This document shows, one piece after another, positions 1 to 64,000 of a stretch of DNA of 64,000 nucleotides. The first letter of the stretch is position 1. Each line of letters begins with the position of its first letter. A program made the position numbers and the translations under genes. The DNA comes from Janibacter terrae NBRC 107853 (GTDB lineage Bacteria; Actinomycetota; Actinomycetes; Actinomycetales; Dermatophilaceae). A model generated the notes under the pieces. That model saw nothing but the letters and a program-made list of their open reading frames with translations, ran no database searches and was not told where the DNA came from. Location of the stretch: contig NZ_BCUV01000007.1 of assembly GCF_001591405.1 (NCBI RefSeq), forward strand, positions 682,001 through 746,000. The letters run 5' to 3'.

Positions 1-1012
1 CGAGCACGACTCCCGCGCCGAGGAGTGCGCCGCGCGCGTCGAGGTGCCCGAGGATCCCGCGCGTGAGCGCCACGCCCAGCAGCAGGAGGATGACGAAGAC
101 GAGCAGGTGCTCGAGCCGGTTGACGAACTCGTGCATGTGGCGGTGGTAGACGTGGTCGCGGTCCGCTGACCGGATGGTCATCGCCGTCACGAAGACGGCC
201 AGGAACCCGTATCCCCCGAGGAGCTCGCTGGCCCCGTAGGCGGCCAACACGGCGGCCAGCGCGAAGGTCGGCTCTCCCAGGTCAGCGGTGCGTACCGCCG
301 GGTTCGGGGCGCGGAAGGCGAGCTTGGCCAGCAGCCACCCGGCCGCGACGCCCACGACGACCCCCACCGCCACCTTGCCGACGAGGTCCCAGAGGAGCCA
401 GCGCGGCCCCCAGTCGGACACGGCACCGGCGGTGAGCATGAGGATCGCCGCGTGGACGAAGGGGAAGGCCAGCCCGTCGTTGAGCCCTGCCTCCGAGGTC
501 AGGGCGAAGCGGACCTCGTCGCGCTCGTCGACCGGGGAGTCGTCGGTCTCCACCGCCGGCCCCTCCACCTGCACGTCGCTCGCGAGCACGGGATCGGTGG
601 GAGCGAGCACGGCACCCAGCAGGAGCGCGGTCGCGGGCGCGAGCCCACCGACGGTCCACCCGAGCAGCGCCACCGCGCCGATGGTCAGCGGCATCGTCAC
701 CAGGAGCAGCCCCCACGTCGCCCCCCAGGCTCGGAAGGTGCCCGGCCGACGCAGGGACAGCGGGCGGTCCAGGGCGAGACCCACGCCCATGAGCGCCACG
801 AGCACGGTGAACTCGGTGACGTGCTCGACGATCACCCGGGAGTCCACGGGGTCGAGATTGGCGCCGTCGGGCACGGGCAGCAGGCCGATGGCCATGCCCA
901 GACCGATCAGCACCATCGGCGCGGAGACGGCCAGCTTCCGAGTCAGGCCCGGGAGGACGACGGCGACGAGGAGGGCCAGCCCCGCGACGAGGAACGCGGC
1001 ATCGGCAGGCAT
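1..1012 (-). CDS. Na+/H+ antiporter, CPA1 (NhaP) type, 3' end cut by window edge
   Basis: Predicted integral membrane exchanger of monovalent cations for protons, acting in pH and sodium homeostasis. About 337 residues are visible from the ATG at 1012, and the frame is still open at base 1. The translation is a chain of hydrophobic segments with the hallmark APTDPVLA and AGLNDGLAFPF stretches; the Asn-Asp pair is typical of electroneutral CPA1 exchangers. The start begins MPADAAFLVAGL. A TAATGT hexamer lies exactly six bases upstream, so the mRNA is probably leaderless and the gene has its own promoter, separate from the nucleotidyltransferase gene upstream. The C-terminal regulatory part is outside the window. 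Family assignment is firm; ion preference is inferred. Confidence 0.88.
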   Translation of the reverse strand, partial: MPADAAFLVAGLALLVAVVLPGLTRKLAVSAPMVLIGLGMAIGLLPVPDGANLDPVDSRVIVEHVTEFTVLVALMGVGLALDRPLSLRRPGTFRAWGATWGLLLVTMPLTIGAVALLGWTVGGLAPATALLLGAVLAPTDPVLASDVQVEGPAVETDDSPVDERDEVRFALTSEAGLNDGLAFPFVHAAILMLTAGAVSDWGPRWLLWDLVGKVAVGVVVGVAAGWLLAKLAFRAPNPAVRTADLGEPTFALAAVLAAYGASELLGGYGFLAVFVTAMTIRSADRDHVYHRHMHEFVNRLEHLLVFVILLLLGVALTRGILGHLDARGALLGAGVVL

Positions 1013-1018
1013 GGACGT

Positions 1019-1024
1019 ACATTA
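1019..1024 (-). promoter_or_regulatory. -10 element of leaderless antiporter mRNA
   Basis: TAATGT on the minus strand, six bases before the ATG at 1012. No ribosome binding site fits between them, so transcription should start at or next to the A of the start codon. Confidence 0.5.
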
Positions 1025-1074
1025 CGGCGCTGCGGCGCCCCGGACTGCACGTGGCGCCACGCGACGCGTCCCGG

Positions 1075-1629
1075 TCACGGCAGGTGGTCGACGTCCTCCC
1101 CGGTCGCCAGGTCGCCGCACTCGACACCGACGGCGCCGTGCCGTCGCAGATACGGGCCGGCCCCCCGGTCCCCGGAGAGCCCGGCGACGAGCGGGCCCCA
1201 GTGGTCCCGGCCGACGAGCACCGGGTGCCCGACCCGCCCGCGGTACACCGCTCGACGCAGGGTGCCGGCGTCCACGTGCGACGCCAGCAGCCGTCGCGCC
1301 ACCGCCGCGGTGACGTCCGGCAGGTCCACGAGGTGGATGAGGACGGCGTCCGCGTCACCGTCGTCGAGGGTGCGCAGCCCGTGCGCCAACGAGGTGCCGA
1401 GGCCCTCTGCCCAGTCGGGGCAGTGCGTGTACGTCGTCCTCGGCAGCGTCGGCCCGACCGGGCCGCCGGCGCCCAGGACGACGGTCGTCGCGGCGCAACC
1501 CCCTTCGTCCAGGACGGCGACCGCCCGGGCCAACCACGATGTGCCGTCCGGGTCGGTCATGAGGGCCTTGGGCCGGCCCATCCGACGGCCCGCCCCGGCC
1601 GCGAGCACGAGCCCGTGGACGGTCGTCAC
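1075..1629 (-). CDS. MobA/MocA-like NTP transferase
   Basis: 184-residue nucleotidyltransferase with a GT-A Rossmann fold. The N-terminal signature VLAAGAGRRMGRPKAL is the nucleotide-binding loop of the MobA/MocA (CTP:molybdopterin cytidylyltransferase) family, and HLVDLPDV resembles the metal-binding D-x-P segment of these enzymes. The start is GTG at 1629, 28 bases after the stop of the HAD-PlsC gene on the same strand, so the two may be cotranscribed. No molybdenum enzyme genes are visible nearby, so the substrate (molybdopterin, or a sugar or other nucleotide acceptor) cannot be assigned. Confidence 0.8.
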   Translation of the reverse strand: MTTVHGLVLAAGAGRRMGRPKALMTDPDGTSWLARAVAVLDEGGCAATTVVLGAGGPVGPTLPRTTYTHCPDWAEGLGTSLAHGLRTLDDGDADAVLIHLVDLPDVTAAVARRLLASHVDAGTLRRAVYRGRVGHPVLVGRDHWGPLVAGLSGDRGAGPYLRRHGAVGVECGDLATGEDVDHLP

Positions 1630-1657
1630 GTGCGCCGGCCCCCGACCGTGCGCCCAC

Positions 1658-3097
1658 TCATCCCCCGTCCCCGTCCCCGTCGACCGCGTACCAGCGGTCC
1701 TCGTCGGGCACGCGCCCGTCCGGGTAGCTGCGGGCCAACTCGGCGAGCGTCGGGCGGGGCGGCTGGCGGACCTCGTCCGGCAGCAGCGCGGTGATGGCGT
1801 CGAAGACCCGCTCCATGTCGCGCGCCACGGATCGGCGCTTCAGCTCCACCGGCTCGCCGAAGGTCACGGTGACCTCGGGCCGCCGGAGCACCTGGGTGAC
1901 CCGGGGCAGCCTCGACGAGCGCGGCCAGACCTGCTCGGTGCCGGTGATGGCGAAGGGGATGACGGGCACCTTGGTCAGCTGGGCCAGGCGCGCTGCGCCG
2001 GGGTACCCGGACATGCCCGGCTCGAAGAAGTCGATGCCGCGCGGGATCGTGCCCTCGGGCATCATCGCGACCAGCTCGCCGCCGGCGAGCGCGCGGACCG
2101 CGGCCGCGAAGGCGTCCGGGCTGTCCGGGTCGTCCCCGCGGCGGTCGACGCTGATGCCGCCACCTGCTCGGAAGAAGGCACCGAGGCCGGGGACGTCGAA
2201 GAGCTCCTTCTTGCCGAGGAACCGGGCGGAGCGGCTCGTGCGCCCCATGGCCACGAGCATCGCCATGGCGTCGAAGTACGAGCGGTGGTTGCCGACGAGG
2301 ATCGCCGGCCCGACCCTCGGGACGTTGTCGACGCCCCGGATGGAGAACCGAGCGTAGGGGAAGAGCTCGGGGCGGGCGAGCAGCGCGAGGCTGCGCTGCA
2401 GCTCCAGGCCGATGACGGGCAGCTTGAAGACGCCGGGGGAGGTGTCGAAGTGCAGGACGGGCCAGCGGGCGGCCACCGCGAGCGCCTGCAGGCGAGGGTC
2501 CGGGTTGACCGCGCCCGGGTTGCCGACCGCGCGCAGCAGGGGCGCGTCGTAGATCGAGTCCGAGTACGCGAAGGACGCGTCGAGGTCGACGCCCTGCTGC
2601 TCCGCCCAGTCGCGCACGGCGGCGATCTTGCCCATCGACCACACGAAGTGCCCGTCGTGGCGGCCGGTGAAGCGGCCGTCCTCCCCCACCTCGTACCGGG
2701 TGGCGATGACGGCATCGATGCCGAGGCGCTCGGCGAGCGGCCGGACGAGGTGCTCGGGCGTCGTCGTCGCGAGGACGACGAGCCGCCCGGCGTCGTGGTG
2801 CTCCTCGATGAGCATCCTGGCGAAGGGCCCGACGAGCGGCTCGAGCACGTCGGCCGCGACCTCCGCGGCCTCGTCGAAGGCGTCGGCCGCCCGGCCGCGG
2901 GCGACGTGGACGGCTTGCCGGGCGAGGGCGATCGAGCCGAGGGACTCCCCGAGGAGGTTGAAGTACCCGAAGACGAGCGACTCGCCCGGCAGCCGGGCCG
3001 AGACGACCCCCGTCTGCCGCATGGCCGCGGACAGGGCGGGCCCGGAGGCCTTGGGCAGGAGGGTGCGGTCGAGGTCGAAGAACGCGGCGGCCGTCAT
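1658..3097 (-). CDS. HAD-IB hydrolase fused to 1-acylglycerol-3-phosphate acyltransferase (PlsC-like)
   Basis: 479 residues with two catalytic domains. Residues ~1-220 are a SerB-like HAD phosphatase (motif FFDLDRTLLPK at the N-terminus, SDSIYDAPLL near 185). Residues ~235-450 are a glycerolipid acyltransferase with NHRSYFDAM (the NHx4D catalytic motif) and MPEGTIPRG (the EGT substrate motif). The same fusion is known in mycobacteria and other actinobacteria and is thought to make and then dephosphorylate phosphatidic acid or a related lipid at the membrane. The ATG at 3097 lies seven bases after TAGCCT, a leaderless arrangement divergent from the next gene. Exact lipid substrate unknown. Confidence 0.88.
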   Translation of the reverse strand: MTAAAFFDLDRTLLPKASGPALSAAMRQTGVVSARLPGESLVFGYFNLLGESLGSIALARQAVHVARGRAADAFDEAAEVAADVLEPLVGPFARMLIEEHHDAGRLVVLATTTPEHLVRPLAERLGIDAVIATRYEVGEDGRFTGRHDGHFVWSMGKIAAVRDWAEQQGVDLDASFAYSDSIYDAPLLRAVGNPGAVNPDPRLQALAVAARWPVLHFDTSPGVFKLPVIGLELQRSLALLARPELFPYARFSIRGVDNVPRVGPAILVGNHRSYFDAMAMLVAMGRTSRSARFLGKKELFDVPGLGAFFRAGGGISVDRRGDDPDSPDAFAAAVRALAGGELVAMMPEGTIPRGIDFFEPGMSGYPGAARLAQLTKVPVIPFAITGTEQVWPRSSRLPRVTQVLRRPEVTVTFGEPVELKRRSVARDMERVFDAITALLPDEVRQPPRPTLAELARSYPDGRVPDEDRWYAVDGDGDGG

Positions 3098-3159
3098 GCG
3101 CTCGAGGCTAACGGCGGATCCCCCGCCGGAGCGGCCCCGCGGGGCCTAACGTGGGTCAC
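3098..3159. promoter_or_regulatory. Divergent pair of leaderless promoters
   Basis: The 62-base divergent spacer carries TAGCCT on the minus strand (3105-3110) seven bases before the ATG at 3097, and TAACGT on the plus strand (3147-3152) seven bases before the ATG at 3160. Both genes are therefore likely leaderless and read outward from this spacer. Confidence 0.6.
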
Positions 3160-3822
3160 ATGAGCGACGACGCCCAGACCCTGTCCAGCAGCCATGTCGC
3201 CGAGGCCGCCCCGCGGGGGTGGCGCGAGATCGACGGCACCCTCCGCACCCGCCTGCGCACCGCGGACTACCCGGCCGCGGTCGAGCTCGTGACCCGCATC
3301 GCCCGGGTCGCCGACGCCGCCGACCACCACCCCGACATCGACCTGCGCTACAACTGGGTCGGGCTGCTCCTCGTGAGCCACGACGTGGGTGGCCTGACCA
3401 GTCGCGACCTCCAGCTGGCGGGCGAGATCTCCCGCATCGCCGAGGAGCTCGGGGCCGAGCACGACCCGCACGTCGTCGTCGCGATGACCATCGGCATCGA
3501 CACCGCGGACGCGAGCGCGATCCGTCCCTTCTGGCAGGCCCTCACCGGGCACGAGCCGGCGAAGGGGGACCCGGACGTCCTCCCTTCGCCCGACGGGCAG
3601 CTGCCGCAGATCTGGTTCCAGGAGAGCGCACCGCGCGAGGTCCGCAACCGGCTGCACCTCGACGTCTACATCCCCCACGACATCGCGCAGGAGCGCGTCG
3701 ACGCGGCCATCGCGGCGGGCGGGCGTCTCGTCACCGACGAGTTCGCGCCGGCGTGGTGGGTCCTCGCCGACGCCGACGGCAACGAGGCCTGCGTGTGCAC
3801 CTGGCAGGACCGGCGGGACTGA
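3160..3822 (+). CDS. 4a-hydroxytetrahydrobiopterin dehydratase fused to a VOC/glyoxalase-like domain
   Basis: 220 residues from the ATG at 3160; an upstream in-frame GTG at 3151 overlaps the -10 hexamer and is rejected. Residues ~15-105 match pterin-4a-carbinolamine dehydratase: DAADHHPDIDLRYN holds the catalytic His pair and SHDVGGLTSRDLQLA is the usual C-terminal half of that fold. Residues ~110-218 look like half of a vicinal-oxygen-chelate domain (WFQESAPREVRNRLHLDVYI, then an AAGG turn and a final WQD). The fusion recurs in actinobacteria. No aromatic amino acid hydroxylase lies nearby, so the substrate is open. Confidence 0.82.
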   Translation: MSDDAQTLSSSHVAEAAPRGWREIDGTLRTRLRTADYPAAVELVTRIARVADAADHHPDIDLRYNWVGLLLVSHDVGGLTSRDLQLAGEISRIAEELGAEHDPHVVVAMTIGIDTADASAIRPFWQALTGHEPAKGDPDVLPSPDGQLPQIWFQESAPREVRNRLHLDVYIPHDIAQERVDAAIAAGGRLVTDEFAPAWWVLADADGNEACVCTWQDRRD

Positions 3823-3831
3823 GCAGCGCCG

Positions 3832-3857
3832 GGACGAAGGGGGGACCCCCTTCGTCC
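3832..3857. terminator. Bidirectional hairpin built from two copies of the CGAAGGGGG motif
   Basis: Perfect 12-bp inverted repeat, arms 3832-3843 (GGACGAAGGGGG) and 3846-3857, between two converging genes; its last base is the first base of the minus-strand stop codon at 3857. It has no clear U-tract, like many actinobacterial terminators. Each arm contains one copy of the dispersed 9-mer. Confidence 0.65.
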
Positions 3858-4681
3858 TAGTGCCGGCCCCTGCCCTCGAAGGCCCGCGCGGCCGCGGTCG
3901 CGGCCGGCAGCCGTGAGGACCTCATGCCCGGTCCGAGCCGGCGCAGCTGGCTCGAGGTGACCCGGGTCCCCTGCTCCATCACGGTGTCGGCGGCCGCTCG
4001 GGCCCCACCGGTCCCGGTGTACTCCTGCTGCCCGTTGCTCCCCCAGCGCACGAGGATCTGGCCGAGGTCCTTCGCCGTCGCGACGTAGAAGACGAAGCTG
4101 TCGTAACCGCCACCGGTGGGTGCGGCGCTCGAGCGGGTCCACCGCTTGCCGTCCCAGCCGATGACGAAGCCGAGGTTGGCGGTCGCGGGGAGCACGTCGT
4201 CGACGACGCCCCACCAGCTCGGGCCCTGCCCCAGGAGGGCCTGGCGGTTGCGCTTCTCGGCCGCGGCGTCACGGCGGGTGTCGGGGTTACTCTGGCCGGC
4301 CAGCACCGCCCGCCCGTCCTTGAGCCGCACGAGGTAGCCCCACTGGCCGATCTCCATCTCGTAGACCCAGTCGCCGTCGGTGGCGCGGGGTCCGGTGCCC
4401 CCCTCGGAGACCCCGGCGCCGACCCACATGGCGGCATAGGCCGCCCACCGGTTGCGCAGGTCGTCCGGCGAGGCCAGGTCGACGGGGACCATCGAGGCGG
4501 GGCCGGACGGGCTCGGCGCCTCGTCACCGCCGGATCCCTCACTCGGGTCGCTACCGCCCGCGGGCGTGTGCGTCGTGGACCCGATCTCCACCGGGGGCTC
4601 GTCCTCGGCGCAGGCGGTGAGCGCGGTGGATCCGGCAGCACCCAGTGCGGCCAGCAGGGCACGGCGGGAGATCTGCTCCAC
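3857..4681 (-). CDS. Lipoprotein of unknown function with RR-type signal peptide
   Basis: 274 residues from GTG 4681, chosen because GGAGGA lies four bases upstream and the frame then opens directly with a signal peptide: ISRRALLAALGAAGSTALTAC, with a twin-arginine-like pair and a lipobox ending in the lipidated Cys. A Gly/Ser/Pro-rich linker follows (~28-65). The rest (~70-274) is a globular exported domain with several conserved-looking Trp residues (WGYLVRLKDG, WWGVVDDVLP, GWDGKRWTRS). I do not recognise the family. The gene converges on the pterin dehydratase gene and diverges from the lipoprotein array on the other strand. Confidence 0.75.
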   Translation of the reverse strand: MEQISRRALLAALGAAGSTALTACAEDEPPVEIGSTTHTPAGGSDPSEGSGGDEAPSPSGPASMVPVDLASPDDLRNRWAAYAAMWVGAGVSEGGTGPRATDGDWVYEMEIGQWGYLVRLKDGRAVLAGQSNPDTRRDAAAEKRNRQALLGQGPSWWGVVDDVLPATANLGFVIGWDGKRWTRSSAAPTGGGYDSFVFYVATAKDLGQILVRWGSNGQQEYTGTGGARAAADTVMEQGTRVTSSQLRRLGPGMRSSRLPAATAAARAFEGRGRH

Positions 4682-4764
4682 GGGTCCTCCTTGCGGGTCT
4701 CGGGACGACGATACGGGCCGGGCCTCGCGAGCGAGGGCACGGCCCGCGTGAGAACCTTGGGCCC

Positions 4765-5511
4765 GTGCGCCCATCGTCCCGACGCCCCTCCCCCCGTGCG
4801 ACCGCCATCACCGTGGCGACGCTCGTGCTGGGCCTGGCGGCGTGCGGCTCGGGGCCGGAGGCCCCGCCGACGACGGTGACCGTCACGACCTCCGCCGACG
4901 GCGCGGAGACCCTCGACCAGCCGGAGCAGCAGCAGATCGACGCCGCCACCGCGCGCCGCGCGCTGCCGACGATCAAGGACGCGCCAGGCGGCTTCGCCAC
5001 GTGGACGACCAAGCTCACCGAGGGCGGGCAGACCTACGACCCGCAGGTGTGCGCGCACATCACCCTCGACGGCCCGCAGGAGCGCAAGTTCCGCGACGCC
5101 CACCGCAAGGTCCGCGAGTACAGCCGCTTCACCAGCCCCCGCTCCGTCACCGACGAGTCGGTGACGACGATCGTCGAGTCCTACGACGAGCCCTACCCCC
5201 TCGAGTTCTTCGACCAGGCCGGCCAGTACCTCGCCGAGTGCGCCTCGTACACGACGACGCCTGACGACGGCGGCTCCTCGACGACCCGCACGACGCGGGC
5301 GATCAGCACCCCGAGCGTCGGCGACCGCTCCTTCGCCGTGCGCCTCACCTTCGGCGCGGGCGGGGAGGGGATCTCCGTCGACCGCCTCTACGTGCGCAGC
5401 GGCCACAACCTCGTCACCGTCTGGTACATCAAGGGCGGGGAGCCCTACGACGGCGCCGCCATGACGAAGTACGCAGAGAAGACCCTCGCCGAGCTGAAGA
5501 AGACAACATGA
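4765..5511 (+). CDS. Lipoprotein, paralogue 1 of a five-gene tandem array
   Basis: 248 residues from GTG 4765. The signal peptide ends in LVLGLAAC (lipobox), then a short Thr-rich linker. The exported domain shares a layout with the next four genes: a first Cys (DPQVCAHI), an ESYDEPYPLEFFDQAG segment, a second Cys (LAECASY), a strand with SVGDRSFAVRL and a closing RSGHNLVTVWY. Two cysteines at these positions suggest a disulfide. The layout resembles the PknH-type extracellular sensor domain of mycobacterial lipoproteins, but that is my inference. Its stop overlaps the next start (ATGA), so translation is probably coupled. Confidence 0.8.
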   Translation: MRPSSRRPSPRATAITVATLVLGLAACGSGPEAPPTTVTVTTSADGAETLDQPEQQQIDAATARRALPTIKDAPGGFATWTTKLTEGGQTYDPQVCAHITLDGPQERKFRDAHRKVREYSRFTSPRSVTDESVTTIVESYDEPYPLEFFDQAGQYLAECASYTTTPDDGGSSTTRTTRAISTPSVGDRSFAVRLTFGAGGEGISVDRLYVRSGHNLVTVWYIKGGEPYDGAAMTKYAEKTLAELKKTT

Positions 5512-6260
5512 CCTCTCGCACCCGAGCCACCCCCTTCGCGCTCACGGCCGTCGCCGCCCTCGCCCTGACCGCCTGCGGCGGCGACGCCCAGCCGGCCGCC
5601 TCGGGCACCTCGGGCGAGGTGACCCCGAGCAGCAGCGCCACGACGGTCGAGGAGCTCACCGCGCCGGAGCAGCAGCAGCTCACCGCGGCGGAGATCAAGC
5701 GGGCGCTGCCGACGCGTGAGGAGGCCCCGCGGGGCTTCGTCCAGGACACCAGCGGGTTCGACACCCGCCGGGCGAGCCAGCGCCGGGCCGACCCGCAGGC
5801 CTGCCTGGCCGTCTTCCTCGACACCCCGCAGATGCGCACCTGGAAGTCGGAGCACCTCGCCGACGGCGAGGGCGTGCGCTACACGCGCAACAGCGGCGAG
5901 GACGACTCGGTCGGCCAGCCGAGCATCTCCGTCGCGGTCTACAGCTACGACGAGGCCTTCCCGACGCGCTTCCTCGACGAGGCCGGTGCGGCCCTCGCCG
6001 ACTGCGCGACCTTCCGCACGGCCGTCTCGCCCGGCTCCGAGATGAGCGACTGGTCCGCGACCAACATCCAGACGCCGGTCCTCGGCGAGCAGAGCCTCGG
6101 GGTGCGGGCGGGCTCGCGCGAGCTCGACTCCGCCATCGACTACCTCTGGGTGCGCAGCGGCCACAACCTCGTCCACGTGCGCATGCTCACCGGGTTCCGC
6201 GCGGACAACTCGGACATCCTCCAGGAGTACGCCGAGGGCGTCCTCGACGACCTGGCGTGA
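5508..6260 (+). CDS. Lipoprotein, paralogue 2 of the array
   Basis: 250 residues starting inside the stop of the preceding gene (ATGA at 5508). The signal peptide ends in AALALTACGG. The mature part repeats the array pattern: DPQACLAVFLDTPQ, SVAVYSYDEAFPTRFLDEAG, LADCATF, VLGEQSLGVRAG and RSGHNLVHVRML. Closest by eye to paralogue 1 (same TAPEQQQLTAAEIKRALPT opening after the linker), which suggests a recent duplication of this pair. Anchored to the outer face of the membrane; ligand unknown. Confidence 0.8.
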   Translation: MTSRTRATPFALTAVAALALTACGGDAQPAASGTSGEVTPSSSATTVEELTAPEQQQLTAAEIKRALPTREEAPRGFVQDTSGFDTRRASQRRADPQACLAVFLDTPQMRTWKSEHLADGEGVRYTRNSGEDDSVGQPSISVAVYSYDEAFPTRFLDEAGAALADCATFRTAVSPGSEMSDWSATNIQTPVLGEQSLGVRAGSRELDSAIDYLWVRSGHNLVHVRMLTGFRADNSDILQEYAEGVLDDLA

Positions 6261-6305
6261 GCCGACGACGAGCCGGACGACAAGCCTGACGACAGGGGAG
6301 CAGAC

Positions 6306-7016
6306 ATGGGGACACCACGCACCGTCCGAGGGATCGGCCTGGTCGCCGCCCTCGCCGTCGTCACCGCCGGGTGCGTCCCCGGCCTCGGCGGCGAGGACCC
6401 GGCGAGCTCGACCCCGCCGCCGGTCGGCCACGGCCGGCTGAGCGAGGAGCAGGCCGCGTCGGTGCTGCCGGGCGACGACCAGATGCCGTCCGGGTTCCGC
6501 CGCGACACCGTCGAGCAGGAGACGAGTGGCGACGACCCCCAGGCGACGGCCTACCCCGCCACCTGCCTCGACGTGCGCCTCGCCGGTGACGTCGGCAAGG
6601 ACCTGCGCACGCACCGCACGGCCCGCGCCAAGCGCGCCTGGGCCGGGGAGGTCGGAGGGTCGCTGACGGTGACCGTCTCGAGCCACGACGTCGCCGTCCC
6701 GACGCAGCTCTTCGACGACGCCGGCGCCGCGCAGGGGGAGTGCGCCACCTTCCAGCTCATCGACGAGTCCGGCACGTCCTCGTGGAAGCTCAGCCCCGTG
6801 ACCTTCCCGCCGCTCGGTGAGCGGACCTACTCCATGCGCGTCGAGTCGACGACCGAGGGCGATGTCTTCAAGGGAGGCGTCGTGCAGGTCGCCGGCATCT
6901 CCGTCGGCCACAACCTCGTCCACGTCGTCTACGCGGCCGGCCCCGGCTCGAGGTACGACTCGCGGGTCGTCGAGACGGTGGCCCGCACGACCGTCGACAA
7001 CCTCGAGGCCCTGTGA
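6306..7016 (+). CDS. Lipoprotein, paralogue 3 of the array
   Basis: 236 residues from ATG 6306, preceded by GGGGAGCAGAC. Signal peptide ending LAVVTAGC, then a short Pro-rich linker. Array landmarks: AYPATCLDVRL (Cys 1), SHDVAVPTQLFDDAGAAQ, GECATFQL (Cys 2), PLGERTYSMRVE and ISVGHNLVHVVY. The 45-base gap from paralogue 2 is the only real break in the array and may hold an internal promoter or simply a ribosome binding site. The next gene overlaps by four bases. Confidence 0.8.
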   Translation: MGTPRTVRGIGLVAALAVVTAGCVPGLGGEDPASSTPPPVGHGRLSEEQAASVLPGDDQMPSGFRRDTVEQETSGDDPQATAYPATCLDVRLAGDVGKDLRTHRTARAKRAWAGEVGGSLTVTVSSHDVAVPTQLFDDAGAAQGECATFQLIDESGTSSWKLSPVTFPPLGERTYSMRVESTTEGDVFKGGVVQVAGISVGHNLVHVVYAAGPGSRYDSRVVETVARTTVDNLEAL

Positions 7017-7732
7017 GACGCCCCCTTCGCCCCGCCGCGGCGCTCGCCGCGCTCGCCCTCGTCCTCCCCGGCTGCGGCCTCGTCGACGACCCGCAGCCCG
7101 CGGAGGACCTCGGGACGCTCACGGGGGCCGGTCGACCGCTGGACGAAGGGGGCCTGCGCAGCGCCCTCCCGTCCCCCGGCGACCTCGGCGACGGGTGGGG
7201 CGCGGACCCGGCCGGCACGCTCTTCGAGACGCGGGCCGCCGAGGTCACCCCGTCCTCGTGCGCCCCGCTCGTGCTCAAGGGGCCCGGCTGGGACGAGGTG
7301 CAGCAGACCAGCCGCGGGCGGGCCCAGGCCAACTTCGCCGCGAGCGACAACCAGCCCCCGCCGGGCACGCAGCGCCGCCACGTCGCGGTGTGGGCCTACT
7401 CCTACGACGAGCCGTACCCGGTGCGGCTCTTCGACGAGGCGGGCGCCGAGGTCGCGGACTGCTCGCAGTTCAGCATCGTGCAGCGCGACACCGGCAACAG
7501 CAGCGCGTACGAGGCCGACGCGCTGACCTTCCCCGCGCTCGGCGACCGCACCCTCGCCCTGCGCCTCACGATCCACCAGACGATGGAGACGCTCACCATG
7601 GACTTCGTCGCCGTCAAGGTCGGTCACAACACCTTCACGGTCGTCAACGGCACGTACAACGGCACCCCCGACACCGCGCTCACCGAGCGCACCGCCCGCG
7701 CGACCCTCGACGGGCTCGAGGAGGCGTCGTGA
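7013..7732 (+). CDS. Lipoprotein, paralogue 4 of the array
   Basis: 239 residues from GTG 7013, which overlaps the preceding stop (GTGA). Signal peptide ends ALVLPGCG. Array landmarks are kept: TPSSCAPLVL (Cys 1), VWAYSYDEPYPVRLFDEAG, VADCSQFSIV (Cys 2), ALGDRTLALRL and VKVGHNTFTVVNG. Two copies of the dispersed 9-mer (7021, 7144) lie within its first 140 bases in different codon phases. Function unknown. Confidence 0.8.
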   Translation: MRRPLRPAAALAALALVLPGCGLVDDPQPAEDLGTLTGAGRPLDEGGLRSALPSPGDLGDGWGADPAGTLFETRAAEVTPSSCAPLVLKGPGWDEVQQTSRGRAQANFAASDNQPPPGTQRRHVAVWAYSYDEPYPVRLFDEAGAEVADCSQFSIVQRDTGNSSAYEADALTFPALGDRTLALRLTIHQTMETLTMDFVAVKVGHNTFTVVNGTYNGTPDTALTERTARATLDGLEEAS

Positions 7733-8463
7733 GGATCCTGCCCGCGACCGTCGCCGCGCTCACCTGCCTGGTGCTCTCGGGGTGCGTGACCCCCTTCGCC
7801 CCCGAGCGGACGTCCACCGCACCGTCCACGACGTCGACCTCGCCCGTGCCGCCACCCGACCCCGGGCTCGAGCGGGCCGGCCGTGAGCTCACCCGCGACG
7901 AGGCCGAGGCGGCGCTGCCCCCGCTGCCGAAGGGCGCGACCGAGCAGCCCTCCGACACCGGCGCCGAGCAGCGCACCTCCGACCCGGCCGAGTGCGTCGA
8001 CGTCCTGCGCCTCGGCTGGCACTACCGCAACCTGCGGCAGCAGCGGGCGAGCCAGGCCAACCTCAGCTGGTCCGAGGGCACGGGCGACGCCCTGCGCACC
8101 ATGTCGGTCAGCATCACCTCGGTGACGCGCCCGGTCGGCCCCGGCATCCTCACCGCGGCGGGCGAGGCGGCCGGCGGCTGCGCCACCTTCTCCCTCTACG
8201 GCCGGGACGAGCTCGGTGACTTCGACCTGCGGCTGCTCACCGAGCCGCGCACCATCTCCCCGGTCGGCGAGCAGGCCTTCGCGGTGCGGGTGACGACCTT
8301 CGACCGCGTGGGCGGGAAGACCGCCCGGGTCCACATCGACCAGATGAGCTACCGCGTCGGCCACAACCTCGTGACGGTCCAGCAGGTCGGCACCGACGAG
8401 TCCCTGACGATGGAGCCCGTCGAGCAGCTGGCCGCCGACGTCCTCGCCCGTCTCGAGCAGTAG
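7729..8463 (+). CDS. Lipoprotein, paralogue 5 of the array
   Basis: 244 residues from GTG 7729, overlapping the stop of paralogue 4 (GTGA). Signal peptide ends CLVLSGCV, followed by a Thr/Ser/Pro linker to ~45. The mature domain keeps the two cysteines ([11 protein letters not shown] and GGCATFSLY), [11 protein letters not shown] and [12 protein letters not shown], but lacks the SYDE segment and is the most diverged member. It is the last gene of the array. The transglutaminase gene that follows has its own leaderless promoter, so cotranscription is not implied. Confidence 0.78.
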
Positions 8464-8499
8464 CCGCGTCACCCGCACGCGTGCCGGCAGCGGGCGACC

Positions 8500-8505
8500 T
8501 AGAGT
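8500..8505 (+). promoter_or_regulatory. -10 element of leaderless transglutaminase mRNA
   Basis: TAGAGT six bases before the GTG at 8512, with no ribosome binding site possible between them. Confidence 0.5.
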
Positions 8506-8511
8506 GGCGAC

Positions 8512-11500
8512 GTGACCATCCGCGTAGCCCTCGAGCACCGCACCTCCTACGAGTTCTCCGAGCCGGTCCGGGTCTACCCGCACACCATCCGGCTCCGGCC
8601 GGCACCGCACTCGCGCACGCCGATCCCGAGCTACTCCCTGCGCATCGAGCCCGAGGGCCACTTCCTCAACTGGCAGCAGGACCCCTTCGGCAACTGGCTC
8701 GCGCGCGTGGTCTTCCCCGAGCCGGTCCCCCGGCTCGAGATCACCGTCGACCTCGTCGCGGACATGACGGTCATCAACCCCTTCGACTTCTTCGTCGAGG
8801 ACTGGGCGGCGACCTACCCCTTCGCCTACCCGGAGCAGCTGCGCAACGACCTCGCGCCGTACCTCACCCCGGTGGACGACGGGGGCGAAGGGAGCGGACC
8901 GGCGCCGGGCGTGAGCGCCTGGCTGGAGGAGCGGCTGCCGTCGCTGCTCACCGCCCCGCGGGACGCGGCCGCCGGGGAGGGCACGCGGATCGTCGACTTC
9001 GTCGTCGCGCTCAACCGCGCGATCCGGGAGAGCGTCGACTACACCGTGCGTCTCGAGCCGGGCGTGCAGACGCCGCAGCACACGCTCGACCGGGGCATCG
9101 GCTCCTGCCGCGACAGCGCCTGGCTGCTCGTCTCCGCGCTGCGCCAGCTCGGGCTCGCGGCGCGCTTCGTCTCGGGCTACCTCGTGCAGCTGACCGCCGA
9201 CCTGAGCGCCGTCGGCGACGACAGCCTCAACGGCCCCGCGCAGGACTTCACCGACCTGCACGCGTGGGCCGAGGTCTACATCCCCGGCGCCGGCTGGGTC
9301 GGGCTCGACGCGACCTCCGGCCTGCTCTGCGGCGAGGGGCACATCCCGCTCTCGTGCACCCCGCACCCGACCTCCGCGGCGCCGATCAGCGGCGCGACGG
9401 CTCCGACCGACGTCACCTTCGGCTTCAGCAACACCGTGACCCGGATCGCCGAGGACCCGCGCGTCACCAGGCCGGTCTCCGAGGACGACTGGGCCCGGAT
9501 CAACGCGCTCGGTGCGGCCGTCGACGGCCTGCTCGCCGACGGTGACGTGCGCCTGACGATGGGCGGCGAGCCGACCTTCGTCGCGGCCGGCGGCACCAAG
9601 GACCCGCAGTGGCACACCGCCGCCGACGGCGAGGAGAAGCGACAGCTCGCCATGGCCCTCGCCCGCCGCCTGTCGGGGCCGGGCACGCTGCGCCACCACG
9701 GCCAGGGCAAGTGGTACCCGGGCGAGCCGCTCCCGCGCTGGCAGATCGCACTGGCCTCCCGGGCCGACGGGGAGCCCCTGTGGCGCGACCCCGACCTGCT
9801 CGACGACCCGTGGGGGCCGGCCCGCGAGTCGTCCGACGCCCCCGAGGCCGTGGGGGCCGCGCGCGACCTGGCCCTCGGCATCGCCCGCCGGCTCGGCGTC
9901 CCGCCGGAGCAGCTCGTCCCGGCCGTGGAGGACCCGCTCCAGCGGCTCGTGCTCGAGGCCCGCCGCCCGGACGGCGCGGCGCCCACCCCCGGTGACCTCG
10001 CGCCCGACGCCGAGGAGGTCTCCGACGAGGCCCGGCGCGCGGCCGCCCTCGCGGCCGTCGACACCGCGGCCGACCCGGACACCCCGGCTGCGTGGGTCCT
10101 GCCGATCTTCCCCGCGCCCGACGGCGAGGGCTGGGCGACGACGACCTGGCGCACCCGGCGCGGCTTCCTCGCCCTGGTGCCCGGCGACTCCCCCGCCGGC
10201 CTGCGGCTGCCGTTGTCCTCGATCTCGTGGACGGAGGGGCCGACGACACCGGAGCGCTCCCCCTTCGAGCCCCGCGGAGCGCTGCCCGCGCTCGACCCGG
10301 CCGCGCTGGAGCCGGTCGACGTCCCGCCCGCCCGCGTCCTGCCGATCGACGAGGCGCCGCGCACGGCGCTCGCCGTGCAGCACCGCGACGGCCACCTCTT
10401 CGTCTTCCTGCCGCCCGTCGAGGCCTTCGAGGACGCGCTCGAGATCGTCAGCGCGGTCGAGGGCGCGGCCGCTGAGGTCGGACACCCGGTCGTGCTCGAG
10501 GGCTACCCCCTGCCCGGTGACGACCGCGTCCGCACGATGTCGGTGACGCCCGACCCCGGCGTCATCGAGGTCAACGTGACCCCGACCGCCTCGTGGCCCG
10601 AGCTCGTCGAGCAGACCGAGGGCCTCTACGAGCACGCCCGCCAGATCCACCTGTCGACGGAGAAGTTCGACCTCGACGGCTCGCACACCGGCACCGGCGG
10701 CGGCAACCACCTGACGCTCGGCGGCCCGACCGCGGCCGACAGCCCGATGCTGCGCCGCCCCGACCTGCTGCGCTCGCTCGTCACCTACTGGCAGCACCAC
10801 CCGGCCCTCAGCTACCTCTTCTCCGGGCGCTTCATCGGCCCGACCTCGCAGGCGCCACGCGTCGACGAGGGCCGGGCGGACACGCTCTACGAGCTCGAGA
10901 TCGCCTTCGCGCAGCTCGAGCACGTCATCGCGTTGGAGCACGACGAGAGCGCGATCACCGACCCGCTCGACGAGGACCACCGGGCCAGGCGCGGCACCCG
11001 CCCCTGGCTCGCCGACCGGCTGCTGCGCCACCTGCTCACCGACATCACGGGCAACACGCACCGGGCCGAATTCTGCATCGACAAGCTCTTCGCCCCCGGC
11101 ACGGAGCGCGGGCGTCTCGGGCTGCTCGAGATGCGCGGCTTCGAGATGCCGCCGCACCCGCGGATGGCGTTGCTCCAGGCGCTCCTCGTGCGCTCCCTCG
11201 TCGCCCGCTTCTGGGTCGAGCCGTACACCGCGCCCCTCGTCCACTGGGGCACGCGGCTGCACGACCGGTACCTGCTGCCGGCCTTCGTCGCCGCCGACCT
11301 GCGCGATGTCATCGACGACGTCAACCGCTACCTCGAGCGTGTCGGCGCCGGACGGATCGACCCGGCGTGGTTCGACGCCTTCCTCGAGTTCCGCTTCCCG
11401 CGGCTCGGCGACACGGTCATCTCCGGCGTCGAGCTCGAGCTGCGCACGGCGATCGAGCCGTGGCACGTGCTCGGCGAGGAGGTCAGCCAGTTCGGCACCG

Positions 11501-12138
11501 CCCGCTACGTCGACTCCTCGGTCGAGAAGGTCCAGGTCCGCGCCGTCGGCCTCGTCGAGGGCCGGCACGTCGTCACGTGCAACGGCGTCCCCGTGCCCAT
11601 GGTCCCCGTCGCCGAGCAGGGCTGGGGCGGACCCGTCGGGGCGAAGGGGAGCACCGGCGCCTTCGTCGGTGGCGTCCGCTACCGCGCCTGGGCGCCGCCG
11701 TCGGCGTTGCACCCGACGATCGGGGTCCACGGGCCGCTCGTCTTCGACCTCGTCGACCGGTGGGCCGGCCGCTCCCTCGGTGGGTTCACCTACCACGTGA
11801 CCCACCCGGGCGGCGTCGCCTACGACTCCTTCCCGGTCAACGCGGCGTCGGCCGAGTCCCGGCGGGCGGCGCGCTTCGTCACCGACGGCCACACCCCCGG
11901 GCCGGTCGACGTGTCGGCCCTGCCGGACCCGAGAGCGGGCTTCGGCCCGGCCGTCACGGACTTCCCCGTGACGCTCGACCTGCGGCGCTTCCCCGGGACG
12001 GACCACGCCCCCGGCACGGAGGACGAGTTCTCGACGTCCACGCCGGAGGCAGCCGACGCCGGCATGCCTCCCGCGGACGGCGCGCCGGTGGTGGAGACGA
12101 GCGCGGAGGGCGCCGTGCAGCGGACGGTCGGGGGCTGA
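8512..12138 (+). CDS. Transglutaminase-like protein with C-terminal DUF2126 region
   Basis: 1208 residues, the largest gene here. Residues ~1-110 are the bacterial transglutaminase N-terminal beta domain ([20 protein letters not shown]). Residues ~150-290 are the papain-like core with Cys199 ([12 protein letters not shown]), His250 ([11 protein letters not shown]) and Asp266 ([10 protein letters not shown]), a complete Cys-His-Asp triad. From ~335 ([12 protein letters not shown]) to ~1110 the protein follows the DUF2126 family, with conserved His/Asp/Glu-rich segments ([23 protein letters not shown]). Proteins of this layout are common beside alpha-E and circularly permuted ATP-grasp genes in cyanophycin- or peptide-like pathways, but none is present here. 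Cytoplasmic; substrate unknown. Confidence 0.88.
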
Positions 12139-12160
12139 CCCGCTCGCTCGGGGTGGCTCG

Positions 12161-12643
12161 CTAACCGCCCACCACGAGGTGCTGGTGGCCGTCCACGAGC
12201 TCACGCACGATGTCGAGGTGCCCGGCGTGCACCGCTGTCTCGGTCAGCACGCGGAAGACGACCTGGCGCCCGTCGGACATGGGGGGCCCGCCGAAGACCT
12301 CCGCCGGCGGCCACCAGCGCGGCGGGGCGTCGAGGTCGGCCGTCGCGAGGACCTCGTCGCTGCAGGCGATGCGGTGCCGGTAGAGCTCGACGGCCTCGGC
12401 GCCCGTCATGGGCCCGGCCGCCCAGCCGTCGCGCAGGGCGGCGATCGCGGTGGGGTCGGCACCGAGCACAGCCGAGATCCAGAACATCTCGTCGTCGAGG
12501 GCGAGATGGTTGAGCAGCCGGGTCACGGTCCAGCCGGAGGGGGCGGCGGCGCGGCCCATGGCGGGCTCGTCGAGGCCGTCGACGGCCCGCAGCACGTGGG
12601 CGCGCTCGGTCGCGAGGTGGGTCAGCAGGTGGGCGTCGTCCAT
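12161..12643 (-). CDS. DinB-like four-helix protein, distal gene of the arsR operon
   Basis: 160 residues from ATG 12643 (MDDAHLLTHLATERAH). The fold is DinB/YfiT-like: a first His in LLNHLALDDEMFW and a C-terminal TAVHAGHLDIVREL, the usual metal-coordinating His set. In actinobacteria such proteins are often thiol (mycothiol) transferases or detoxifying enzymes. It lies four bases downstream of the stop of a second DinB protein with the same HAGHLDI(V/A)RELLDG ending, so the two look like a tandem duplication inside one operon. Specific substrate not deducible. Confidence 0.8.
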   Translation of the reverse strand: MDDAHLLTHLATERAHVLRAVDGLDEPAMGRAAAPSGWTVTRLLNHLALDDEMFWISAVLGADPTAIAALRDGWAAGPMTGAEAVELYRHRIACSDEVLATADLDAPPRWWPPAEVFGGPPMSDGRQVVFRVLTETAVHAGHLDIVRELVDGHQHLVVGG

Positions 12644-12647
12644 GGGC

Positions 12648-13172
12648 CTAGCGTGGACCGAGCCCGGTCCGCCCGTCGAGCAGCTCGCGGGCGATGTCGA
12701 GGTGCCCAGCGTGTCGCGCGGTCTCCTCGACCAGGTGCAGGACCACGTCGCGGACGTCGGTGACGGGCGTCGGCAGGTCCGGTCGGCGCACACCGGGGGG
12801 CCGGTCGTCGAAGGCCAGCCCCTCGAGGACGAGGTCGGTCTGCGCGCACTGATCCCGGTAGAAGGCGAGGACGTCATCGACCTCGCGGTCGGACACGAAC
12901 CCCGACGGTTCCTCGCCGGTCTCCTCCTCGCCGGCCTCCGCCGCGTGCGGACGGGACCGCGGTGGCACGCGGCCGCCGAGCACGACCTGCCCCCAGAGGC
13001 GCTCGGCCCCGCCGAGGTGCTCCAGGAGCCCGAGCGGGGTCCACCCGCTCGGGACGACCGAGCTGCGCCACGAGGCCTCGTCGAGGTCGGAGACGATCGC
13101 CAGGACGCTGGCCCGCTGCGCCCCGAGAGCGGCCAGGAGCCCGTCGCGCTCGGGGGACGCCGGGCCGGTCAC
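12648..13172 (-). CDS. DinB-like four-helix protein
   Basis: 174 residues from GTG 13172, whose start overlaps the stop of the SRPBCC gene by four bases. Contains the DinB His positions (LLEHLGGAERLWG near 60 and EETARHAGHLDIARELLDG at the end), with an acidic low-complexity insert at ~85-100. It resembles DUF664/mycothiol-transferase-like proteins. The operon order arsR, SRPBCC, DinB, DinB suggests a small stress or detoxification unit under the ArsR regulator. Confidence 0.8.
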   Translation of the reverse strand: MTGPASPERDGLLAALGAQRASVLAIVSDLDEASWRSSVVPSGWTPLGLLEHLGGAERLWGQVVLGGRVPPRSRPHAAEAGEEETGEEPSGFVSDREVDDVLAFYRDQCAQTDLVLEGLAFDDRPPGVRRPDLPTPVTDVRDVVLHLVEETARHAGHLDIARELLDGRTGLGPR

Positions 13173-13675
13173 GGGCGCTGCACCGGCGCGTAGGCCGGCC
13201 GCAGCGCGGCCCAGCGCTGCGACCAGGACCCGGGCACACGGCCGTCGAGGACGGCCCGCAGGTCCTCGAGGTGCGCCTGCCACCCGGCGCCGTGGTCGGG
13301 TGCCTGCTCGACGGGGATCCCCCGCTCCTCGACGACGAGGCGCGTGCCCCCGCCCTGGGCGCTCAGCACGGCCTCGATGGTGGTCTCGTCGGCAGCACCG
13401 GGCTCCATCGTGAGCAGCAGGCGGTGCGGTGCCTCGCAGACCTCGACCCGACCGCCACCGTCCCACCCGCTGGTGAAGGAGGCACGGAAGAGACCACCCG
13501 GTCGCAGGTCCCCCTCGACGCTCGCGACCCACCGGCCCAGCCGCGCGGGCTCGGTGATCGCGTCCCACAGGTCGTCGATGTCCGTGTCGTACACGTCCTC
13601 GACGTGGACGACCGGCACGCCGTCGGCCACCCACACCTCACCCAGCAGCCCGCTCCTGCCCATCGGTGCCATCAC
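13169..13675 (-). CDS. SRPBCC (AHSA1-like) family protein
   Basis: 168 residues with the START/AHSA1 helix-grip fold: VYDTDIDDLWDAITEPARLGRWVASVEGDLRPGG at the front and a final helix with WQAHLEDLRAVLDG. Such proteins bind hydrophobic ligands in a closed cavity. In actinobacteria they are very often encoded directly behind an ArsR regulator, as here: ATG 13675 overlaps the arsR stop (ATGA). Three in-frame Met codons occur near the start; the first is used because of that overlap. Ligand unknown. Confidence 0.85.
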   Translation of the reverse strand: MMAPMGRSGLLGEVWVADGVPVVHVEDVYDTDIDDLWDAITEPARLGRWVASVEGDLRPGGLFRASFTSGWDGGGRVEVCEAPHRLLLTMEPGAADETTIEAVLSAQGGGTRLVVEERGIPVEQAPDHGAGWQAHLEDLRAVLDGRVPGSWSQRWAALRPAYAPVQRP

Positions 13676-14010
13676 TCGCTCCTTCGTCGCTCTCGTCGGC
13701 CCCGCGCCACCTCGGTGTGCAGTGCCTGCATCCGGTGCTCCCAGTCCTGCCGGCGCTGCTCGAGCCAGTCACCGACCTCGACGAGCCCGTCGGGGCGCAA
13801 CCGGTAGATCCGGCGCTGCCCCTCGCGGCGGACGTCGACGATCCCCGCCTCACGCAGCACCGACAGGTGGCGCGAGACCCCGGGTTGGGCGATCGGCACG
13901 AGTGCGCCGAGCTCGCCCGCGGCCGCCTCGCCGGCACTGAGCGCCTCGACGATGACCCGCCGGTGCGGGTCGGCCAAGGCGTGCAGCACGGCGTCCATGG
14001 GTCGGAGCAT
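13672..14010 (-). CDS. ArsR-family transcriptional regulator
   Basis: 112 residues from the ATG at 14010; the Met at 13998 (MDAVLHALADPHRR) is an alternative start with nothing against it. Winged helix-turn-helix: LADPHRRVIVEALSAGEAAAGELGALV, then the recognition helix QPGVSRHLSVLREAGIVDVRREGQRRIY. No Cys pair of the metal-sensing alpha-3 type is present, so it is probably a non-metal ArsR of the kind paired with SRPBCC proteins. It should repress its own four-gene operon through the AT-rich palindrome just upstream. Confidence 0.82.
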   Translation of the reverse strand: MLRPMDAVLHALADPHRRVIVEALSAGEAAAGELGALVPIAQPGVSRHLSVLREAGIVDVRREGQRRIYRLRPDGLVEVGDWLEQRRQDWEHRMQALHTEVARGRRERRRSE

Positions 14011-14018
14011 ACACAGGT

Positions 14019-14030
14019 CGATATATATCG
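14019..14030. promoter_or_regulatory. Perfect AT-rich palindrome, probable ArsR autoregulatory operator
   Basis: CGATATATATCG, a 12-bp perfect palindrome, lies where the -10 region of the arsR operon should be (TATATC on the minus strand). An eight-base run without G or C is striking in this GC-rich DNA. That it is the ArsR site is inferred from position. Confidence 0.5.
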
Positions 14031-14048
14031 TGCTGGACATTCACATGC

Positions 14049-14075
14049 ATTGCGCACAACTCAATTGCGTGCAAT
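14049..14075. promoter_or_regulatory. Two OhrR-type operator boxes
   Basis: ATTGCGCACAAC (14049-14060) and the near-perfect palindrome ATTGCGTGCAAT (14064-14075), in tandem just before the ohrR start. They resemble the TTGC-centred inverted repeats described for OhrR in actinobacteria. They sit in the spacer shared with the divergent arsR gene. Confidence 0.65.
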
Positions 14076-14084
14076 GCTCATCGG

Positions 14085-14543
14085 GTGCAGACGAACCAGC
14101 AGCTCGACCACCAGGTCTGCTTCGCGCTCTACTCGGCGTCTCGGGCGGCCACGTCGGCCTACCGCGAGGCCCTCGCGGAGCTTGGCCTGACGTACACCCA
14201 GTACGTCACGCTGCTCGCCCTGTGGGAGCGCGACGCCCAGGCGGTGTCCGAGCTGGGCGAGGCGCTGCGTCTCGACAGCGGGACGCTCTCCCCCCTCCTC
14301 GGGCGCCTGTCGGCGAGCGGTCTCGTCGAGCGCCGGCGCACCGGCCCCGACGCCCGTCGCGTGACGGTCCACCTCACCCCGGCCGGGCGCGCGCTCGAGT
14401 CCCGGGTCGCCGAGGTCCAGCGCCGTCTGTACGACGCCGTGGACATGGAGCCGGAGGAGCTGGCCACCCTGCGCGAGCTCGCCCAGCGCTTCTGCGAGTC
14501 CGCGGCACGCCTCGACCACCCCACCACCGAAGGAGCACGATGA
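14085..14543 (+). CDS. ohrR: Organic hydroperoxide sensor OhrR (MarR family)
   Basis: 152 residues from GTG 14085. MarR fold with the reactive Cys12 in the family motif HQVCFALYSASRA; a peroxide oxidises this Cys and releases the repressor from DNA. Winged-helix core: LTYTQYVTLLALWE, LDSGTLSPLLGRLSASGLVERRRT and DARRVTVHLTPAG. It precedes ohr with a four-base overlap, the standard ohrR-ohr operon, and two operator boxes lie directly upstream, supporting autoregulation. A second Cys occurs near the C-terminus (RFCESAARL), so either the one-Cys or two-Cys mechanism is possible. Confidence 0.92.
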   Translation: MQTNQQLDHQVCFALYSASRAATSAYREALAELGLTYTQYVTLLALWERDAQAVSELGEALRLDSGTLSPLLGRLSASGLVERRRTGPDARRVTVHLTPAGRALESRVAEVQRRLYDAVDMEPEELATLRELAQRFCESAARLDHPTTEGAR

Positions 14544-14962
14544 AGACCATCTACACCGCAGAGGCCCTCGCCACCGGCGCCGGTCGGGACGGCCACGGCC
14601 GCACCTCGGACGGCCGGCTCGACCTCGACCTCGCCATCCCGCAGGAGATGGGCGGCTCCGGAGAGGGCACCAACCCCGAGCAGCTCTTCGCCGTCGGCTA
14701 CGCGGCGTGCTTCCACTCCGCGCTGCAGCTCGTCGCCCGCCAGGCGAAGGCCGACGTCACCGACTCCTCCGTCGGCTCCCGGGTGCACATCGGCCCGACC
14801 GACGCCGGCGGATTCCAGCTGGCCGTCGAGCTCGAGGTCACCCTGCCGCACCTCGACACCGAGACCGCCCAGCAGCTCGCCGACCGGGCCCACGAGGTCT
14901 GCCCCTACTCCAACGCCACCCGTGGCAACATCGACGTGACCGTCACGGTCACCCAGGACTGA
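14540..14962 (+). CDS. ohr: Organic hydroperoxide resistance protein Ohr
   Basis: 140 residues, the usual Ohr length. A thiol peroxidase that reduces organic and lipid hydroperoxides in the cytoplasm. Both catalytic cysteines are present: Cys57 in AVGYAACFHSAL and Cys121 in EVCPYSNATRGN; NPEQLFAVGY is also diagnostic. The ATG at 14540 overlaps the ohrR stop (ATGA) and follows AAGGAG, so it is controlled with its repressor. Confidence 0.95.
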   Translation: MKTIYTAEALATGAGRDGHGRTSDGRLDLDLAIPQEMGGSGEGTNPEQLFAVGYAACFHSALQLVARQAKADVTDSSVGSRVHIGPTDAGGFQLAVELEVTLPHLDTETAQQLADRAHEVCPYSNATRGNIDVTVTVTQD

Positions 14963-14967
14963 GGCCC

Positions 14968-15978
14968 ATGAGCGACATCCCCACCACCACCCGGCAGATC
15001 GTCCTCGCCTCGCGCCCCACCGGCGCCCCGACGAGCGACAACTTCCGCCTCGAGGACGTCGACCTGCCCGAGCTCGCGGACGGCCAGGTCCTCGTGCGCA
15101 ACGTCGTCATGTCCGTCGACCCGTACATGCGCGGCCGGATGAACGACGTGAAGTCCTACGTCGCCCCCTTTCGCGTCGACGCGCCGCTCGACGGCGGCGC
15201 CGTCGGCCAGGTCATCGCCTCGCGCTCCCCCGACGTCGTCGTGGGGCAGCACGTCCTGCACGGCTCCGGCTGGCGGGAGCACGCGGTCCTGCCGAGCGGG
15301 TCCGTCACGGTCGTCGACACCGACAGGGCCCCCGCGTCCGCCTTCCTCGGCGTCCTCGGGATGCCGGGCCTCACCGCCTACGTCGGTCTCACCGCGGTCG
15401 CCGAGATGCGCGAGGGGGACACCGTCTTCGTCTCCGGCGCGGCCGGGGCCGTGGGACAGCTGGCGGGCCAGATCGCCAAGGCGCTGGGCGCCGGGCGCGT
15501 CGTCGGCTCCGCCGGCTCGGACGACAAGGTCGCCCGCGTCCTCGAGCTCGGCTACGACGCGGCCTTCAACTACAAGACGGCGCCCGTCAGCGAGGGGCTG
15601 CTCGCCGCGGCTCCCGACGGCATCGACGTGTACTTCGACAATGTCGGCGGTGACCACCTCGAGGCGGCGATCTCCTCCCTTCGCCTGCACGGGCGGGTGG
15701 CCCTGTGCGGCGCGATCTCGCAGTACAACGCGACCGACCCCACGCCCGGGCCGCGCAACCTCATGCAGGCGATCGGCAAGGGGCTGACCCTGCGCGGCTT
15801 CATCGTCGGTCAGTACCCCCGGCTCGCCGGCGAGTACCGCGAGCGCGCCGCCGGCTGGCTCGCGGAGGGACGGCTGCAGGCTGACGAGACCTTCCGCGAC
15901 GGCCTGGACGCCGCGCCGCAGGCCTTCATGGACCTGCTCGAGGGCGCCAACACCGGCAAGATGCTCGTCCGCCTCTGA
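14968..15978 (+). CDS. NADP-dependent oxidoreductase, CurA/YncB-like MDR family
   Basis: 336 residues. Zinc-free medium-chain reductase of the leukotriene B4 dehydrogenase/CurA group: VMSVDPYMRGRM near 55, GMPGLTAYVGL near 130, cofactor loop VSGAAGAVGQLAGQIAKALGA, and YFDNVGGDHLEAAI near 225. These enzymes reduce alpha,beta-unsaturated ketones and aldehydes such as lipid peroxidation products, which fits its place five bases behind ohr. The photolyase gene overlaps its stop, so ohrR, ohr, this gene and phr may form one stress operon. Confidence 0.87.
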   Translation: MSDIPTTTRQIVLASRPTGAPTSDNFRLEDVDLPELADGQVLVRNVVMSVDPYMRGRMNDVKSYVAPFRVDAPLDGGAVGQVIASRSPDVVVGQHVLHGSGWREHAVLPSGSVTVVDTDRAPASAFLGVLGMPGLTAYVGLTAVAEMREGDTVFVSGAAGAVGQLAGQIAKALGAGRVVGSAGSDDKVARVLELGYDAAFNYKTAPVSEGLLAAAPDGIDVYFDNVGGDHLEAAISSLRLHGRVALCGAISQYNATDPTPGPRNLMQAIGKGLTLRGFIVGQYPRLAGEYRERAAGWLAEGRLQADETFRDGLDAAPQAFMDLLEGANTGKMLVRL

Positions 15979-17327
15979 TGTCCACCTCGCTCATGTGGTT
16001 CCGCCGGGACCTGCGGCTGCGCGACCACCCGGCGCTGCACGAGGCCGCCTCCCGCGGGCCGGTGCTGCCGCTCTTCGTCGTCGACCCGTCGATGTGGGGG
16101 CCGGCCGGCCGCGCGAAGACCGCCTGGCTGGCCGCCACCCTCCGCGCGCTCGACGCGTCCCTCGACGGGCGGCTCGTCATCCGCCTCGGCGACCCGGCCG
16201 ACGTCGTGCCGCGCGTCGCCCGCGAAGTGGGAGCGACCTCGGTGCACGTGAGCCGGGAGAGCGAGCCGGGCGGCGTCGAGCGCGACCGTCGGGTCGTCGC
16301 GGCGCTGCGCGAGCTGGGGGTCGAAGGGGTCGCCACCCGTTCGCCCTACGCCGTCGACCCCGGCTCCGTGAGGACGAAGGGGGGTACCCCCTTCAAGGTC
16401 TTCACCCCCTTCGCCGCGGCCTGGCGCGAGCACGGCTGGGACGAGCCGCTGGACGCCCCGCGCGGTGTCGAGTGGGTCGAGGCCGACGACGACGGTCGCG
16501 TCGCGGCGATGCTCGACCGGGCCGAGCGCGAGTGCCCGATCGACCTGCCCGCGGCGGGGGAGGACGCCGCCCGGCGCCGCTGGGAGCGCTTCCGCGACGG
16601 GGCCCTGGCCGACTACGCCCACGACCGCGACCTGCCGGCCGTGGAGGGGACCTCGCGCATGTCCGCCGACCTCCACCTCGGGGTGGTCCACCCCCGCCAG
16701 CTCCTGGCCGACCTGCGCGGTGCGCGCGGAGACGGGGCCGAGACCTACCGCACGGAGCTCGCGTGGCGGGAGTTCTACGCCGACGTGCTGTGGGCCAACC
16801 CGGACTCGGCCCACGAGGACCTGCGGCCGCTCCCCCTTCGCTACGCCGAGCCGCAGGACGCGATCGAGGCCTGGCGCGAGGGCCGTACCGGCTACCCGAT
16901 CGTCGACGCCGGGATGCGGCAGCTGCTCGGGGAGGGCTGGATGCACAACCGGGTACGGATGGTGACGGCGAGCTTCCTCACCAAGGACCTGCACGTGCGG
17001 TGGCCGCTCGGCGCGCAGCACTTCCTCGACCACCTGCTCGACGGGGACCTCGCGTCCAACAACCACGGCTGGCAGTGGGTCGCCGGCACCGGGACGGACG
17101 CGTCGCCGTACTTCCGGGTCTTCAACCCCGTGACCCAGGGCAAGCGCTTCGACCCCGACGGCGAGTACGTGCGCCGGTGGGTGCCGGAGCTCGCCCACCT
17201 CGAGGGCGCGGCCGCGCACGAGCCGTGGAAGCACGACTCCGGGTACGCCCACGGCTACCCGGAGCGGGTCGTCGACCACGCCGAGGAGCGCCTCGAGGCT
17301 CTCGCCCGCTACGACGCGGCGACCTGA
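15978..17327 (+). CDS. phr: Deoxyribodipyrimidine photolyase (cryptochrome/photolyase family)
   Basis: 449 residues. FAD-dependent light-driven repair of cyclobutane pyrimidine dimers. The N-terminal Rossmann antenna domain starts MWFRRDLRLRDHPAL. The FAD-binding helical domain includes SADLHLGVVHPRQLL, YRTELAWREFYADVLW, GYPIVDAGMRQL, GWMHNRVRMVTASFL, and NNHGWQWVAGTGTDASPYFR near the C-terminus, all family hallmarks. Starts at the last base of the preceding stop (TGATG). Its 3' end overlaps the converging minus-strand gene by 19 bases. Confidence 0.94.
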   Translation: MSTSLMWFRRDLRLRDHPALHEAASRGPVLPLFVVDPSMWGPAGRAKTAWLAATLRALDASLDGRLVIRLGDPADVVPRVAREVGATSVHVSRESEPGGVERDRRVVAALRELGVEGVATRSPYAVDPGSVRTKGGTPFKVFTPFAAAWREHGWDEPLDAPRGVEWVEADDDGRVAAMLDRAERECPIDLPAAGEDAARRRWERFRDGALADYAHDRDLPAVEGTSRMSADLHLGVVHPRQLLADLRGARGDGAETYRTELAWREFYADVLWANPDSAHEDLRPLPLRYAEPQDAIEAWREGRTGYPIVDAGMRQLLGEGWMHNRVRMVTASFLTKDLHVRWPLGAQHFLDHLLDGDLASNNHGWQWVAGTGTDASPYFRVFNPVTQGKRFDPDGEYVRRWVPELAHLEGAAAHEPWKHDSGYAHGYPERVVDHAEERLEALARYDAAT

Positions 17328-17932
17328 CGCGCGACGGTCGTCGTCACCCGCGTCAGGCTGGGCGTGACCGGCGTCGAGCTGAACCCGAAGCGCGGCGCCG
17401 GGCGCACCGGGGCGAGCCCGCCGAGGTCCGCGCCCTCCCAGGTGCCGGTCAGGGAGGTCACGTGGTGCTGGTCGTGCGCGCCGTAGTACTCGCGCCGCCC
17501 CCCTCCGGCGCTGCCCACCGTCCGCACCCCCGGCAGGAGTCGCCGCGCGACCGGGTCGGCGAGGTGGGCGAAGACGCGGCTGCGGCCCACCCTCTCGGGC
17601 AGGGGTCGCAGCAGCCTGCCGACCCGCGTGCGGGTGCCCAGCCCCAGGCGGCAGGCCAGCGGTCCCGCGTCGAGCTGCCAGGTGTCCCCGTCGACGCGCA
17701 GCACCACCGGGCAGAGCCGGACCTCGTCGAAGGTGTAGGTCGCGGCGACGTACTCCGCGACGGCCCGGTCCGGCGCGAGCAGGACCCGGCGGTCGTCCGC
17801 CGTCGCGACCATCACGTCGGTGAAGGAGCCGAGCGGTGAGGTCGACCAGTCACCGATGACCAGACGCAGCCCGCTGCTGCTCCCGGCGCCGAGGATCCGC
17901 CCCCGGAAGCGGTCGAGCACCAGGGCGCCCAC
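17309..17932 (-). CDS. Uncharacterised protein, third gene of the ergothioneine operon
   Basis: 207 residues from GTG 17932, which lies five bases after the egtD stop. I do not recognise the family. The middle contains several Asp/Arg-rich beta segments (DVMVATADDRRVLLAPD, VRLCPVVLRVDGDTWQLDAGPL) and a C-terminal REYYGAHDQHHVTSLTG with a His cluster, followed by PAPRFGFSSTPVTP. There is no signal peptide or clear membrane segment. Tight spacing behind egtD and overlap with the converging phr end argue it is real. It could be an accessory of ergothioneine metabolism, or simply a passenger gene. Confidence 0.65.
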   Translation of the reverse strand: MGALVLDRFRGRILGAGSSSGLRLVIGDWSTSPLGSFTDVMVATADDRRVLLAPDRAVAEYVAATYTFDEVRLCPVVLRVDGDTWQLDAGPLACRLGLGTRTRVGRLLRPLPERVGRSRVFAHLADPVARRLLPGVRTVGSAGGGRREYYGAHDQHHVTSLTGTWEGADLGGLAPVRPAPRFGFSSTPVTPSLTRVTTTVARQVAAS

Positions 17933-17936
17933 GCGC

Positions 17937-18878
17937 TCAGCCCGCCGTGACGCGGGCGAGGGTGAGCGAGAAGTCCCCGGCGTCGTCGGTCCACGTCGCC
18001 GCCGTCTCGAAGCCGTGGCCGGCCAGCTCGCCACCCAGCGCGGCGAGGTCGAACTTGCGGGAGATCTCGGTGCGCAGGTGCTCCCCCTCCGGCAGGTGCC
18101 AGGTGCGCCCGATGGCGGTGAAGTCCGCGGTGACGTCCCGCACCGCCCGCAGGCGCATCTCGATGCGCGAGGAGTCCTCGTCCCACGCCGCCTCGTGGAC
18201 GAGGTCGGCCCGGTCGAGCCCGGTGACGGGGGTGGTGCCGGTGATGACGTCGACGAGGTTGAGGTTGAACTGCGCCGTGACCCCGGCCGCGTCGTCGTAG
18301 GCCGCGACGAGACGCTCGCGGTCCTTGACGAGGTCGGCGCCGAGGAGCAGGTGGTCCCCCGGGTCGAGGGCGGCGTGGATCATCCGGAGGAAGACCGCGC
18401 GCTCCTCCTCCTCGAAGTTGCCGATCGTCCCGCCGAGGAAGGCGAGCAGCCGCCCGCCGGGCTCGCCGGACAGGGGTGGCAGGCGGTGGAAGTCGGCGAC
18501 GGCCGGCTCGACCCGCAGGCTCGGGTAGTCCGACCGGAGCCGGTCCGCGGCCTCCAGGAGCACCTCCTTGCTGATGTCGAGCGGCGCGTACAGCGTGCTG
18601 CGGCCGCCGGCCGTCAGGGCATCGAGCAGCTCGCGCGTCTTGGTCGCGGTCCCGGCCCCCAGCTCGTGCAGGCTCCGCGCGTCCGTGAGCGCGACGATCT
18701 CGGTGCTGCGCCGGCGCAGGATCTCGTGCTCGGCGCGGGTCGGGTAGTACTCGGGCAGCGCGGTGATCTCGTCGAAGAGGCGGCTGCCGCGCTCGTCGTA
18801 GAACCAGCGCGGCGGCAGCGTCGGCGGGTCCGCCCACAGCCCGGCGCGCAGGTCGGCCTCGAGCTCCTCGCGGCTCAT
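17937..18878 (-). CDS. egtD: L-histidine N(alpha)-methyltransferase EgtD
   Basis: 313 residues. SAM-dependent trimethylation of histidine to hercynine, the first step of ergothioneine synthesis. Family landmarks: LPPRWFYDERGSRLFDEITALPEYYPTRAE at the N-terminus, SAM loop LHELGAGTATKTRELLDAL, APLDISKEVL, FLGGTIGNFEEEE, and C-terminal EISRKFDLAAL. The ATG at 18878 overlaps the egtB stop (ATGA), so the two enzymes are translationally coupled. Confidence 0.94.
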   Translation of the reverse strand: MSREELEADLRAGLWADPPTLPPRWFYDERGSRLFDEITALPEYYPTRAEHEILRRRSTEIVALTDARSLHELGAGTATKTRELLDALTAGGRSTLYAPLDISKEVLLEAADRLRSDYPSLRVEPAVADFHRLPPLSGEPGGRLLAFLGGTIGNFEEEERAVFLRMIHAALDPGDHLLLGADLVKDRERLVAAYDDAAGVTAQFNLNLVDVITGTTPVTGLDRADLVHEAAWDEDSSRIEMRLRAVRDVTADFTAIGRTWHLPEGEHLRTEISRKFDLAALGGELAGHGFETAATWTDDAGDFSLTLARVTAG

Positions 18879-20125
18879 CGGGCGAGGCGCAGTCCGGAGA
18901 AGGCCCAGCGTGAGGCGGCGGGGAAGAAGTTGCGGTAGGTCGTGCGCGGGTGGTCGGGCGGGGTGATCGCCGACGCGCCGCGCAGGACGTGCTGGTCGTT
19001 CATGAACTTGCCGTTGTACTCGCCGACCGCACCCGGCGCCGTCTCGAAGCCGGGGTAGGGCACGTACGCGCTCGCCGTCCACTCCCAGACGTCGCCGACG
19101 GTCACCTCGGCCGCGCGAAGGGGGTGGCAGCGCTCCGGGTCGAGCAGCCCCCCGCGCACCTCGCGCCCGCTCGCCGCGCGCGCCTCCCACTCCTGCTCGG
19201 TGGGCAGGCGGTGGCCGGCCCAGCGGGCGAAGGCATCGGCCTCGAAGAACGAGACGTGGCACACCGGCTCGGCGGCGACCACCGGTCGACGGCCGGAGAG
19301 GGTGAAGGTGGTCCATCCCCCGTCGTCGTCCTCGCGCCAGTAGCCCGGCGCGCGCCACCCGGCGGCCTGCACGCTCGCCCACCCGTCGGAGAGCCACAGG
19401 TCGGGGCGCGCGTAGCCGCCGTCGGCGATGAACTCGAGCCACTCGGCGTTGGTGACCTGGCGGGCGCCGATCTCGACGTCCTCGAGCCACACCCGGTGGC
19501 GCGGGCGCTCGTTGTCGAAGGCGAAGCCCGCACCGTCGTCACCGACGTGGGTCACCCCGCCCGGGACGTGGGTCCAGCGCAGCGGGTCGGGGACGGTCGC
19601 CGGGTCGGCGTCCGGGGCCCGCTCGACGTAGACCGGTTGCAGGACATTGCCCGACAGCAGGTGCTTGAGGTCCATGAGGAGCAGCTCCTGGTGCTGCTCC
19701 TCGTGGTGGCAGCCGAGCTCGACGAGGGCGACCTGCGCCTCCTCCAGCGTGCCCGCCTCGAGCCGCTCGGCCACCTGCTGCTCGACATCGGCCCGGTAGG
19801 CCGCGACCTCCGCGACGCCGGGGCGGGTCACGTGGCCACGGGCGGCGCGGGGGTGCCGCTCGCCCACCGCCTCGTAGTAGCTGTTGAAGAGGTACCGGAA
19901 GGCAGGGTCGCGCGGCCGGTAGCCGGGATCGGCGCCGAGGACGAACTCCTCGAAGAACCACGTCGTGTGGGCGCGGTGCCACTTCGCCGGGCTCGCCTCG
20001 GTCATCGACTGCGGGGTCTGGTCCTCGGGGCTGAGGTCACGGGTCAGCCGGTCGGTCCGCTCACGGACGCTGCGGAAGCGTCCGAGCAGCGACGTGACGT
20101 CTGCGCGTGGGGCGGTCGTGGTCAT
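18875..20125 (-). CDS. egtB: Ergothioneine synthase EgtB (hercynine sulfoxide synthase)
   Basis: 416 residues from ATG 20125, chosen because GGAGGA sits four to five bases upstream. Non-heme iron enzyme joining hercynine to a thiol (gamma-glutamylcysteine or cysteine) with oxygen. N-terminal DinB-like domain with iron ligands near His53 (WHRAHTTWFFEEF) and His141/His145 (GCHHEEQHQELL), then an FGE-sulfatase-like domain (~170-416: ARQVTNAEWLEFI, CHVSFFEADAFARWAG, RLPTEQEWEAR, VGDVWEWT, FFPAASRWAFSGLRLAR). No egtA, egtC or egtE lies in the window. First gene of the unit; a TAGCGT lies at 20198-20203 on the minus strand. Confidence 0.93.
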   Translation of the reverse strand: MTTTAPRADVTSLLGRFRSVRERTDRLTRDLSPEDQTPQSMTEASPAKWHRAHTTWFFEEFVLGADPGYRPRDPAFRYLFNSYYEAVGERHPRAARGHVTRPGVAEVAAYRADVEQQVAERLEAGTLEEAQVALVELGCHHEEQHQELLLMDLKHLLSGNVLQPVYVERAPDADPATVPDPLRWTHVPGGVTHVGDDGAGFAFDNERPRHRVWLEDVEIGARQVTNAEWLEFIADGGYARPDLWLSDGWASVQAAGWRAPGYWREDDDGGWTTFTLSGRRPVVAAEPVCHVSFFEADAFARWAGHRLPTEQEWEARAASGREVRGGLLDPERCHPLRAAEVTVGDVWEWTASAYVPYPGFETAPGAVGEYNGKFMNDQHVLRGASAITPPDHPRTTYRNFFPAASRWAFSGLRLAR

Positions 20126-20228
20126 GCTGTCCTCCATGCGACGGGGGTTGACGACCACCGCCGGGCACCGGGAGATGTGGAGCTTCGGACAGGGACGACG
20201 CTACGCCAGACCCCCGACAGGCGCCCGC

Positions 20229-20702
20229 TCAGAGGGAGACGGTCCCGCTGTCGCCGAGGTCGGGCCGGCTGTCGCTGACGAGGCCCTTGGCCATCTGCAC
20301 GACCGTCGCGATGCTGCCGGGCGTGGCCCAGTAGCGGGCGGTCTCCGCGGTCACCGTGAGCAGGGTGTTGGCGGGGTTGTCGGCGTCGCCCTCCATGAAG
20401 GCGCCGGCCGAGGGGTCCCACAACCGCTCGAGCAGCTCGCGGTCGTCGTTGCGGGCGGCCGTGCCGCTCAGGCTGACCCAGCCGTCGTCGCTCGAGTAGG
20501 TGACGTTGACCTGCGGGTTGGCGGCGATCGCGTGCATCTTGTCCGAGTCGGCCTCGGTGATGAAGTGGACCGTCCCCGGGTCGTCGAGGTCCTGGGTGCC
20601 CATCGGCACGGAGACCAGTCGTCCGCCCTCGACGTAGGTGAGGACGGCGATCCTGGTGTCCTCCATGATCTTGGTGACGGTGTCGATCTCGTCTGCGGCC
20701 AT
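20229..20702 (-). CDS. Pyridoxamine 5'-phosphate oxidase-like general stress protein
   Basis: 157 residues from ATG 20702, with GAGGAG six bases upstream. Split-barrel FMN-binding fold of the general-stress-protein-26 type: MEDTRIAVLTYVEGGRLVSVPM, VHFITEADSDKMHAIAANPQVNVTY, WVSLSGTAARNDDRELLERLWDP. The C-terminal region carries the ARYWATPGS strand common in this group. These proteins bind flavin or F420, and most have no known physiological substrate. The egtB gene is downstream on the same strand after ~100 bases. Confidence 0.83.
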   Translation of the reverse strand: MAADEIDTVTKIMEDTRIAVLTYVEGGRLVSVPMGTQDLDDPGTVHFITEADSDKMHAIAANPQVNVTYSSDDGWVSLSGTAARNDDRELLERLWDPSAGAFMEGDADNPANTLLTVTAETARYWATPGSIATVVQMAKGLVSDSRPDLGDSGTVSL

Positions 20703-20785
20703 CGTGGCTCCTCGGGTCGTCGTGCGGTGGGTCCCTAGGCCATACCCACCCGGCACCGCGCGACACGTCCTGGCGAGGCTTGGCC

Positions 20786-21232
20786 TCAGAACCAGCGCCG
20801 CACCGTCGCGACGTAGTCGCCGTACCTCGACCCGAAGGTCGCGAGCATCGCCGCCTCCTCCTCGGGGATCTGGAAGAGGTCGATCACCCCGACGAAGACC
20901 GCGACCGGGAGGAGCGCGAGCAGGTCACGCCGATGGATGGCGTGCCCCGTGAGCAGGAGGGCGTCCCCGAGGTAGATCGGGTTGCGTGAGTGCCTGAAGA
21001 TGCCATCGCGCACGAGCGCGGTCGCCCCCTCGGGGTGCATGGGGTCGAGCGTGGTCCCGGCCGATCGGATCTGCCGGATGCCGGCGCCCATGAGGGCGAC
21101 ACCCGCGACGGCGACCGCCGCACCGAGCGCGGACGTGGCGGCTGACGTCGAGCCGCGCGCCAGCACCCGCTGCGCGGCGAGCGACGCCAGCCCGACCACG
21201 GGGGGTGAGCGGAGGATCGACGGGATGTCCAT
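20786..21232 (-). CDS. Isoprenylcysteine carboxyl methyltransferase (ICMT)-like membrane protein
   Basis: 148 residues, four predicted membrane segments. The C-terminal signature GIFRHSRNPIYLGDALLLTG and the later PEEEAAMLATFGSRYGDYVATVRRWF match the SAM-binding half of the ICMT/PEMT-like methyltransferases (RHPxY and EE motifs). Bacterial members methylate unknown small lipids or phenols. It stands alone, with its ATG at 21232. Confidence 0.83.
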   Translation of the reverse strand: MDIPSILRSPPVVGLASLAAQRVLARGSTSAATSALGAAVAVAGVALMGAGIRQIRSAGTTLDPMHPEGATALVRDGIFRHSRNPIYLGDALLLTGHAIHRRDLLALLPVAVFVGVIDLFQIPEEEAAMLATFGSRYGDYVATVRRWF

Positions 21233-21311
21233 GCACCCAACGGTAGTGAGGTGCGGTGGCCGGGGACACCCCCTTCGACCTGGTCCTGCCCGCCGCCCCT
21301 CGCCGAGAAGC

Positions 21312-21352
21312 GGGCGATGGCCGCCATCGCGCCTGGATAGCAGCCATCGCCC
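21312..21352 (-). terminator. Hairpin downstream of the aldo/keto reductase gene
   Basis: Perfect 10-bp inverted repeat, arms 21312-21321 (GGGCGATGGC) and 21343-21352, loop of 21 bases that contains a further copy of GCGATGG. It lies 17 bases after the aldo/keto reductase stop, so terminator function is likely. Confidence 0.55.
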
Positions 21353-21368
21353 ACGTCTCGAAGGGGGG

Positions 21369-22379
21369 TCAGGTCGGGCGCGTGGCCGGAGCGTTCTTCG
21401 TGGTCATCTCCGGGTCGCGCTCGATGTGGCCCTCGAGGGCCTCGTCGATCGCGACCATGGCCTCCGGGGAGAGGGTGACGCCCGAGGCGGCGACGTTCTC
21501 CTCGACCTGCTCGGGGCGCGAGGCGCCGATGATCGCGGCGGCGACGTTGGGGTTCTGCAGCACCCAGGCGACGGCGAGCTGGGCCATCGACAGGCCCGCC
21601 TCGTCGGCGATCGGGCGCAGCTGCTGCACGGCGGTCAGCAGCGCCTCGTCGCCCACGCGGCCGGCAATCGGCTTGCCCGCCTCCTCGTGGGTGGCGCGCG
21701 AGCCGGCGGGCGGGGCCTGACCGGGCTGGTACTTGCCGGTGAGGATGCCCTGGGCGATGGGGCTCCAGACGACCTGCGAGAGCCCGAGCTCCTCGCAGGT
21801 CGGGACGACGCGGTCCTCGATGACCCGCCAGATCATCGAGTACTGCGGCTGGCTGGAGATGAGGCGGATGCCGAGCTGCTGCGCGAGCGCGTGCCCCTCG
21901 CGGATCTGCTCGGCCGTCCACTCGCTGACGCCGATGTAGAGCGCCTTGCCCTGCCGGACGACGTCGGCGAAGGCCTGCATCGTCTCCTCGAGCGGGGTCT
22001 CCGTGTCGAAGCGGTGCGCCTGGTAGAGGTCGACGTAGTCGGTCTGCAGCCGCCGCAGCGAGCCGTCGATCGACTCGCGGATGTGCTTGGCCGAGAGGCC
22101 GGAGTCGTTGGGCCCACCGGGCCCGGTCGGCCAGTAGACCTTGGTGAGGATCTCGAGCGACTCGCGCCGCTCGCCCTTGAGTGCCTCGCCGAGGACGCTC
22201 TCCGCCTTGGTGTTGGCGTAGACGTCGGCGGTGTCGAAGGTGGTGATGCCGTGGTCGAGCGCGGCCCGCACGCAGGCGGTGGCCGCGTCGGCCTCGACCT
22301 GCGACCCGTGGGTCAGCCAGTTGCCGTAGGCGATCTCACTGATCTTGAGACCGCTGTTGCCGAGGTATCGGTGCTCCAT
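21369..22379 (-). CDS. Aldo/keto reductase, voltage-gated K+ channel beta-subunit-like group
   Basis: 336 residues. NADPH-dependent carbonyl reductase with a TIM barrel. Opening MEHRYLGNSGLKISEIAYG; catalytic tetrad segments TFDTADVYANTKAESVLG (Asp, Tyr), EILTKVYWP (Lys) and YVDLYQAHRFD (His). C-terminal AWVLQNPNVAAAIIGASRPEQV binds the cofactor phosphate. Length and the RFDTETPLEETM segment place it with AKR6/YghZ-like proteins. TAGCGT lies seven bases before the ATG, so it is probably leaderless and monocistronic. Confidence 0.9.
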   Translation of the reverse strand: MEHRYLGNSGLKISEIAYGNWLTHGSQVEADAATACVRAALDHGITTFDTADVYANTKAESVLGEALKGERRESLEILTKVYWPTGPGGPNDSGLSAKHIRESIDGSLRRLQTDYVDLYQAHRFDTETPLEETMQAFADVVRQGKALYIGVSEWTAEQIREGHALAQQLGIRLISSQPQYSMIWRVIEDRVVPTCEELGLSQVVWSPIAQGILTGKYQPGQAPPAGSRATHEEAGKPIAGRVGDEALLTAVQQLRPIADEAGLSMAQLAVAWVLQNPNVAAAIIGASRPEQVEENVAASGVTLSPEAMVAIDEALEGHIERDPEMTTKNAPATRPT

Positions 22380-22386
22380 GGGGCTC

Positions 22387-22392
22387 ACGCTA
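22387..22392 (-). promoter_or_regulatory. -10 element of leaderless aldo/keto reductase mRNA
   Basis: TAGCGT on the minus strand, seven bases before the ATG at 22379. Confidence 0.5.
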
Positions 22393-22420
22393 GTGCCCGC
22401 GCACCCCGACCGTCGTCCCG

Positions 22421-23221
22421 TCAGGGGGTGACGTTGAGGCGACCGAGCACGGTCGCGGCGAGGTCGGCGTCGCCGGTCACCTCGACCGCCGCCTCCTCCG
22501 GGGTGATGCGACCGCCGGTGAGGAGGAGCCAGGTGGCGTCGTCCATCTCGAGGGCGACGTCGCTCCCTTCGCTCGGGTCGAAGGGGGCCGCCCTCCCGTC
22601 CTCGCCCACCCGGGCCGCGAGCACCCGCCCCTGCGGTCCGGTGATCGTCGCGACCACCGACGTGCCGACGGGCAGGCGGCGCAGGGTCATCGGGAAGACC
22701 TTCGTCATCAGGCCGGCGACGTGGGCGGCACCGACGCCGGTCGTCGTCATCGGTCGCCCGGTGGCGCGGCGGATGTCCTGCTCGTGGACCCACAGGTCGA
22801 TCGGGCGGTTGCGCAGGAGGGTGCGCAGGTCCCAGCCGAGGTCACCGACGATGCCGGGCGCCGGGGTGCCCGGGTCCGACTGGTCGAGGGCGGCGAGGAC
22901 CTCGCGGCGCGCGACGCAGGCGGTCTCGAACTCGTCGAGCAGCGTTGCGGCAGAGCGCTCCCGGCGGGCGGCCACGCCCACCCCGGTGAGGTCGGTCGGC
23001 ATCGGTTGGTTGGCGCCCGACTCCACCGCGACGCGGCCGCCCTCGGGCTGGTCCATGCCCGCCGCCTCGGACTCGAGGTGTGCGAGGTGGGCGAGCACGT
23101 CCTTGACGGTCCACCCCGGCAGGGCCGGCCGGTCCCAGTCGTCGTCGCCGAGCTCGCGCAGGACGGCGAGCAGGTCGCGGGAGGTCTCGTCCCACAAGGC
23201 CAAGGGGTCCGGTCGCGTCAT
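22421..23221 (-). CDS. Maleylpyruvate isomerase-family, mycothiol-type enzyme
   Basis: 266 residues. N-terminal DinB-like domain of the actinobacterial mycothiol-dependent group (LPGWTVKDVLAHLAHLESEAAGM; later RPIDLWVHEQDIRRATGRPM with the third metal His) and a C-terminal SCP2-like half (VALEMDDATWLLLTGGRITPEEAAVEVTGD). Presumed to act with mycothiol on an electrophilic substrate in the cytoplasm. Leaderless: TACGCT lies seven bases before the ATG. Substrate unknown; no gentisate or maleylpyruvate pathway genes are nearby. Confidence 0.86.
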   Translation of the reverse strand: MTRPDPLALWDETSRDLLAVLRELGDDDWDRPALPGWTVKDVLAHLAHLESEAAGMDQPEGGRVAVESGANQPMPTDLTGVGVAARRERSAATLLDEFETACVARREVLAALDQSDPGTPAPGIVGDLGWDLRTLLRNRPIDLWVHEQDIRRATGRPMTTTGVGAAHVAGLMTKVFPMTLRRLPVGTSVVATITGPQGRVLAARVGEDGRAAPFDPSEGSDVALEMDDATWLLLTGGRITPEEAAVEVTGDADLAATVLGRLNVTP

Positions 23222-23228
23222 GCTGGTC

Positions 23229-23234
23229 AGCGTA
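23229..23234 (-). promoter_or_regulatory. -10 element of leaderless mycothiol-type enzyme mRNA
   Basis: TACGCT on the minus strand, seven bases before the ATG at 23221. Confidence 0.5.
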
Positions 23235-23327
23235 GGGCGAGGTCGTGGGGAGCGCTCCCCATCGCCCCGCGGCTGCTGCCGGACCTAACGTGTGCCGAGG
23301 ACGTCGGAGAGACATCGAGGGGAACAG

Positions 23328-24308
23328 ATGAGCCAGACCGTGAGCCACGGCAGCAACGCCGAGCGCCTGGACGACATCGCCGGCAACCTCCAGAGCCAGA
23401 GCCACCGGGTCGACGACATCGCCGAGCGAGGTACGGCGATGGTGCACGTGCTCGAGGACGCGTGGCAGGGCGGCGACCTGGAGCACTTCTGCCACGAGTG
23501 GACGGCGGCGCGGCAGCAGGTCGCCCAGGCCGCTCAGACCCTGCAGCAGGCCGTGGACCGCCTGCGCGCCGAGGCCGACCAGCAGCGCCGCACGAGCGAC
23601 GACGGCGGCCCGGACCGGGGCGTCGGTGGGTCCCGTGAGCCGGTGAGCCCGGACAACAACGACGCGCGTGACGGGTTCGGCAGCTGGCTGCGCCGGCTCT
23701 TCGGCGACGACCCGTGGAGCGGCACGCAGGACCCGGGAGCAGGCCAGGGCCGGCTGCCCGAGGGCGCCGACCCGGACGACCCGATGATCCAGGAGATGCA
23801 GGCGACGCCGCAGGGTCGCGCCACCCTCGACTGGATGGCGCGCAACGGCATCGAGATCATCGTCGACCCCAACCAGCAGGGCGCGATCTACGACGCAGGG
23901 CTGAATGCGATGGTCATCGGTCCCGGGTACGACGACTCGTCGACGATCATCCACGAGGCCAGCCACGCGCGGTGGGACGCAGAGGACCGCCCCGTCGGGG
24001 CCACGGAGGTGCCCCGGGACGAGTACCTCGACAACCGTCTGCGCGACGAGACCGAAGCCGTGGCGACCGAGGTCAGCTATGCGAAGCAACAGCGCGAGGC
24101 CGGGATGGACGTCCCGGTCAGCAGGGCCGAGCAGGACTACGACGCCGCGCGCCAGAGCGCCATCGACGCGGGCCAGTCCCCCGAGGAGGCCGACCAGGCG
24201 GGCCAGGACGCCATCTACGAGCTCTTCACCAGTGGCTACTACACGACCTCCAACACCGGTCAGACCTACCCCGAGTACTACGGGTCCCACTGGGACTCGG
24301 TGAACTGA
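23328..24308 (+). CDS. WXG100-like protein with C-terminal HEXXH metallopeptidase-like domain
   Basis: 326 residues, no signal peptide. Residues ~1-85 are a helical hairpin with the WXG-type turn EDAWQGGDLEHF (Trp46-Gln-Gly48), as in ESX/type VII substrates. A disordered Asp/Gly/Pro linker spans ~90-150. Residues ~155-326 look like a zincin: IIHEASHARWD gives HEXXH at His209-Glu210-His213, and an Asp/Glu-rich helix (RLRDETEAVATEVSYAK, ~238-255) could supply the third ligand. This resembles the DUF6782-type putative metallopeptidases. RBS GAGGGG before ATG 23328; TAACGT at 23286. Possibly a secreted effector or cell-wall enzyme; no ESX genes are visible here. Confidence 0.75.
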   Translation: MSQTVSHGSNAERLDDIAGNLQSQSHRVDDIAERGTAMVHVLEDAWQGGDLEHFCHEWTAARQQVAQAAQTLQQAVDRLRAEADQQRRTSDDGGPDRGVGGSREPVSPDNNDARDGFGSWLRRLFGDDPWSGTQDPGAGQGRLPEGADPDDPMIQEMQATPQGRATLDWMARNGIEIIVDPNQQGAIYDAGLNAMVIGPGYDDSSTIIHEASHARWDAEDRPVGATEVPRDEYLDNRLRDETEAVATEVSYAKQQREAGMDVPVSRAEQDYDAARQSAIDAGQSPEEADQAGQDAIYELFTSGYYTTSNTGQTYPEYYGSHWDSVN

Positions 24309-24345
24309 CGAGGAACCGGTCGAAGATGGGTAGCGTCGAAGGACC

Positions 24346-25092
24346 ATGGAGCTGATGTCACGACCTCGACCCCTGCGGCACGTCTGGGCCATGACCGCCG
24401 CGGCCCTCTGCCTCGTGCCCGTGTCGGCGTGCGCTGGGGACACCACGACCGACCCGAGCACGACCCAGGCACCGACCCGGAGCACGACAACAGGAGGCAA
24501 GGACATGCAGGAAGAGATCGCCACGACCCTGGAGGCGACCAGCCCGACGATCGCGCGGGCCGTCCGGGCCGACACCACGAGCATCTCCCCCATCGAGGCA
24601 GCCGCCCTCGGGGACTGGCAGGTCGTCGACGTCCTGCCGAGCGGTGGGGGTCACCCGCAGCGGTGGTTCATGGGGATCAAGGACTCCGGTCGTGAGGTCG
24701 TCGTCCTGAGCGGCTTCCCCGAGCGCTGGGAGCAGGTGATCGAGGGGGCCCGCGTGACCAGCGCGGACGAGGCGGAGGAGCTCGCCGCCGTCCACGCCGA
24801 CGCCACGCGGGACATGACGAAGGGCTACGCGCGCCTGTCCTCCGTCGACGACATCCCGTTCGTCCCCACGCCCTCCGAGGAGGAGACGGCCCGGATCGAG
24901 GCCGTCCGCCGTGACCACGCCGATGACATCTCCGCCGCCACGGTGACGGGCGACGGGCCGTGGACCGTGGAGCTGTGGACGGTGACTGACGGCGACCTGG
25001 TGCGGCACGACGTGACCGTGGGGACGGACGGGGCGATCACCGATGCCACCGAGGTCGTGGAGGCCGACCTGCCGGTCCCCGAGACGGTCTGA
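24346..25092 (+). CDS. Lipoprotein of unknown function
   Basis: 248 residues. Signal peptide to the lipobox LVPVSACAG (Cys ~29), a Thr-rich linker to ~50, then an exported alpha/beta domain (QRWFMGIKDSGREVVVLSG, PWTVELWTVTDGDLVRHDVTVGTDG). I do not recognise the family. It lies 37 bases behind the WXG100-HEXXH gene with a TAGCGT nine bases before its ATG, so it may have its own promoter. A functional link to the metallopeptidase-like protein is possible but rests only on adjacency. Confidence 0.7.
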   Translation: MELMSRPRPLRHVWAMTAAALCLVPVSACAGDTTTDPSTTQAPTRSTTTGGKDMQEEIATTLEATSPTIARAVRADTTSISPIEAAALGDWQVVDVLPSGGGHPQRWFMGIKDSGREVVVLSGFPERWEQVIEGARVTSADEAEELAAVHADATRDMTKGYARLSSVDDIPFVPTPSEEETARIEAVRRDHADDISAATVTGDGPWTVELWTVTDGDLVRHDVTVGTDGAITDATEVVEADLPVPETV

Positions 25093-25119
25093 GGAACGAG
25101 CGGCTGGCACGATCAGGGG

Positions 25120-25956
25120 ATGACCGACTCCGAGGGATCCCCCCTTCGTACCGTGCTGCTCGGGTGCGGCGACCTCGGCATCCGCGTCGGGACCGCCCTG
25201 CTGGCCGGCGGCCACGAGGTGACCGGTGTGCGGCGCAACGTCGCCGCGCTGCCGGAGGGCTTCCACGGCGTCGCCGCCGACCTCGCCTCCGGGGACGTCC
25301 CGGACCTGCCCGCGGACCTGCTCGTCATCTCCCTCACCCCCGACCGCCGGGACGAAGGGGGGTACCGCCGCGCCTACCTCGACGGGGTCCGCGGTGGGCT
25401 GGACGCCGTGCTGCGCGCCGGGATGCCGCGGCGAGCGGTGCTCGTGTCGTCGACGAGCGTGTACGGCGACCTCGAGGGCGACCTCGACGAGACGACTCCC
25501 GTTGCGCCGCAAGCGGATCGACCCAAGATCCTGCTCGAGTCCGAGGCCCTCTTCCGCGCGGCGCTCCACCACGGGAGCATCCTGCGGTTCAGCGGGCTCT
25601 ACGGCGCGCCCGGCAACCGGCTCGTGCGCATGACCCGCGAGGGCCACAACGCCGACCCCGGCCGCTGGACCAACCGCCTCCACCGCGAGGACGCGGCCGC
25701 CGCGATCACCCACCTGCTGACGATGGCCGCGGAGCCGAGCGACCTCTACGTCGGGACCGACGACGAGCCGGCCCTGGCCGGGGACGTGCGGGACTTCGTC
25801 GCCGACGAGCTCGGGGTGCCGCGCCCGGCGCCGACCGGGGTCGAGGAGCCGCACGGACGCCGGATGCGCAACACGCGGCTGCGGTCGAGCGGGCTGGAGC
25901 TGCGGTACCCGACGTACCGGGAGGGGTACCGGGCGCAACTGCTGCTCGACCGCTGA
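25120..25956 (+). CDS. NAD(P)-dependent epimerase/dehydratase, YeeZ-like SDR
   Basis: 278 residues. Extended SDR with a YeeZ-type dinucleotide loop VLLGCGDLGIRVGTALLAGGHEVTGVRR, strand end VLVSSTSVYGDLEGDL, LRFSGLYGAPGNRLVR and NRLHREDAAAAITHLL. The usual YxxxK catalytic pair is not in its canonical place (KILLESEALFRA follows), as in other YeeZ-like proteins. Substrate unknown. The stop is followed after 23 bases by the thioesterase gene, which has its own promoter. Confidence 0.83.
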   Translation: MTDSEGSPLRTVLLGCGDLGIRVGTALLAGGHEVTGVRRNVAALPEGFHGVAADLASGDVPDLPADLLVISLTPDRRDEGGYRRAYLDGVRGGLDAVLRAGMPRRAVLVSSTSVYGDLEGDLDETTPVAPQADRPKILLESEALFRAALHHGSILRFSGLYGAPGNRLVRMTREGHNADPGRWTNRLHREDAAAAITHLLTMAAEPSDLYVGTDDEPALAGDVRDFVADELGVPRPAPTGVEEPHGRRMRNTRLRSSGLELRYPTYREGYRAQLLLDR

Positions 25957-25967
25957 TCCTGCATTTG

Positions 25968-25973
25968 TAGGCT
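25968..25973 (+). promoter_or_regulatory. -10 element of leaderless thioesterase mRNA
   Basis: TAGGCT six bases before the ATG at 25980, preceded by an unusually AT-rich CATTTG. Confidence 0.5.
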
Positions 25974-25979
25974 GCGGCC

Positions 25980-26765
25980 ATGGATCTGCAGGAGATGCTC
26001 GACCGGGCCGGGACCGGCACCCTCCACGTCGAGGAGGGCTGGGGCCAGGGACGGGCCACCTACGGCGGCCTCGTCGCCGGGCTGGCCCTCGCCGCGCTGC
26101 GTGCGCAACTGCCGGACGCCCCTCCGCTGCGGCACCTCATGGTCAGCTTCGTCGCGCCGCTGGCGCCGGGGAGCGCCCGGGCCGAGGTGACGACGCTGCG
26201 CCGGGGCAAGAACGCCACCCAGGCGCAGGCGCACGTGGTGCAGGACGGCCAGGTCGTCGCGGCTGTGCTCGCCGCCTTCGGTCGGGAGCGCGAGTCCACG
26301 ATCTCGGTGCCGCACGAGAGCGGCGCGATGCCGGCGTTGCCCGCGCCGGAGACGATCGAGCCCTTCCCGCACGTCCCCGGCGCGTCGCCCGACTTCTTCC
26401 AGCACGTCGAGATGCGGTTGGCCGACGGCGGCTTCCCGTACACGGGCGTCGACACCTCGCACCTGCACGGCTTCATGCGCTTCCGGGAGGCGCCGCCGGG
26501 CTTCGACGAACGGCACTTCGTCAGCCTCGCCGACGCGTGGCCGCCCGCGGTCATCCAGATGCTGTCGCAGCCGGCCCCCGGCAGCAGCCTGACCTGGTCG
26601 CTCGAGATCACCGACGACGTCGCGGCCGAGCCCGACACCCACTGGGCCTACGCCGTGCGCACCGACCGCGCCGAGGGTGGCTACGCCCACACGGACGCGC
26701 GGATCTGGCACCCGGACGGGCGCCTCGTCGCGATCAGCCGGCAGACGGTGGCCGTCTTCGGCTGA
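25980..26765 (+). CDS. Acyl-CoA thioesterase-like protein (TesB/double hotdog)
   Basis: 261 residues forming two hotdog domains. N-terminal half: ATYGGLVAGLALAALRAQLP and RHLMVSFVAPLAPGSARAEVTTLRRGKNATQAQAHVVQDGQ in pieces typical of TesB-like acyl-CoA thioesterases. C-terminal half ends YAVRTDRAEGGYAHTDARIWHPDGRLVAISRQTVAVFG, the usual closing strand set. Likely hydrolyses acyl-CoA in the cytoplasm; chain length unknown. Confidence 0.86.
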   Translation: MDLQEMLDRAGTGTLHVEEGWGQGRATYGGLVAGLALAALRAQLPDAPPLRHLMVSFVAPLAPGSARAEVTTLRRGKNATQAQAHVVQDGQVVAAVLAAFGRERESTISVPHESGAMPALPAPETIEPFPHVPGASPDFFQHVEMRLADGGFPYTGVDTSHLHGFMRFREAPPGFDERHFVSLADAWPPAVIQMLSQPAPGSSLTWSLEITDDVAAEPDTHWAYAVRTDRAEGGYAHTDARIWHPDGRLVAISRQTVAVFG

Positions 26766-26795
26766 GCGGCGCGGTCACGCCGGGACCACCGACGA

Positions 26796-26839
26796 CACGA
26801 CGAAGGAGCGCGACCCGTGGGTCGCGCTCCTTCGTCGTG
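26796..26839. terminator. Long bidirectional terminator hairpin
   Basis: Perfect 21-bp inverted repeat (arms 26796-26816 and 26819-26839, two-base centre) between the converging thioesterase and DEAD-box helicase genes. This is the strongest hairpin I found in the window. Confidence 0.85.
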
Positions 26840-26849
26840 CGGCGTGGGG

Positions 26850-28367
26850 TCAGCGGTTGCGGCCGCTGCTGCTGGAGCTGAAGGCCACGACGCTGCCGCC
26901 GCGGCTGCCACCCTGGCGGGCGGACCCGCCGCCCTGGCCACCGGAGCGACGCTGGCCGCCCGAGGCGCCGCGCGACTGACCGCCGCCGGAGCCGCCACGG
27001 CCCTGGCCGGAGCCGCCGCCGTTGCGGTTGCGCCCGGCACCGCCGCGCTCACCGCGCTGACGCTGGCCGTCCTGGCCGCCCTGGCCGCTGCGGGACTGGC
27101 CGCCACGGCCACCACCGCGGGAGCCCCCCTTCGCCCCGCCCTGCTGCTGCGGGACGTCGGCGACGAAGCCACCGGGGAAGGTCCGCTCGCCCGGGGCCAG
27201 CTCCGCGAGGAGCTCGTGCCCGACGGCGACGCGGGTGGTGGTGGGCTTGATGCCGGCCTTGCGGGTGAGGTCGCGGACGTCGCGGACCTGCTCGTCCGTC
27301 ATCAGCGTGACGACGGTGCCCTCGGCACCGGCGCGGGCCGTGCGACCGGAGCGGTGCAGGTAGGCCTTGTGCTCGACCGGCGGGTCGGCGTGGATGACGA
27401 GCGAGACGTCGTCGACGTGGATGCCGCGGGCGGCGATGTCGGTCGCGACGAGGGTCTGCGCGCTGCCGGAGTGGAAGGCCTCCATCGTCCGGGTGCGCGC
27501 GCCCTGGCTGAGGTTGCCGTGCAGCTCGACCGCGGGGACACCGGCGGCGTTGAGCTGGCGGGCCATCTTCTTGGCGCGGTGCTTGGTGCGGGTGAAGACG
27601 ACCTTGCGACCCGGCGCGGCGACGAGGTCGGTGAGGACCGGGAGGTGGTCGTCGTTCCTGATGTGCAGGACGTGGTGGGTCATCTTCGCGACCGGCGACT
27701 GCGCCGAGTCGGCCTCGTGGGTGACCGGCTGCTCGAGGTAGCGCTTGACGATCTGGTTGATCGCGCCGTCGAGGGTCGCGGAGAAGAGCATCCGCTGGCT
27801 GCCGCGCGGGGTCTTGTCGAGGATGCGCTTCACGCCCGGCAGGAAGCCGAGGTCGGCCATGTGGTCGGCCTCGTCGAGGATCGTGATCTCGATCCCGGAG
27901 AGGTCGACGTGGCCCTGCTGCATGAGGTCCTCGAGACGGCCCGGGCAGGCGACGACGACGTCGACGCCGCGCGCGATGGCCTGGACCTGCGGGTTCTGGC
28001 CGACACCGCCGAAGACGGTGCGGCTGCGCATGCCCAGGACGGAGGCGAAGGGAGCCAGCACGTCATCGATCTGCGTCGCCAGCTCGCGGGTCGGCACGAG
28101 GATCAGGGCACGGGGGCGCTTGGGCTGCGGGCGCCGGTTGGCCTCGGCCAGGCGGGCGAGCATCGGCAGGACGAAGGCCAGGGTCTTGCCCGAGCCGGTG
28201 CGGCCGCGGCCGAGGACGTCCCGGCCGGCGAGGGAGTCCGGCAGCGTCGCTGCCTGGATCGGGCTGGGGATGGTGATGCCGTCCTGCTCGAGGATCGAGG
28301 TCAGGGCGGTGGGCACGCCGAGGTCGGCGAAGGTGTTGGTCACGAAGGGTGCTCCAGACGGAGTCAT
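26850..28367 (-). CDS. DEAD-box RNA helicase with RGG-rich tail
   Basis: 505 residues from ATG 28367. ATP-dependent RNA unwinding, likely in ribosome assembly, mRNA turnover or cold adaptation. Motifs in order: Q-motif region (TFADLGVP, IPSPIQAATLP), GRTGSGKT (I), PTRELATQ (Ia), LDEADHMAD (II), FSATL (III), TDIAARGIHVDD (V), HRSGRTARAG (VI). From ~400 the tail is a Gly/Arg/Ser/Gln low-complexity RNA-binding region with many RGG-like triplets. The 5' leader is long (~115 bases from a TACACT at 28491-28496). Confidence 0.92.
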   Translation of the reverse strand: MTPSGAPFVTNTFADLGVPTALTSILEQDGITIPSPIQAATLPDSLAGRDVLGRGRTGSGKTLAFVLPMLARLAEANRRPQPKRPRALILVPTRELATQIDDVLAPFASVLGMRSRTVFGGVGQNPQVQAIARGVDVVVACPGRLEDLMQQGHVDLSGIEITILDEADHMADLGFLPGVKRILDKTPRGSQRMLFSATLDGAINQIVKRYLEQPVTHEADSAQSPVAKMTHHVLHIRNDDHLPVLTDLVAAPGRKVVFTRTKHRAKKMARQLNAAGVPAVELHGNLSQGARTRTMEAFHSGSAQTLVATDIAARGIHVDDVSLVIHADPPVEHKAYLHRSGRTARAGAEGTVVTLMTDEQVRDVRDLTRKAGIKPTTTRVAVGHELLAELAPGERTFPGGFVADVPQQQGGAKGGSRGGGRGGQSRSGQGGQDGQRQRGERGGAGRNRNGGGSGQGRGGSGGGQSRGASGGQRRSGGQGGGSARQGGSRGGSVVAFSSSSSGRNR

Positions 28368-28704
28368 GATGCTTCGGTTCTGCCCGGCGCGGGAGCCAGC
28401 CTGCGGCAACGCAGGGGACGATCGCGGCGCGATGGCATCGGTGCAATCAAAGAAGCAGCTCGCTGCAGAACTGGGCGGCTGCTGTGTCGAGTGTAGCGGG
28501 CGAAGGGGGCGGTCCTGACCACGGGGTGGCCGGACGGTTGTGTGTTCAAGTGGTAGCTGAGGGGACCGGCGCATGCTCAGAGGGCGCTGCCGGCATGAGG
28601 GACTACCGGTTCAACGCACAACCTGACCAGTCATGCAGCTGCGGTTCAGCTACGACCCGACGAGGTGAGCTGACACCCCCTTCGACCGAGCTCAGGGTGA
28701 CCAC
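28368..28704. promoter_or_regulatory. Helicase 5' leader/promoter region and upstream spacer without a clear gene
   Basis: Minus-strand TACACT (plus-strand 28491-28496) is the best -10 for the helicase and gives an untranslated leader of ~115 bases. The leader can fold locally: GCAGCGAGCTGC (minus) is a short hairpin followed by TTCTTTG. Bases 28510-28704 between that promoter and the small plus-strand gene show no convincing coding pattern and are less GC-rich than their surroundings. Two 9-mer copies lie here (28501, 28676). Confidence 0.4.
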
Positions 28705-28965
28705 ATGACGCACCGGACCCGCCCCGTCCCCGACCACACCGCCGAGCTGACCGCCCTGCGCGCGAGGCTCTACTCACCGGAGCTGAGCCCGCTCGAGGCA
28801 GCCGGGATGCTCGCCGCCGTAGAGCTGCTCCGCCGGCACGAGCAGGGCAGCTTCGAGATCTGCCAGAACCCGAGCAGCGTCGCGCTCGTGCGGCTGTGTC
28901 TCGGGCGGCGCTTCGAGCTCGTGCACGACGAGGACGAGGAGTGCACCTGCTGCTGCCACGACTGA
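28705..28965 (+). CDS. Small acidic protein with C-terminal Cys/His cluster
   Basis: 86 residues from ATG 28705. Third codon positions are almost all G or C, as in real genes here. The body is helical (ELTALRARLYSPELSPLEAAGMLAAVELLRRH), and it ends DEDEECTCCCHD, an acidic stretch with four Cys and one His that could bind a metal. No recognised family. It lies between the helicase promoter and the converging gdhA end. Existence likely, function unknown. Confidence 0.55.
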   Translation: MTHRTRPVPDHTAELTALRARLYSPELSPLEAAGMLAAVELLRRHEQGSFEICQNPSSVALVRLCLGRRFELVHDEDEECTCCCHD

Positions 28966-29009
28966 CGTCGACAGCCAGCCGCAGTTCGTAGCGCGCGAGG
29001 GGCGGTCGA

Positions 29010-30404
<1,395 letters not shown>

Positions 30405-30474
30405 TTAGCCGGGCAGGCACGAGGGGGTCGCAGGCGTTCTGCAGGTGAGAAGGGGTCCGTGGCAGGGTTGGGGC

Positions 30475-30789
30475 ATGAGCACCCAGGTGAGCCGCCAGTC
30501 CGGTCCGGACCGCTTCGAGATCACGAGCGAAGGGAAGGCGGCCGGGTTCGCGCAGTTCGCCGACCACGACGGGCGCCGGGTCTTCTTCCACACCGAGATC
30601 GACGAGGAGTTCGGCGGGCAGGGCCTCGCCGGCACCGTCGTCGAGCAGGCCGTCGCGGCCACCCGCGCGGAAGGTCTGACCGTCGTCCCCGTCTGCCCCT
30701 ACGTCAAGAAGTGGCTCGGCAAGCACCCCGAGCACGGCGACATCACCTCGCAGCCCACCCCGGCGGACCTCGCCGCGATCGACGCGTGA
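30475..30789 (+). CDS. GNAT-like N-acetyltransferase, YjdJ-type
   Basis: 104 residues. Compact acetyltransferase of the short YjdJ type: FFHTEIDEEFGGQGLAGTVVEQAVAATRAEGLTVVPVCPYVKKWLGKHPEH in sequence blocks, with the acetyl-CoA loop EFGGQGLAG and the PVCPYVKKWL ending that defines this family. Substrate unknown. ATG 30475; it is followed with a four-base overlap by the exonuclease gene. Confidence 0.85.
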   Translation: MSTQVSRQSGPDRFEITSEGKAAGFAQFADHDGRRVFFHTEIDEEFGGQGLAGTVVEQAVAATRAEGLTVVPVCPYVKKWLGKHPEHGDITSQPTPADLAAIDA

Positions 30790-31697
30790 GGGTCGCGACC
30801 TTCAACATCAACGGCATCCGGGCGGCGCAGCGCAGGGGGTTCGAGACCTGGCTCGCCGAGCGCCGGCCCGACGTCGTCGCCCTGCAGGAGGTCCGCTGCC
30901 CACCCGAGCAGCTGCCGAGCGGGGTCTTCGGCGACCACCACCTGGCCTACGAGCCGGGCCACATCGCCGGCCGCAACGGCGTCGCCGTCCTCACCCGCAC
31001 CCGCCCCGCGGCCGTGCGCACCTGGGACGGCGAGGTCCTGGTGCGCGCCCCCGGCGAGGAGCACCTGCACACCGAGCCCTCCCCGCCCGGCACGATGGCG
31101 CGCGGGTTGTCCCCCTTCGCCTCGGAGGGGCGGTACATCGAGGTCGACCTCGCCGACGCTCCCGTGACCGTCGCGTCGTTGTACCTGCCGAAGGGGGGCC
31201 TGCCCGCACACCTGCAGAAGCCCGGTGGGCGTGAGGTCCCCGACGGCGGCGCGAGGTACCAACGCAAGATGCGCTTCCTCGCCTCCTTCGCCCGACAGCT
31301 CGACCGCTCCCGCAAGGCGGCCCGCGCCGCCGGTCGGGAGTTCCTGCTCCTCGGCGACCTCAACATCGCGCACACGCCCCAGGACCTCACCAACTGGCGC
31401 AGCAGCAGCAGGTCAGAGGGGTTCCTGCCCGAGGAGCGCGAGTGGTTCTCCTCGATCGTCTCGCCGCGCACCCTCGTCGACGTCGTCCGCGCGCAGCACC
31501 CCGACGCGTCCGGCCCGATGTCGTGGTGGTCGTGGATGGGCGGGGCCTTCGACCGGGACACCGGCTGGCGGATCGACTACCACCTGGCGACGCCCGGCCT
31601 GGCCCGGCGAGCCGTGACCGCCGGGACCGACCGCCCGGCGAGCGGTCCCGAGCGGGTGAGCGACCACGCCGCGGTCGTCGTGGACTACGCGGACTGA
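30786..31697 (+). CDS. xth: Exodeoxyribonuclease III / AP endonuclease
   Basis: 303 residues from GTG 30786 (GTGA overlap). Endonuclease-exonuclease-phosphatase fold acting at abasic sites and 3' ends in base excision repair. Conserved: VATFNINGIRAAQRRG, VVALQEVRCP (catalytic Glu), LLLGDLNIAHTP (Asp-Asn), WSWMGGAFDRDTGWRIDYHLATPGL and VSDHAAVVVDY (Asp-His). A Fpg/Nei glycosylase gene lies 2 kb further on, so two base-excision genes share the neighbourhood. A REP-like element starts at the base after the stop. Confidence 0.93.
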   Translation: MRVATFNINGIRAAQRRGFETWLAERRPDVVALQEVRCPPEQLPSGVFGDHHLAYEPGHIAGRNGVAVLTRTRPAAVRTWDGEVLVRAPGEEHLHTEPSPPGTMARGLSPFASEGRYIEVDLADAPVTVASLYLPKGGLPAHLQKPGGREVPDGGARYQRKMRFLASFARQLDRSRKAARAAGREFLLLGDLNIAHTPQDLTNWRSSSRSEGFLPEEREWFSSIVSPRTLVDVVRAQHPDASGPMSWWSWMGGAFDRDTGWRIDYHLATPGLARRAVTAGTDRPASGPERVSDHAAVVVDYAD

Positions 31698-31736
31698 CCC
31701 TTCGCGACGGTTGCTTCGCGACCTCCTCAGGGAGCG
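31698..31736 (+). repeat. REP-like palindromic element, copy 1
   Basis: 39 bp starting at the base after the xth stop codon. Central near-palindrome GGTTGCTTCGCGACC between flanks CCCTTCG and CTCAGGGAGCG. Differs at three positions from copy 2 at 55661. Confidence 0.75.
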
Positions 31737-31741
31737 GTGGT

Positions 31742-31747
31742 TAAGTT
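31742..31747 (+). promoter_or_regulatory. -10 element of leaderless ArsC-like mRNA
   Basis: TAAGTT six bases before the ATG at 31754, directly after the REP-like element. Confidence 0.5.
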
Positions 31748-31753
31748 GGCCCC

Positions 31754-32110
31754 ATGAGTGACGTCACCGTGCTGCACAACCCGAAGTGCTCGACCTCCCG
31801 CGCCGCCGTCGAGGCCGTCGACGCCGCCGGCACGCAGGCCGAGGTCGTCCAGTACCTCAAGGAGCCCCTCGACGAGGCGGCCCTGCGCGAGCTCATCGGC
31901 AAGCTCGAGGACGAGCCGACCGACCTCGTGCGCCGCGACTCCTTCTTCAAGGAGCAGGGCCTGACCGACGCCGACGTCGCGACCGTCGACCAGGTCGTCG
32001 CCGTGCTCGTGGAGCACCCGCGCCTCATGCAGCGCCCGGTGCTCGTCAAGGGCGATGTCGCGATCATCGGCCGCCCCAAGGAGCGGGTCGCGCCCTTCCT
32101 CGCCGGCTGA
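31754..32110 (+). CDS. ArsC-like thioredoxin-fold reductase (arsenate reductase family)
   Basis: 118 residues, the usual glutaredoxin-coupled ArsC length. Active-site Cys12 in LHNPKCSTSRAAV; LVRRDSFFKEQGL and HPRLMQRPVLVKGDVAIIGRPKERV carry the family Arg and the cis-Pro region. Similar to ArsC/YffB-type proteins; with no ars operon nearby, arsenate as substrate is not assured. Converges on the monooxygenase gene with a seven-base gap. Confidence 0.86.
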   Translation: MSDVTVLHNPKCSTSRAAVEAVDAAGTQAEVVQYLKEPLDEAALRELIGKLEDEPTDLVRRDSFFKEQGLTDADVATVDQVVAVLVEHPRLMQRPVLVKGDVAIIGRPKERVAPFLAG

Positions 32111-32117
32111 GCGACGC

Positions 32118-32435
32118 TCAGACCTGCAGCTCGCCCATCTCGTCCCAGCCGGTCCCCTCGACGGTGCGGCTGATGATGCGGGGCGTCTCGGCGAGGGTCG
32201 GGCGCATCGCCTCGAGCCCCTGGGCGAAGTGGTCGCTCGTCACGTGCGCCTCGCCCGCGTCGTCCTGGAAGGCCTCGACGAGCACCCACTCGTCATCGGC
32301 CTCGATGCTGCGGCTCCACTCGAAGAAGATGTTGCCCGGCTCGGCCCGCGTGGCCTCGGTGAACTCCCGGACGATCTGCGGGAAGCGCTCCGTGTACTCG
32401 GGCTTGGTGCGGTACTTCACGACGATGAGGATCAT
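32118..32435 (-). CDS. Putative quinol monooxygenase (ABM domain)
   Basis: 105 residues, a single dimeric alpha/beta barrel domain of the antibiotic biosynthesis monooxygenase/YgiN family: ILIVVKYRTKPEYTERF, EPGNIFFEWSRSIEADDEWVLVEAFQDD and HVTSDHFAQGLEAM. Members oxidise quinols or small aromatics without cofactor. TAGCGT lies six bases before the ATG (leaderless). Confidence 0.85.
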   Translation of the reverse strand: MILIVVKYRTKPEYTERFPQIVREFTEATRAEPGNIFFEWSRSIEADDEWVLVEAFQDDAGEAHVTSDHFAQGLEAMRPTLAETPRIISRTVEGTGWDEMGELQV

Positions 32436-32441
32436 GCGCCC

Positions 32442-32447
32442 ACGCTA
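32442..32447 (-). promoter_or_regulatory. -10 element of leaderless monooxygenase mRNA
   Basis: TAGCGT on the minus strand, six bases before the ATG at 32435. Confidence 0.5.
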
Positions 32448-32487
32448 GCCCGCCGGGTCGACGGCAGTGCTCGAGCGCAACCTCCCC

Positions 32488-32493
32488 TAGGCT
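32488..32493 (+). promoter_or_regulatory. -10 element of leaderless App1-like phosphatase mRNA
   Basis: TAGGCT seven bases before the ATG at 32501. Confidence 0.5.
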
Positions 32494-32500
32494 CGGCCCC

Positions 32501-33562
32501 ATGCCGCGACCGCACGCAGCCGCGATCATCGAGGACGCCTGGCACCGTCAGCTGGCCGGCGCCATGCGCCGACGGGGCTGGGGCACCCGCGTCCTCGCCT
32601 TCACCGGCTACGGCAGCACCGAGCGCGTCCGCGTCCTCGGCCGGGTCCTGATGACCCGTCGCCCGTACGCACCGGCCGCCGCGGACGCCCGGGCGACGTG
32701 GCTCGAGCTGCGCACCGCCGACAGCGAGCGAAGGGGGTGGCGCGCCTTCTTCACCACGCCGGCCGGTGGCGAGCCGGTCACCGTGCGCATCGGCGAGCGC
32801 GAGTACCGCACCCGGTCCGACCGCTCCGGGCTGCTCGACCTGACGATCACCGGCCACGGCCTGGAGCCCGGCTGGCACGACCTGCAGATCGTCTCCCCGC
32901 GGGCGGCGGACACGACGGCGGCGGTCTTCGTCGTCGGGCAGGGGCAGACCTTCGGCATCGTCTCCGACATCGACGACACGATCATCACGACGACGATGCC
33001 GCGACCGATGATCGCCGCGTACAACACCTTCTTCCGCCACGAGGGCACCCGCCGTCCCGTGCCGGGCATGGCGACGATGTACCGCGAGCTGCTCGCCGAG
33101 CACCCGGGTGCCCCGATCGTCTACGTCTCGACCGGCGCGTGGAACGCGGTGCCGTCCCTCACCCGCTTCCTCCGGCGCTCGGGCTACCCCCTCGGCCCGA
33201 TGCTCATGACCGACTGGGGCCCGACCAACACCGGCTGGTTCCGCTCCGGTCGTGACCACAAGCGCGCCTGCCTGCACCGGCTCGCCCGCGAGCTGCCCGA
33301 CGTGCGCTGGCTGCTCATCGGCGACGACGGGCAGCACGACCCGAGCATCTACGGTGAGTTCGCCGAGCAGCTGCCCGAGCGGGTGCGCGCCATCGGCATC
33401 CGCACGCTGTCGGCGACCGAGCAGCTGCTGAGCCACTTCACGCCGATCGCGACCGACGACTACGCGCAGCACGTCGGCGTCGAGCTGCCGGTGTGCCACG
33501 CGAGCGACGGCTACACGATGCTCGAGCAGCTGCGCGAGTCCCTCGGGGCGACCCGTGCCTGA
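32501..33562 (+). CDS. App1-type phosphatidate phosphatase domain protein (DUF2183)
   Basis: 353 residues. N-terminal beta-rich part (~1-145), then the catalytic domain conserved with yeast App1: FGIVSDIDDTIITT (DxDxT nucleophile motif), VYVSTGAWNAVPSLTRFLRR, DHKRACLHRLARELPDVRWLLIGDDGQHDPSIYGEFAEQ in pieces. Predicted to dephosphorylate phosphatidic or lysophosphatidic acid; no signal peptide. The glycosylase start overlaps its 3' end by eight bases. Confidence 0.87.
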   Translation: MPRPHAAAIIEDAWHRQLAGAMRRRGWGTRVLAFTGYGSTERVRVLGRVLMTRRPYAPAAADARATWLELRTADSERRGWRAFFTTPAGGEPVTVRIGEREYRTRSDRSGLLDLTITGHGLEPGWHDLQIVSPRAADTTAAVFVVGQGQTFGIVSDIDDTIITTTMPRPMIAAYNTFFRHEGTRRPVPGMATMYRELLAEHPGAPIVYVSTGAWNAVPSLTRFLRRSGYPLGPMLMTDWGPTNTGWFRSGRDHKRACLHRLARELPDVRWLLIGDDGQHDPSIYGEFAEQLPERVRAIGIRTLSATEQLLSHFTPIATDDYAQHVGVELPVCHASDGYTMLEQLRESLGATRA

Positions 33563-34415
33563 GCTGCCGGAGGTCCAGCGGCTCGTCGACGTGCTCGGCG
33601 AGCGGCTCTCCGGCCTGGCCGTCGAGCGCCTGGAGCTCGCGTCCTTCTCCGTGCTCAAGACCTTCGACCCGCCGCCGCAGGCGCTCGAGGGCGCCCCCGT
33701 CGACGGGGTCCACCGCCACGGCAAGTTCATCGACATCGACTGCGACGGGACGCACCTCGTCATCCACCTGGCCCGCGCCGGCTGGATCCGCTGGTCCGAC
33801 GAGCTGCCCGGCACACCGCTGCGCCCCGGCAAGTCGCCGATCGCGCTGCGGGTGCGGCTCGTCGACGGGTCCGGCTTCGACGTCACCGAGGCGGGGACCA
33901 AGAAGTCCCTCGCCGCCTACCTCGTGCGCGACGTCCAGGAGGTCCCCGGGATCGCCCGCCTGGGACCCGACCCGCTCTCCGGAGAGCTGACCCGCGAGGC
34001 CTTCGGTGCCCTCCTCGCCGGCCGCAAGACGCAGATCAAGGGGGTGCTGCGCGACCAGTCGCTCATCGCCGGCGTCGGCAACGCCTACTCCGACGAGGTC
34101 CTGCACGCGGCCCGGCTGTCCCCCTTCGCCCTGGCGTCGTCGCTGACGGAGGAGGAGGTCGACACGCTCCACGAGGCGCTGCGCACGACCCTCACCGACG
34201 CGATCGCCGCCGCGTCGGGCAAGGCCGCGGCGGAGCTCAAGGACGCCAAGCGCTCGGGGATGCGGGTGCACGGGCGCACCGGCGAGGCGTGCCCGGTCTG
34301 CGGTGACGTCGTGCGCGAGGTGAGCTTCGCCGACCGCTCGCTGCAGTACTGCGCCACCTGCCAGACGGGCGGCAAGCCGCTCGCGGACCGGCGCACGAGC
34401 AAGTTCCTCAAGTAG
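33555..34415 (+). CDS. Fpg/Nei-family DNA glycosylase/AP lyase
   Basis: 286 residues from GTG 33555. After Met removal the protein begins with catalytic Pro, then Glu (PELPEVQRLVD). Base excision of oxidised bases with strand cleavage. VHRHGKFIDIDCDG holds the family Lys; the H2TH region is KGVLRDQSLIAGVGNAYSDEVLHAA; a four-Cys zinc finger closes the protein (CPVCGD ... YCATCQTGGKP). The sequence seems closer to the actinobacterial Nei2-like or Fpg2-like group than to MutM, so no symbol is given. GAGC-rich overlap suggests coupling to the upstream phosphatase. Confidence 0.88.
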   Translation: MPELPEVQRLVDVLGERLSGLAVERLELASFSVLKTFDPPPQALEGAPVDGVHRHGKFIDIDCDGTHLVIHLARAGWIRWSDELPGTPLRPGKSPIALRVRLVDGSGFDVTEAGTKKSLAAYLVRDVQEVPGIARLGPDPLSGELTREAFGALLAGRKTQIKGVLRDQSLIAGVGNAYSDEVLHAARLSPFALASSLTEEEVDTLHEALRTTLTDAIAAASGKAAAELKDAKRSGMRVHGRTGEACPVCGDVVREVSFADRSLQYCATCQTGGKPLADRRTSKFLK

Positions 34416-35144
34416 TCAGTCCGCGGTGATGAGCCGCCACGCCGAGCGGATGTGCGCCTCGGTGACCGCGGCGGCCCGGTCCGGGTCGCCGGCGGTGACC
34501 GCCTCGAGGATCGCCCGGTGGTCGGCGCACAGCTTGTCCGCGACGTCCTCCCACGTCCCGACGGAGCGGAAGGCGTCGAGGATCGGCAGGCGCATCGACT
34601 CGCGGATCGCGGCGGTGAAGTCGCGGGCCAGGTGGTTGCCGGCCGCGCGGGCGAGCAGCACGTGGAAGGCGGTGTCGCAGTCGTTGAAGCGACCGCGGTC
34701 GACCTGCGGGTCCTCCATCGCCTCGAGCAGACGCTCCATCTCCGCGAGGTGCTCGGCGCTCGCGTGGGTGGCGGCCAGGCGCACGCTGAGCGTCTCGAGT
34801 GCGACGCGCACCTCCAGGACGTCGGGCAGCGGGAAGTTCGCCAGCGCCACGTGGAGCCGCAGCAGCCTCCCGAGCGCACCACTCGGCACCGCGGTGATCG
34901 TCGTACCACCGGCCCCGCCCGCTCCGACGGCGGAGCGCACGACGCCCTGGGCCTCGAGCGTGCGGACGGCCTCACGCACCGCGGCCCGGCCGACGTCGAG
35001 CATCTTCGCCAGCTCCCGCTCGGCCGGCAGGGTGTCGCCGACGTTGAGGCGACCGTCGAGGATCCGGGCGTCGACCCACTCGAGCACGACCTCGTAGGCC
35101 TTGAGGCCCGGCGTGCCCCGGTCGGGGGCGGGAGCGTCCGTCAC
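34416..35144 (-). CDS. lldR: FadR-type GntR regulator of L-lactate use (LldR-like)
   Basis: 242 residues from GTG 35144; GTG 35150 is an alternative two codons upstream. N-terminal winged helix (GDTLPAERELAKMLDVGRAAVREAVRTLEAQGVV), then the all-helical FadR C-terminal domain with metal/ligand positions (EVRVALETLSVRLAA, FNDCDTAFHVLLARAAGN, DHRAILEAVTAGD). Divergent from lctP-lutABC and flanked by three TGGTCCGACCA-type operators, which match the FadR-group half-site TGGT/ACCA. Expected to repress the lactate operon and itself, relieved by lactate. Confidence 0.88.
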   Translation of the reverse strand: MTDAPAPDRGTPGLKAYEVVLEWVDARILDGRLNVGDTLPAERELAKMLDVGRAAVREAVRTLEAQGVVRSAVGAGGAGGTTITAVPSGALGRLLRLHVALANFPLPDVLEVRVALETLSVRLAATHASAEHLAEMERLLEAMEDPQVDRGRFNDCDTAFHVLLARAAGNHLARDFTAAIRESMRLPILDAFRSVGTWEDVADKLCADHRAILEAVTAGDPDRAAAVTEAHIRSAWRLITAD

Positions 35145-35182
35145 GAGCACAGGATGGCACGCCCGGGCAGCCGACGGACAGA

Positions 35183-35275
35183 TGGTCGGACCATTCATGA
35201 GAGAGATTGGTCCGACCATTGACTCGGGCCCTCCCGGGGCTCTATCATCGTCCCACCCGGGCAATGGTCCGACCA
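35183..35275. promoter_or_regulatory. lctP promoter with three LldR operators
   Basis: Three 11-bp cores: TGGTCGGACCA at 35183-35193, TGGTCCGACCA at 35208-35218, and TGGTCCGACCA at 35265-35275 inside a 17-bp perfect palindrome (35262-35278). The lctP promoter fits between the last two: -35 TTGACT (35219-35224), 18-base spacer, -10 TATCAT (35243-35248). Operators thus abut the -35 and cover the early transcribed region, allowing repression, possibly with looping. The first core lies toward the lldR promoter. Confidence 0.85.
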
Positions 35276-35315
35276 TTGCTGGCTCCCCGCCCGACGACGT
35301 GCACCGGAGGACGAG

Positions 35316-37049
35316 ATGACGACGCTCGCCGCACTACCGACCTCATTCCAACCCGAGATCTCGCCCGTGGCCGACAGCCTCGCGATCTCCGCCCTCGTGG
35401 CCCTGCTCCCCCTCGTGACGATCTTCGTCACTCTCGGCGTCCTGAAGTGGAAGGCCCACTGGGCCGGCCTCTCCGCCGTCGCGGTCGCGATCCTCGTGGC
35501 GGTCATCTTCTTCAAGATGCCGCTCACCCTCGCCGGCCTCGCCGCGACCGAGGGCGCCGTCTTCGGCCTCTTCCCGATCATGTGGATCGTCTTCACGGCG
35601 ATCGTCCTCTACCAGGTGACCGTGCGGTCGGGGCACTTCGAGGACCTGCGCGCGACCTTCCGTCTGATCTCCGACGACCCCCGCATCCAGGCGATCATCA
35701 TCGCCTTCTGCTTCGGCGCGCTGCTCGAGGCCCTCGCCGGCTTCGGCGCCCCGGTGGCCATCACCGGCGTCATGCTCATGGCCGTCGGCTTCGCCCCCCT
35801 TCGCGCCGCCACGGTCGTGCTGCTCGCCAACACCGCCCCCGTCGCCTTCGGCGCCATCGCCATCCCGATCCTCACCGCCGGCAACCTCACCGGGATCCCG
35901 TACCAGGAGATCGGCGCCTACGTCGGCCACCAGGCCCCGGTCATCGCGATCTTCGTCCCGCTGCTGCTCGTCTTCATGGTCGACGGGCGAAGGGGGGTCC
36001 GCCAGACCTGGCCGGCGGCCGTCGTCATCGGCATCACCTTCGCCGTCACGCAGTGGGTCTCGGCCACGTGGATCTCGGTCGAGATGACCGACATCATCGC
36101 CTCGCTCGTCTCGCTCGCCGTCGCCGTCGCCTTCCTGCGCGTGTGGCAGCCCTCCGGTGGCGACGCGGCCACCGAGTCCCTGCAGGTCGAGCGCGAGAAG
36201 CAGCTGGCCACCGTCGGCGCCGGCACCGACGGCGCCCCGTCCGGCGCCGCCGGCGACTACCACATCTCCCCCGAGGAGCTCGACGCCCAGGCCCGGGCCC
36301 TCACGCCGCGGCGCATCGCGTGGGCGATGTTCCCCTACGTCCTCGTCGTCGCCGTCTTCTCCGTCGCCAAGCTCGTGCCGGCGGTCGACACCTGGCTCAC
36401 CGGCACCAACGCCAAGATCCCGTGGCCCGGTCTGGCCGGCGAGGTGCTCAACCACGACGGCAGCGTCAACGGGTCGGCGACCTACACCTTCTCCTGGCTG
36501 TCCTCGCCCGGCACGATGCTCCTCGTCTGCTCCGTCGTCGTCGCCCTCGCCTACGGCATCGGCTTCTCCGGCCTCTTCGCCGAGATGAAGGAGACGGCGG
36601 TCAAGATGCGGTGGGCCTTCCTCACCGTCGCCTCGGTCCTCGCCCTGGCCTACGTCATGAACCTCTCCGGCCAGACGATCACCATCGGCGCGTGGATCGC
36701 CGGGACCGGCACCGCGTTCGCCTTCTTCAGGCCCCTGCTCGGCTGGATCGGCACGGCCGTCACCGGCTCGGACACCAGCGCCAACGCACTCTTCGCTACC
36801 CTGCAGCAAAGCGCCGCCGAGAGGGCCGGCATCGACCCGACCCTGCTCGTCGCCGCCAACACCTCCGGAGGAGTGGTCGGCAAGATGATCAGCCCGCAGA
36901 ACCTCACGATCGCGGCCACGGCCGTCGGTCTCGTCGGGCAGGAGTCGGCGATCCTGCGCAAGGTGCTCCCGTGGAGCATCGGCCTCATCCTCGTCATGTG
37001 CCTGCTCGTCGGCCTCCAGTCGACGGTCCTGTCGTGGATGCTCCCGTGA
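35316..37049 (+). CDS. lctP: L-lactate permease
   Basis: 577 residues, twelve or more predicted membrane segments. Lactate:proton symporter of the LctP family: MWIVFTAIVLYQVTVRSGHFEDLR, IIIAFCFGALLEALAGFGAPVAITG and the C-terminal NTSGGVVGKMISPQNLTIA are family hallmarks. A cytoplasmic loop at ~285-330 is Gly/Ala-rich. First gene of lctP-lutABC; the next gene overlaps by four bases. Confidence 0.95.
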   Translation: MTTLAALPTSFQPEISPVADSLAISALVALLPLVTIFVTLGVLKWKAHWAGLSAVAVAILVAVIFFKMPLTLAGLAATEGAVFGLFPIMWIVFTAIVLYQVTVRSGHFEDLRATFRLISDDPRIQAIIIAFCFGALLEALAGFGAPVAITGVMLMAVGFAPLRAATVVLLANTAPVAFGAIAIPILTAGNLTGIPYQEIGAYVGHQAPVIAIFVPLLLVFMVDGRRGVRQTWPAAVVIGITFAVTQWVSATWISVEMTDIIASLVSLAVAVAFLRVWQPSGGDAATESLQVEREKQLATVGAGTDGAPSGAAGDYHISPEELDAQARALTPRRIAWAMFPYVLVVAVFSVAKLVPAVDTWLTGTNAKIPWPGLAGEVLNHDGSVNGSATYTFSWLSSPGTMLLVCSVVVALAYGIGFSGLFAEMKETAVKMRWAFLTVASVLALAYVMNLSGQTITIGAWIAGTGTAFAFFRPLLGWIGTAVTGSDTSANALFATLQQSAAERAGIDPTLLVAANTSGGVVGKMISPQNLTIAATAVGLVGQESAILRKVLPWSIGLILVMCLLVGLQSTVLSWMLP

Positions 37050-37810
37050 CCGCCCCGGCCCGCACCGACCTGCGCGTCGCCCTCTTCGCCACGTGCTTCA
37101 ACGACACGATGTGGCCCGACACCCCCAAGGCAACGGTCCGCCTCCTCGAGCGGCTCGGCGTGCGGGTGGAGTTCCCGATGGAGCAGGCCTGCTGCGGCCA
37201 GGTGCTCACCAACACCGGGTACGGCCGCGACGCCGTCCCGATGGTGCAGCGCTTCGCGGACGTCTTCGAGGGGTACGACGCCGTCGTGGCGCCGTCGGGC
37301 TCATGCGTCGGCTCCGTCCGTGAGCAGCACGCCACCATCGCCCGGCACGCGGGCGAGGACCGCCTGCTCGAGCGGGTGCAGCGGGTGACGCCCAAGGTCC
37401 ACGAGCTGTCCGAGTTCCTCGTCGACGTGCTCGGGGTGACGGACGTCGGCGCGTACTTCCCGCACCGCGTCACCTACCACCCGACGTGCCACTCCCTGCG
37501 CATGCTGCGGGTCGGCGACAAGCCGCTGCAGCTGCTCCGGGCGGTCCGCGGGCTCGAGCTCGTCGACCTGCCGGGCGACACGGAGTGCTGCGGCTTCGGC
37601 GGGACCTTCGCGGTGAAGAACGCCGACGTCTCCGTCGCGATGGGCGCGGACAAGTGCCGCAACATCCGCTCGACCGACGCCGAGGTCGTCGTCGCGAGCG
37701 ACAACTCCTGCCTGGCCCACATCGGCGGCATGCTCGACCGGCAGCGGTCCGGGGTGCGGCACATGCATCTGGCGGAGATCCTGGCATCCACGGAGGAGGA
37801 CCCCTCATGA
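37046..37810 (+). CDS. lutA: Lactate utilisation protein LutA, Fe-S oxidoreductase subunit
   Basis: 254 residues from GTG 37046 (GTGA overlap with lctP). CCG-domain protein: VALFATCFNDTMWPDTPKA, MEQACCGQVLTNTGYG and GDTECCGFGGTFAVKN give the two Cys-Cys-Gly modules that ligate iron-sulfur or flavin-associated cofactors. With LutB and LutC it forms the cytoplasmic L-lactate dehydrogenase complex first defined in Bacillus subtilis. Confidence 0.94.
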   Translation: MTAPARTDLRVALFATCFNDTMWPDTPKATVRLLERLGVRVEFPMEQACCGQVLTNTGYGRDAVPMVQRFADVFEGYDAVVAPSGSCVGSVREQHATIARHAGEDRLLERVQRVTPKVHELSEFLVDVLGVTDVGAYFPHRVTYHPTCHSLRMLRVGDKPLQLLRAVRGLELVDLPGDTECCGFGGTFAVKNADVSVAMGADKCRNIRSTDAEVVVASDNSCLAHIGGMLDRQRSGVRHMHLAEILASTEEDPS

Positions 37811-39273
37811 GCACGCAGACCCGCGGCGGACCGGTCCAGGAGACCTCGCCGACCTTCGTCGGGATGCCGGCCTTCCCCGACGCCGCCCGCGAGGCCCTCG
37901 ACAACACCCAGCAGCGACGCAACCTGCGGCACGCGACGCACACGATCCGCGACAAGCGGGCCGCGGTCGTCGAGGAGCTGCCGGGGTGGGAGGCGCTGCG
38001 GGTCGCCGGGGCCGACGCCAAGGACGAGGCCCTCACCCATCTGGGCGACTACCTCGAGCAGCTGGAGGAGTCCCTCACCGCGCAGGGCGCGACGGTCCAC
38101 TGGGCCCGGGACGCCGTCGAGGCCAACCGGATCGTGCTGGAGATCGTCCGCGCCAAGGAGGTCGACGAGGTCGTCAAGGTCAAGTCCATGGTGACCCAGG
38201 AGATCGAGCTCAACGAGGCGCTCGAGGAGGCGGGCATCCACGCGTGGGAGACCGACCTCGCCGAGCTCATCGTGCAGCTCGGGCACGATCGTCCGAGCCA
38301 CATCCTCGTACCCGCGATCCACCGCAACCGCAGCGAGATCCGCGAGATCTTCCTCCGGGAGATGGCCAAGGTCGGGCGCCCCGCGCCCGAGGACCTCACC
38401 GACGACCCGGCGCGCCTCGCCGAGGCCGCGCGGCTGCACCTGCGGGAGAAGTTCCTGCGCGCCAAGGTGGGGATCTCCGGGGCCAACTTCGCGATCGCGG
38501 ACACCGGCACGCTCGTCGTCGTCGAGTCCGAGGGCAACGGGCGGATGTGCCTCACGCTGCCGGAGACCCTCGTCTCCGTCGTCGGGATCGAGAAGGTCCT
38601 GCCCACGTGGGACGACCTGGCCCCGATGATGCAGCTGCTCCCCCGCTCCAGCACGGGCGAGCGGATGAACCCGTACACGACGATGTGGACCGGCGCGCAC
38701 GACGGCGACGGACCCCAGGACGTGCACGTGATCCTGCTCGACAACGGTCGCAGCCACGTCCTCGCCGACACCGTCGGCCGCGAGGCCCTGCGCTGCATCC
38801 GCTGCTCGGCCTGCCTCAACGTCTGCCCCGTCTACGAGCGGACCGGCGGCCACGCCTACGGCTCTGTGTACCCGGGCCCGATCGGCGCGGTCCTCAACCC
38901 GCAGCTGCGGGGCACGAGCAGTGACATCGACGCGTCGCTGCCCTATGCCTCGAGTCTGTGCGGCGCGTGCTTCGACGCCTGCCCGGTACGGATCAACATC
39001 CCCGAGCTCCTCGTCGAGCTGCGCGGTCGGGTCACCGCCGAGGGCCATGTCGCCGAGGGTGCCGCCATGCGGGCCGCCGCCTGGGTGCTCTCCGACCCCA
39101 AGCGCCTGGCCGGCGCGCAGAAGGTGTCCGGCCTGGTCGGGCGCGCCGTCGCCGACCGGACGATCCGGTCCCTGCCTGGCCTCGGCGCCTGGACGGACGC
39201 GCGCGACGTACCCACCCCACCGACCGAGTCCTTCCGCCAGTGGTGGGCCCGCGAGAGAGGCGATGACCGATGA
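37807..39273 (+). CDS. lutB: Lactate utilisation protein LutB, Fe-S protein
   Basis: 488 residues, ATG 37807 overlapping the lutA stop. N-terminal LUD domain (~70-300, GISGANFAIADTGTLVVVESEGN) and a ferredoxin-like domain with two cluster motifs, CIRCSACLNVCPVY and CGACFDACPVRI. A C-terminal helical tail follows (~430-488, FRQWWARER). Electron-transfer subunit of the LutABC lactate oxidase. Confidence 0.95.
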   Translation: MSTQTRGGPVQETSPTFVGMPAFPDAAREALDNTQQRRNLRHATHTIRDKRAAVVEELPGWEALRVAGADAKDEALTHLGDYLEQLEESLTAQGATVHWARDAVEANRIVLEIVRAKEVDEVVKVKSMVTQEIELNEALEEAGIHAWETDLAELIVQLGHDRPSHILVPAIHRNRSEIREIFLREMAKVGRPAPEDLTDDPARLAEAARLHLREKFLRAKVGISGANFAIADTGTLVVVESEGNGRMCLTLPETLVSVVGIEKVLPTWDDLAPMMQLLPRSSTGERMNPYTTMWTGAHDGDGPQDVHVILLDNGRSHVLADTVGREALRCIRCSACLNVCPVYERTGGHAYGSVYPGPIGAVLNPQLRGTSSDIDASLPYASSLCGACFDACPVRINIPELLVELRGRVTAEGHVAEGAAMRAAAWVLSDPKRLAGAQKVSGLVGRAVADRTIRSLPGLGAWTDARDVPTPPTESFRQWWARERGDDR

Positions 39274-39914
39274 GCGCGCGCGAGGAGATCCTCAACCGGG
39301 TGCGCGGGGCGACCGCCGACGTCACCACCGAGGCCGGCTCCGTCCCCCGGGACCGGCTGACCGGCAGCGGCGCCGTCGACGCGGACGGCCTGACGCAGTT
39401 CGTCGAGATGGTGCGGGACTACCGGGCCGAGGTCGTCCGGGTGCCCGCGGACGGACTCACCGAGGCGATCGCGACGGCCCTGCGCGGCAACGGGTGCCGC
39501 AGCGTCGTCGTCCCCGAGGGCCTCGATCCGGCCTGGGTGGAGTCGGTCGCGGGCGTGGCCGAGGTGCGACGCGAGTCGCGGACGAGCACGCACGCCGAGC
39601 TCGACGCCACCGACGCCGTGGTCACCGCCGCGGCGCTGGGCATCGCGGTCACGGGCACGATCGTCCTGGACCACCGCGAGGACCAGGGCCGGCGGGCGCT
39701 GACCCTCGTGCCGGACACCCACGTGTGCGTCGTGCGCGCCGACCAGGTGGTGCAGGACGTACCGGACGCGGTGGCGCGGCTGCGGCCGGACGCCGGCGAC
39801 GCCCGGCCGCTGACCTGGATCAGCGGACCGAGCGCCACGAGCGACATCGAGCTGCAGCGGGTCGAGGGGGTCCACGGTCCGCGGACCCTCGTCGTCCTCC
39901 TCGTCGACGCCTGA
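39270..39914 (+). CDS. lutC: Lactate utilisation protein LutC (LUD domain)
   Basis: 214 residues, ATG 39270 overlapping the lutB stop. Single LUD domain: SREEILNRVRG-like opening (MSAREEILNRVRGA), VVTAAALGIAVTGTIVLDHREDQGRRALTLVPD and the SGPSATSDIELQRVEGVHGPR ending that is diagnostic of LutC/YkgG. Last gene of the lactate operon. A 14-bp palindrome follows the stop. Confidence 0.94.
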   Translation: MSAREEILNRVRGATADVTTEAGSVPRDRLTGSGAVDADGLTQFVEMVRDYRAEVVRVPADGLTEAIATALRGNGCRSVVVPEGLDPAWVESVAGVAEVRRESRTSTHAELDATDAVVTAAALGIAVTGTIVLDHREDQGRRALTLVPDTHVCVVRADQVVQDVPDAVARLRPDAGDARPLTWISGPSATSDIELQRVEGVHGPRTLVVLLVDA

Positions 39915-39928
39915 CGTCCCGCGGGACG
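39915..39928. terminator. Short perfect palindrome between converging lutC and the DUF4097-like gene
   Basis: CGTCCCGCGGGACG directly behind the lutC stop and ten bases before the stop of the converging gene. With no loop it would make a weak hairpin, so terminator function is only suggested by position. Confidence 0.35.
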
Positions 39929-39937
39929 AAGGGGAGG

Positions 39938-40795
39938 TCAGCTCGGGTCGATCATGATCGCGCCCACACCGGACTCCACCCGGATCCTGCGCTCGGCCGT
40001 GGGGTCGCTGCCGATGGTGTTGGTGATGTCCGAGGCCCCGCCCTGCGTCGTCACCCGGTAGGGCACGGTGTCGGGGACACGGACGCGGGCCTCGCCGACG
40101 CCGACGCTCAGGTCGACCTCCCGTGGCGGCTCGGTGGCCTCGTAGTCGATCGCGCCGACCCCGAGGTGGATGCTCGCGTCCTCGCCGGTGGACCGGGCGA
40201 TCGTCACGTCCGCGACGCCCGCCTCCACGTCGACGTCCCCGGACAGGCCCTCGACCTGGATGTCACCGACACCGTGCTCGATCGTCAGGTCGCTCGCGGG
40301 CGGCACGACGACCAGCCAGTCGACGCTGCAGACCGTGCCCGGGCCCCACGAGGGGCAGCGGGAGGTCAGCCGGGCCGTGCCGTCGCTCTCGCGCACGGTG
40401 GTCGTCGGCCTGCGCAGGCCCCACTCGCTCGTCATGACGACCTTGGGCCGCTCGCCCGGCTCGGCGGCGCGGACCCGGATGGCCCCGACGTCGCCCTCGA
40501 TGCGGACGGCGGACGCCGCGGGCAGTGCCTGCTCGGTCGTCTCGGTCTGCTTGAGCATCGGCCCGACGAGGCTCAGGCCGGCGAGCAGGACGAGGACCAG
40601 CGAGACGAGCCCGGCGAGGGCCAGGATCGGTCCGCGCGGCGTGCGCGAGGGCGGCGCCTCGGCGGCCGCCCGTCCGGCCGCGGTGCGGCGCTGCGCGCGC
40701 TGCTCCGCGGCGTCGTCGCGGTACCGCTCGCGCAGCTCGGGGTCCGTGGGCTCCCCGGGACGAGGGGGCAGCGGGGTGGTGGGTGTGCTCGTCAC
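39938..40795 (-). CDS. DUF4097-like membrane-anchored beta-helix protein
   Basis: 285 residues from GTG 40795. Cytoplasmic N-terminus rich in Pro, Arg and Ala (~1-55), one membrane segment (PILALAGLVSLVLVLLAGL), then an external domain of short repeating strands (VRIEGDVGAIRVRAAE, LTIEHGVGDIQVEG, VDVEAGVADVTIARS, VDLSVGVGEARVRVP, IRVESGVGAIMIDPS) typical of DUF4097/adhesin-like beta-helices. Third gene of a two-component operon, four bases after the response regulator; such proteins often accompany cell-envelope stress systems. May be an output or a modulator of the kinase. Confidence 0.72.
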   Translation of the reverse strand: MTSTPTTPLPPRPGEPTDPELRERYRDDAAEQRAQRRTAAGRAAAEAPPSRTPRGPILALAGLVSLVLVLLAGLSLVGPMLKQTETTEQALPAASAVRIEGDVGAIRVRAAEPGERPKVVMTSEWGLRRPTTTVRESDGTARLTSRCPSWGPGTVCSVDWLVVVPPASDLTIEHGVGDIQVEGLSGDVDVEAGVADVTIARSTGEDASIHLGVGAIDYEATEPPREVDLSVGVGEARVRVPDTVPYRVTTQGGASDITNTIGSDPTAERRIRVESGVGAIMIDPS

Positions 40796-40798
40796 GGG

Positions 40799-41473
40799 TC
40801 AGTCCTCCTGGTCGAGCCAGCGGAGCACGGCGAGCACCCGTCGGTGGTCGCCGTCGGCCGGAGGCAGGTCGAGCTTGGTGAAGATCGAGGTCACGTGCTT
40901 CTCCACGGCCCCGTCGGAGATGTACAGCGCCTTGCCGATCGCGGAGTTGGTGCGGCCCTGGGCCATGAGGTCCAGGACGTCCCGCTCCCGGGGGGTGAGC
41001 GCGGCGAGCGGGTCGGCGTGGCGGGCCCGGGTGAGCAGCTGGGTGACGACCTCGGGGTCCAGGACGGTCCCGCCGCCGGCGACGTCGTGCAGCGCGGCGA
41101 TGAAGTCGCTCGTGTCGGCCACGCGGTCCTTGAGGAGGTACCCGACCCCCTTCGACCGCGACGCGACGAGCTCGGTCGCGTACTGCTCCTCGACGTACTG
41201 CGAGAGGACCATGACCGCGGTCTCGGGGTGCGACTCGCGCACCCGCAGCGCCGCGACGATGCCCTCGGAGGTGAAGGTCGGGGGCATCCGCACGTCGACG
41301 ACGACGAGGTCGGGCTCGTGCTCGTCGACCGCCACGAGGAAGCTCTCGGCGTCGGGGCACGCGGCCGCGACGTCGAAGCCGGCCGAGCCCAGCAGGCGCA
41401 CGATCCCGTCGCGCAGGAGCGCGGAGTCCTCGGCGAGGACGACCTTGGTGGGGGTGGGCTGGGTGTCGGTCAT
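40799..41473 (-). CDS. NarL/FixJ-family response regulator
   Basis: 224 residues. Receiver domain: VVLAEDSALLRDG (acidic pocket), VVVDVRMPP (phosphorylated Asp), SQYVEE and KGVGYLLKDRV (Lys). LuxR-type DNA-binding domain at ~150-215: LTPRERDVLDLMAQGRTNSAIGKALYISDGAVEKHVTSIFTKLDL. ATG 41473 overlaps the kinase stop (ATGA), so the two form a cognate pair. Target genes unknown; the adjacent DUF4097-like gene is a candidate. Confidence 0.92.
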   Translation of the reverse strand: MTDTQPTPTKVVLAEDSALLRDGIVRLLGSAGFDVAAACPDAESFLVAVDEHEPDLVVVDVRMPPTFTSEGIVAALRVRESHPETAVMVLSQYVEEQYATELVASRSKGVGYLLKDRVADTSDFIAALHDVAGGGTVLDPEVVTQLLTRARHADPLAALTPRERDVLDLMAQGRTNSAIGKALYISDGAVEKHVTSIFTKLDLPPADGDHRRVLAVLRWLDQED

Positions 41474-42759
41474 CGCAGGCTCCGTCCGGTGCGAAGGGGG
41501 AGGGTGGCGGTGAGCCGCGTCGGCCCACCGCTCGGGGACGACACGTCGAGCGTCCCGTCGACGGCCGTGAGCCGCTGGCGCAGCCCCGTCAGGCCGGTGC
41601 CGAGGCTGGGGTCTGCACCGCCTCGGCCGTCGTCGGTGACGACGGCGACGAGGTGGCCGTCGTTCGTGGTGACGTCGACCTCGGCGTGGGCGGCGCCGGA
41701 GTGCTTGGCGACATTGGTCAGGGCCTCGCTGACGACGAAGTAGGCGATCGCCTCGGTCGTCGGGTCGAGCCGCCCGACGTCGCGGACGTCGACCGAGGTC
41801 GGGACGGCGGAGCGGGCGGCCAGGGCCGGCAGGGCGGCCTCGAGCCCGCGGTCGGCGAGGATCGGCGGGACGATGCCGCGGGCGACGTGGCGCATCTCGA
41901 CGATGGCCTCCTTCGCGGAGCGGTGCGCCTCGTCGACGAGCTCGGCGGCGGCGTCGGGGTCGCGGTGGATGGCCTCCTTGGCCATGCCGAGGGTCATCGC
42001 GATCGAGACCATCCGCTGCTGCGGGCCGTCGTGCAGATCGCGCTCGATGCGCCGGCGCTCGGCCTCGACGGAGTCCACGGCCTCGCGGCGGGAGTCGGTG
42101 AGGGTGTCGACGCGGGCGGCCAGGTGCTCGACGACCCGGCGCTCGTCGCGGCCGAGGAGCCAGCGGGCGAGCATGACGTCGACCGATGTGAGCAGGTGCG
42201 CCACGAGCGGCATGAGGATGAGCGTGACGAGGGCACCGGTCCACACGGACGCGGTCGCGATGGTCCCGTCGACGCGCACCAGGCCGAAGACGAGGAAGCC
42301 GCGGTCCGGGATGCTCCCGGCGAAGAGCGGCAGGAGGAGGACGAGCAGCGCCTGGGTGAGGACCGCGAGCGTCAGCCAGCCGGTGACGAAGCCCCACAGC
42401 GAGTGCAACGCGAGGTAGGCCGTGCTGCGCCAGGAGTGCACGTCGAGGAAGAGACGGCGCCACAGCGGCTGCTCCACGCGCGCCGGCGGGTGCACGCTGC
42501 GCCCGGACAGGGCGATGACCCGGTGCCGCTCGGCGTGGCCGATCACCCCGCAGAGCCACAGGAGCGGGACGAGCAGGAAGATCCCCACGCCGCCGGCGCT
42601 GATGAGCAGCACCGAGGCGACGACGAGGGAGACGAGGACCATACCGAGGATCGAGGTGAGGGCACTCGTGAGGAGGAGGAGCACGCTCCCCCAGCCGGCG
42701 AACCAGCGGAGGGGGAGACCGGTGCGCTCCCGGGGCGGCGTCATGGTTGCTGTGGTCAC
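41470..42759 (-). CDS. NarL-type sensor histidine kinase with membrane sensor domain
   Basis: 429 residues from GTG 42759; an internal ATG at 42744 is an alternative. Several membrane segments in ~15-190 with the PspC-like/vanadium-type small sensor layout, then HisKA_3 dimerisation (ERRRIERDLHDGPQQRMVSIAM, phospho-His) and an HATPase_c domain (FVVSEALTNVAKHSGA, VTDDGRGGADPSLGTGLTGLRQRL). TAGGTT lies six bases before the GTG, so the operon kinase, regulator, DUF4097-like protein is probably led by a leaderless mRNA. Confidence 0.9.
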   Translation of the reverse strand: MTTATMTPPRERTGLPLRWFAGWGSVLLLLTSALTSILGMVLVSLVVASVLLISAGGVGIFLLVPLLWLCGVIGHAERHRVIALSGRSVHPPARVEQPLWRRLFLDVHSWRSTAYLALHSLWGFVTGWLTLAVLTQALLVLLLPLFAGSIPDRGFLVFGLVRVDGTIATASVWTGALVTLILMPLVAHLLTSVDVMLARWLLGRDERRVVEHLAARVDTLTDSRREAVDSVEAERRRIERDLHDGPQQRMVSIAMTLGMAKEAIHRDPDAAAELVDEAHRSAKEAIVEMRHVARGIVPPILADRGLEAALPALAARSAVPTSVDVRDVGRLDPTTEAIAYFVVSEALTNVAKHSGAAHAEVDVTTNDGHLVAVVTDDGRGGADPSLGTGLTGLRQRLTAVDGTLDVSSPSGGPTRLTATLPLRTGRSLR

Positions 42760-42765
42760 GTGACC

Positions 42766-42771
42766 AACCTA
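42766..42771 (-). promoter_or_regulatory. -10 element of leaderless kinase operon
   Basis: TAGGTT on the minus strand, six bases before the GTG at 42759; it favours GTG over the downstream ATG as the start. Confidence 0.5.
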
Positions 42772-42811
42772 GGCAGGGCGGGTGCCGCGGGTCTGCCCCG
42801 TCCTCCCCCAG

Positions 42812-42839
42812 GTCGAAGGGGGGATGTCCCCCCTTCGAC
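42812..42839 (-). terminator. Hairpin built from two copies of the CGAAGGGGG motif
   Basis: Perfect 13-bp inverted repeat, arms 42812-42824 (GTCGAAGGGGGGA) and 42827-42839, eight bases downstream of the fructosamine kinase stop. Like the hairpin at 3832, each arm contains one copy of the dispersed 9-mer. Confidence 0.65.
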
Positions 42840-42847
42840 ACCGGCGG

Positions 42848-43627
42848 TCAGGCGTAGGCGCGGGCCATGTCGACGGCCTGGGTCACGTACTCGCCGCCGT
42901 AGACGACCGCGTGGACCATGACGGGGAAGAGCTGGTGGAGGCCGACGCGCTCCTGCCAGCCGTCGGCGAGGGGCGCGGCCTCGTCGTAGGCGGCGATGAT
43001 CCGCGCGATGTGCGGCGCGGTGAAGAGCAGCAGCATCGCGAGGTCGGTCTCCGCGTGCCCACCGTGCGCGGCGGGGTCGATGAGGACGGCGCCCTGCCGG
43101 GTCCACAGGATGTTGCCCGCCCACAGGTCACCGTGGATGCGGGCCGGCGGGCGGCCGTCGTCGAGCTCGCCGGACTCGAGCCGGGTCGCGACCCGCTCGA
43201 AGACGTCGGTCTCGTCGGCCCACAGGTCCTTGGACCGGCCGATGCGCAGCAGGTGGCGGATGCGCTGCTCGGCGAAGAAGGCGCCCCACGAGTCGGTCGG
43301 CTCCAGCGGCATGGGCAGCGGCGAGTCGGCCGGGCCGATGAACCCGTGGCTGCTCCAGCGCGCCGGCGGCGCCCCGAAGGCCGGGGCGCCGGCGGCGTGG
43401 GTCGCGGCGAGCGCGACACCCAGGTCGTCGGCCTGGACGTTGGTCGACGGCGCCGGGTCGTACTGGAGCAGGTCGATGTGGCCCAGGTCGACGTCCTGCA
43501 GCTCGGCGACCCGCGCACCGCCCGAGGCCTGCGCCTCGGCGAGCCACAGCAGCCCGGCGGCCTCCCAGGAGGAGTAGCCGCGCGGTGCGGCGGAGGTGTC
43601 CTTGCGGTAGGTGCGGGGAGGCTTCAC
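42848..43627 (-). CDS. Fructosamine/ketosamine-3-kinase family protein
   Basis: 259 residues from GTG 43627 (VKPPRTYRKDTS). Phosphotransferase fold: catalytic loop IHGDLWAGNILW, metal-binding segment LIDPAAHGGHAETDLAML, and FFAEQRIRHLL with C-terminal LHQLFPVMVHAVVYGG, all characteristic of the FN3K family, which phosphorylates sugar-derived ketoamines for deglycation. The N-terminal Lys-containing lobe is present but short. The REP-like element lies just upstream, separating it from the malic enzyme gene. Confidence 0.88.
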   Translation of the reverse strand: MKPPRTYRKDTSAAPRGYSSWEAAGLLWLAEAQASGGARVAELQDVDLGHIDLLQYDPAPSTNVQADDLGVALAATHAAGAPAFGAPPARWSSHGFIGPADSPLPMPLEPTDSWGAFFAEQRIRHLLRIGRSKDLWADETDVFERVATRLESGELDDGRPPARIHGDLWAGNILWTRQGAVLIDPAAHGGHAETDLAMLLLFTAPHIARIIAAYDEAAPLADGWQERVGLHQLFPVMVHAVVYGGEYVTQAVDMARAYA

Positions 43628-43655
43628 GTGAGCCAGCCTGCCACTCGCACCGGCC

Positions 43656-43694
43656 CGCTCCCCGAGGAGGTTGCGCGGCAACCGTCTCGAGGGA
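43656..43694 (-). repeat. REP-like palindromic element, copy 3
   Basis: Minus-strand copy of the 39-bp element, starting at the base after the malic enzyme stop. Its palindrome GGTTGCCGCGCAACC is intact; it differs from copy 2 at four positions, among them CTCGGGG for CTCAGGG. Confidence 0.72.
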
Positions 43695-45170
<1,476 letters not shown>

Positions 45171-45224
45171 GTGACCAGTCTCTCACCGTCGCAACGATGG
45201 TCCTCGACAGCCCGCGACGGGTGC

Positions 45225-45962
45225 CAGCCCGGCGTCGCGCAGATCTGGTGCGAGCTGGCCAGGGGGGAGCTCGAGCTGTCGGAGGGCCGGTCGGCCCAGG
45301 CGGCCGAGCGGCTGACCTTGCTCGTGACCCGGCTGGACGAGCTCGGGGTCGGCGACGCGAACCTCGACCCCGGGCCGGACCTCGTGGACGCGCTCCTGCG
45401 CGTGGGTGAGGTCGAGGCCGCCACCCGCGCCGCCCGGCGCTACGCGAGCGTCGCCGGCCCCGACGCCCGGCCGTGGACCGTGGCGCGCGTGCAGCGGGCG
45501 CTCGGGTTGGTCGCCCCCGACGAGGCGTGCGACGCCCCCTTCGCCCTGGCGCTGGTGTCCCATGCCAGGACACGGGACACCTTCGAGGCGGCCCGGACCC
45601 GTCTGGCGTAAGGGATGAGGCTGCGCCGCGCGGGGCGTCGCGTCGATGCCCGCCCGGTGCTGCGGGAGGCGCTGTCGACCTTCGAGGACCTCGGGGCCGG
45701 GCTCTGGGCGGAGAGCGCGCGGGTGGAGCTGGCCGCGACCGGCGAGCGCGTGCCGCCCAGGGCACCGACGGGCCCGGACTCGCTCACGCCGCAGGAGCTG
45801 CAGGTGTGCCTGCTGCTGGCCGACGGGAGGACGACCCGCGAGGCCGCGGCCGCGCTCTTCCTCAGCCCCAAGACCATCGAGTACCACCTGCGCAAGGCGT
45901 ACTCGAAGCTGGCCATCCACTCACGGCAGGAGCTCGGCGAGGTCCTGGCCGACCTCGGGTGA
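45225..45962 (+). pseudogene. C-terminal remnant of a LuxR-family (LAL-type) regulator with nonsense mutation
   Basis: Continuous homology-like frame of ~245 codons. The first part (AQIWCELARGELELSEG to RDTFEAARTRLA) is the TPR-like end of a large ATP-binding LuxR regulator; the second part (GMRLRRAGRRVDARPVLREAL, then LTPQELQVCLLLADGRTTREAAAALFLSPKTIEYHLRKAYSKL) is the usual junction and GerE DNA-binding domain. They are in the same phase but separated by TAA at 45609-45611, where family members have Tyr (a TAC to TAA change would explain it). The N-terminal ATPase is absent. A 115-residue fragment from ATG 45615 could still be made. Confidence 0.75.
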
Positions 45963-46029
45963 GCCCGTGGCCCGCGACGCGCCGATCGCTGCATCTGCGT
46001 CAATATCCGGATCTGCCTAGAGGCCCGGA

Positions 46030-46035
46030 TACGGT
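46030..46035 (+). promoter_or_regulatory. -10 element of leaderless AAA ATPase mRNA
   Basis: TACGGT six bases before the GTG at 46042. Confidence 0.5.
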
Positions 46036-46041
46036 CGCATC

Positions 46042-47256
46042 GTGGACCCGATCACCAACCCCTATGCCCCCGGCGCCGGCCAGCGCCCACCCGAGCTCGC
46101 CGGCCGCGACGAGCAGCTGACGCGCTTCGACGTCGTGCTCAAGCGCATCGTCAGCGGCCGGCCGGAGCGCTCCCTCGTCCTCACCGGGCTGCGGGGGGTC
46201 GGCAAGACGGTGCTGCTCAACCAGCTGCGCTCGGCTGCCGTCCGCGCGAAGTGGGGCACCGGCAAGCTCGAGGCGCGCCCCGAGCTCGGCCTGCGCCGCC
46301 CGCTGGCGAGCGCGCTGCACCAGGCGGTGCGCGAGCTCGGGCACACCCAGGAGGAGGAGGTCGAGCACGTGCTCGGCGTCATCAAGTCCTTCGCCCAGCG
46401 CGACGCGAAGCCCGGGACCAAGCTGCGCGAGGTGTGGAACCCCGGCATCGACGCGCCCGCCATCAAGGGGCGCGCGGACTCGGGCGACATCGAGATCGAC
46501 CTCGTCGAGCTCTTCACCGACGTCGGGGGTCTGGCCGCGGACCTCGGGCGGGGTGTCGCGGTCTTCATCGACGAGATGCAGGACCTCGGGCCGGAGGACA
46601 TCTCTGCGATCTGCGCCGCCTGCCACGAGATGAGCCAGTCGGGGCTGCCGCTCATCGTCGTCGGCGCGGGCCTGCCGCACCTGCCGGCGGTGCTCTCGGC
46701 GAGCAAGTCGTACAGCGAGCGGCTCTTCCGGTACCAGCGGATCGGCCGGCTCGCCCGCGAGGAGGCCGACCGGGCGCTCACCGCGCCGGCGGCCGACGAG
46801 CTCGCGGAGTTCGAGCAGGGCGCGCTCGACGCGCTGTACGTCGCGACGGGCGGCTACCCGTACTTCATCCAGGCGTACGGCAAGGCGGTGTGGGACCAGG
46901 CGCCGCAGTCGCCGATCCGCGCCGAGGACGTGCGGGTCGCCTCGCCCGAGGCCGAGTCGGAGCTGGCGGTGGGCTTCTTCGGCTCGCGGTACGAGCGGGC
47001 GACGCCCGGCGAGCGCGAGTACCTGCGGGCGATGGCGGACGTCGCGGCCGGCATCGCGGCGAAGGGGGAGGAGGCCCTCGACGACATCGAGTCCGTCCTG
47101 ACCTCCGAGGTCGCGAGCACGCTCGGCAAGAAGCCGCAGTCGCTCTCCCCCGCCCGGGACGCGCTGCTCAAGAAGGGCCTGATCTACTCCGCCGAGCGGG
47201 GGCGGATCGCCTTCACGGTGCCGCACTTCGGGCGGTACCTGCGCGAGCAGACCTGA
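46042..47256 (+). CDS. AAA+ ATPase, Orc1/Cdc6-like ATP-binding protein
   Basis: 404 residues from GTG 46042. Walker A LTGLRGVGKTVLLNQL near 50, Walker B VAVFIDEMQDLGPEDI near 175, sensor-like LIVVGAGLPHLP near 210, RYQRIGRLAREEADRAL, and a C-terminal winged-helix region (~315-404: SPARDALLKKGLIYSAERGRIAFTVPHFGRYLREQ in pieces). Similar stand-alone ATPases are widespread in actinobacteria, but their role is not established. No partner nuclease or toxin gene is adjacent. Stop overlaps TGATCA, shared with the converging gene. Confidence 0.85.
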   Translation: MDPITNPYAPGAGQRPPELAGRDEQLTRFDVVLKRIVSGRPERSLVLTGLRGVGKTVLLNQLRSAAVRAKWGTGKLEARPELGLRRPLASALHQAVRELGHTQEEEVEHVLGVIKSFAQRDAKPGTKLREVWNPGIDAPAIKGRADSGDIEIDLVELFTDVGGLAADLGRGVAVFIDEMQDLGPEDISAICAACHEMSQSGLPLIVVGAGLPHLPAVLSASKSYSERLFRYQRIGRLAREEADRALTAPAADELAEFEQGALDALYVATGGYPYFIQAYGKAVWDQAPQSPIRAEDVRVASPEAESELAVGFFGSRYERATPGEREYLRAMADVAAGIAAKGEEALDDIESVLTSEVASTLGKKPQSLSPARDALLKKGLIYSAERGRIAFTVPHFGRYLREQT

Positions 47257-47595
47257 TCAGCTCGGGGAGCCGGGGCCTCGACGTCGTGATCGGGAGGAAC
47301 CCGCCCCACCGGAACGGGCGGCCGCCGAGAACGCCACCGAGCACCCCAGGACGAAACCGAGGTCGTACCAGTGGCCCGTGTTGTGGACCTCGTAGATCGT
47401 CACGTCCTCGTCGAAGAGCGAGACCACGAACGTGATCGGTGAGATGGACCCGTGCCACAGACCCATGAGGAACCCGCTCTGCGGCTGCGTGTCCACGAGG
47501 GTGTTGGGGCCGGCAGCGCAGGACGACAGCAGGAGCGCGACCACCACGAGAGCCATCAGCATGCGCAGGGCCCGTCGGGCTGATGGTGCGGACAT
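47257..47595 (-). CDS. Small lipoprotein or membrane protein with YEVHNxGxWYDLGF motif
   Basis: 112 residues. Signal peptide to lipobox VALLLSSCAAG, then a short external part and a second hydrophobic stretch (SPITFVVSLFDEDVTIYEVHNTGHWYDLGFVLGCSVAFSA in pieces), followed by a basic Arg/Gly/Ser tail. Proteins with the GLWHG and WYDLGF pattern are common and unnamed. Its stop codon abuts the AAA ATPase stop. Confidence 0.7.
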   Translation of the reverse strand: MSAPSARRALRMLMALVVVALLLSSCAAGPNTLVDTQPQSGFLMGLWHGSISPITFVVSLFDEDVTIYEVHNTGHWYDLGFVLGCSVAFSAAARSGGAGSSRSRRRGPGSPS

Positions 47596-47719
47596 GGGCC
47601 CATCCTGCTGCCGGTGACGTCATGGCGTCAGGGCCATTGGTCCCTGCCCGCCCCGCCGGAGCGGTGGAAGTGTGGACCACGTGGTGGCGCGCCCGGCCGT
47701 GCCGTCCCGAGGAGGAGAC

Positions 47720-48697
47720 ATGGGGTGGACAGCAGGGGTCGCCGGCACTCGGGGGACGGTGGCCCAGCACCTCACCGCGGACGTCCCGAGGGTCTCGCCC
47801 CACGACCGGGCAGACCTGGTGGTGTCGCGGCTGCTGGGGCATCACTTCGCGACGGTCCACGTGCTGGCGGTGCTCGACGGCGACCACCTGGCGGGTCTGG
47901 TGTCGATCGAGTCACTCCTGGCTGCACCGGCCGAGGCCGTGATGAGCGAGCTGATGGACCCCGACCCGCCCACCGTGGAGCTCGACACCCGACAGGAGCC
48001 CGCGGTCTGGCGGGCCGTGCAGCGTGGAGGAACCGTCCTGGCCGTGGTCGACCGCGGCGCCCGCTTCCAGGGCATCGTGACGCCGGCCGCCTTCGTCGCG
48101 GTCCTGCACGCCGAGCACGACGAGGACCTGGCTCGGCTGGGTGGCTTCGCCCACTCGACCGCGACCGCGCTGGCCGCCACCTTGGAACCGGTGGCGCGCC
48201 GTCTGCGCCATCGCCTCCCATGGCTCGTCGTGGGCCTGGCGGGTGCCCTGCTCGCCGCGGGAGTCGTCGGCGGGTTCGAGGACACGCTGCGTCAGCAGGT
48301 CCTCATCGCCTACTTCCTCCCCGGAGTCGTCTACCTCGCCGACGCCGTGGGAACCCAGACCGAGGCCCTGGCCATCCGCGGCCTGTCGCTGGGTGTCGGC
48401 ATCCGCCGCTTCGCCCGACGCGAGCTGGAGTCCGGGGTGGCCCTGGGGCTGGTGCTCGGTGCGGTGGCCCTGTGCATGGTCGCCACCATCTGGGGTGACG
48501 CAGGCGTCGGCCTGGCCGTCGGCCTGGCCATCGTGGCGGCCTCGAGCATCGCCACCGTGGTCGCGCTGGCGCTGCCCTGGGTCTTCCACCGCTTCGGCTC
48601 GGACCCGGCCTTCGGCTCCGGTCCGCTGGCGACCGTGATCCAGGACGTCCTGTCGGTGACGATCTACTTCGCGATCGCCGCGCAGGTCGCGGTGTGA
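47720..48697 (+). CDS. MgtE-family magnesium transporter with CBS pair
   Basis: 325 residues from ATG 47720, with GAGGAG six bases upstream. Soluble N-terminus (~1-140) carries a CBS pair (VLDGDHLAGLVSIESLL, LAVVDRGARFQGIVTPAAF) but lacks the long MgtE_N helical domain. The membrane domain (~165-325) has five predicted segments including YLADAVGTQTEALAIRGLSLG, the ion-path loop. Divalent cation channel/transporter. The next gene, a SulP permease, overlaps by four bases. No magnesium riboswitch is evident in the leader. Confidence 0.85.
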   Translation: MGWTAGVAGTRGTVAQHLTADVPRVSPHDRADLVVSRLLGHHFATVHVLAVLDGDHLAGLVSIESLLAAPAEAVMSELMDPDPPTVELDTRQEPAVWRAVQRGGTVLAVVDRGARFQGIVTPAAFVAVLHAEHDEDLARLGGFAHSTATALAATLEPVARRLRHRLPWLVVGLAGALLAAGVVGGFEDTLRQQVLIAYFLPGVVYLADAVGTQTEALAIRGLSLGVGIRRFARRELESGVALGLVLGAVALCMVATIWGDAGVGLAVGLAIVAASSIATVVALALPWVFHRFGSDPAFGSGPLATVIQDVLSVTIYFAIAAQVAV

Positions 48698-50445
48698 GAC
48701 AACGACCCCGCCTCGACGTCCGTGGCCTCGCGCCCGGAGTCTCCGCGATGCGGGGCTACCACCGAGACCTGCTGCGAGGGGACCTGGTGGCGGGCGTGAC
48801 GATCGCGGCCTACCTGGTCCCGCAGGTGATGGCGTATGCCGCGGTGGCGGGTCTCCCACCTGTGGCCGGCCTGTGGGCGGCCATGGCCGCGTTGTCGGTG
48901 TATGCCGTCCTCGGCTCCTCCCCCCAGCTGTCCGTGGGTCCCGAGTCCACCACCGCGTTGATGACGGCCGTCGCCCTCGGCACCCTGGGCCTGCAGGACG
49001 CGCAGGAGTACGCCGCTCGCGCAGCGACCCTGGCCGTGCTGGTCGGGGCCATCTGCGTGATGGGCTGGGTGCTGCGTCTGGGCTTCGTCGCGGAGGCCCT
49101 CTCCCGACCGGTGCTCGACGGGTACATGGGCGGGATCGCTGCTCTCATGATGGTGAGCCAGATCGGCAACCTCACCCGGTTGGACGTCCCCGAGGGCAGT
49201 GTCCTGGACCAGGTCGCCTTCGCCCTGCGGCACGTGGGCGACATCCACGCACCCACCGGGATCCTGGCCCTGACCCTGCTCGGCCTGGTGTTCCTCGCGG
49301 GCTGGCAGGCCCCGCGACTGCCCGGGCCGCTGCTGCTCATCGTGCTCGCCGCCGGAGCCGTCGCCCTCCTCGACCTCACCGGGCGCGGCGTCGCCGTGGT
49401 GGGCCCGGTCGCGTCAGCGCTTCCCGAGCTCGAGGTGCCGCACCTGGGGGTGGACGACGTCACCCTGCTGCTCCCCGCGGCCCTGGGCGTGGCCCTGGTC
49501 GGGTTCACCGACAACGTCCTCACCGCCCGGGCGTTCGCGACGCGCCGCGGTGACGTCGTCGACAACAACCAGGAGCTGTTGGCGCTGGGTGCCGCCAACC
49601 TTGCAGCCGGCGCAGTGCGCGGGTTCCCGGTGAGCAGCAGCGGCAGCCGCACGGCCATCGGTGCGGCGGCCGGGAGCCGGACCCAGCTCCACTCCGTCGC
49701 GACGACGATCACCGTCCTCCTGGCGGTGACCCTCGCCGGACCGGTGCTCGCCGTCGTGCCGGCCGCTGCCCTGGGTGCCGTCGTGGTGTACGCCGCCACT
49801 CGGCTCGTCGACGTCGCCGACGTGCGGCGTCTGGCCCGCTTCCGGCGCACCGAGCTGTGGCTGTCCCTCGCGACCTTCCTCGGCGTCGTGCTGCTCGGCC
49901 CGCTGACGGGTGTCCTGGTCGCTGTCGGGCTCTCGGTCCTGGATCTCCTGCACCGGGTGGCCCGGCCGCACGACGGGGTCCTCGCGTTCGTCCCGGGGGT
50001 GGCCGGCATGCACGACGTCGCCGACTACCCCGTGGCGCAGCCCGTGACCGGCTTGGTCGTCTACCGCTACGACTCGCCCCTGTTCTTCGCCAACGCCCAG
50101 GACTTCGTGCGGCGCGCCCTTCGCGCCGTCGACACCTCCCCGACACCCGTGGAGTGGCTGGTCCTCAATGCCGAGGCGAACGTGACCATCGACATCACCG
50201 CCCTGGACGCCCTGAACGACCTCCACCACGAGCTGCAGCGCCGGGACATCGTGCTGGGCCTGGCCCGGGTCAAGCAGGAGCTGCGCATCGACCTGGTGCG
50301 CGACGGGTTCGTCGAGCGGATCGGTGCCGACCGGGTCTTCATGACCCTGCCGACCGCCGTCGAGGCCTATGCCGCCTGGTACCGCGAGCGACACGGGACA
50401 CTGCCCCCGGGGCTGCGTGACGGCACCGGGCCCGGTGCGCCCTGA
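48694..50445 (+). CDS. SulP-family anion permease with C-terminal STAS domain
   Basis: 583 residues from GTG 48694 (GTGA overlap). SLC26/SulP transporter: RGYHRDLLRGDLVAGVTIAAYLVPQVMAYA, GLPPVAGLWAAM, SVGPESTTALMTAVAL, and a STAS domain at ~450-560 (GLVVYRYDSPLFFANAQDFVRR, LNAEANVTIDITALDAL). Transports sulfate, bicarbonate or another anion; which one cannot be read off. Coupled with MgtE it could co-import a cation and an anion. Its codons favour CTG and GTG over the CTC and GTC of most neighbours. Confidence 0.88.
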   Translation: MRQRPRLDVRGLAPGVSAMRGYHRDLLRGDLVAGVTIAAYLVPQVMAYAAVAGLPPVAGLWAAMAALSVYAVLGSSPQLSVGPESTTALMTAVALGTLGLQDAQEYAARAATLAVLVGAICVMGWVLRLGFVAEALSRPVLDGYMGGIAALMMVSQIGNLTRLDVPEGSVLDQVAFALRHVGDIHAPTGILALTLLGLVFLAGWQAPRLPGPLLLIVLAAGAVALLDLTGRGVAVVGPVASALPELEVPHLGVDDVTLLLPAALGVALVGFTDNVLTARAFATRRGDVVDNNQELLALGAANLAAGAVRGFPVSSSGSRTAIGAAAGSRTQLHSVATTITVLLAVTLAGPVLAVVPAAALGAVVVYAATRLVDVADVRRLARFRRTELWLSLATFLGVVLLGPLTGVLVAVGLSVLDLLHRVARPHDGVLAFVPGVAGMHDVADYPVAQPVTGLVVYRYDSPLFFANAQDFVRRALRAVDTSPTPVEWLVLNAEANVTIDITALDALNDLHHELQRRDIVLGLARVKQELRIDLVRDGFVERIGADRVFMTLPTAVEAYAAWYRERHGTLPPGLRDGTGPGAP

Positions 50446-50465
50446 GCCGTGGCGCAGACCCTGGC

Positions 50466-51842
50466 TCAGGGGCCGAGGACGACCTTCTCGCCGAGGCGCG
50501 GGACGACGACGGAGCAGTCGAAGGCATCGCGGATCCGGGCGGCCAGGGCGGCACTCGCGTCGGGTTCACCGTGGACGAGGTAGACGCACTCGGGTTCTGC
50601 CGGCATGGCCTGCAACCAGTCCAGGAGGTCCTCGCTGTCGGCGTGGACGGAGAACCCGCCGTCGTCCACGACCTCGGCGCGGACGCGGACGTACTCGCCC
50701 AGGAGCTTGACCTCCCTGGCGCCCTCCACCAGGGCCCAGCCCCGGGTCCCGACGGCCTGGTAACCCGTCAGGACCACGCAGTTGCGCGGGTGGGGCAGCA
50801 GCTCGCGCAGGTGGTGGATCACCCGTCCGCCGGTGGCCATCCCTGAGGCGGACACGATGATGCACGGCCTACCCGGGTTGTTCAGGGCCTTGGACTCGTC
50901 GGACGTGCGTGCCGTGCGGAGGTCGCGAAGGGCGGCCAGCTCACCGAGTCCGTCGCCGACGAGCTCATCGGCGGACTCGGGGCGCGAGTACACCTCCAGG
51001 GCGCGCAGAGCCATGGGGCTGTCGACGTAGACCGGGACGTCGGGGATGGCCCCCTGCTCGCGCAGCCGGGCCAAGGCCAGGAGGACGAGCTCGGTGCGGT
51101 CGACGGCGAAGGCCGGGATGACCACGGAGCCGCCGCGGTTGATCGTGCGTCGGACGGCGTCGGCGAGGATCTCGTGCGCGTCGTCGGCCGCGTGGGGATG
51201 GGTGCGGTCGCCGTAGGTCGACTCCATCACCACGTACTGCGCCTGGGGTGGGGCTGCGCGCGGCTTGAGCAGCGGGTGCGCTCGGCGACCGAGATCCCCC
51301 GAGAACAAGGTGGTGGCACCACCGACGTCGACCAGCGCGCAGGCCGAGCCGAGGATGTGGCCGGCCCGGCTCAGCGTGACCGTGCCCCCCGAGGTGAGCG
51401 TGAAGGGCTCCTCGTACGCCTGGGACCTGAAGAGGCGAACGGCCCTCGCCGCGTCGCCGACGGTGTACAGGGGCAGGGGCGGGTTGTGCCGCGACCTGCC
51501 CTCGGCGGCCTGCCGAGCGTCTTCCTCCTGCAGGTGGGCGCTGTCGAGCAGCACGATCTCGGCCAGGGCGGCGGTGGAGTCGGTCGCCCAGATCGGCCCC
51601 CTGTACCCCTGTCGCACCAACGCCGGGAGGTAACCGCAGTGATCCAGGTGCGCGTGGGTCACCACGACGTCGTCGAGCCCCCGGACCGACAGGTCCCGCC
51701 GGTCCCAGTTGAGGCGGCGCCACCGCCGCTCACCCTGGTAGAGCCCGCAGTCGACCAGTGTCCCGGCGCGCCCGTCCTGGATCAGGAAGGCACTACCGGT
51801 GACGGTCCCTGCAGCACCGAGGAAGGTCAGGGTCGTGGTCAC
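50466..51842 (-). CDS. Metallo-beta-lactamase/beta-CASP hydrolase with RNA-specificity domain
   Basis: 458 residues from GTG 51842 (GGAGGA six bases upstream). MBL domain with VVVTHAHLDHCGYLP and TLFSGDLGRRAHPLL, beta-CASP domain (VVMESTYGDRTHPH, SVVIPAFAVDRTELVLLALARL, YVDSPMALRALEVY) and the C-terminal RMMBL part (ASGMATGGRVIHHL, LTGYQAVGTRGWAL, FSVHADSEDLLDWL, YLVHGEPDA). Likely a zinc-dependent RNase or related phosphodiesterase in the cytoplasm. Converges on sulP with a 20-base gap; codon style matches the MgtE-SulP pair. Confidence 0.87.
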   Translation of the reverse strand: MTTTLTFLGAAGTVTGSAFLIQDGRAGTLVDCGLYQGERRWRRLNWDRRDLSVRGLDDVVVTHAHLDHCGYLPALVRQGYRGPIWATDSTAALAEIVLLDSAHLQEEDARQAAEGRSRHNPPLPLYTVGDAARAVRLFRSQAYEEPFTLTSGGTVTLSRAGHILGSACALVDVGGATTLFSGDLGRRAHPLLKPRAAPPQAQYVVMESTYGDRTHPHAADDAHEILADAVRRTINRGGSVVIPAFAVDRTELVLLALARLREQGAIPDVPVYVDSPMALRALEVYSRPESADELVGDGLGELAALRDLRTARTSDESKALNNPGRPCIIVSASGMATGGRVIHHLRELLPHPRNCVVLTGYQAVGTRGWALVEGAREVKLLGEYVRVRAEVVDDGGFSVHADSEDLLDWLQAMPAEPECVYLVHGEPDASAALAARIRDAFDCSVVVPRLGEKVVLGP

Positions 51843-51939
51843 GGGTCCTCCGATGTGCGTCCGACTGCCTCACTGCCATGGTGTGCGCGAGACGACCGAT
51901 CGTGAAGGGACCAAGTGCCCTGTGCGTCAGGATGGGCGC

Positions 51940-52977
51940 ATGCGAGCGGTGGTCATCGACAGCGTCCGAGCCCAGCCAGAGGTCAGGGAGGTGGAGGCCC
52001 CCTTCGCCCCCGACGGTGGGGTGGTCGTGCAGGTCGAGGCGACCGGGGTCTGCCGCAGCGACTGGCACGCCTGGGCCGGGCACGACGACATCGCCTGGCC
52101 GCACGTGCCCGGCCACGAGCTGGCGGGTGTCGTCAGCGAGGTCGGCGCGGGCGTGGAGCGGTGGCGGGTCGGCGACCGGGTGACGGTGCCCTTCGTCTGC
52201 GGGTGCGGCCGGTGCGAGTGGTGCGCCGCCGGCGAGGCGCAGGTGTGCCCCGACCAGGAGCAGCCCGGCTTCACGCACTGGGGCTCGTTCGCCGAGCGGG
52301 TCGCGCTGCACGCTGCCGACACCAACCTCGTCGCGCTCCCGCAGGGCATCGACTTCGCGACGGCAGCCAGCCTCGGGTGCCGCTTCGCCACCGCCTACCG
52401 CGCCCTCGTCGCCCGCGCCGCAGTGGCGAAGGGAGAGTGGGTCACCGTCGTCGGGGCCGGCGGCGTCGGGCTGAGTGCCGTGATGATCGCCCGCGCCCTC
52501 GGGGCCCGGGTCGTCGCGGTTGACCGCAATCCCGAAGCGCTCGCTCTCGCAACGGATCTCGGTGCAGAGCACGTCGTCCTCGCCGACGGCCGGGACGTCG
52601 GCGCAGCGGTCACGGCTCGCACCGTCGGTGGGAGCCACGTCGCGGTCGACGCGGTGGGCAGCGAGCAGACCTGCGCCGCCGCGATCCACAGCCTGCGGCG
52701 GCGCGGCCGGCACGTGCAGGTCGGCCTGCTGCCACCGGTCGACGGGCACCCCCGGGTGCCGATGGCGCGCGTCATCGGGTGGGAGCTCGACCTGCTCGGG
52801 AGCCACGGCATGGCCGCTGTCGACTACCCGGGCATGCTCGCGCTCATCGAGTCGGGAGCGCTCCAGCCCCAGCGGCTCGTCGAGCGGACCATCGGTCTCG
52901 AGGAGGCCGCGGCGCTGCTGCCCGGCTTCGACACCGCACCAGTCGCGGGCATGACGATCGTCGCCCCTGGGCGCTGA
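51940..52977 (+). CDS. Zinc-dependent alcohol dehydrogenase family protein
   Basis: 345 residues from ATG 51940. MDR fold with both zinc sites: catalytic GVCRSDWHAW and PGHELAG, and structural CGCGRCEWCAAGEAQVC (four Cys). Cofactor loop VVGAGGVGLSAVMIARALGARVVAVD. Oxidises an alcohol or polyol, or reduces an aldehyde, with NAD(P). Substrate not deducible. bioB follows after 86 bases and has its own promoter. Confidence 0.9.
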   Translation: MRAVVIDSVRAQPEVREVEAPFAPDGGVVVQVEATGVCRSDWHAWAGHDDIAWPHVPGHELAGVVSEVGAGVERWRVGDRVTVPFVCGCGRCEWCAAGEAQVCPDQEQPGFTHWGSFAERVALHAADTNLVALPQGIDFATAASLGCRFATAYRALVARAAVAKGEWVTVVGAGGVGLSAVMIARALGARVVAVDRNPEALALATDLGAEHVVLADGRDVGAAVTARTVGGSHVAVDAVGSEQTCAAAIHSLRRRGRHVQVGLLPPVDGHPRVPMARVIGWELDLLGSHGMAAVDYPGMLALIESGALQPQRLVERTIGLEEAAALLPGFDTAPVAGMTIVAPGR

Positions 52978-53018
52978 ACTCCCTTCGCTGCCTGACGCCC
53001 ACCCGGAGCGCGGCCGGG

Positions 53019-53050
53019 TAGCCTGAACGTCGTTCACTGAACGACGTTCA
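53019..53050 (+). promoter_or_regulatory. bioB promoter with two tandem BioQ-type operators
   Basis: Two perfect palindromes 14 bp apart: TGAACGTCGTTCA (53024-53036) and TGAACGACGTTCA (53038-53050). The form TGAAC-N3-GTTCA matches the box of the TetR-type biotin repressor BioQ of corynebacteria and mycobacteria. They begin at the last base of a -10-like TAGCCT (53019-53024), covering the transcription start, so binding should block bioB. No bioQ gene is in the window. Confidence 0.8.
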
Positions 53051-53063
53051 CCGAAGGGGCGCC

Positions 53064-54122
53064 ATGACCACCACGTTCGACCAGCTCGCCGACCGGATCC
53101 TCGAGGGAGGCCGGGCCACCGAGGCCGACGCGCTCGCCGTGCTGCGCACGGACGACGAGGAGGTCATGGCCGCGGTCGTGGCCGCGGCCCGGCTGCGCCG
53201 CGAGCACTTCGGCAACACCGTCAAGGTCAACTACCTCGTCAACCTCAAGTCGGGGCTGTGCCCGGAGAACTGCAGCTACTGCTCCCAGGCCCTCGGCTCG
53301 CAGGCGCCGATCCTCACGTACTCGTGGCTGTCGACCGACGAGGCCATCGACCAGGCCTCCGCCGGTCTGCGCGGCGGCGCGACCCGCGTGTGCCTGGTCG
53401 CCTCCGGGCGCGGACCCTCGGAGCGCGACATCGACAAGGTCGTCGCGATGACCGAGGCCCTCAAGGAGGCCGACCAGGGCGTCGAGGTGTGCGCCTGCCT
53501 CGGACTGCTCAAGGACGGACAGGCCGAGCGGCTGCGCACTGCGGGAGTCGACGCCTACAACCACAACATCAACACCGCCGAGTCCCATCACGACGCCGTC
53601 GTCCAGACGCACACCTACGAGGACCGGGTCGACACGATCGGCAGGGCGACGTCCGCCGGCCTCTCACCCTGCTCCGGGCTCATCGCCGGTCTCGGCGAGA
53701 GCGACGAACAACTCGTCGAGGCGCTCTTCGCGCTGCGGGACCTCGACGTGGACTCGATCCCGGTGAACTTCCTCATGCCCTTCGACGGCACTCCCTTGGC
53801 GGACACCTGGGAGCTCACCCCCCTTCGCTGCCTGCGGATCCTCACGATGGCTCGCTTCGTGGCCCCCGACAGGGAGGTGCGGATCGCCGGCGGCCGCGAG
53901 ATGCACCTGCGCTCGTTGCAGGCGGTCGCGCTGCAGGTGGCCAACTCGATCTTCCTCGGCGACTACCTGACCTCCGAGGGCCAGGCCGCGCAGGCCGACC
54001 TCGAGATGCTCGCCGACAACGGCTTCGTCGTCCTCGGCGCCGAGCACGGCACGTCCGGCGCCGGCGCCGACCCGACCATCCGCCGCCGTGGCGCGGGCAC
54101 CGAGGCCCCGGCGAACGCGTGA
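53064..54122 (+). CDS. bioB: Biotin synthase
   Basis: 352 residues. Radical SAM enzyme inserting sulfur into dethiobiotin. Cluster motif Cys66-x3-Cys70-x2-Cys73 in [12 protein letters not shown]; auxiliary cluster ligands in [23 protein letters not shown] and [10 protein letters not shown] regions, with Arg in [12 protein letters not shown] 53064 has GAAGGGG upstream. The rest of the biotin pathway (bioF, bioD, bioA) is not adjacent. Control by a BioQ-like repressor is predicted from the two operators in its promoter. Confidence 0.95.
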
Positions 54123-54134
54123 GCACGACTGTGG

Positions 54135-54155
54135 CCCGGCCCCTGGCGGGCCGGG
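54135..54155. terminator. GC-rich hairpin between converging bioB and DUF222-HNH genes
   Basis: Perfect 8-bp stem CCCGGCCC / GGGCCGGG with a five-base loop, 13 bases after the bioB stop and 16 before the stop of the converging gene. Confidence 0.65.
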
Positions 54156-54170
54156 TCCGGGGCGCGGCAG

Positions 54171-55568
54171 CTAGACGTGCCAGGTCACGCCGGTCGCCGT
54201 GATGGTGCAGGCCAGGTCGCGGGCATGGACCCGGGTGTGGTGGCGCTCGCACAGCAGGGCCGCGTTGCCGATGTCGGTGCCCCCTCCCAGGGACCAGTAC
54301 TGCACGTGGTGGGCGTCGGACCAGTGGGCGGGCATGGTGCACCCGGGGAAGGTGCACCCGCCGTCACGGAGGTACAGGGCGCGCTTCTGGCCCGGGGTGA
54401 AGAAGCGGGCCGCGCGGCCCAGCTCCAAGGGTTCGCTGTCGGTGCCCAGCAGGGCCGGGATGATCCCGCCCTCGCAGGCCAGCCGGCGCACCGCGGACGG
54501 GGGCAGGACCTGCCCCGTGGCGGTGGACCCGCCGGCATGACCACCGAAGGCCGTGGTCGGCAGGTCCTGACCACAGGCACCGCAGCGGCCCTGCGCGAGG
54601 TGGGCCGTCAGGGCGGCCAGGCTGATCGTGACGACGACCCTGGCCTTGTCGCCGGGGGGCGCTCCCACCGGGGCCGAGACACTCCGCTCGACGACTGCGA
54701 GCAACGCGTCGGCGCGACGCCTGGCCGGGGAGCGATCGTCCGGCTCGCCCTCGGGGCCCTTGACGGGGGCGGACAGCGCGGCGACTGCCGCGTCGATGAT
54801 CGCGGCGCCCTCCGGGTCCAGGACGAGCTTGTACCGGGTCATGCCGCACGCATCCGTGTTCGAGGTGAGGGAGCGCGACGCCTTGTGCCGCTCGTCGTCC
54901 TCACCCAGGTCCTTGTCGGGACGCAGCATCCGGGTGGTCATCGTGATGGCCGCGGCCAGCTTCTTCTCGTCGAGGCCCGAGACCCGCTGCGGGGTGCGTC
55001 CGTCCGGGCCCGTGGCGACGAGCCCGTCGCGGGCCTCGCCCAGGATGAGCCCCAGGTCCGCGTCGAGGAGGTCGCGGTCGGCCACTCGCCGCACACCCTC
55101 CTCGAACCGCACCAGCTGGTCGGCCTTGCCCAGCGGCAGGTCTCCCGCCTCGAAGGCCGCCACGACGCCTGCGATCCCGGCGTCACCGGTGGGCTCCGGG
55201 GCCATGCCCGCGCTCGGGTCGCTCACCCCGCTGCCAGCCCGCAGGCCGGCCGTCGCCACGCGCACCACCGACGACACGTGCCGGGACTCGGGGCGCGGGG
55301 CGTGCCGCCCCTCGCTGACGCCCACCCAGTCGTGGACCGACCACGAGGTCTGCGTCGGCAGCCCCCGGGAGATGCCCTCGCGCACCAGCGCGACCTCGGC
55401 CACGGCCAGCAGCTGCCTCGCCCGGCCCAGCGCCGCCAGCCCGTCGGTGACCTCGGCGTCGGGCAGCTGCCACACCCTGTCGACGTCGGTGTCGAGCAAC
55501 GGGCGCAGGGCGTCCCGCAGGACCGGGTCCGGTCCCGGGTCCGCGTCACGCACCGTCGCCTCTGACAT
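54171..55568 (-). CDS. DUF222 / 13E12-type protein with C-terminal HNH endonuclease domain
   Basis: 465 residues. Long helical DUF222 region (~20-330) followed by an HNH nuclease: RDGGCTFPGCTMPAHWSDAHHVQYWSLGGGTDIGNAALLCERHHTRVH in pieces, with the two Cys, the HH pair and the final HH as expected. CGACGQDLP adds a second Cys pair. This family is present in many copies in actinobacterial genomes; several mycobacterial 13E12 members are SOS-controlled. Here TACGAT lies six bases before the ATG (leaderless) and a LexA-like box covers it. Role unknown; mobile-element association has been suggested for the family. Confidence 0.88.
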   Translation of the reverse strand: MSEATVRDADPGPDPVLRDALRPLLDTDVDRVWQLPDAEVTDGLAALGRARQLLAVAEVALVREGISRGLPTQTSWSVHDWVGVSEGRHAPRPESRHVSSVVRVATAGLRAGSGVSDPSAGMAPEPTGDAGIAGVVAAFEAGDLPLGKADQLVRFEEGVRRVADRDLLDADLGLILGEARDGLVATGPDGRTPQRVSGLDEKKLAAAITMTTRMLRPDKDLGEDDERHKASRSLTSNTDACGMTRYKLVLDPEGAAIIDAAVAALSAPVKGPEGEPDDRSPARRRADALLAVVERSVSAPVGAPPGDKARVVVTISLAALTAHLAQGRCGACGQDLPTTAFGGHAGGSTATGQVLPPSAVRRLACEGGIIPALLGTDSEPLELGRAARFFTPGQKRALYLRDGGCTFPGCTMPAHWSDAHHVQYWSLGGGTDIGNAALLCERHHTRVHARDLACTITATGVTWHV

Positions 55569-55571
55569 GCA

Positions 55572-55587
55572 TCGATCGTATGTTCGA
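55572..55587 (-). promoter_or_regulatory. LexA (SOS) box covering the -10 of the DUF222-HNH gene
   Basis: TCGATCGTATGTTCGA on the plus strand, i.e. TCGAACATACGATCGA toward the gene. It matches the mycobacterial/actinobacterial SOS box TCGAAC-N4-GTTCGA at all but one position and contains the -10 hexamer TACGAT (55575-55580, minus strand). Confidence 0.7.
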
Positions 55588-55660
55588 CCACCGACAGCGG
55601 TCGGGAGCGTTGGGGTGCTGTGGACGGGCGCCGGGTCGGGTGGGGGTCTGGGGATGGTGG

Positions 55661-55699
55661 CCCTTCGAGACGGTTGCTGCGCAACCTCCTCAGGGAGCG
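55661..55699 (+). repeat. REP-like palindromic element, copy 2
   Basis: 39 bp with the perfect hairpin GGTTGCTGCGCAACC between flanks CCCTTCGAGAC and TCCTCAGGGAGCG; the reference copy for this family. It lies in the 180-base spacer between the divergent HNH promoter and the SDR stop. Confidence 0.78.
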
Positions 55700-55709
55700 T
55701 GGGTCGGGG

Positions 55710-55731
55710 TGCGCAACCTCCTCAGGGAGCG
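55710..55731 (+). repeat. REP-like element, partial copy (right half)
   Basis: TGCGCAACCTCCTCAGGGAGCG, identical to the right half of copy 2, starting 11 bases after that copy ends; looks like a partial tandem duplication. Confidence 0.65.
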
Positions 55732-55744
55732 TGCCCCCGGGTGG

Positions 55745-55757
55745 CCCTCAGGGAGCG
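55745..55757 (+). repeat. REP-like element, terminal fragment overlapping the SDR stop codon
   Basis: CCCTCAGGGAGCG, a third right-end fragment in the same spacer. The minus-strand stop codon of the SDR gene (55748-55750) lies inside it, so the last codons of that gene come from repeat sequence. Confidence 0.5.
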
Positions 55758-56674
55758 GGGGCGAGTTCGGGGAAGGGCACCCCGGTGAGCTCCTCCGAGA
55801 CCTCCCACAGCCGGCGCATCACCTCCGGGTCCCGCGACCCGCGGGAGGAGCCGACCGCCACCGGACGGCCACGGAACTCGCGAAACCCGCTCGGACCGTA
55901 GTACTCGCCGCCGACCGCGGCCGGGTCGGTCGCGGCGCGCAGGATCGGCAGGGCCCCCTTCGCCGCGCTCTGCCCGACGAGCACGTTGCCTGCCGCGACC
56001 AGGGGACGGGCCGGGGCGGGCAGGTGTCGGGCCAGGGCGGTCCGGGAGAGCCCGGGGTGCGCGGCGAGCGCGATCGTCCCCGCCCCGGCCTCGGACAACC
56101 GCCGCTGCAGCTCATGGGTGAAGAGCAGGTTAGCCAGCTTCGAGCGTCCGTAGGCGCCCATCGGGTCGTAGCCCCGCTCGGACTGCAGGTCGTCGACGTC
56201 CAGACGACCGCCCCCGAACCGGTGCGCGAGGCTCGACACCGTCACCACGCGCGACCCCGGCGTCACCAGCAGCCGCTCGAGCAGGAGCGCGGTGAGCGCG
56301 AAGTGGCCCAGGTGGTTCGTGCCGACCTGCAGCTCGAAACCGTCCGCCGTCACGCCGTGCGGGGTCATCATCACCCCCGCGTTGTTGACGAGCAGGTCGA
56401 TCCGCTCGTGCCGGTCGCGGACCTCCCGCGCGGCCACGCGCACCGAGTCCAGCGACGACAGGTCCAGGCGCACGACCTGCGCGCGCTCGAGACCGGCGGC
56501 GACGGCCTCCCCCTTCGCCGTGTCCCGGCAGGCGAGGACGACGTGCGCGCCCCGCGCGGCGAGCTCACGGGCGGTGACGGCGCCCAGCCCCGAGCTGGCC
56601 CCGGTGACCACCACGGTCCGGCCGGTCTGGTCGGACATGCGGTCGAGGGACCAGGCGTCGCGGGTGCGTGTCAT
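55748..56674 (-). CDS. Short-chain dehydrogenase/reductase, retinol-dehydrogenase-like
   Basis: 308 residues from ATG 56674; Met at 56638 (MSDQTGRTVVVTG) is an equally reasonable start. Classical SDR: cofactor loop TGASSGLGAVTARELA, LVNNAGVMM, catalytic Ser (VVTVSSLAHRF) and YxxxK (GAYGRSKLANLLF). The long C-terminal part (GEYYGPSGFREFRGRP) fits the retinol dehydrogenase-like bacterial group. Its stop codon lies inside a fragment of the REP-like repeat, so the C-terminus may have been altered by repeat insertion. Confidence 0.88.
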   Translation of the reverse strand: MTRTRDAWSLDRMSDQTGRTVVVTGASSGLGAVTARELAARGAHVVLACRDTAKGEAVAAGLERAQVVRLDLSSLDSVRVAAREVRDRHERIDLLVNNAGVMMTPHGVTADGFELQVGTNHLGHFALTALLLERLLVTPGSRVVTVSSLAHRFGGGRLDVDDLQSERGYDPMGAYGRSKLANLLFTHELQRRLSEAGAGTIALAAHPGLSRTALARHLPAPARPLVAAGNVLVGQSAAKGALPILRAATDPAAVGGEYYGPSGFREFRGRPVAVGSSRGSRDPEVMRRLWEVSEELTGVPFPELAPAP

Positions 56675-56991
56675 GGGGCCAGCCTGCCAGTCACGCTGGA
56701 CCCGTCCCGTGCGTCAGTGGGCTGAGGCACAGCGACGAGGGGCTCGCGCCGCAGGCGAGGGTCACGGCGGACGCGGCCGCGATCGCCACCGGCACCCCGG
56801 AGCGGATCGACGGGCGAAGGGAGATCGCCGTGCTCGATCGAAGGGGGCGTGGTGCGGGGCGTCACCTTCCGCGCCGACCCCGAGGTGCTCGGTCGCGTCA
56901 CCCGGCGGGAGGACCTGCGCCGCCGGCCGGTCACATCCGCGCTCCCCCGGTCGTCACCACCACGAGAGACCCCACCACGAGAGGACCGACG
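56675..56991. other. 317-base spacer with a possible broken gene fragment
   Basis: No intact gene fits. Two overlapping plus-strand phases give plausible protein-like text: VTADAAAIATGTPERIDGRREIAVLD (from about 56749) and, in another phase, GVVRGVTFRADPEVLGRVTRRED (from about 56847). The phase change falls at the 9-mer copy 56839-56847, as if a small gene had been frameshifted there. The 3' part holds a short direct repeat (ACCACGAGAG twice). Confidence 0.3.
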
Positions 56992-57078
56992 ATGAAGAAG
57001 CGGTGGCTGCGCCCCCGCAAGGCGCTCGGCTGGTACAACGCGACGAAGCAGACCTTCGCCGAGCTGCCGGAGGACTGA
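56992..57078 (+). CDS. Putative 28-aa basic micro-protein
   Basis: ATG at 56992 with AGAGGA seven bases upstream; 28 codons, stop TGA 57076. The peptide starts MKKRWLRPRKALGW and ends KQTFAELPED: a basic, aromatic N-terminal half and an acidic end. Third positions are almost all G or C, as in genuine genes here. No membrane segment. It lies 22 bases before the next gene, which has its own leaderless promoter. Too short to classify; conservation would decide. Confidence 0.4.
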   Translation: MKKRWLRPRKALGWYNATKQTFAELPED

Positions 57079-57088
57079 CGGGCAGGTC

Positions 57089-57094
57089 TACGGT
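57089..57094 (+). promoter_or_regulatory. -10 element of leaderless 2H phosphoesterase mRNA
   Basis: TACGGT six bases before the ATG at 57101. Confidence 0.5.
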
Positions 57095-57100
57095 GACGTC

Positions 57101-57658
57101 ATGACGAACCCGCAGGGGGCGTCGGGGCACACCGTCCTGCAGCTCCCGGTCCCACCCCTGGAGGCCTGGGTCGTCGAGCGCACCGCCCACCACGACGCCG
57201 GGTTCGTCTCCACGGACCCGGCGTTCGGCCACGCGCACATCACGGCGCTGGCCCCCTTCGCCCCCGCACCGACCCCGGACCAGCTCGCCACGGTCGCCGC
57301 GATCGCGGCCCGGACGGCGCCGATCACGGTGCGGCTCGACGAGATCGACCAGTTCCCCGACGGCATCATCCACCTGCGCCCCGAGCCGGACGCCCCGCTG
57401 CGCGCCCTCACGGCGGCCCTCACCGCTGCCTTCCCCGCGTTCCCTCCCTACGAAGGGAGGTTCGGTCGCGTCCCCGTCCCGCACCTCACCCTCGACGCGG
57501 CCCGCGACGGAGTCTCGATCGCCTCCACCCGACGTTCGCTCGGCCACCTGCTGCCGGCCGCCTGCACGCTCGCCGAGCTGCAGCTGGCCTGGTGGGAGAG
57601 CGGCCGCTGCCACGTCGTGGAGCGCTGGGACCTGGAGGGCTTCCCCCCTTCGTCCTGA
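57101..57658 (+). CDS. 2'-5' RNA ligase family protein (2H phosphoesterase)
   Basis: 185 residues with the two catalytic HxT motifs of the 2H superfamily, HAHITAL near 45 and PHLTLD near 127, symmetrically placed in LigT-like halves. Members open or form 2',5' or cyclic phosphodiester bonds in RNA or nucleotides. Followed ten bases later by the Rrf2 regulator operon. Its last codons (PPSS) come from a 9-mer copy at 57644. Confidence 0.85.
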   Translation: MTNPQGASGHTVLQLPVPPLEAWVVERTAHHDAGFVSTDPAFGHAHITALAPFAPAPTPDQLATVAAIAARTAPITVRLDEIDQFPDGIIHLRPEPDAPLRALTAALTAAFPAFPPYEGRFGRVPVPHLTLDAARDGVSIASTRRSLGHLLPAACTLAELQLAWWESGRCHVVERWDLEGFPPSS

Positions 57659-57663
57659 TCTTG

Positions 57664-57684
57664 TAGTCTATGACTATGAGACTA
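57664..57684 (+). promoter_or_regulatory. Operator of the Rrf2/NsrR-like regulator over its own leaderless promoter
   Basis: Inverted repeat TAGTCT ... AGACTA (arms 57664-57669 and 57679-57684) enclosing a second palindrome TAGTC-TAT-GACTA (57664-57676). The left arm is also the -10 hexamer TAGTCT, six bases before the ATG at 57676. A repressor bound here would block the promoter directly. Confidence 0.65.
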
Positions 57685-58074
57685 GAGGTCACCCGAAGAG
57701 CGGAGCTGGCCGTGCAGGCCGTCGGGCTGCTCGCCCCGGCCGGCACCCGCCTCAAGGCACCCGAGCTCGCCGAGGCCCTCGGCGCGACCCCGGGGTTCGT
57801 CGCCCAGGTGGTCGGCCCGCTCGTCAAGGCCGGGTGGGTGCGCTCCACCCCCGGCCCGACCGGCGGCTACTCGCTCACCGACGACGCGAGCGGGGTGAGC
57901 GTGCTCGAGGTCATCGAGGCCATCGACGGCCCGACGACCACCGGGCGGTGCGTGGCCGAGGACCGCGCGTGCACGCTCGGCCGCACCTGCGTCCTCCACG
58001 AGGCGTGGAGCCGCGCCCGGACCACGCTGACCGACATCCTCGCCGCCACCCCGGCGACCGCACCCCACCCCTGA
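57676..58074 (+). CDS. Rrf2-family regulator with Fe-S ligand cysteines (NsrR-like)
   Basis: 132 residues from ATG 57676; an ATG two codons upstream overlaps the likely transcription start and is rejected. Winged helix (RLKAPELAEALGATPGFVAQVVGPLVKAGWVRSTPGPTGGYSLTD in pieces) and a three-Cys cluster loop, RCVAEDRACTLGRTCVLH, as in NsrR/IscR iron-sulfur regulators. Placed 35 bases before the di-iron repair gene ric, the pairing typical of nitric-oxide response units. An operator overlaps its promoter. Confidence 0.87.
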   Translation: MRLEVTRRAELAVQAVGLLAPAGTRLKAPELAEALGATPGFVAQVVGPLVKAGWVRSTPGPTGGYSLTDDASGVSVLEVIEAIDGPTTTGRCVAEDRACTLGRTCVLHEAWSRARTTLTDILAATPATAPHP

Positions 58075-58108
58075 CCACCCGGCACCACCACCACGAAGGG
58101 ATCTCACC

Positions 58109-58816
58109 ATGGCCGTCATGACCACCACCACCCTGGGTGACCTCGTCACCGAGGACCCGCGCCGCAGCCGCGTGCTCGAGCAGCTCGGCCTCGACTACTG
58201 CTGCAACGGAGACCGCCCCCTCGACGAGGCGGCCCGCGAGGCCGGCCTGGACCCGGCGGACGTCAGCGCGCGCCTCGACGTGCCCGGCGAGCCCCCCGTG
58301 ATGGTCGCCAAGGACCTCGCGCTGTCGGCGCTCGCGCACGACATCGTCGACACCCACCACGCGTACCTGTGGGAGGAGATGCCGCGCCTCACCGCGCTCG
58401 TCGACAAGGTGGTCGGCGTCCACGGCGAGCGGCACCCCGAGCTCGGCCGCGTGCAGGAGACCTACACCCGCGTGGTCACCGAGATCGAGCCGCACCTGAC
58501 CCGCGAGGAGCGGGTGGTCTTCCCGGCGATCAGCCGCCTGGAGAAGACGCGGGCTCCGGTCACCGTCGCCTCCGGCGACCTCGGTGAGCTCGTGCAGCGG
58601 CTCGTCGACGAGCACGACGTCGTCGGCGACCTGCTCGCGGAGCTGCGCGACCTCACCGGCGGGTTCACGCCGCCGCCGGACGGCTGCAACTCCTACCGCG
58701 CCATGCTCGCCGGCCTCGAGGAGCTGGAGCAGGACCTGCACGCGCACGTGCACAAGGAGAACAACATCCTCTTCCCCCGGGTGCGCGCGCTCCACGACCA
58801 GGTCTCCGCGGCGTGA
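58109..58816 (+). CDS. ric: Iron-sulfur cluster repair di-iron protein Ric (ScdA/YtfE)
   Basis: 235 residues. N-terminal ScdA_N domain with the Cys pair in LGLDYCCNGDRPLDEA, then the hemerythrin-like helical bundle with His/Glu iron ligands (VDTHHAYLWEEMPRL, HGERHPELG, EPHLTREERVVFPAI, VDEHDVVGDLL, HVHKENNILFPRV). Repairs nitric-oxide- or oxidant-damaged iron-sulfur clusters in the cytoplasm. Behind an NsrR-like regulator; AAGGGA precedes the ATG. Confidence 0.94.
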   Translation: MAVMTTTTLGDLVTEDPRRSRVLEQLGLDYCCNGDRPLDEAAREAGLDPADVSARLDVPGEPPVMVAKDLALSALAHDIVDTHHAYLWEEMPRLTALVDKVVGVHGERHPELGRVQETYTRVVTEIEPHLTREERVVFPAISRLEKTRAPVTVASGDLGELVQRLVDEHDVVGDLLAELRDLTGGFTPPPDGCNSYRAMLAGLEELEQDLHAHVHKENNILFPRVRALHDQVSAA

Positions 58817-59460
58817 CGGCCGACGCCGGCCGGTCGGCCGCACCCGAGACGAGCGAGTGGATGCGCATCGTCGCGGAGGACCCGAACCACTCGCAGTGGT
58901 ACATCGACCGCTTCCGCGCGATGGCCGCCCGGGGCGACGACCTCGACGGCGAGGCCCGCCTCGTCGACGCGATGGCCACCCGCGGCGCCCGCATCCTCGA
59001 CGCCGGGTGCGGGCCCGGCCGGGTCGGCGGCCGCCTCCACGAGCTGGGCCACGACGTCACCGGGGCCGACGTCGACCCCGCCCTCATCGCCGCGGCGCAG
59101 GAGGACCACCCCGGCCCGAGGTGGGTCGTCAGCGACCTGGCCACCCTCGACCTGCGCGACGACGAGGGGCGCAGGATCCCCTTCGACCTCGTCGTGTGCG
59201 CGGGCAACGTCATGACCTTCCTCGCACCGAGCACCCGGCGGTCGGTGCTCGCCGGCTTCGCCGACCACCTCGCCGAGGGCGGACGCGCGGTCGTCGGCTT
59301 CGGGACCGACCGGGGCTACGACCTCGACGACTTCGTCGCGGACGCGGCAGCAGCGGGCCTCCAGGAGCAGGTGCGCCTCGGCGGGTGGGCGCTCGAGCCG
59401 TGGACGCCCACGACCGGGTTCGTCGTGAGCATCCTGCAGCCGCTCAGCCCAGGAGGCTGA
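58813..59460 (+). CDS. Class I SAM-dependent methyltransferase
   Basis: 215 residues from GTG 58813 (GTGA overlap with ric). Rossmann methyltransferase with motif I ILDAGCGPGRVGGRLHELGHDVTGADVD, acidic loop VVSDLATLDL and FDLVVCAGNVMTFL. The N-terminal SEWMRIVAEDPNHSQWYIDRFRAM segment is typical of a common unnamed actinobacterial group. Substrate unknown. The 3' end overlaps the converging gene by 17 bases. Confidence 0.87.
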   Translation: MTADAGRSAAPETSEWMRIVAEDPNHSQWYIDRFRAMAARGDDLDGEARLVDAMATRGARILDAGCGPGRVGGRLHELGHDVTGADVDPALIAAAQEDHPGPRWVVSDLATLDLRDDEGRRIPFDLVVCAGNVMTFLAPSTRRSVLAGFADHLAEGGRAVVGFGTDRGYDLDDFVADAAAAGLQEQVRLGGWALEPWTPTTGFVVSILQPLSPGG

Positions 59461-60058
59461 CGCCCGGTCCCTCCAGGTCGGGCAGCGCGGCGGACCGGCC
59501 CGAGATGACCATGAGCAGCGCGAGCGCGGGGCCGCGCACCTCGGGCCCGTCGCCGATGGACAGGTCCAGGTCGGTGGCGTGCAGGGTGACCCGCTCGGCG
59601 CGCTGCCGGCCACCGCCCAGCCCCTGCGAGACCCGCGCCTGGTAGCGCAGCGCCCGCTCGACGGCCTCGGCGGAGTAGTCGTGCCAGATCCCGAGCGGCC
59701 GCCGGATGTCCTCGCCGTGGAGCACCTCCTCGACCAGCCGGCTGTCGACGGGAGCCGGCGGGCCGGTCCGCCGCGCCGCGACCTCACGCAGCCCGCTGAG
59801 CGTCTCGCGAGGGGTGACGCCCCGGTGACGTTCCATGCCCCGCTGGTTCTGCCGGTCGAAGTCGCCGCGCGCCCGCACCATCGCCCACACCACCCCGAAG
59901 GGGGTCGCCCGCGCGTTGTCGACGAGGTGGGCCGCGACGTCGTGGACGCTCCACCCCTCGCAGAGCGAGGGCTGGAGCCACTGCTCCTCGGTGAGTCGCT
60001 CGAGGTCGTCGGCGAGGGCGGCCCGCTCGGCGTGGACCAGTTCCCAGACATCGGTCAT
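59444..60058 (-). CDS. Maleylpyruvate isomerase-fold protein (mycothiol-type)
   Basis: 204 residues. DinB-like fold of the actinobacterial group: LCEGWSVHDVAAHLVDNARATP near 35 (metal His), LVEEVLHGEDIRRPLGI near 115 and VTLHATDLDLSIGDGPEVRGPALALLMVISGR at the end, a strong family signature. Presumed thiol-dependent enzyme. It starts three bases after the stop of the upstream membrane-protein gene, so they form an operon. Confidence 0.84.
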   Translation of the reverse strand: MTDVWELVHAERAALADDLERLTEEQWLQPSLCEGWSVHDVAAHLVDNARATPFGVVWAMVRARGDFDRQNQRGMERHRGVTPRETLSGLREVAARRTGPPAPVDSRLVEEVLHGEDIRRPLGIWHDYSAEAVERALRYQARVSQGLGGGRQRAERVTLHATDLDLSIGDGPEVRGPALALLMVISGRSAALPDLEGPGVSLLG

Positions 60059-60060
60059 GG

Positions 60061-60906
60061 TCAGGCGACCGGCCGTCCCTGCAGGACGCGCCAGGTGTAG
60101 ACCTGCGCGATCGTGAGCAGCGGGGTCACGACGAGCATGCCGAGGCCGCAGGTGCAGATCGCCAGGATGACGAGGCCGAGGGCGACGAGGAGCAGCAGCA
60201 GGTTCTCCGCCAGGTGGTCCTTGACGAAGGTGAAGCTGGCCCCGATGGCGTCGGTGGCTGAGCGCCCCTCCAGCACAGCGACATTGGTGTAGTAGAGCAG
60301 GAACATCGCGACGAGGCCGGGGAGGATGCACAGCACCACACCGATCGTCGTGGCGAGCCACACCAGCAGACCGGCCAGGAGCGCCTGCCCCCACGGGATC
60401 CGGCTGAACATCTCGCCGAACGAGGTCCGGCCCGTGTCGACGACGTCGAGCGCACCGCGCAGCAGCGCCAGGCCGAGCGCCCAGGAGACGAAGCCGGTGA
60501 GGAAGCTGCCGACCACGTTGGCCAGCTGCATCTGCACGAAGTTGTCGGGCAGCCCCGTCTGCGGGTCGACGGCCTCCGCGCTGCTGAGGACGCTGCCGGT
60601 GAGCGCGAGGTTGATCAGCATGTTCAGGCCGATGCCGACGGCGAGGACGATCGCCGTCACCCCGAGGAAGGGGCCGAGGTTCTGCGTGAACTTGGTCCAC
60701 GCGTACTTCACGGCGTCGATCGGGCTGTACTGGCGCGGCGCCGACCCGCCCGGCGGCGGCATCGCGCCACCGCCGTAGGGCGGCTGACCGCCGTAGGGGG
60801 GCTGACCGCCGTAGGGGGGCTGACCACCGTAGGGGGGTTGACCGCCGTAGGGCGGCTGACCGGGCGGCGGCGGCCGGTGGGGCGGCGGGGGCGGCTGATA
60901 GCTCAT
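60061..60906 (-). CDS. Membrane protein with PPYGGQ-repeat N-terminus
   Basis: 281 residues. Cytoplasmic N-terminus of Pro/Gly/Tyr/Gln low complexity (~1-60) with five PPYGGQ-like hexapeptides, then four to six membrane segments (LGPFLGVTAIVLAVGIGLNML, FLTGFVSWALGLALLRGALD, LLAGLLVWLATTIGVVLCILPGLV, LLLLLVALGLVILAICTCGLGML). The layout fits the DUF975/glycerophosphoryl-diester-phosphodiesterase-membrane-like group: LEGRSATDAIGASFTFVKDH. Function unknown. Confidence 0.78.
   Translation of the reverse strand: MSYQPPPPPHRPPPPGQPPYGGQPPYGGQPPYGGQPPYGGQPPYGGGAMPPPGGSAPRQYSPIDAVKYAWTKFTQNLGPFLGVTAIVLAVGIGLNMLINLALTGSVLSSAEAVDPQTGLPDNFVQMQLANVVGSFLTGFVSWALGLALLRGALDVVDTGRTSFGEMFSRIPWGQALLAGLLVWLATTIGVVLCILPGLVAMFLLYYTNVAVLEGRSATDAIGASFTFVKDHLAENLLLLLVALGLVILAICTCGLGMLVVTPLLTIAQVYTWRVLQGRPVA
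60773..60853 (-). repeat. In-frame 18-bp tandem repeat coding for PPYGGQ
   Basis: About five near-identical 18-bp units within the membrane protein gene, differing at synonymous positions. Length variation between strains by slippage is likely and would keep the frame. Confidence 0.8.
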
Positions 60907-60999
60907 GGGCACACCCAACCGACATTTCCGGGCCACGGCAAGCACATCGACGGGGGAGGTCTCCCCCTTCGTCCGCACGTCGCCACACCCGTGCGAACC

Positions 61000-61015
61000 G
61001 GTGAGATCGCTCACA
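61000..61015 (+). promoter_or_regulatory. CRP/GlxR-like site upstream of the SSS symporter
   Basis: GGTGAGATCGCTCACA, i.e. TGTGA-N6-TCACC on the other strand: one mismatch to the actinobacterial CRP/GlxR consensus TGTGA-N6-TCACA. It lies 146 bases before the symporter start and 94 bases before the divergent membrane-protein gene. The remaining spacer (60907-61160) holds one 9-mer copy (60963) and a TTACCT/TACCTT that could be the symporter -10. Confidence 0.5.
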
Positions 61016-61160
61016 CCGCGGACCCCGGCCGAAACCGCGGACGGGCCCGTGGTCATGGGCTTTGCGGCGGTTTTCACATGTTTGGCGCCATTAGCCTTCG
61101 CCGCGCCCCCGGGTTACCTTGCGCCCAGCCACACCCACAACACCACACCGGAAGGAAGGC

Positions 61161-62843
61161 ATGCCGACGCAGCCGCCCCTGGGCATCGCGACCATCATCC
61201 TGCTGCTCCTCCTCTTCTACGGACTGACCATGGTCATGTCGATGAGGATCAGCCGAGGCAAGGAGAACGCCGACGAGTACATGACAGCCGGGCACAACAT
61301 CGGCTTCGGCATCTCGGCGGCCTCGATGACCGCGACCTGGATCTGGGCGTCGTCGATGTACGCGTCCGTGACCTCCGGCTACACGTACGGCATCTCCGGG
61401 CCCATCCACTACGGGCTGTGGGGCGCGCTAATGATCCTCTTCATCTACCCCTTCGGCCGGCGGATCCGCCGGGTCGCGCCCCACGCGCACACCCTCGCCG
61501 AGGTCATGCGCGCCCGGCACGGCCGCTCCAGCCAGCTGATGCTCGCGATCTCCAACGTGCTCGGCAGCGTCATCTCGCTGATGTCCAACTTCATCGCGGG
61601 CGGCGCCCTCATCTCGATGCTCTCTCCGATGAGCTTCATCCAGGGCGTGCTGATGATCGCCGCCGGCGTGCTGCTCTACACCGTCTGGTCCGGGTTCCGC
61701 GCGTCCGTCCTCACCGACTTCGCGCAGGTCGTCGCGATGCTGCTCTCGGTCGTCGTCCTCGTGCCGGCCTTCTTCTTCGTCCTCGGCGGCCCCGACCTGC
61801 TGCGCGAGGGCGCCGGCAACCTCACCCAGCAGCAGTCGAGCTTCTTCTCCTCCGAGGCCTTCCTCGGCCAGGGCGCCCCGTACATCGCGGCCGTCCTCGC
61901 CTACGCCATCGGCAACCAGACGATCGCCCAGCGCCTCTTCGCGGTGCGCGAGGACCTCATCAAGCCGACCTTCATCACGGCGACCATCGGGTACGGCGCG
62001 ACGATCATCGGCATCGGCATGATGGGAGTGCTCGCCCTCTACGCCGGCATCACCCCGGCCGGCGGCGACCCCAACAACCTGCTGCCGCAGATGGCCGCCT
62101 CGCACCTCGCGACGCCGCTCATCGTCATCTTCTTCGTCATGATCATCGGCTCGCTCTCCTCGACCGCCGACTCCGACCTCGCCGCCCTGTCGTCGATCGT
62201 CATGACCGACATCTACGGGGAGCGGGCCCGCCGCGGCGGCACCGTCAACCCGGCGACGATGCTGCTCATCGGGCGCCTGACGATGGTGGTCGCGACGGTC
62301 GCCGCGGTGCTCTTCGCCGCGCTCGAGCTCAACATCCTCGACCTGCTCGTCTTCGTCGGTGCGATGTGGGGCTGCCTCGTCTTCCCCGTCATCGCCTCCT
62401 TCTACTGGACCCGGGTCACCAACTCGGCCTTCACCGTCTCCGTGCTCGTCGCCTTCGTCGTCTTCCTCCCGGTCCGCTTCTCCTGGCTGCCGCAGTCCGG
62501 GGCGCTCGACCTCGCGATCGACGTCATCGGCATCATCGGCGCCGGGATCGTCATCGGGCTCATGGCCTTCGGCTTCTTCGGGGCACGGGCCGGGATCACG
62601 ATCGGGACGGTCTTCGCGGTGGGGGTCGCCCCCTTCGCCATCGGGGTCATCTCGCAGCACCCGGCCCTGTCCGGGTCGCTCAGCGCCTATGCCGTCTCGA
62701 CGATCGTCTGCGTCGTCATGTCGCTGCGGTCGCGGCAGGCGCCCTTCGACTTCGCGCTCATCGCGGGTCGCACGAGCGACTTCACCGACGACGAGGTCGC
62801 GACCGAGCACGACGACCCCGACCTCCAGCCCGCCCGCGCCTGA
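61161..62843 (+). CDS. Sodium:solute symporter (SSS family), DUR3/urea-like
   Basis: 560 residues from ATG 61161 (GGAAGGAAGG upstream), 13-15 membrane segments. SSS core: ADEYMTAGHNIGFGISAASMTATWIWASSMY, TLAEVMRARHG, TVWSGFRASVLTDFAQVV, IGSLSSTADSDLAALSSIVMTDIY and YAIGNQTIAQRLFAVRED are closest in style to the DUR3-like urea/purine-type group, so substrate remains open (urea, nucleobase or organic acid). A CRP/GlxR-like site upstream suggests catabolite control. A 43-aa accessory gene follows after 15 bases. Confidence 0.88.
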   Translation: MPTQPPLGIATIILLLLLFYGLTMVMSMRISRGKENADEYMTAGHNIGFGISAASMTATWIWASSMYASVTSGYTYGISGPIHYGLWGALMILFIYPFGRRIRRVAPHAHTLAEVMRARHGRSSQLMLAISNVLGSVISLMSNFIAGGALISMLSPMSFIQGVLMIAAGVLLYTVWSGFRASVLTDFAQVVAMLLSVVVLVPAFFFVLGGPDLLREGAGNLTQQQSSFFSSEAFLGQGAPYIAAVLAYAIGNQTIAQRLFAVREDLIKPTFITATIGYGATIIGIGMMGVLALYAGITPAGGDPNNLLPQMAASHLATPLIVIFFVMIIGSLSSTADSDLAALSSIVMTDIYGERARRGGTVNPATMLLIGRLTMVVATVAAVLFAALELNILDLLVFVGAMWGCLVFPVIASFYWTRVTNSAFTVSVLVAFVVFLPVRFSWLPQSGALDLAIDVIGIIGAGIVIGLMAFGFFGARAGITIGTVFAVGVAPFAIGVISQHPALSGSLSAYAVSTIVCVVMSLRSRQAPFDFALIAGRTSDFTDDEVATEHDDPDLQPARA

Positions 62844-62858
62844 CCTCTGGGAGCCCGC

Positions 62859-62990
62859 ATGTCCATCACCGCACTCACCGCCTACATCCTCGTCTGGCCC
62901 GTCGTCGTGGCCGTCGTCCTCACCGTCATCTGCGTCGCCTTCTACAGGGCGTGGCGGGCGGCCAGGGACGAGGGACGCGACATCATCTGA
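62859..62990 (+). CDS. Small symporter accessory protein, 43 aa
   Basis: 43 residues: MSITALTAYILVWPVVVAVV then a second half ending WRAARDEGRDII, i.e. one membrane helix and a charged C-terminal tail. Start ATG 62859 with GGGAG eight bases upstream, 15 bases after the SSS symporter stop. Tiny one-helix proteins in this place are known companions of sodium symporters in actinobacteria. Probably stabilises or modulates the symporter in the membrane. Confidence 0.75.
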   Translation: MSITALTAYILVWPVVVAVVLTVICVAFYRAWRAARDEGRDII

Positions 62991-63026
62991 CGGGTCACCG
63001 GCCCCCGCGTCGGGTATGACAGGACC

Positions 63027-64000
63027 ATGCGACGCAGCAGCCCCGACGAGCCCGGCATCCGCCGGCGACGCGCCGGACGGGGGTTCACGTACGTCCACCC
63101 CGACGGGCGCCGGGTCGGCGCCGAGGTACGCGCCCGCATCGAGGACCTCGTCATCCCTCCTGCCTGGCAGGACGTGTGGATCTGCACCGACCCCGACGCC
63201 CACCTCCTGGCCACCGGCGTCGACGCCGCCGGCCGGACTCAGTACCTGTACCACCCGCGGTGGCGCGAGCAGCAGGACCGGGACAAGTTCGACCGGGTCC
63301 TCACCCTCGCGCCGGCCCTGCCCACCCTGCGTCGTGCCGTGCGCGCCGACCTGCGGTCACCGGGGCTGACCCGCGCTCGCGTCACCGGCCTGGCCCTGTG
63401 GTTGCTCGACACCGGCCGGCTGCGGGTCGGGTCGACCGCGTACGAGGCGGAGCACGGGTCGCACGGGGCCACCACACTGCTCACCGAGCACCTCCACGAC
63501 CGCGGCGACGGCGTCCTCCTCGAGTTCCCGGCGAAGGGGGGCCAAGCCGCCTCGGTCGCGGTGCAGGACGAGGACGTGACCCGGACCCTGCGCGGCCTGC
63601 GCCGCGCCGGTCGTCGCGGCGAGCACCTCATGCGCTACCGCGAAGGGGGCGAGCGCCACGACCTCGCCCCACGCCACGTCACCGACCGGTTCGTCGAGCT
63701 CGTCGGCGAGGAGCACACGGTCAAGGACCTGCGCACGTGGGCGGCGACCGTCACCGCCGCAGAGGCCCTGGCGCGCGCCGCCCGCGGCGGTGGCGACCCC
63801 GACGACATCGAGCGCGCGGCGTTGCAGGCCGCCGCGGACTCGCTCGGTGACACCCTCACGGTCGCCCGCGAAAGCTACGTCGACCCACGCGTCCTGGCGG
63901 CGCACCGCGCGGGGCGCCACGTCCGGCCCACGCGGGGCCAGCCGCTCGAGCACAGCGACACCGTGCGGCGACGGGTCGAGCGCGAGCTCGTGGCGCTGCT
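63027..64000 (+). CDS. DNA topoisomerase IB, 3' end cut by window edge
   Basis: About 324 residues visible from ATG 63027; TATGAC lies six bases upstream. Poxvirus-like type IB topoisomerase that relaxes supercoils through a 3'-phosphotyrosine. Landmarks: RGFTYVHPDGRRV, IPPAWQDVWICTDPDAHLLATGVDAAGRTQYLYHPRWREQQDRDKFDRV in pieces (catalytic Arg region), LDTGRLRVGSTAYEAEHGSHGATTLL, VTDRFVELVGEEHTVKDLRTWAA (His), and TVARESYVDPRVL, which carries the active-site Tyr. Only the extreme C-terminus is missing. Confidence 0.92.
   Translation, partial: MRRSSPDEPGIRRRRAGRGFTYVHPDGRRVGAEVRARIEDLVIPPAWQDVWICTDPDAHLLATGVDAAGRTQYLYHPRWREQQDRDKFDRVLTLAPALPTLRRAVRADLRSPGLTRARVTGLALWLLDTGRLRVGSTAYEAEHGSHGATTLLTEHLHDRGDGVLLEFPAKGGQAASVAVQDEDVTRTLRGLRRAGRRGEHLMRYREGGERHDLAPRHVTDRFVELVGEEHTVKDLRTWAATVTAAEALARAARGGGDPDDIERAALQAAADSLGDTLTVARESYVDPRVLAAHRAGRHVRPTRGQPLEHSDTVRRRVERELVAL

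Follow-up and report, generated by a model that had tools for sequence, protein, structure and literature searches.

The 9-base word CGAAGGGGG is most likely a DNA uptake word of Janibacter that works like the DUS and USS of other bacteria. DNA bearing this word would be favored by competent cells for binding and import, and the recognition would probably take place at a Tad/Flp-type pilus or at another surface protein that passes DNA on to ComEA and ComEC. Imported conspecific DNA would recombine its words back into the chromosome, and it is proposed that for this reason they accumulate at tolerated sites and are preserved despite mutation. Its sister genera in the family would recognize different words as dialects, namely CGGCATAC, CGGCATCC and possibly CGGCGTAC. 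The dialect pattern, together with the ComEA/ComEC and Tad genes, is best fitted by a DNA uptake word.

To our knowledge, no uptake or transformation assay has been reported for Janibacter, and none was found in the literature searched. According to a 2025 paper, Neisseriaceae and Pasteurellaceae are the only groups with known DUS or USS. We lean towards the broader view that the family around Janibacter is the third lineage, and the first Gram-positive one, with independently evolved sequence-specific DNA uptake. This system would comprise at least three dialects (CGAAGGGGG, CGGCATAC and CGGCATCC) and a Tad-pilus or ComEA-linked receptor, with DNA exchange partitioned between genera by vocabulary. 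If this is true, uptake words arose again, in Actinomycetota, without the type IVa pilus or the outer membrane of the known cases. The several words of the family would then offer a natural series of word changes for the receptor search, and the origin of uptake words, both its causes and its mechanism, could be tested directly in many genera.

Abundance of the word in the window and in the genome

The window is the whole stretch of DNA analyzed, 64,000 nt of Janibacter terrae NBRC 107853 (NZ_BCUV01000007.1, positions 682,001-746,000 of the forward strand, assembly GCF_001591405.1). The commonest 9-mer of the window is CGAAGGGGG/CCCCCTTCG, with 46 exact copies when both strands are counted (19 forward and 27 reverse). 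The expected number is 2.0 copies from base composition and 0.9-2.7 from Markov models of orders 1-4, and single-base variants of the word occur at most 9 times each. The initial annotation had reported 44 copies, split 19 to 25 between the strands, against about two expected from composition. The expectation, the roughly 20-fold excess, the presence on both strands and the forward count were reproduced, and the total and the reverse count are revised to 46 and 27. The over-representation is real and larger than was stated there.

All copies given here are exact matches. Single forward-strand copies are located at 3560-3568 (in a predicted gene), 7144-7152, 19116-19124, 21359-21367, 22579-22587, 25353-25361, 28501-28509, 31189-31197, 32729-32737, 35988-35996 (in a lactate permease gene), 41492-41500, 47060-47068, 56839-56847, 59896-59904, 63532-63540 and 63641-63649. 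Single reverse-strand copies are located at 1499-1507, 5530-5538, 7021-7029, 7790-7798, 10259-10267, 16832-16840, 21269-21277, 25140-25148, 27125-27133, 28676-28684, 29459-29467 (in a glutamate-dehydrogenase-like gene), 31111-31119, 34120-34128, 35795-35803 (in the lactate permease gene), 41146-41154, 45535-45543, 51998-52006, 53819-53827, 55954-55962, 56509-56517, 57252-57260, 57644-57652, 60963-60971 and 62629-62637. The remaining copies form three inverted pairs, described below.

The whole genome of the same strain (3.58 Mb) carries 1,797 copies (905 + 892), compared with 22 copies (14 + 8) of the reversed control word. A chromosome-scale sample was taken as 20 stretches of 20 kb from one complete Janibacter chromosome (G008). 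Most single-base variants in this sample are near expectation, and CGAAGGGAG (89 copies) and CGAAGGGGA (52 copies) are enriched about nine-fold.

Distribution in Janibacter and related genera

The word was found in all 16 Janibacter genomes searched, at 797-1,860 copies each, where the reversed control gave 12-30. Each of the 62 genomes searched from elsewhere in the family and order holds 74 copies or fewer, and a density comparable to that of Janibacter was absent from 395 other Actinomycetota genomes. The excess is limited to the genus, and other words are present in sister genera: CGGCATAC in 17 of 32 family genera and CGGCATCC in 7 of 119 family genomes, from three genera. Both show a coding excess similar to that of CGAAGGGGG in the genomes sampled, and these sister words would do the same job. 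A strong word was not found in 80-100 kb of four sister genomes (G016, G023, G025 and G029). When pieces of the window (25 kb each) were searched against plasmid and phage collections, no Janibacter record was returned. In line with the initial annotation, no described function for the word was found in the literature among the matches listed, and the exact-string matches listed were primer-like.

Placement in coding and intergenic DNA

Genes were predicted with a purpose-written script based on codon usage in place of a standard gene finder. By this prediction, 35 window copies are coding (0.59 per kb) and 11 are intergenic (2.36 per kb), so that the intergenic density is about four times the coding density. 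The 35 coding copies compare with 4.7 (sd 2.1) in 60 synonymous-codon shuffles and with 3.8 (sd 1.4) in 30 such shuffles. An excess over synonymous shuffles was also measured as 154 versus 26.1, and overall the coding copies stand 6-9 fold above the shuffled level. The coding copies lie at codon offset 1 in 22 cases, offset 2 in 10 and offset 0 in 3. These data agree with the earlier claims that the word occurs in both coding and non-coding DNA and is explained neither by codon usage nor by a single codon phase; all three phases do occur, as claimed, and their distribution is uneven. A weak bias of coding-strand copies toward the first third of genes was also observed.

Conservation of word sites

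Sites of the word are conserved somewhat above controls, to a moderate degree. Site conservation over 41 sites was 0.47 (bootstrap 0.35-0.59), compared with 0.30 for random 9-mers (p 0.003). Third positions within the sites were conserved at 0.88, compared with 0.62 for codon-matched positions. An earlier set of 31 sites was mixed, its two regions giving 0.65 and 0.29 (control 0.30), and many sites are polymorphic between species. The figures for the 41 sites replace pooled pairwise values, in which the non-independence of species pairs had inflated the effect.

Orientation, inverted pairs and alternative explanations

The orientation of the word is balanced. The sampled chromosome holds 116 forward and 108 reverse copies (strand heterogeneity p 0.66), and the best co-orientation over any split is 0.567, compared with a null mean of 0.574. 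Counts per 20 kb are near Poisson (mean 11.2, variance 11.7), and the spacing of copies is no more even than random (CV 0.86, KS p 0.12). Neither an orientation with replication, as in a Chi-type strand bias, nor an orientation switch at the origin or dif was found in this one chromosome.

Close pairs are almost always inverted. The sample contains 20 inverted pairs and 1 same-strand pair, where random placement gives 3.6 of each, and the window contains 3 inverted and no same-strand pairs. Two of the window pairs are intergenic hairpins, one at 3835-3854 (copies from 3835 forward and 3846 reverse, 2-base loop) and the other at 42814-42837 (42814 forward, 42829 reverse, 6-base loop). The third lies at 16375-16413 (16375 forward, 16405 reverse, 21 bases between) within a photolyase-like gene at 15978-17327. 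All of the pair members are exact matches.

Among the functions suggested in the initial annotation, the uptake-like word is best supported, by genus-wide enrichment, dialects, balanced orientation, inverted pairs and conservation. The main rival, by which CGAAGGGGG is the Chi recombination hotspot of the Janibacter RecBCD, is unlikely. Described Chi words are strand-biased, and the absence of such a bias weakens this reading. The word does resemble the Chi of RecBCD/AddAB as a G-rich 9-mer over-represented across the genome, and RecC passed the cut-off in 15 of the 16 Janibacter genomes; the one without a hit is 79% complete. Absence of RecC would have excluded a RecBCD Chi, and its presence therefore keeps the rival alive. 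However, the word forms paired hairpins and changes at genus level, and RecC occurs without CGAAGGGGG in 7 of the 20 further family genomes tested. Among those 20 genomes, only 1 of 9 CGGCATAC carriers has RecC, although CGGCATAC could differ in function.

Even spread and balanced orientation would also suit a site of a chromosome-organizing or nucleoid protein unrelated to transformation. This explanation is improbable and ranks below Chi; a change of word between related genera, inverted hairpin pairs and a density of more than one copy in 2 kb are atypical of sites of this kind. Less probable again is a spread of the word by a mutational drive that involves no uptake receptor, such as biased repair or gene conversion. 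The sharp core of the word and the polymorphism of many sites are compatible with such a drive, but the preference for intergenic DNA and tolerated frames and the inverted pairs suggest a bound site. We also know of no mechanism by which drive makes a non-palindromic 9-mer.

Intergenic enrichment and hairpins could point to transcription terminators or REP-like repeat elements, and the word string is found within a REP-like repeat in Rhodanobacter-type MAGs. Nevertheless, 189 of the 270 copies in the window and the chromosome sample lie inside predicted genes, 203 of the 224 sampled words have no partner when pairs are counted up to 60 bases away to one side, and the flanks show no conservation beyond a weak preference, which makes this explanation very unlikely for the word as a whole. 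A terminator role for the minority of copies in hairpins is compatible with the uptake-word explanation. The Rhodanobacter-type repeats (L056, L094 and L064), which hold many copies of the string, were set aside as a different thing: they are inverted repeats arranged in tandem between genes, and their flanks are conserved. The G-rich composition of the word would also suit a polar, KOPS-like guide sequence for FtsK, but the sampled chromosome showed no orientation switch, and this role, already doubted in the initial annotation from the near-equal orientation, is hardly credible.

Competence machinery and the comEC prophage

If CGAAGGGGG is an uptake word, Janibacter cells would take up DNA and read the word during uptake. 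The comEC gene was found in all 16 Janibacter genomes (partial in the window strain), comEA in all 14 tested and the tad ATPase in each of 78 relatives. Candidate small pilin-like Tad proteins are present in the tad neighborhoods; the receptor may be one of these or another surface protein. A pilT-type retraction ATPase gave no pilT_fam match above the cut-off in the 16 Janibacter genomes. DNA uptake with comEA, comEC and Flp/Tad pili is described for Micrococcus luteus (PMC6370729).

ComEC and Tad are equally frequent in genera without the word, and this machinery therefore does not explain which genera have it. As discriminators, pilT, comEC and the tad ATPase failed to separate word-bearing from word-less genera, as did the tad neighborhoods of 20 family genomes, a comparison in which the script missed the ATPase in several loci.

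In the window strain, comEC is interrupted by a tandem prophage, yet the genome keeps its high word count. This one prophage carries 8 copies, compared with 22 at the genome rate (p 0.0005) and about 1.2 by chance; the depletion is thus only partial. The portal family PF04860 revealed no prophage in any of the 16 Janibacter genomes, which is no proof of absence because the prophage of the window strain has another portal family. Viral contigs with relatives of the prophage terminase (the best 80 of 166; 1.08 Mb) held 15 word copies and 12 control copies, indicating no enrichment there.

Comparison with known repeated words

The Janibacter word is similar to the DUS of Neisseriaceae, whose receptor is ComP. 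Both are short and enriched on both strands, with dialects, inverted pairs (linked to terminators in Neisseria), permissive placement and conservation (PMC3630211 and PMC2397512 for the DUS). The word itself differs, the host is a Gram-positive member of Actinomycetota, and the uptake role in Janibacter is a prediction. Janibacter also differs from the known DUS/USS systems in having Tad genes in place of a pilT_fam match.

The USS of Pasteurellaceae likewise has a 9-base core in about a thousand or more copies and a reading-frame bias (PMC2346458 for the latter). It is another word in another host group, and its receptor is only predicted (PMC12616744). The positional bias in Janibacter is weak and falls on the first third of genes, in contrast to both gene ends for USS. 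HIP1 of cyanobacteria is palindromic and methyltransferase-linked, whereas the Janibacter word is non-palindromic. HIP1 is also a highly repeated genome word, with an uncertain role (PMC4390886).

Copy number and distribution of the word

Forty-six exact copies of the 9-mer CGAAGGGGG/CCCCCTTCG (19 on the forward and 27 on the reverse strand) were counted in the window, against 2.0 expected from composition and 0.9–2.7 from Markov models. The strong enrichment reported by the initial annotation is confirmed, and its count of 44 is corrected. The enrichment extends to the whole genome (G000; 3,576,202 bases, 11 contigs), with 905 forward and 892 reverse copies versus 14 and 8 for a control, the word read backwards.

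The word was present at 797–1,860 copies, nearly equally on both strands, in each of the 16 Janibacter genomes searched (control, 12–30), compared with at most 74 copies in 62 related genomes (32 others of the family and 30 of the order). Among 395 other genomes of the phylum, the top count was 204 in 8.6 Mb (control 118 there) and the densest genome noted carried 126 copies in 2.0 Mb (control 19), versus 1,797 in 3.6 Mb in G000. Among 116 loci listed for close inverted word pairs in named genomes, 43 belonged to Janibacter or Marihabitans. The bearer genus is Janibacter, with Marihabitans counted among the bearers. In Rhodanobacter-type MAGs (loci L056, L064, L094), CGAAGGGGG was seen inside arrays of REP-like intergenic repeats.

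Anatomy and placement of the word

The complete chromosome of another Janibacter (G008), sampled as 20 stretches of 20 kb, contained 224 copies. The core is sharp in this sample, yet CGAAGGGAG (89) and CGAAGGGGA (52) are each about nine-fold enriched too. Their enrichment (L020, L246 and other Janibacter loci) suggests that one of the final two positions tolerates A. Upstream, G is weakly preferred at −2 (169/224) and C is disfavoured at −1.

Coding copies numbered 154 versus 26.1 (sd 4.8) after synonymous shuffling in the G008 sample, and 35 versus 4.7 (sd 2.1) in the window. Intergenic density per kb was 1.76 versus 0.43 in coding DNA (G008) and 2.36 versus 0.59 (window). In both, the copies within genes favour certain frames and use the coding and the other strand equally (74 versus 80; 16 versus 19). 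Neighbours no more than 60 bases apart were inverted in 20 cases and co-oriented in one, with 3.6 of each under random placement. Six of the 20 G008 pairs lie in genes, nine between tandem, three between convergent and two between divergent genes.

Conservation of word sites

Forty-one word sites were compared in 41 orthogroups common to at least four of seven Janibacter genomes. With the finder left out, the exact word was kept in 0.47 of other species (bootstrap 0.35–0.59), versus 0.30 for random 9-mers (p 0.003). Third positions of synonymous codons inside words were identical in 0.88 of pairs, which are non-independent, versus 0.62 for the same codons elsewhere. An earlier 31-site set was mixed: the kept fraction was 0.65 for the lactate region and 0.29 for the comEC region, against a control of 0.30. 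Thus, word sites are on average retained more than expected, with high turnover.

Enriched words of sister genera

Ten other genera of the family were searched for enriched words, in 80–100 kb each. CGGCATAC was enriched in G030, G018 and G040, CGGCATCC in G041 and CGGCGTAC in G038; no strong word was found in the stretches from G016, G023, G025 and G029. Such words, CGGCATAC above all, occur at loci L183–L186, L203–L206, L215–L218 and others. The palindromic GGCGTACGCC of G039 (L191–L194, L172; 26 copies in 100 kb versus 1.3 expected) may be another kind of word.

CGGCATAC was then counted in the whole genomes of 32 other members of the family, one per genus. More than 900 copies occurred in 17 of them (939–4,724; its reversed control is itself elevated in the bearers), while the count was intermediate in three (196–293) and at background in 12. 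CGGCATAC was also at background in all 16 Janibacter (9–38) and in 30 order genomes (2–167, the top value equalling its control). Of 119 family genomes, seven, all from three genera, had high CGGCATCC counts (2,099–4,480), and in G016 the count was intermediate over a high background (1,336). In coding DNA, sister words exceed synonymous shuffling to a similar degree (for example, 61 versus 11.2 in G041 and 27 versus 3.0 in G018). Most copies of the G030 word are intergenic, with an extended conserved flank (20/29), so in this genome the word may in part be a repeat element. Four hairpins of the TTTCGGGGTSACCCCGAAA form were seen in 100 kb of G016 (L167, L219–L222).

Possible function of the word

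The word probably works like an uptake word. This putative function is proposed because a genus-wide word, other words in related genera, balanced strands, inverted pairs, over-representation in tolerated coding frames and a moderate degree of conservation match the features of the Neisseriaceae (DUS) and Pasteurellaceae (USS) uptake words given in PMC3630211, PMC2397512, PMC5031613 and PMC2346458.

The main rival is that the word is the Chi recombination site of RecBCD; 15 of the 16 Janibacter genomes encode RecC. However, the G008 sample argues against Chi-like polarity. Strand use is homogeneous (p 0.66), and counts per 20 kb have a mean of 11.2 and a variance of 11.7. Co-orientation was scored over every split by two breakpoints, with no origin or terminus assumed; the best value was 0.567, under the null mean of 0.574, and equal replichores gave 0.536. 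The same data argue against an FtsK-orienting (KOPS) role, bearing out the doubt of the initial annotation.

Returning to the uptake-like reading, DUS and USS are associated with type IVa machinery, which was sought and not found in Janibacter (pilT_fam gave no match above cut-off). The word is therefore not judged a member of either group, and uptake and a receptor are putative only. Among the titles listed from open-access literature, none reported this word, Janibacter competence or transformation, or uptake words in Actinobacteria or the family; a 2025 paper gives such words as known from two families only.

Competence genes and the prophage in comEC

comEC is present in 16/16 Janibacter and 75/78 relatives, and the Tad ATPase in 78/78, adjoined by small Flp-like and TadE-like proteins in Janibacter and many others. 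comEA adjoins comEC in 13 Janibacter other than G000 and in 6/6 other family genomes tested. The comEA genes of two of these Janibacter (G004 and G007; L156, L159) matched in two frames, through a frameshift, a variable linker or sequencing error. The DNA uptake parts described for Micrococcus luteus in PMC6370729 are also present in Janibacter, and equally in genera where no word was found. The comEC/comEA/Tad genes alone cannot account for the word.

In G000, comEC is split: the downstream part lies at 461–462.5 kb of contig C6, and the upstream part, with comEA, at 551.5–553 kb. Between them, at C6:462485-551440 (L153, L246–L249), lies a 44,497-base prophage in two tandem copies that match at 44,494 positions and carry genes for a large serine integrase, terminase, portal, protease and tape-measure protein. 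The tandem arrangement may be genuine or may stem from the assembly. A single copy contains 8 words versus 22.4 at the genome rate (p 0.0005) and about 1.2 by chance; related phage loci showed no word enrichment (15 versus 12 for the control in 1.08 Mb). DUS is missing from recently acquired Neisseria genes, according to PMC2397512, whereas the Janibacter word is partially depleted in the prophage; the depletion fits an uptake word, but is partial. Any loss of competence in G000 would be recent, because 1,797 copies are still there.
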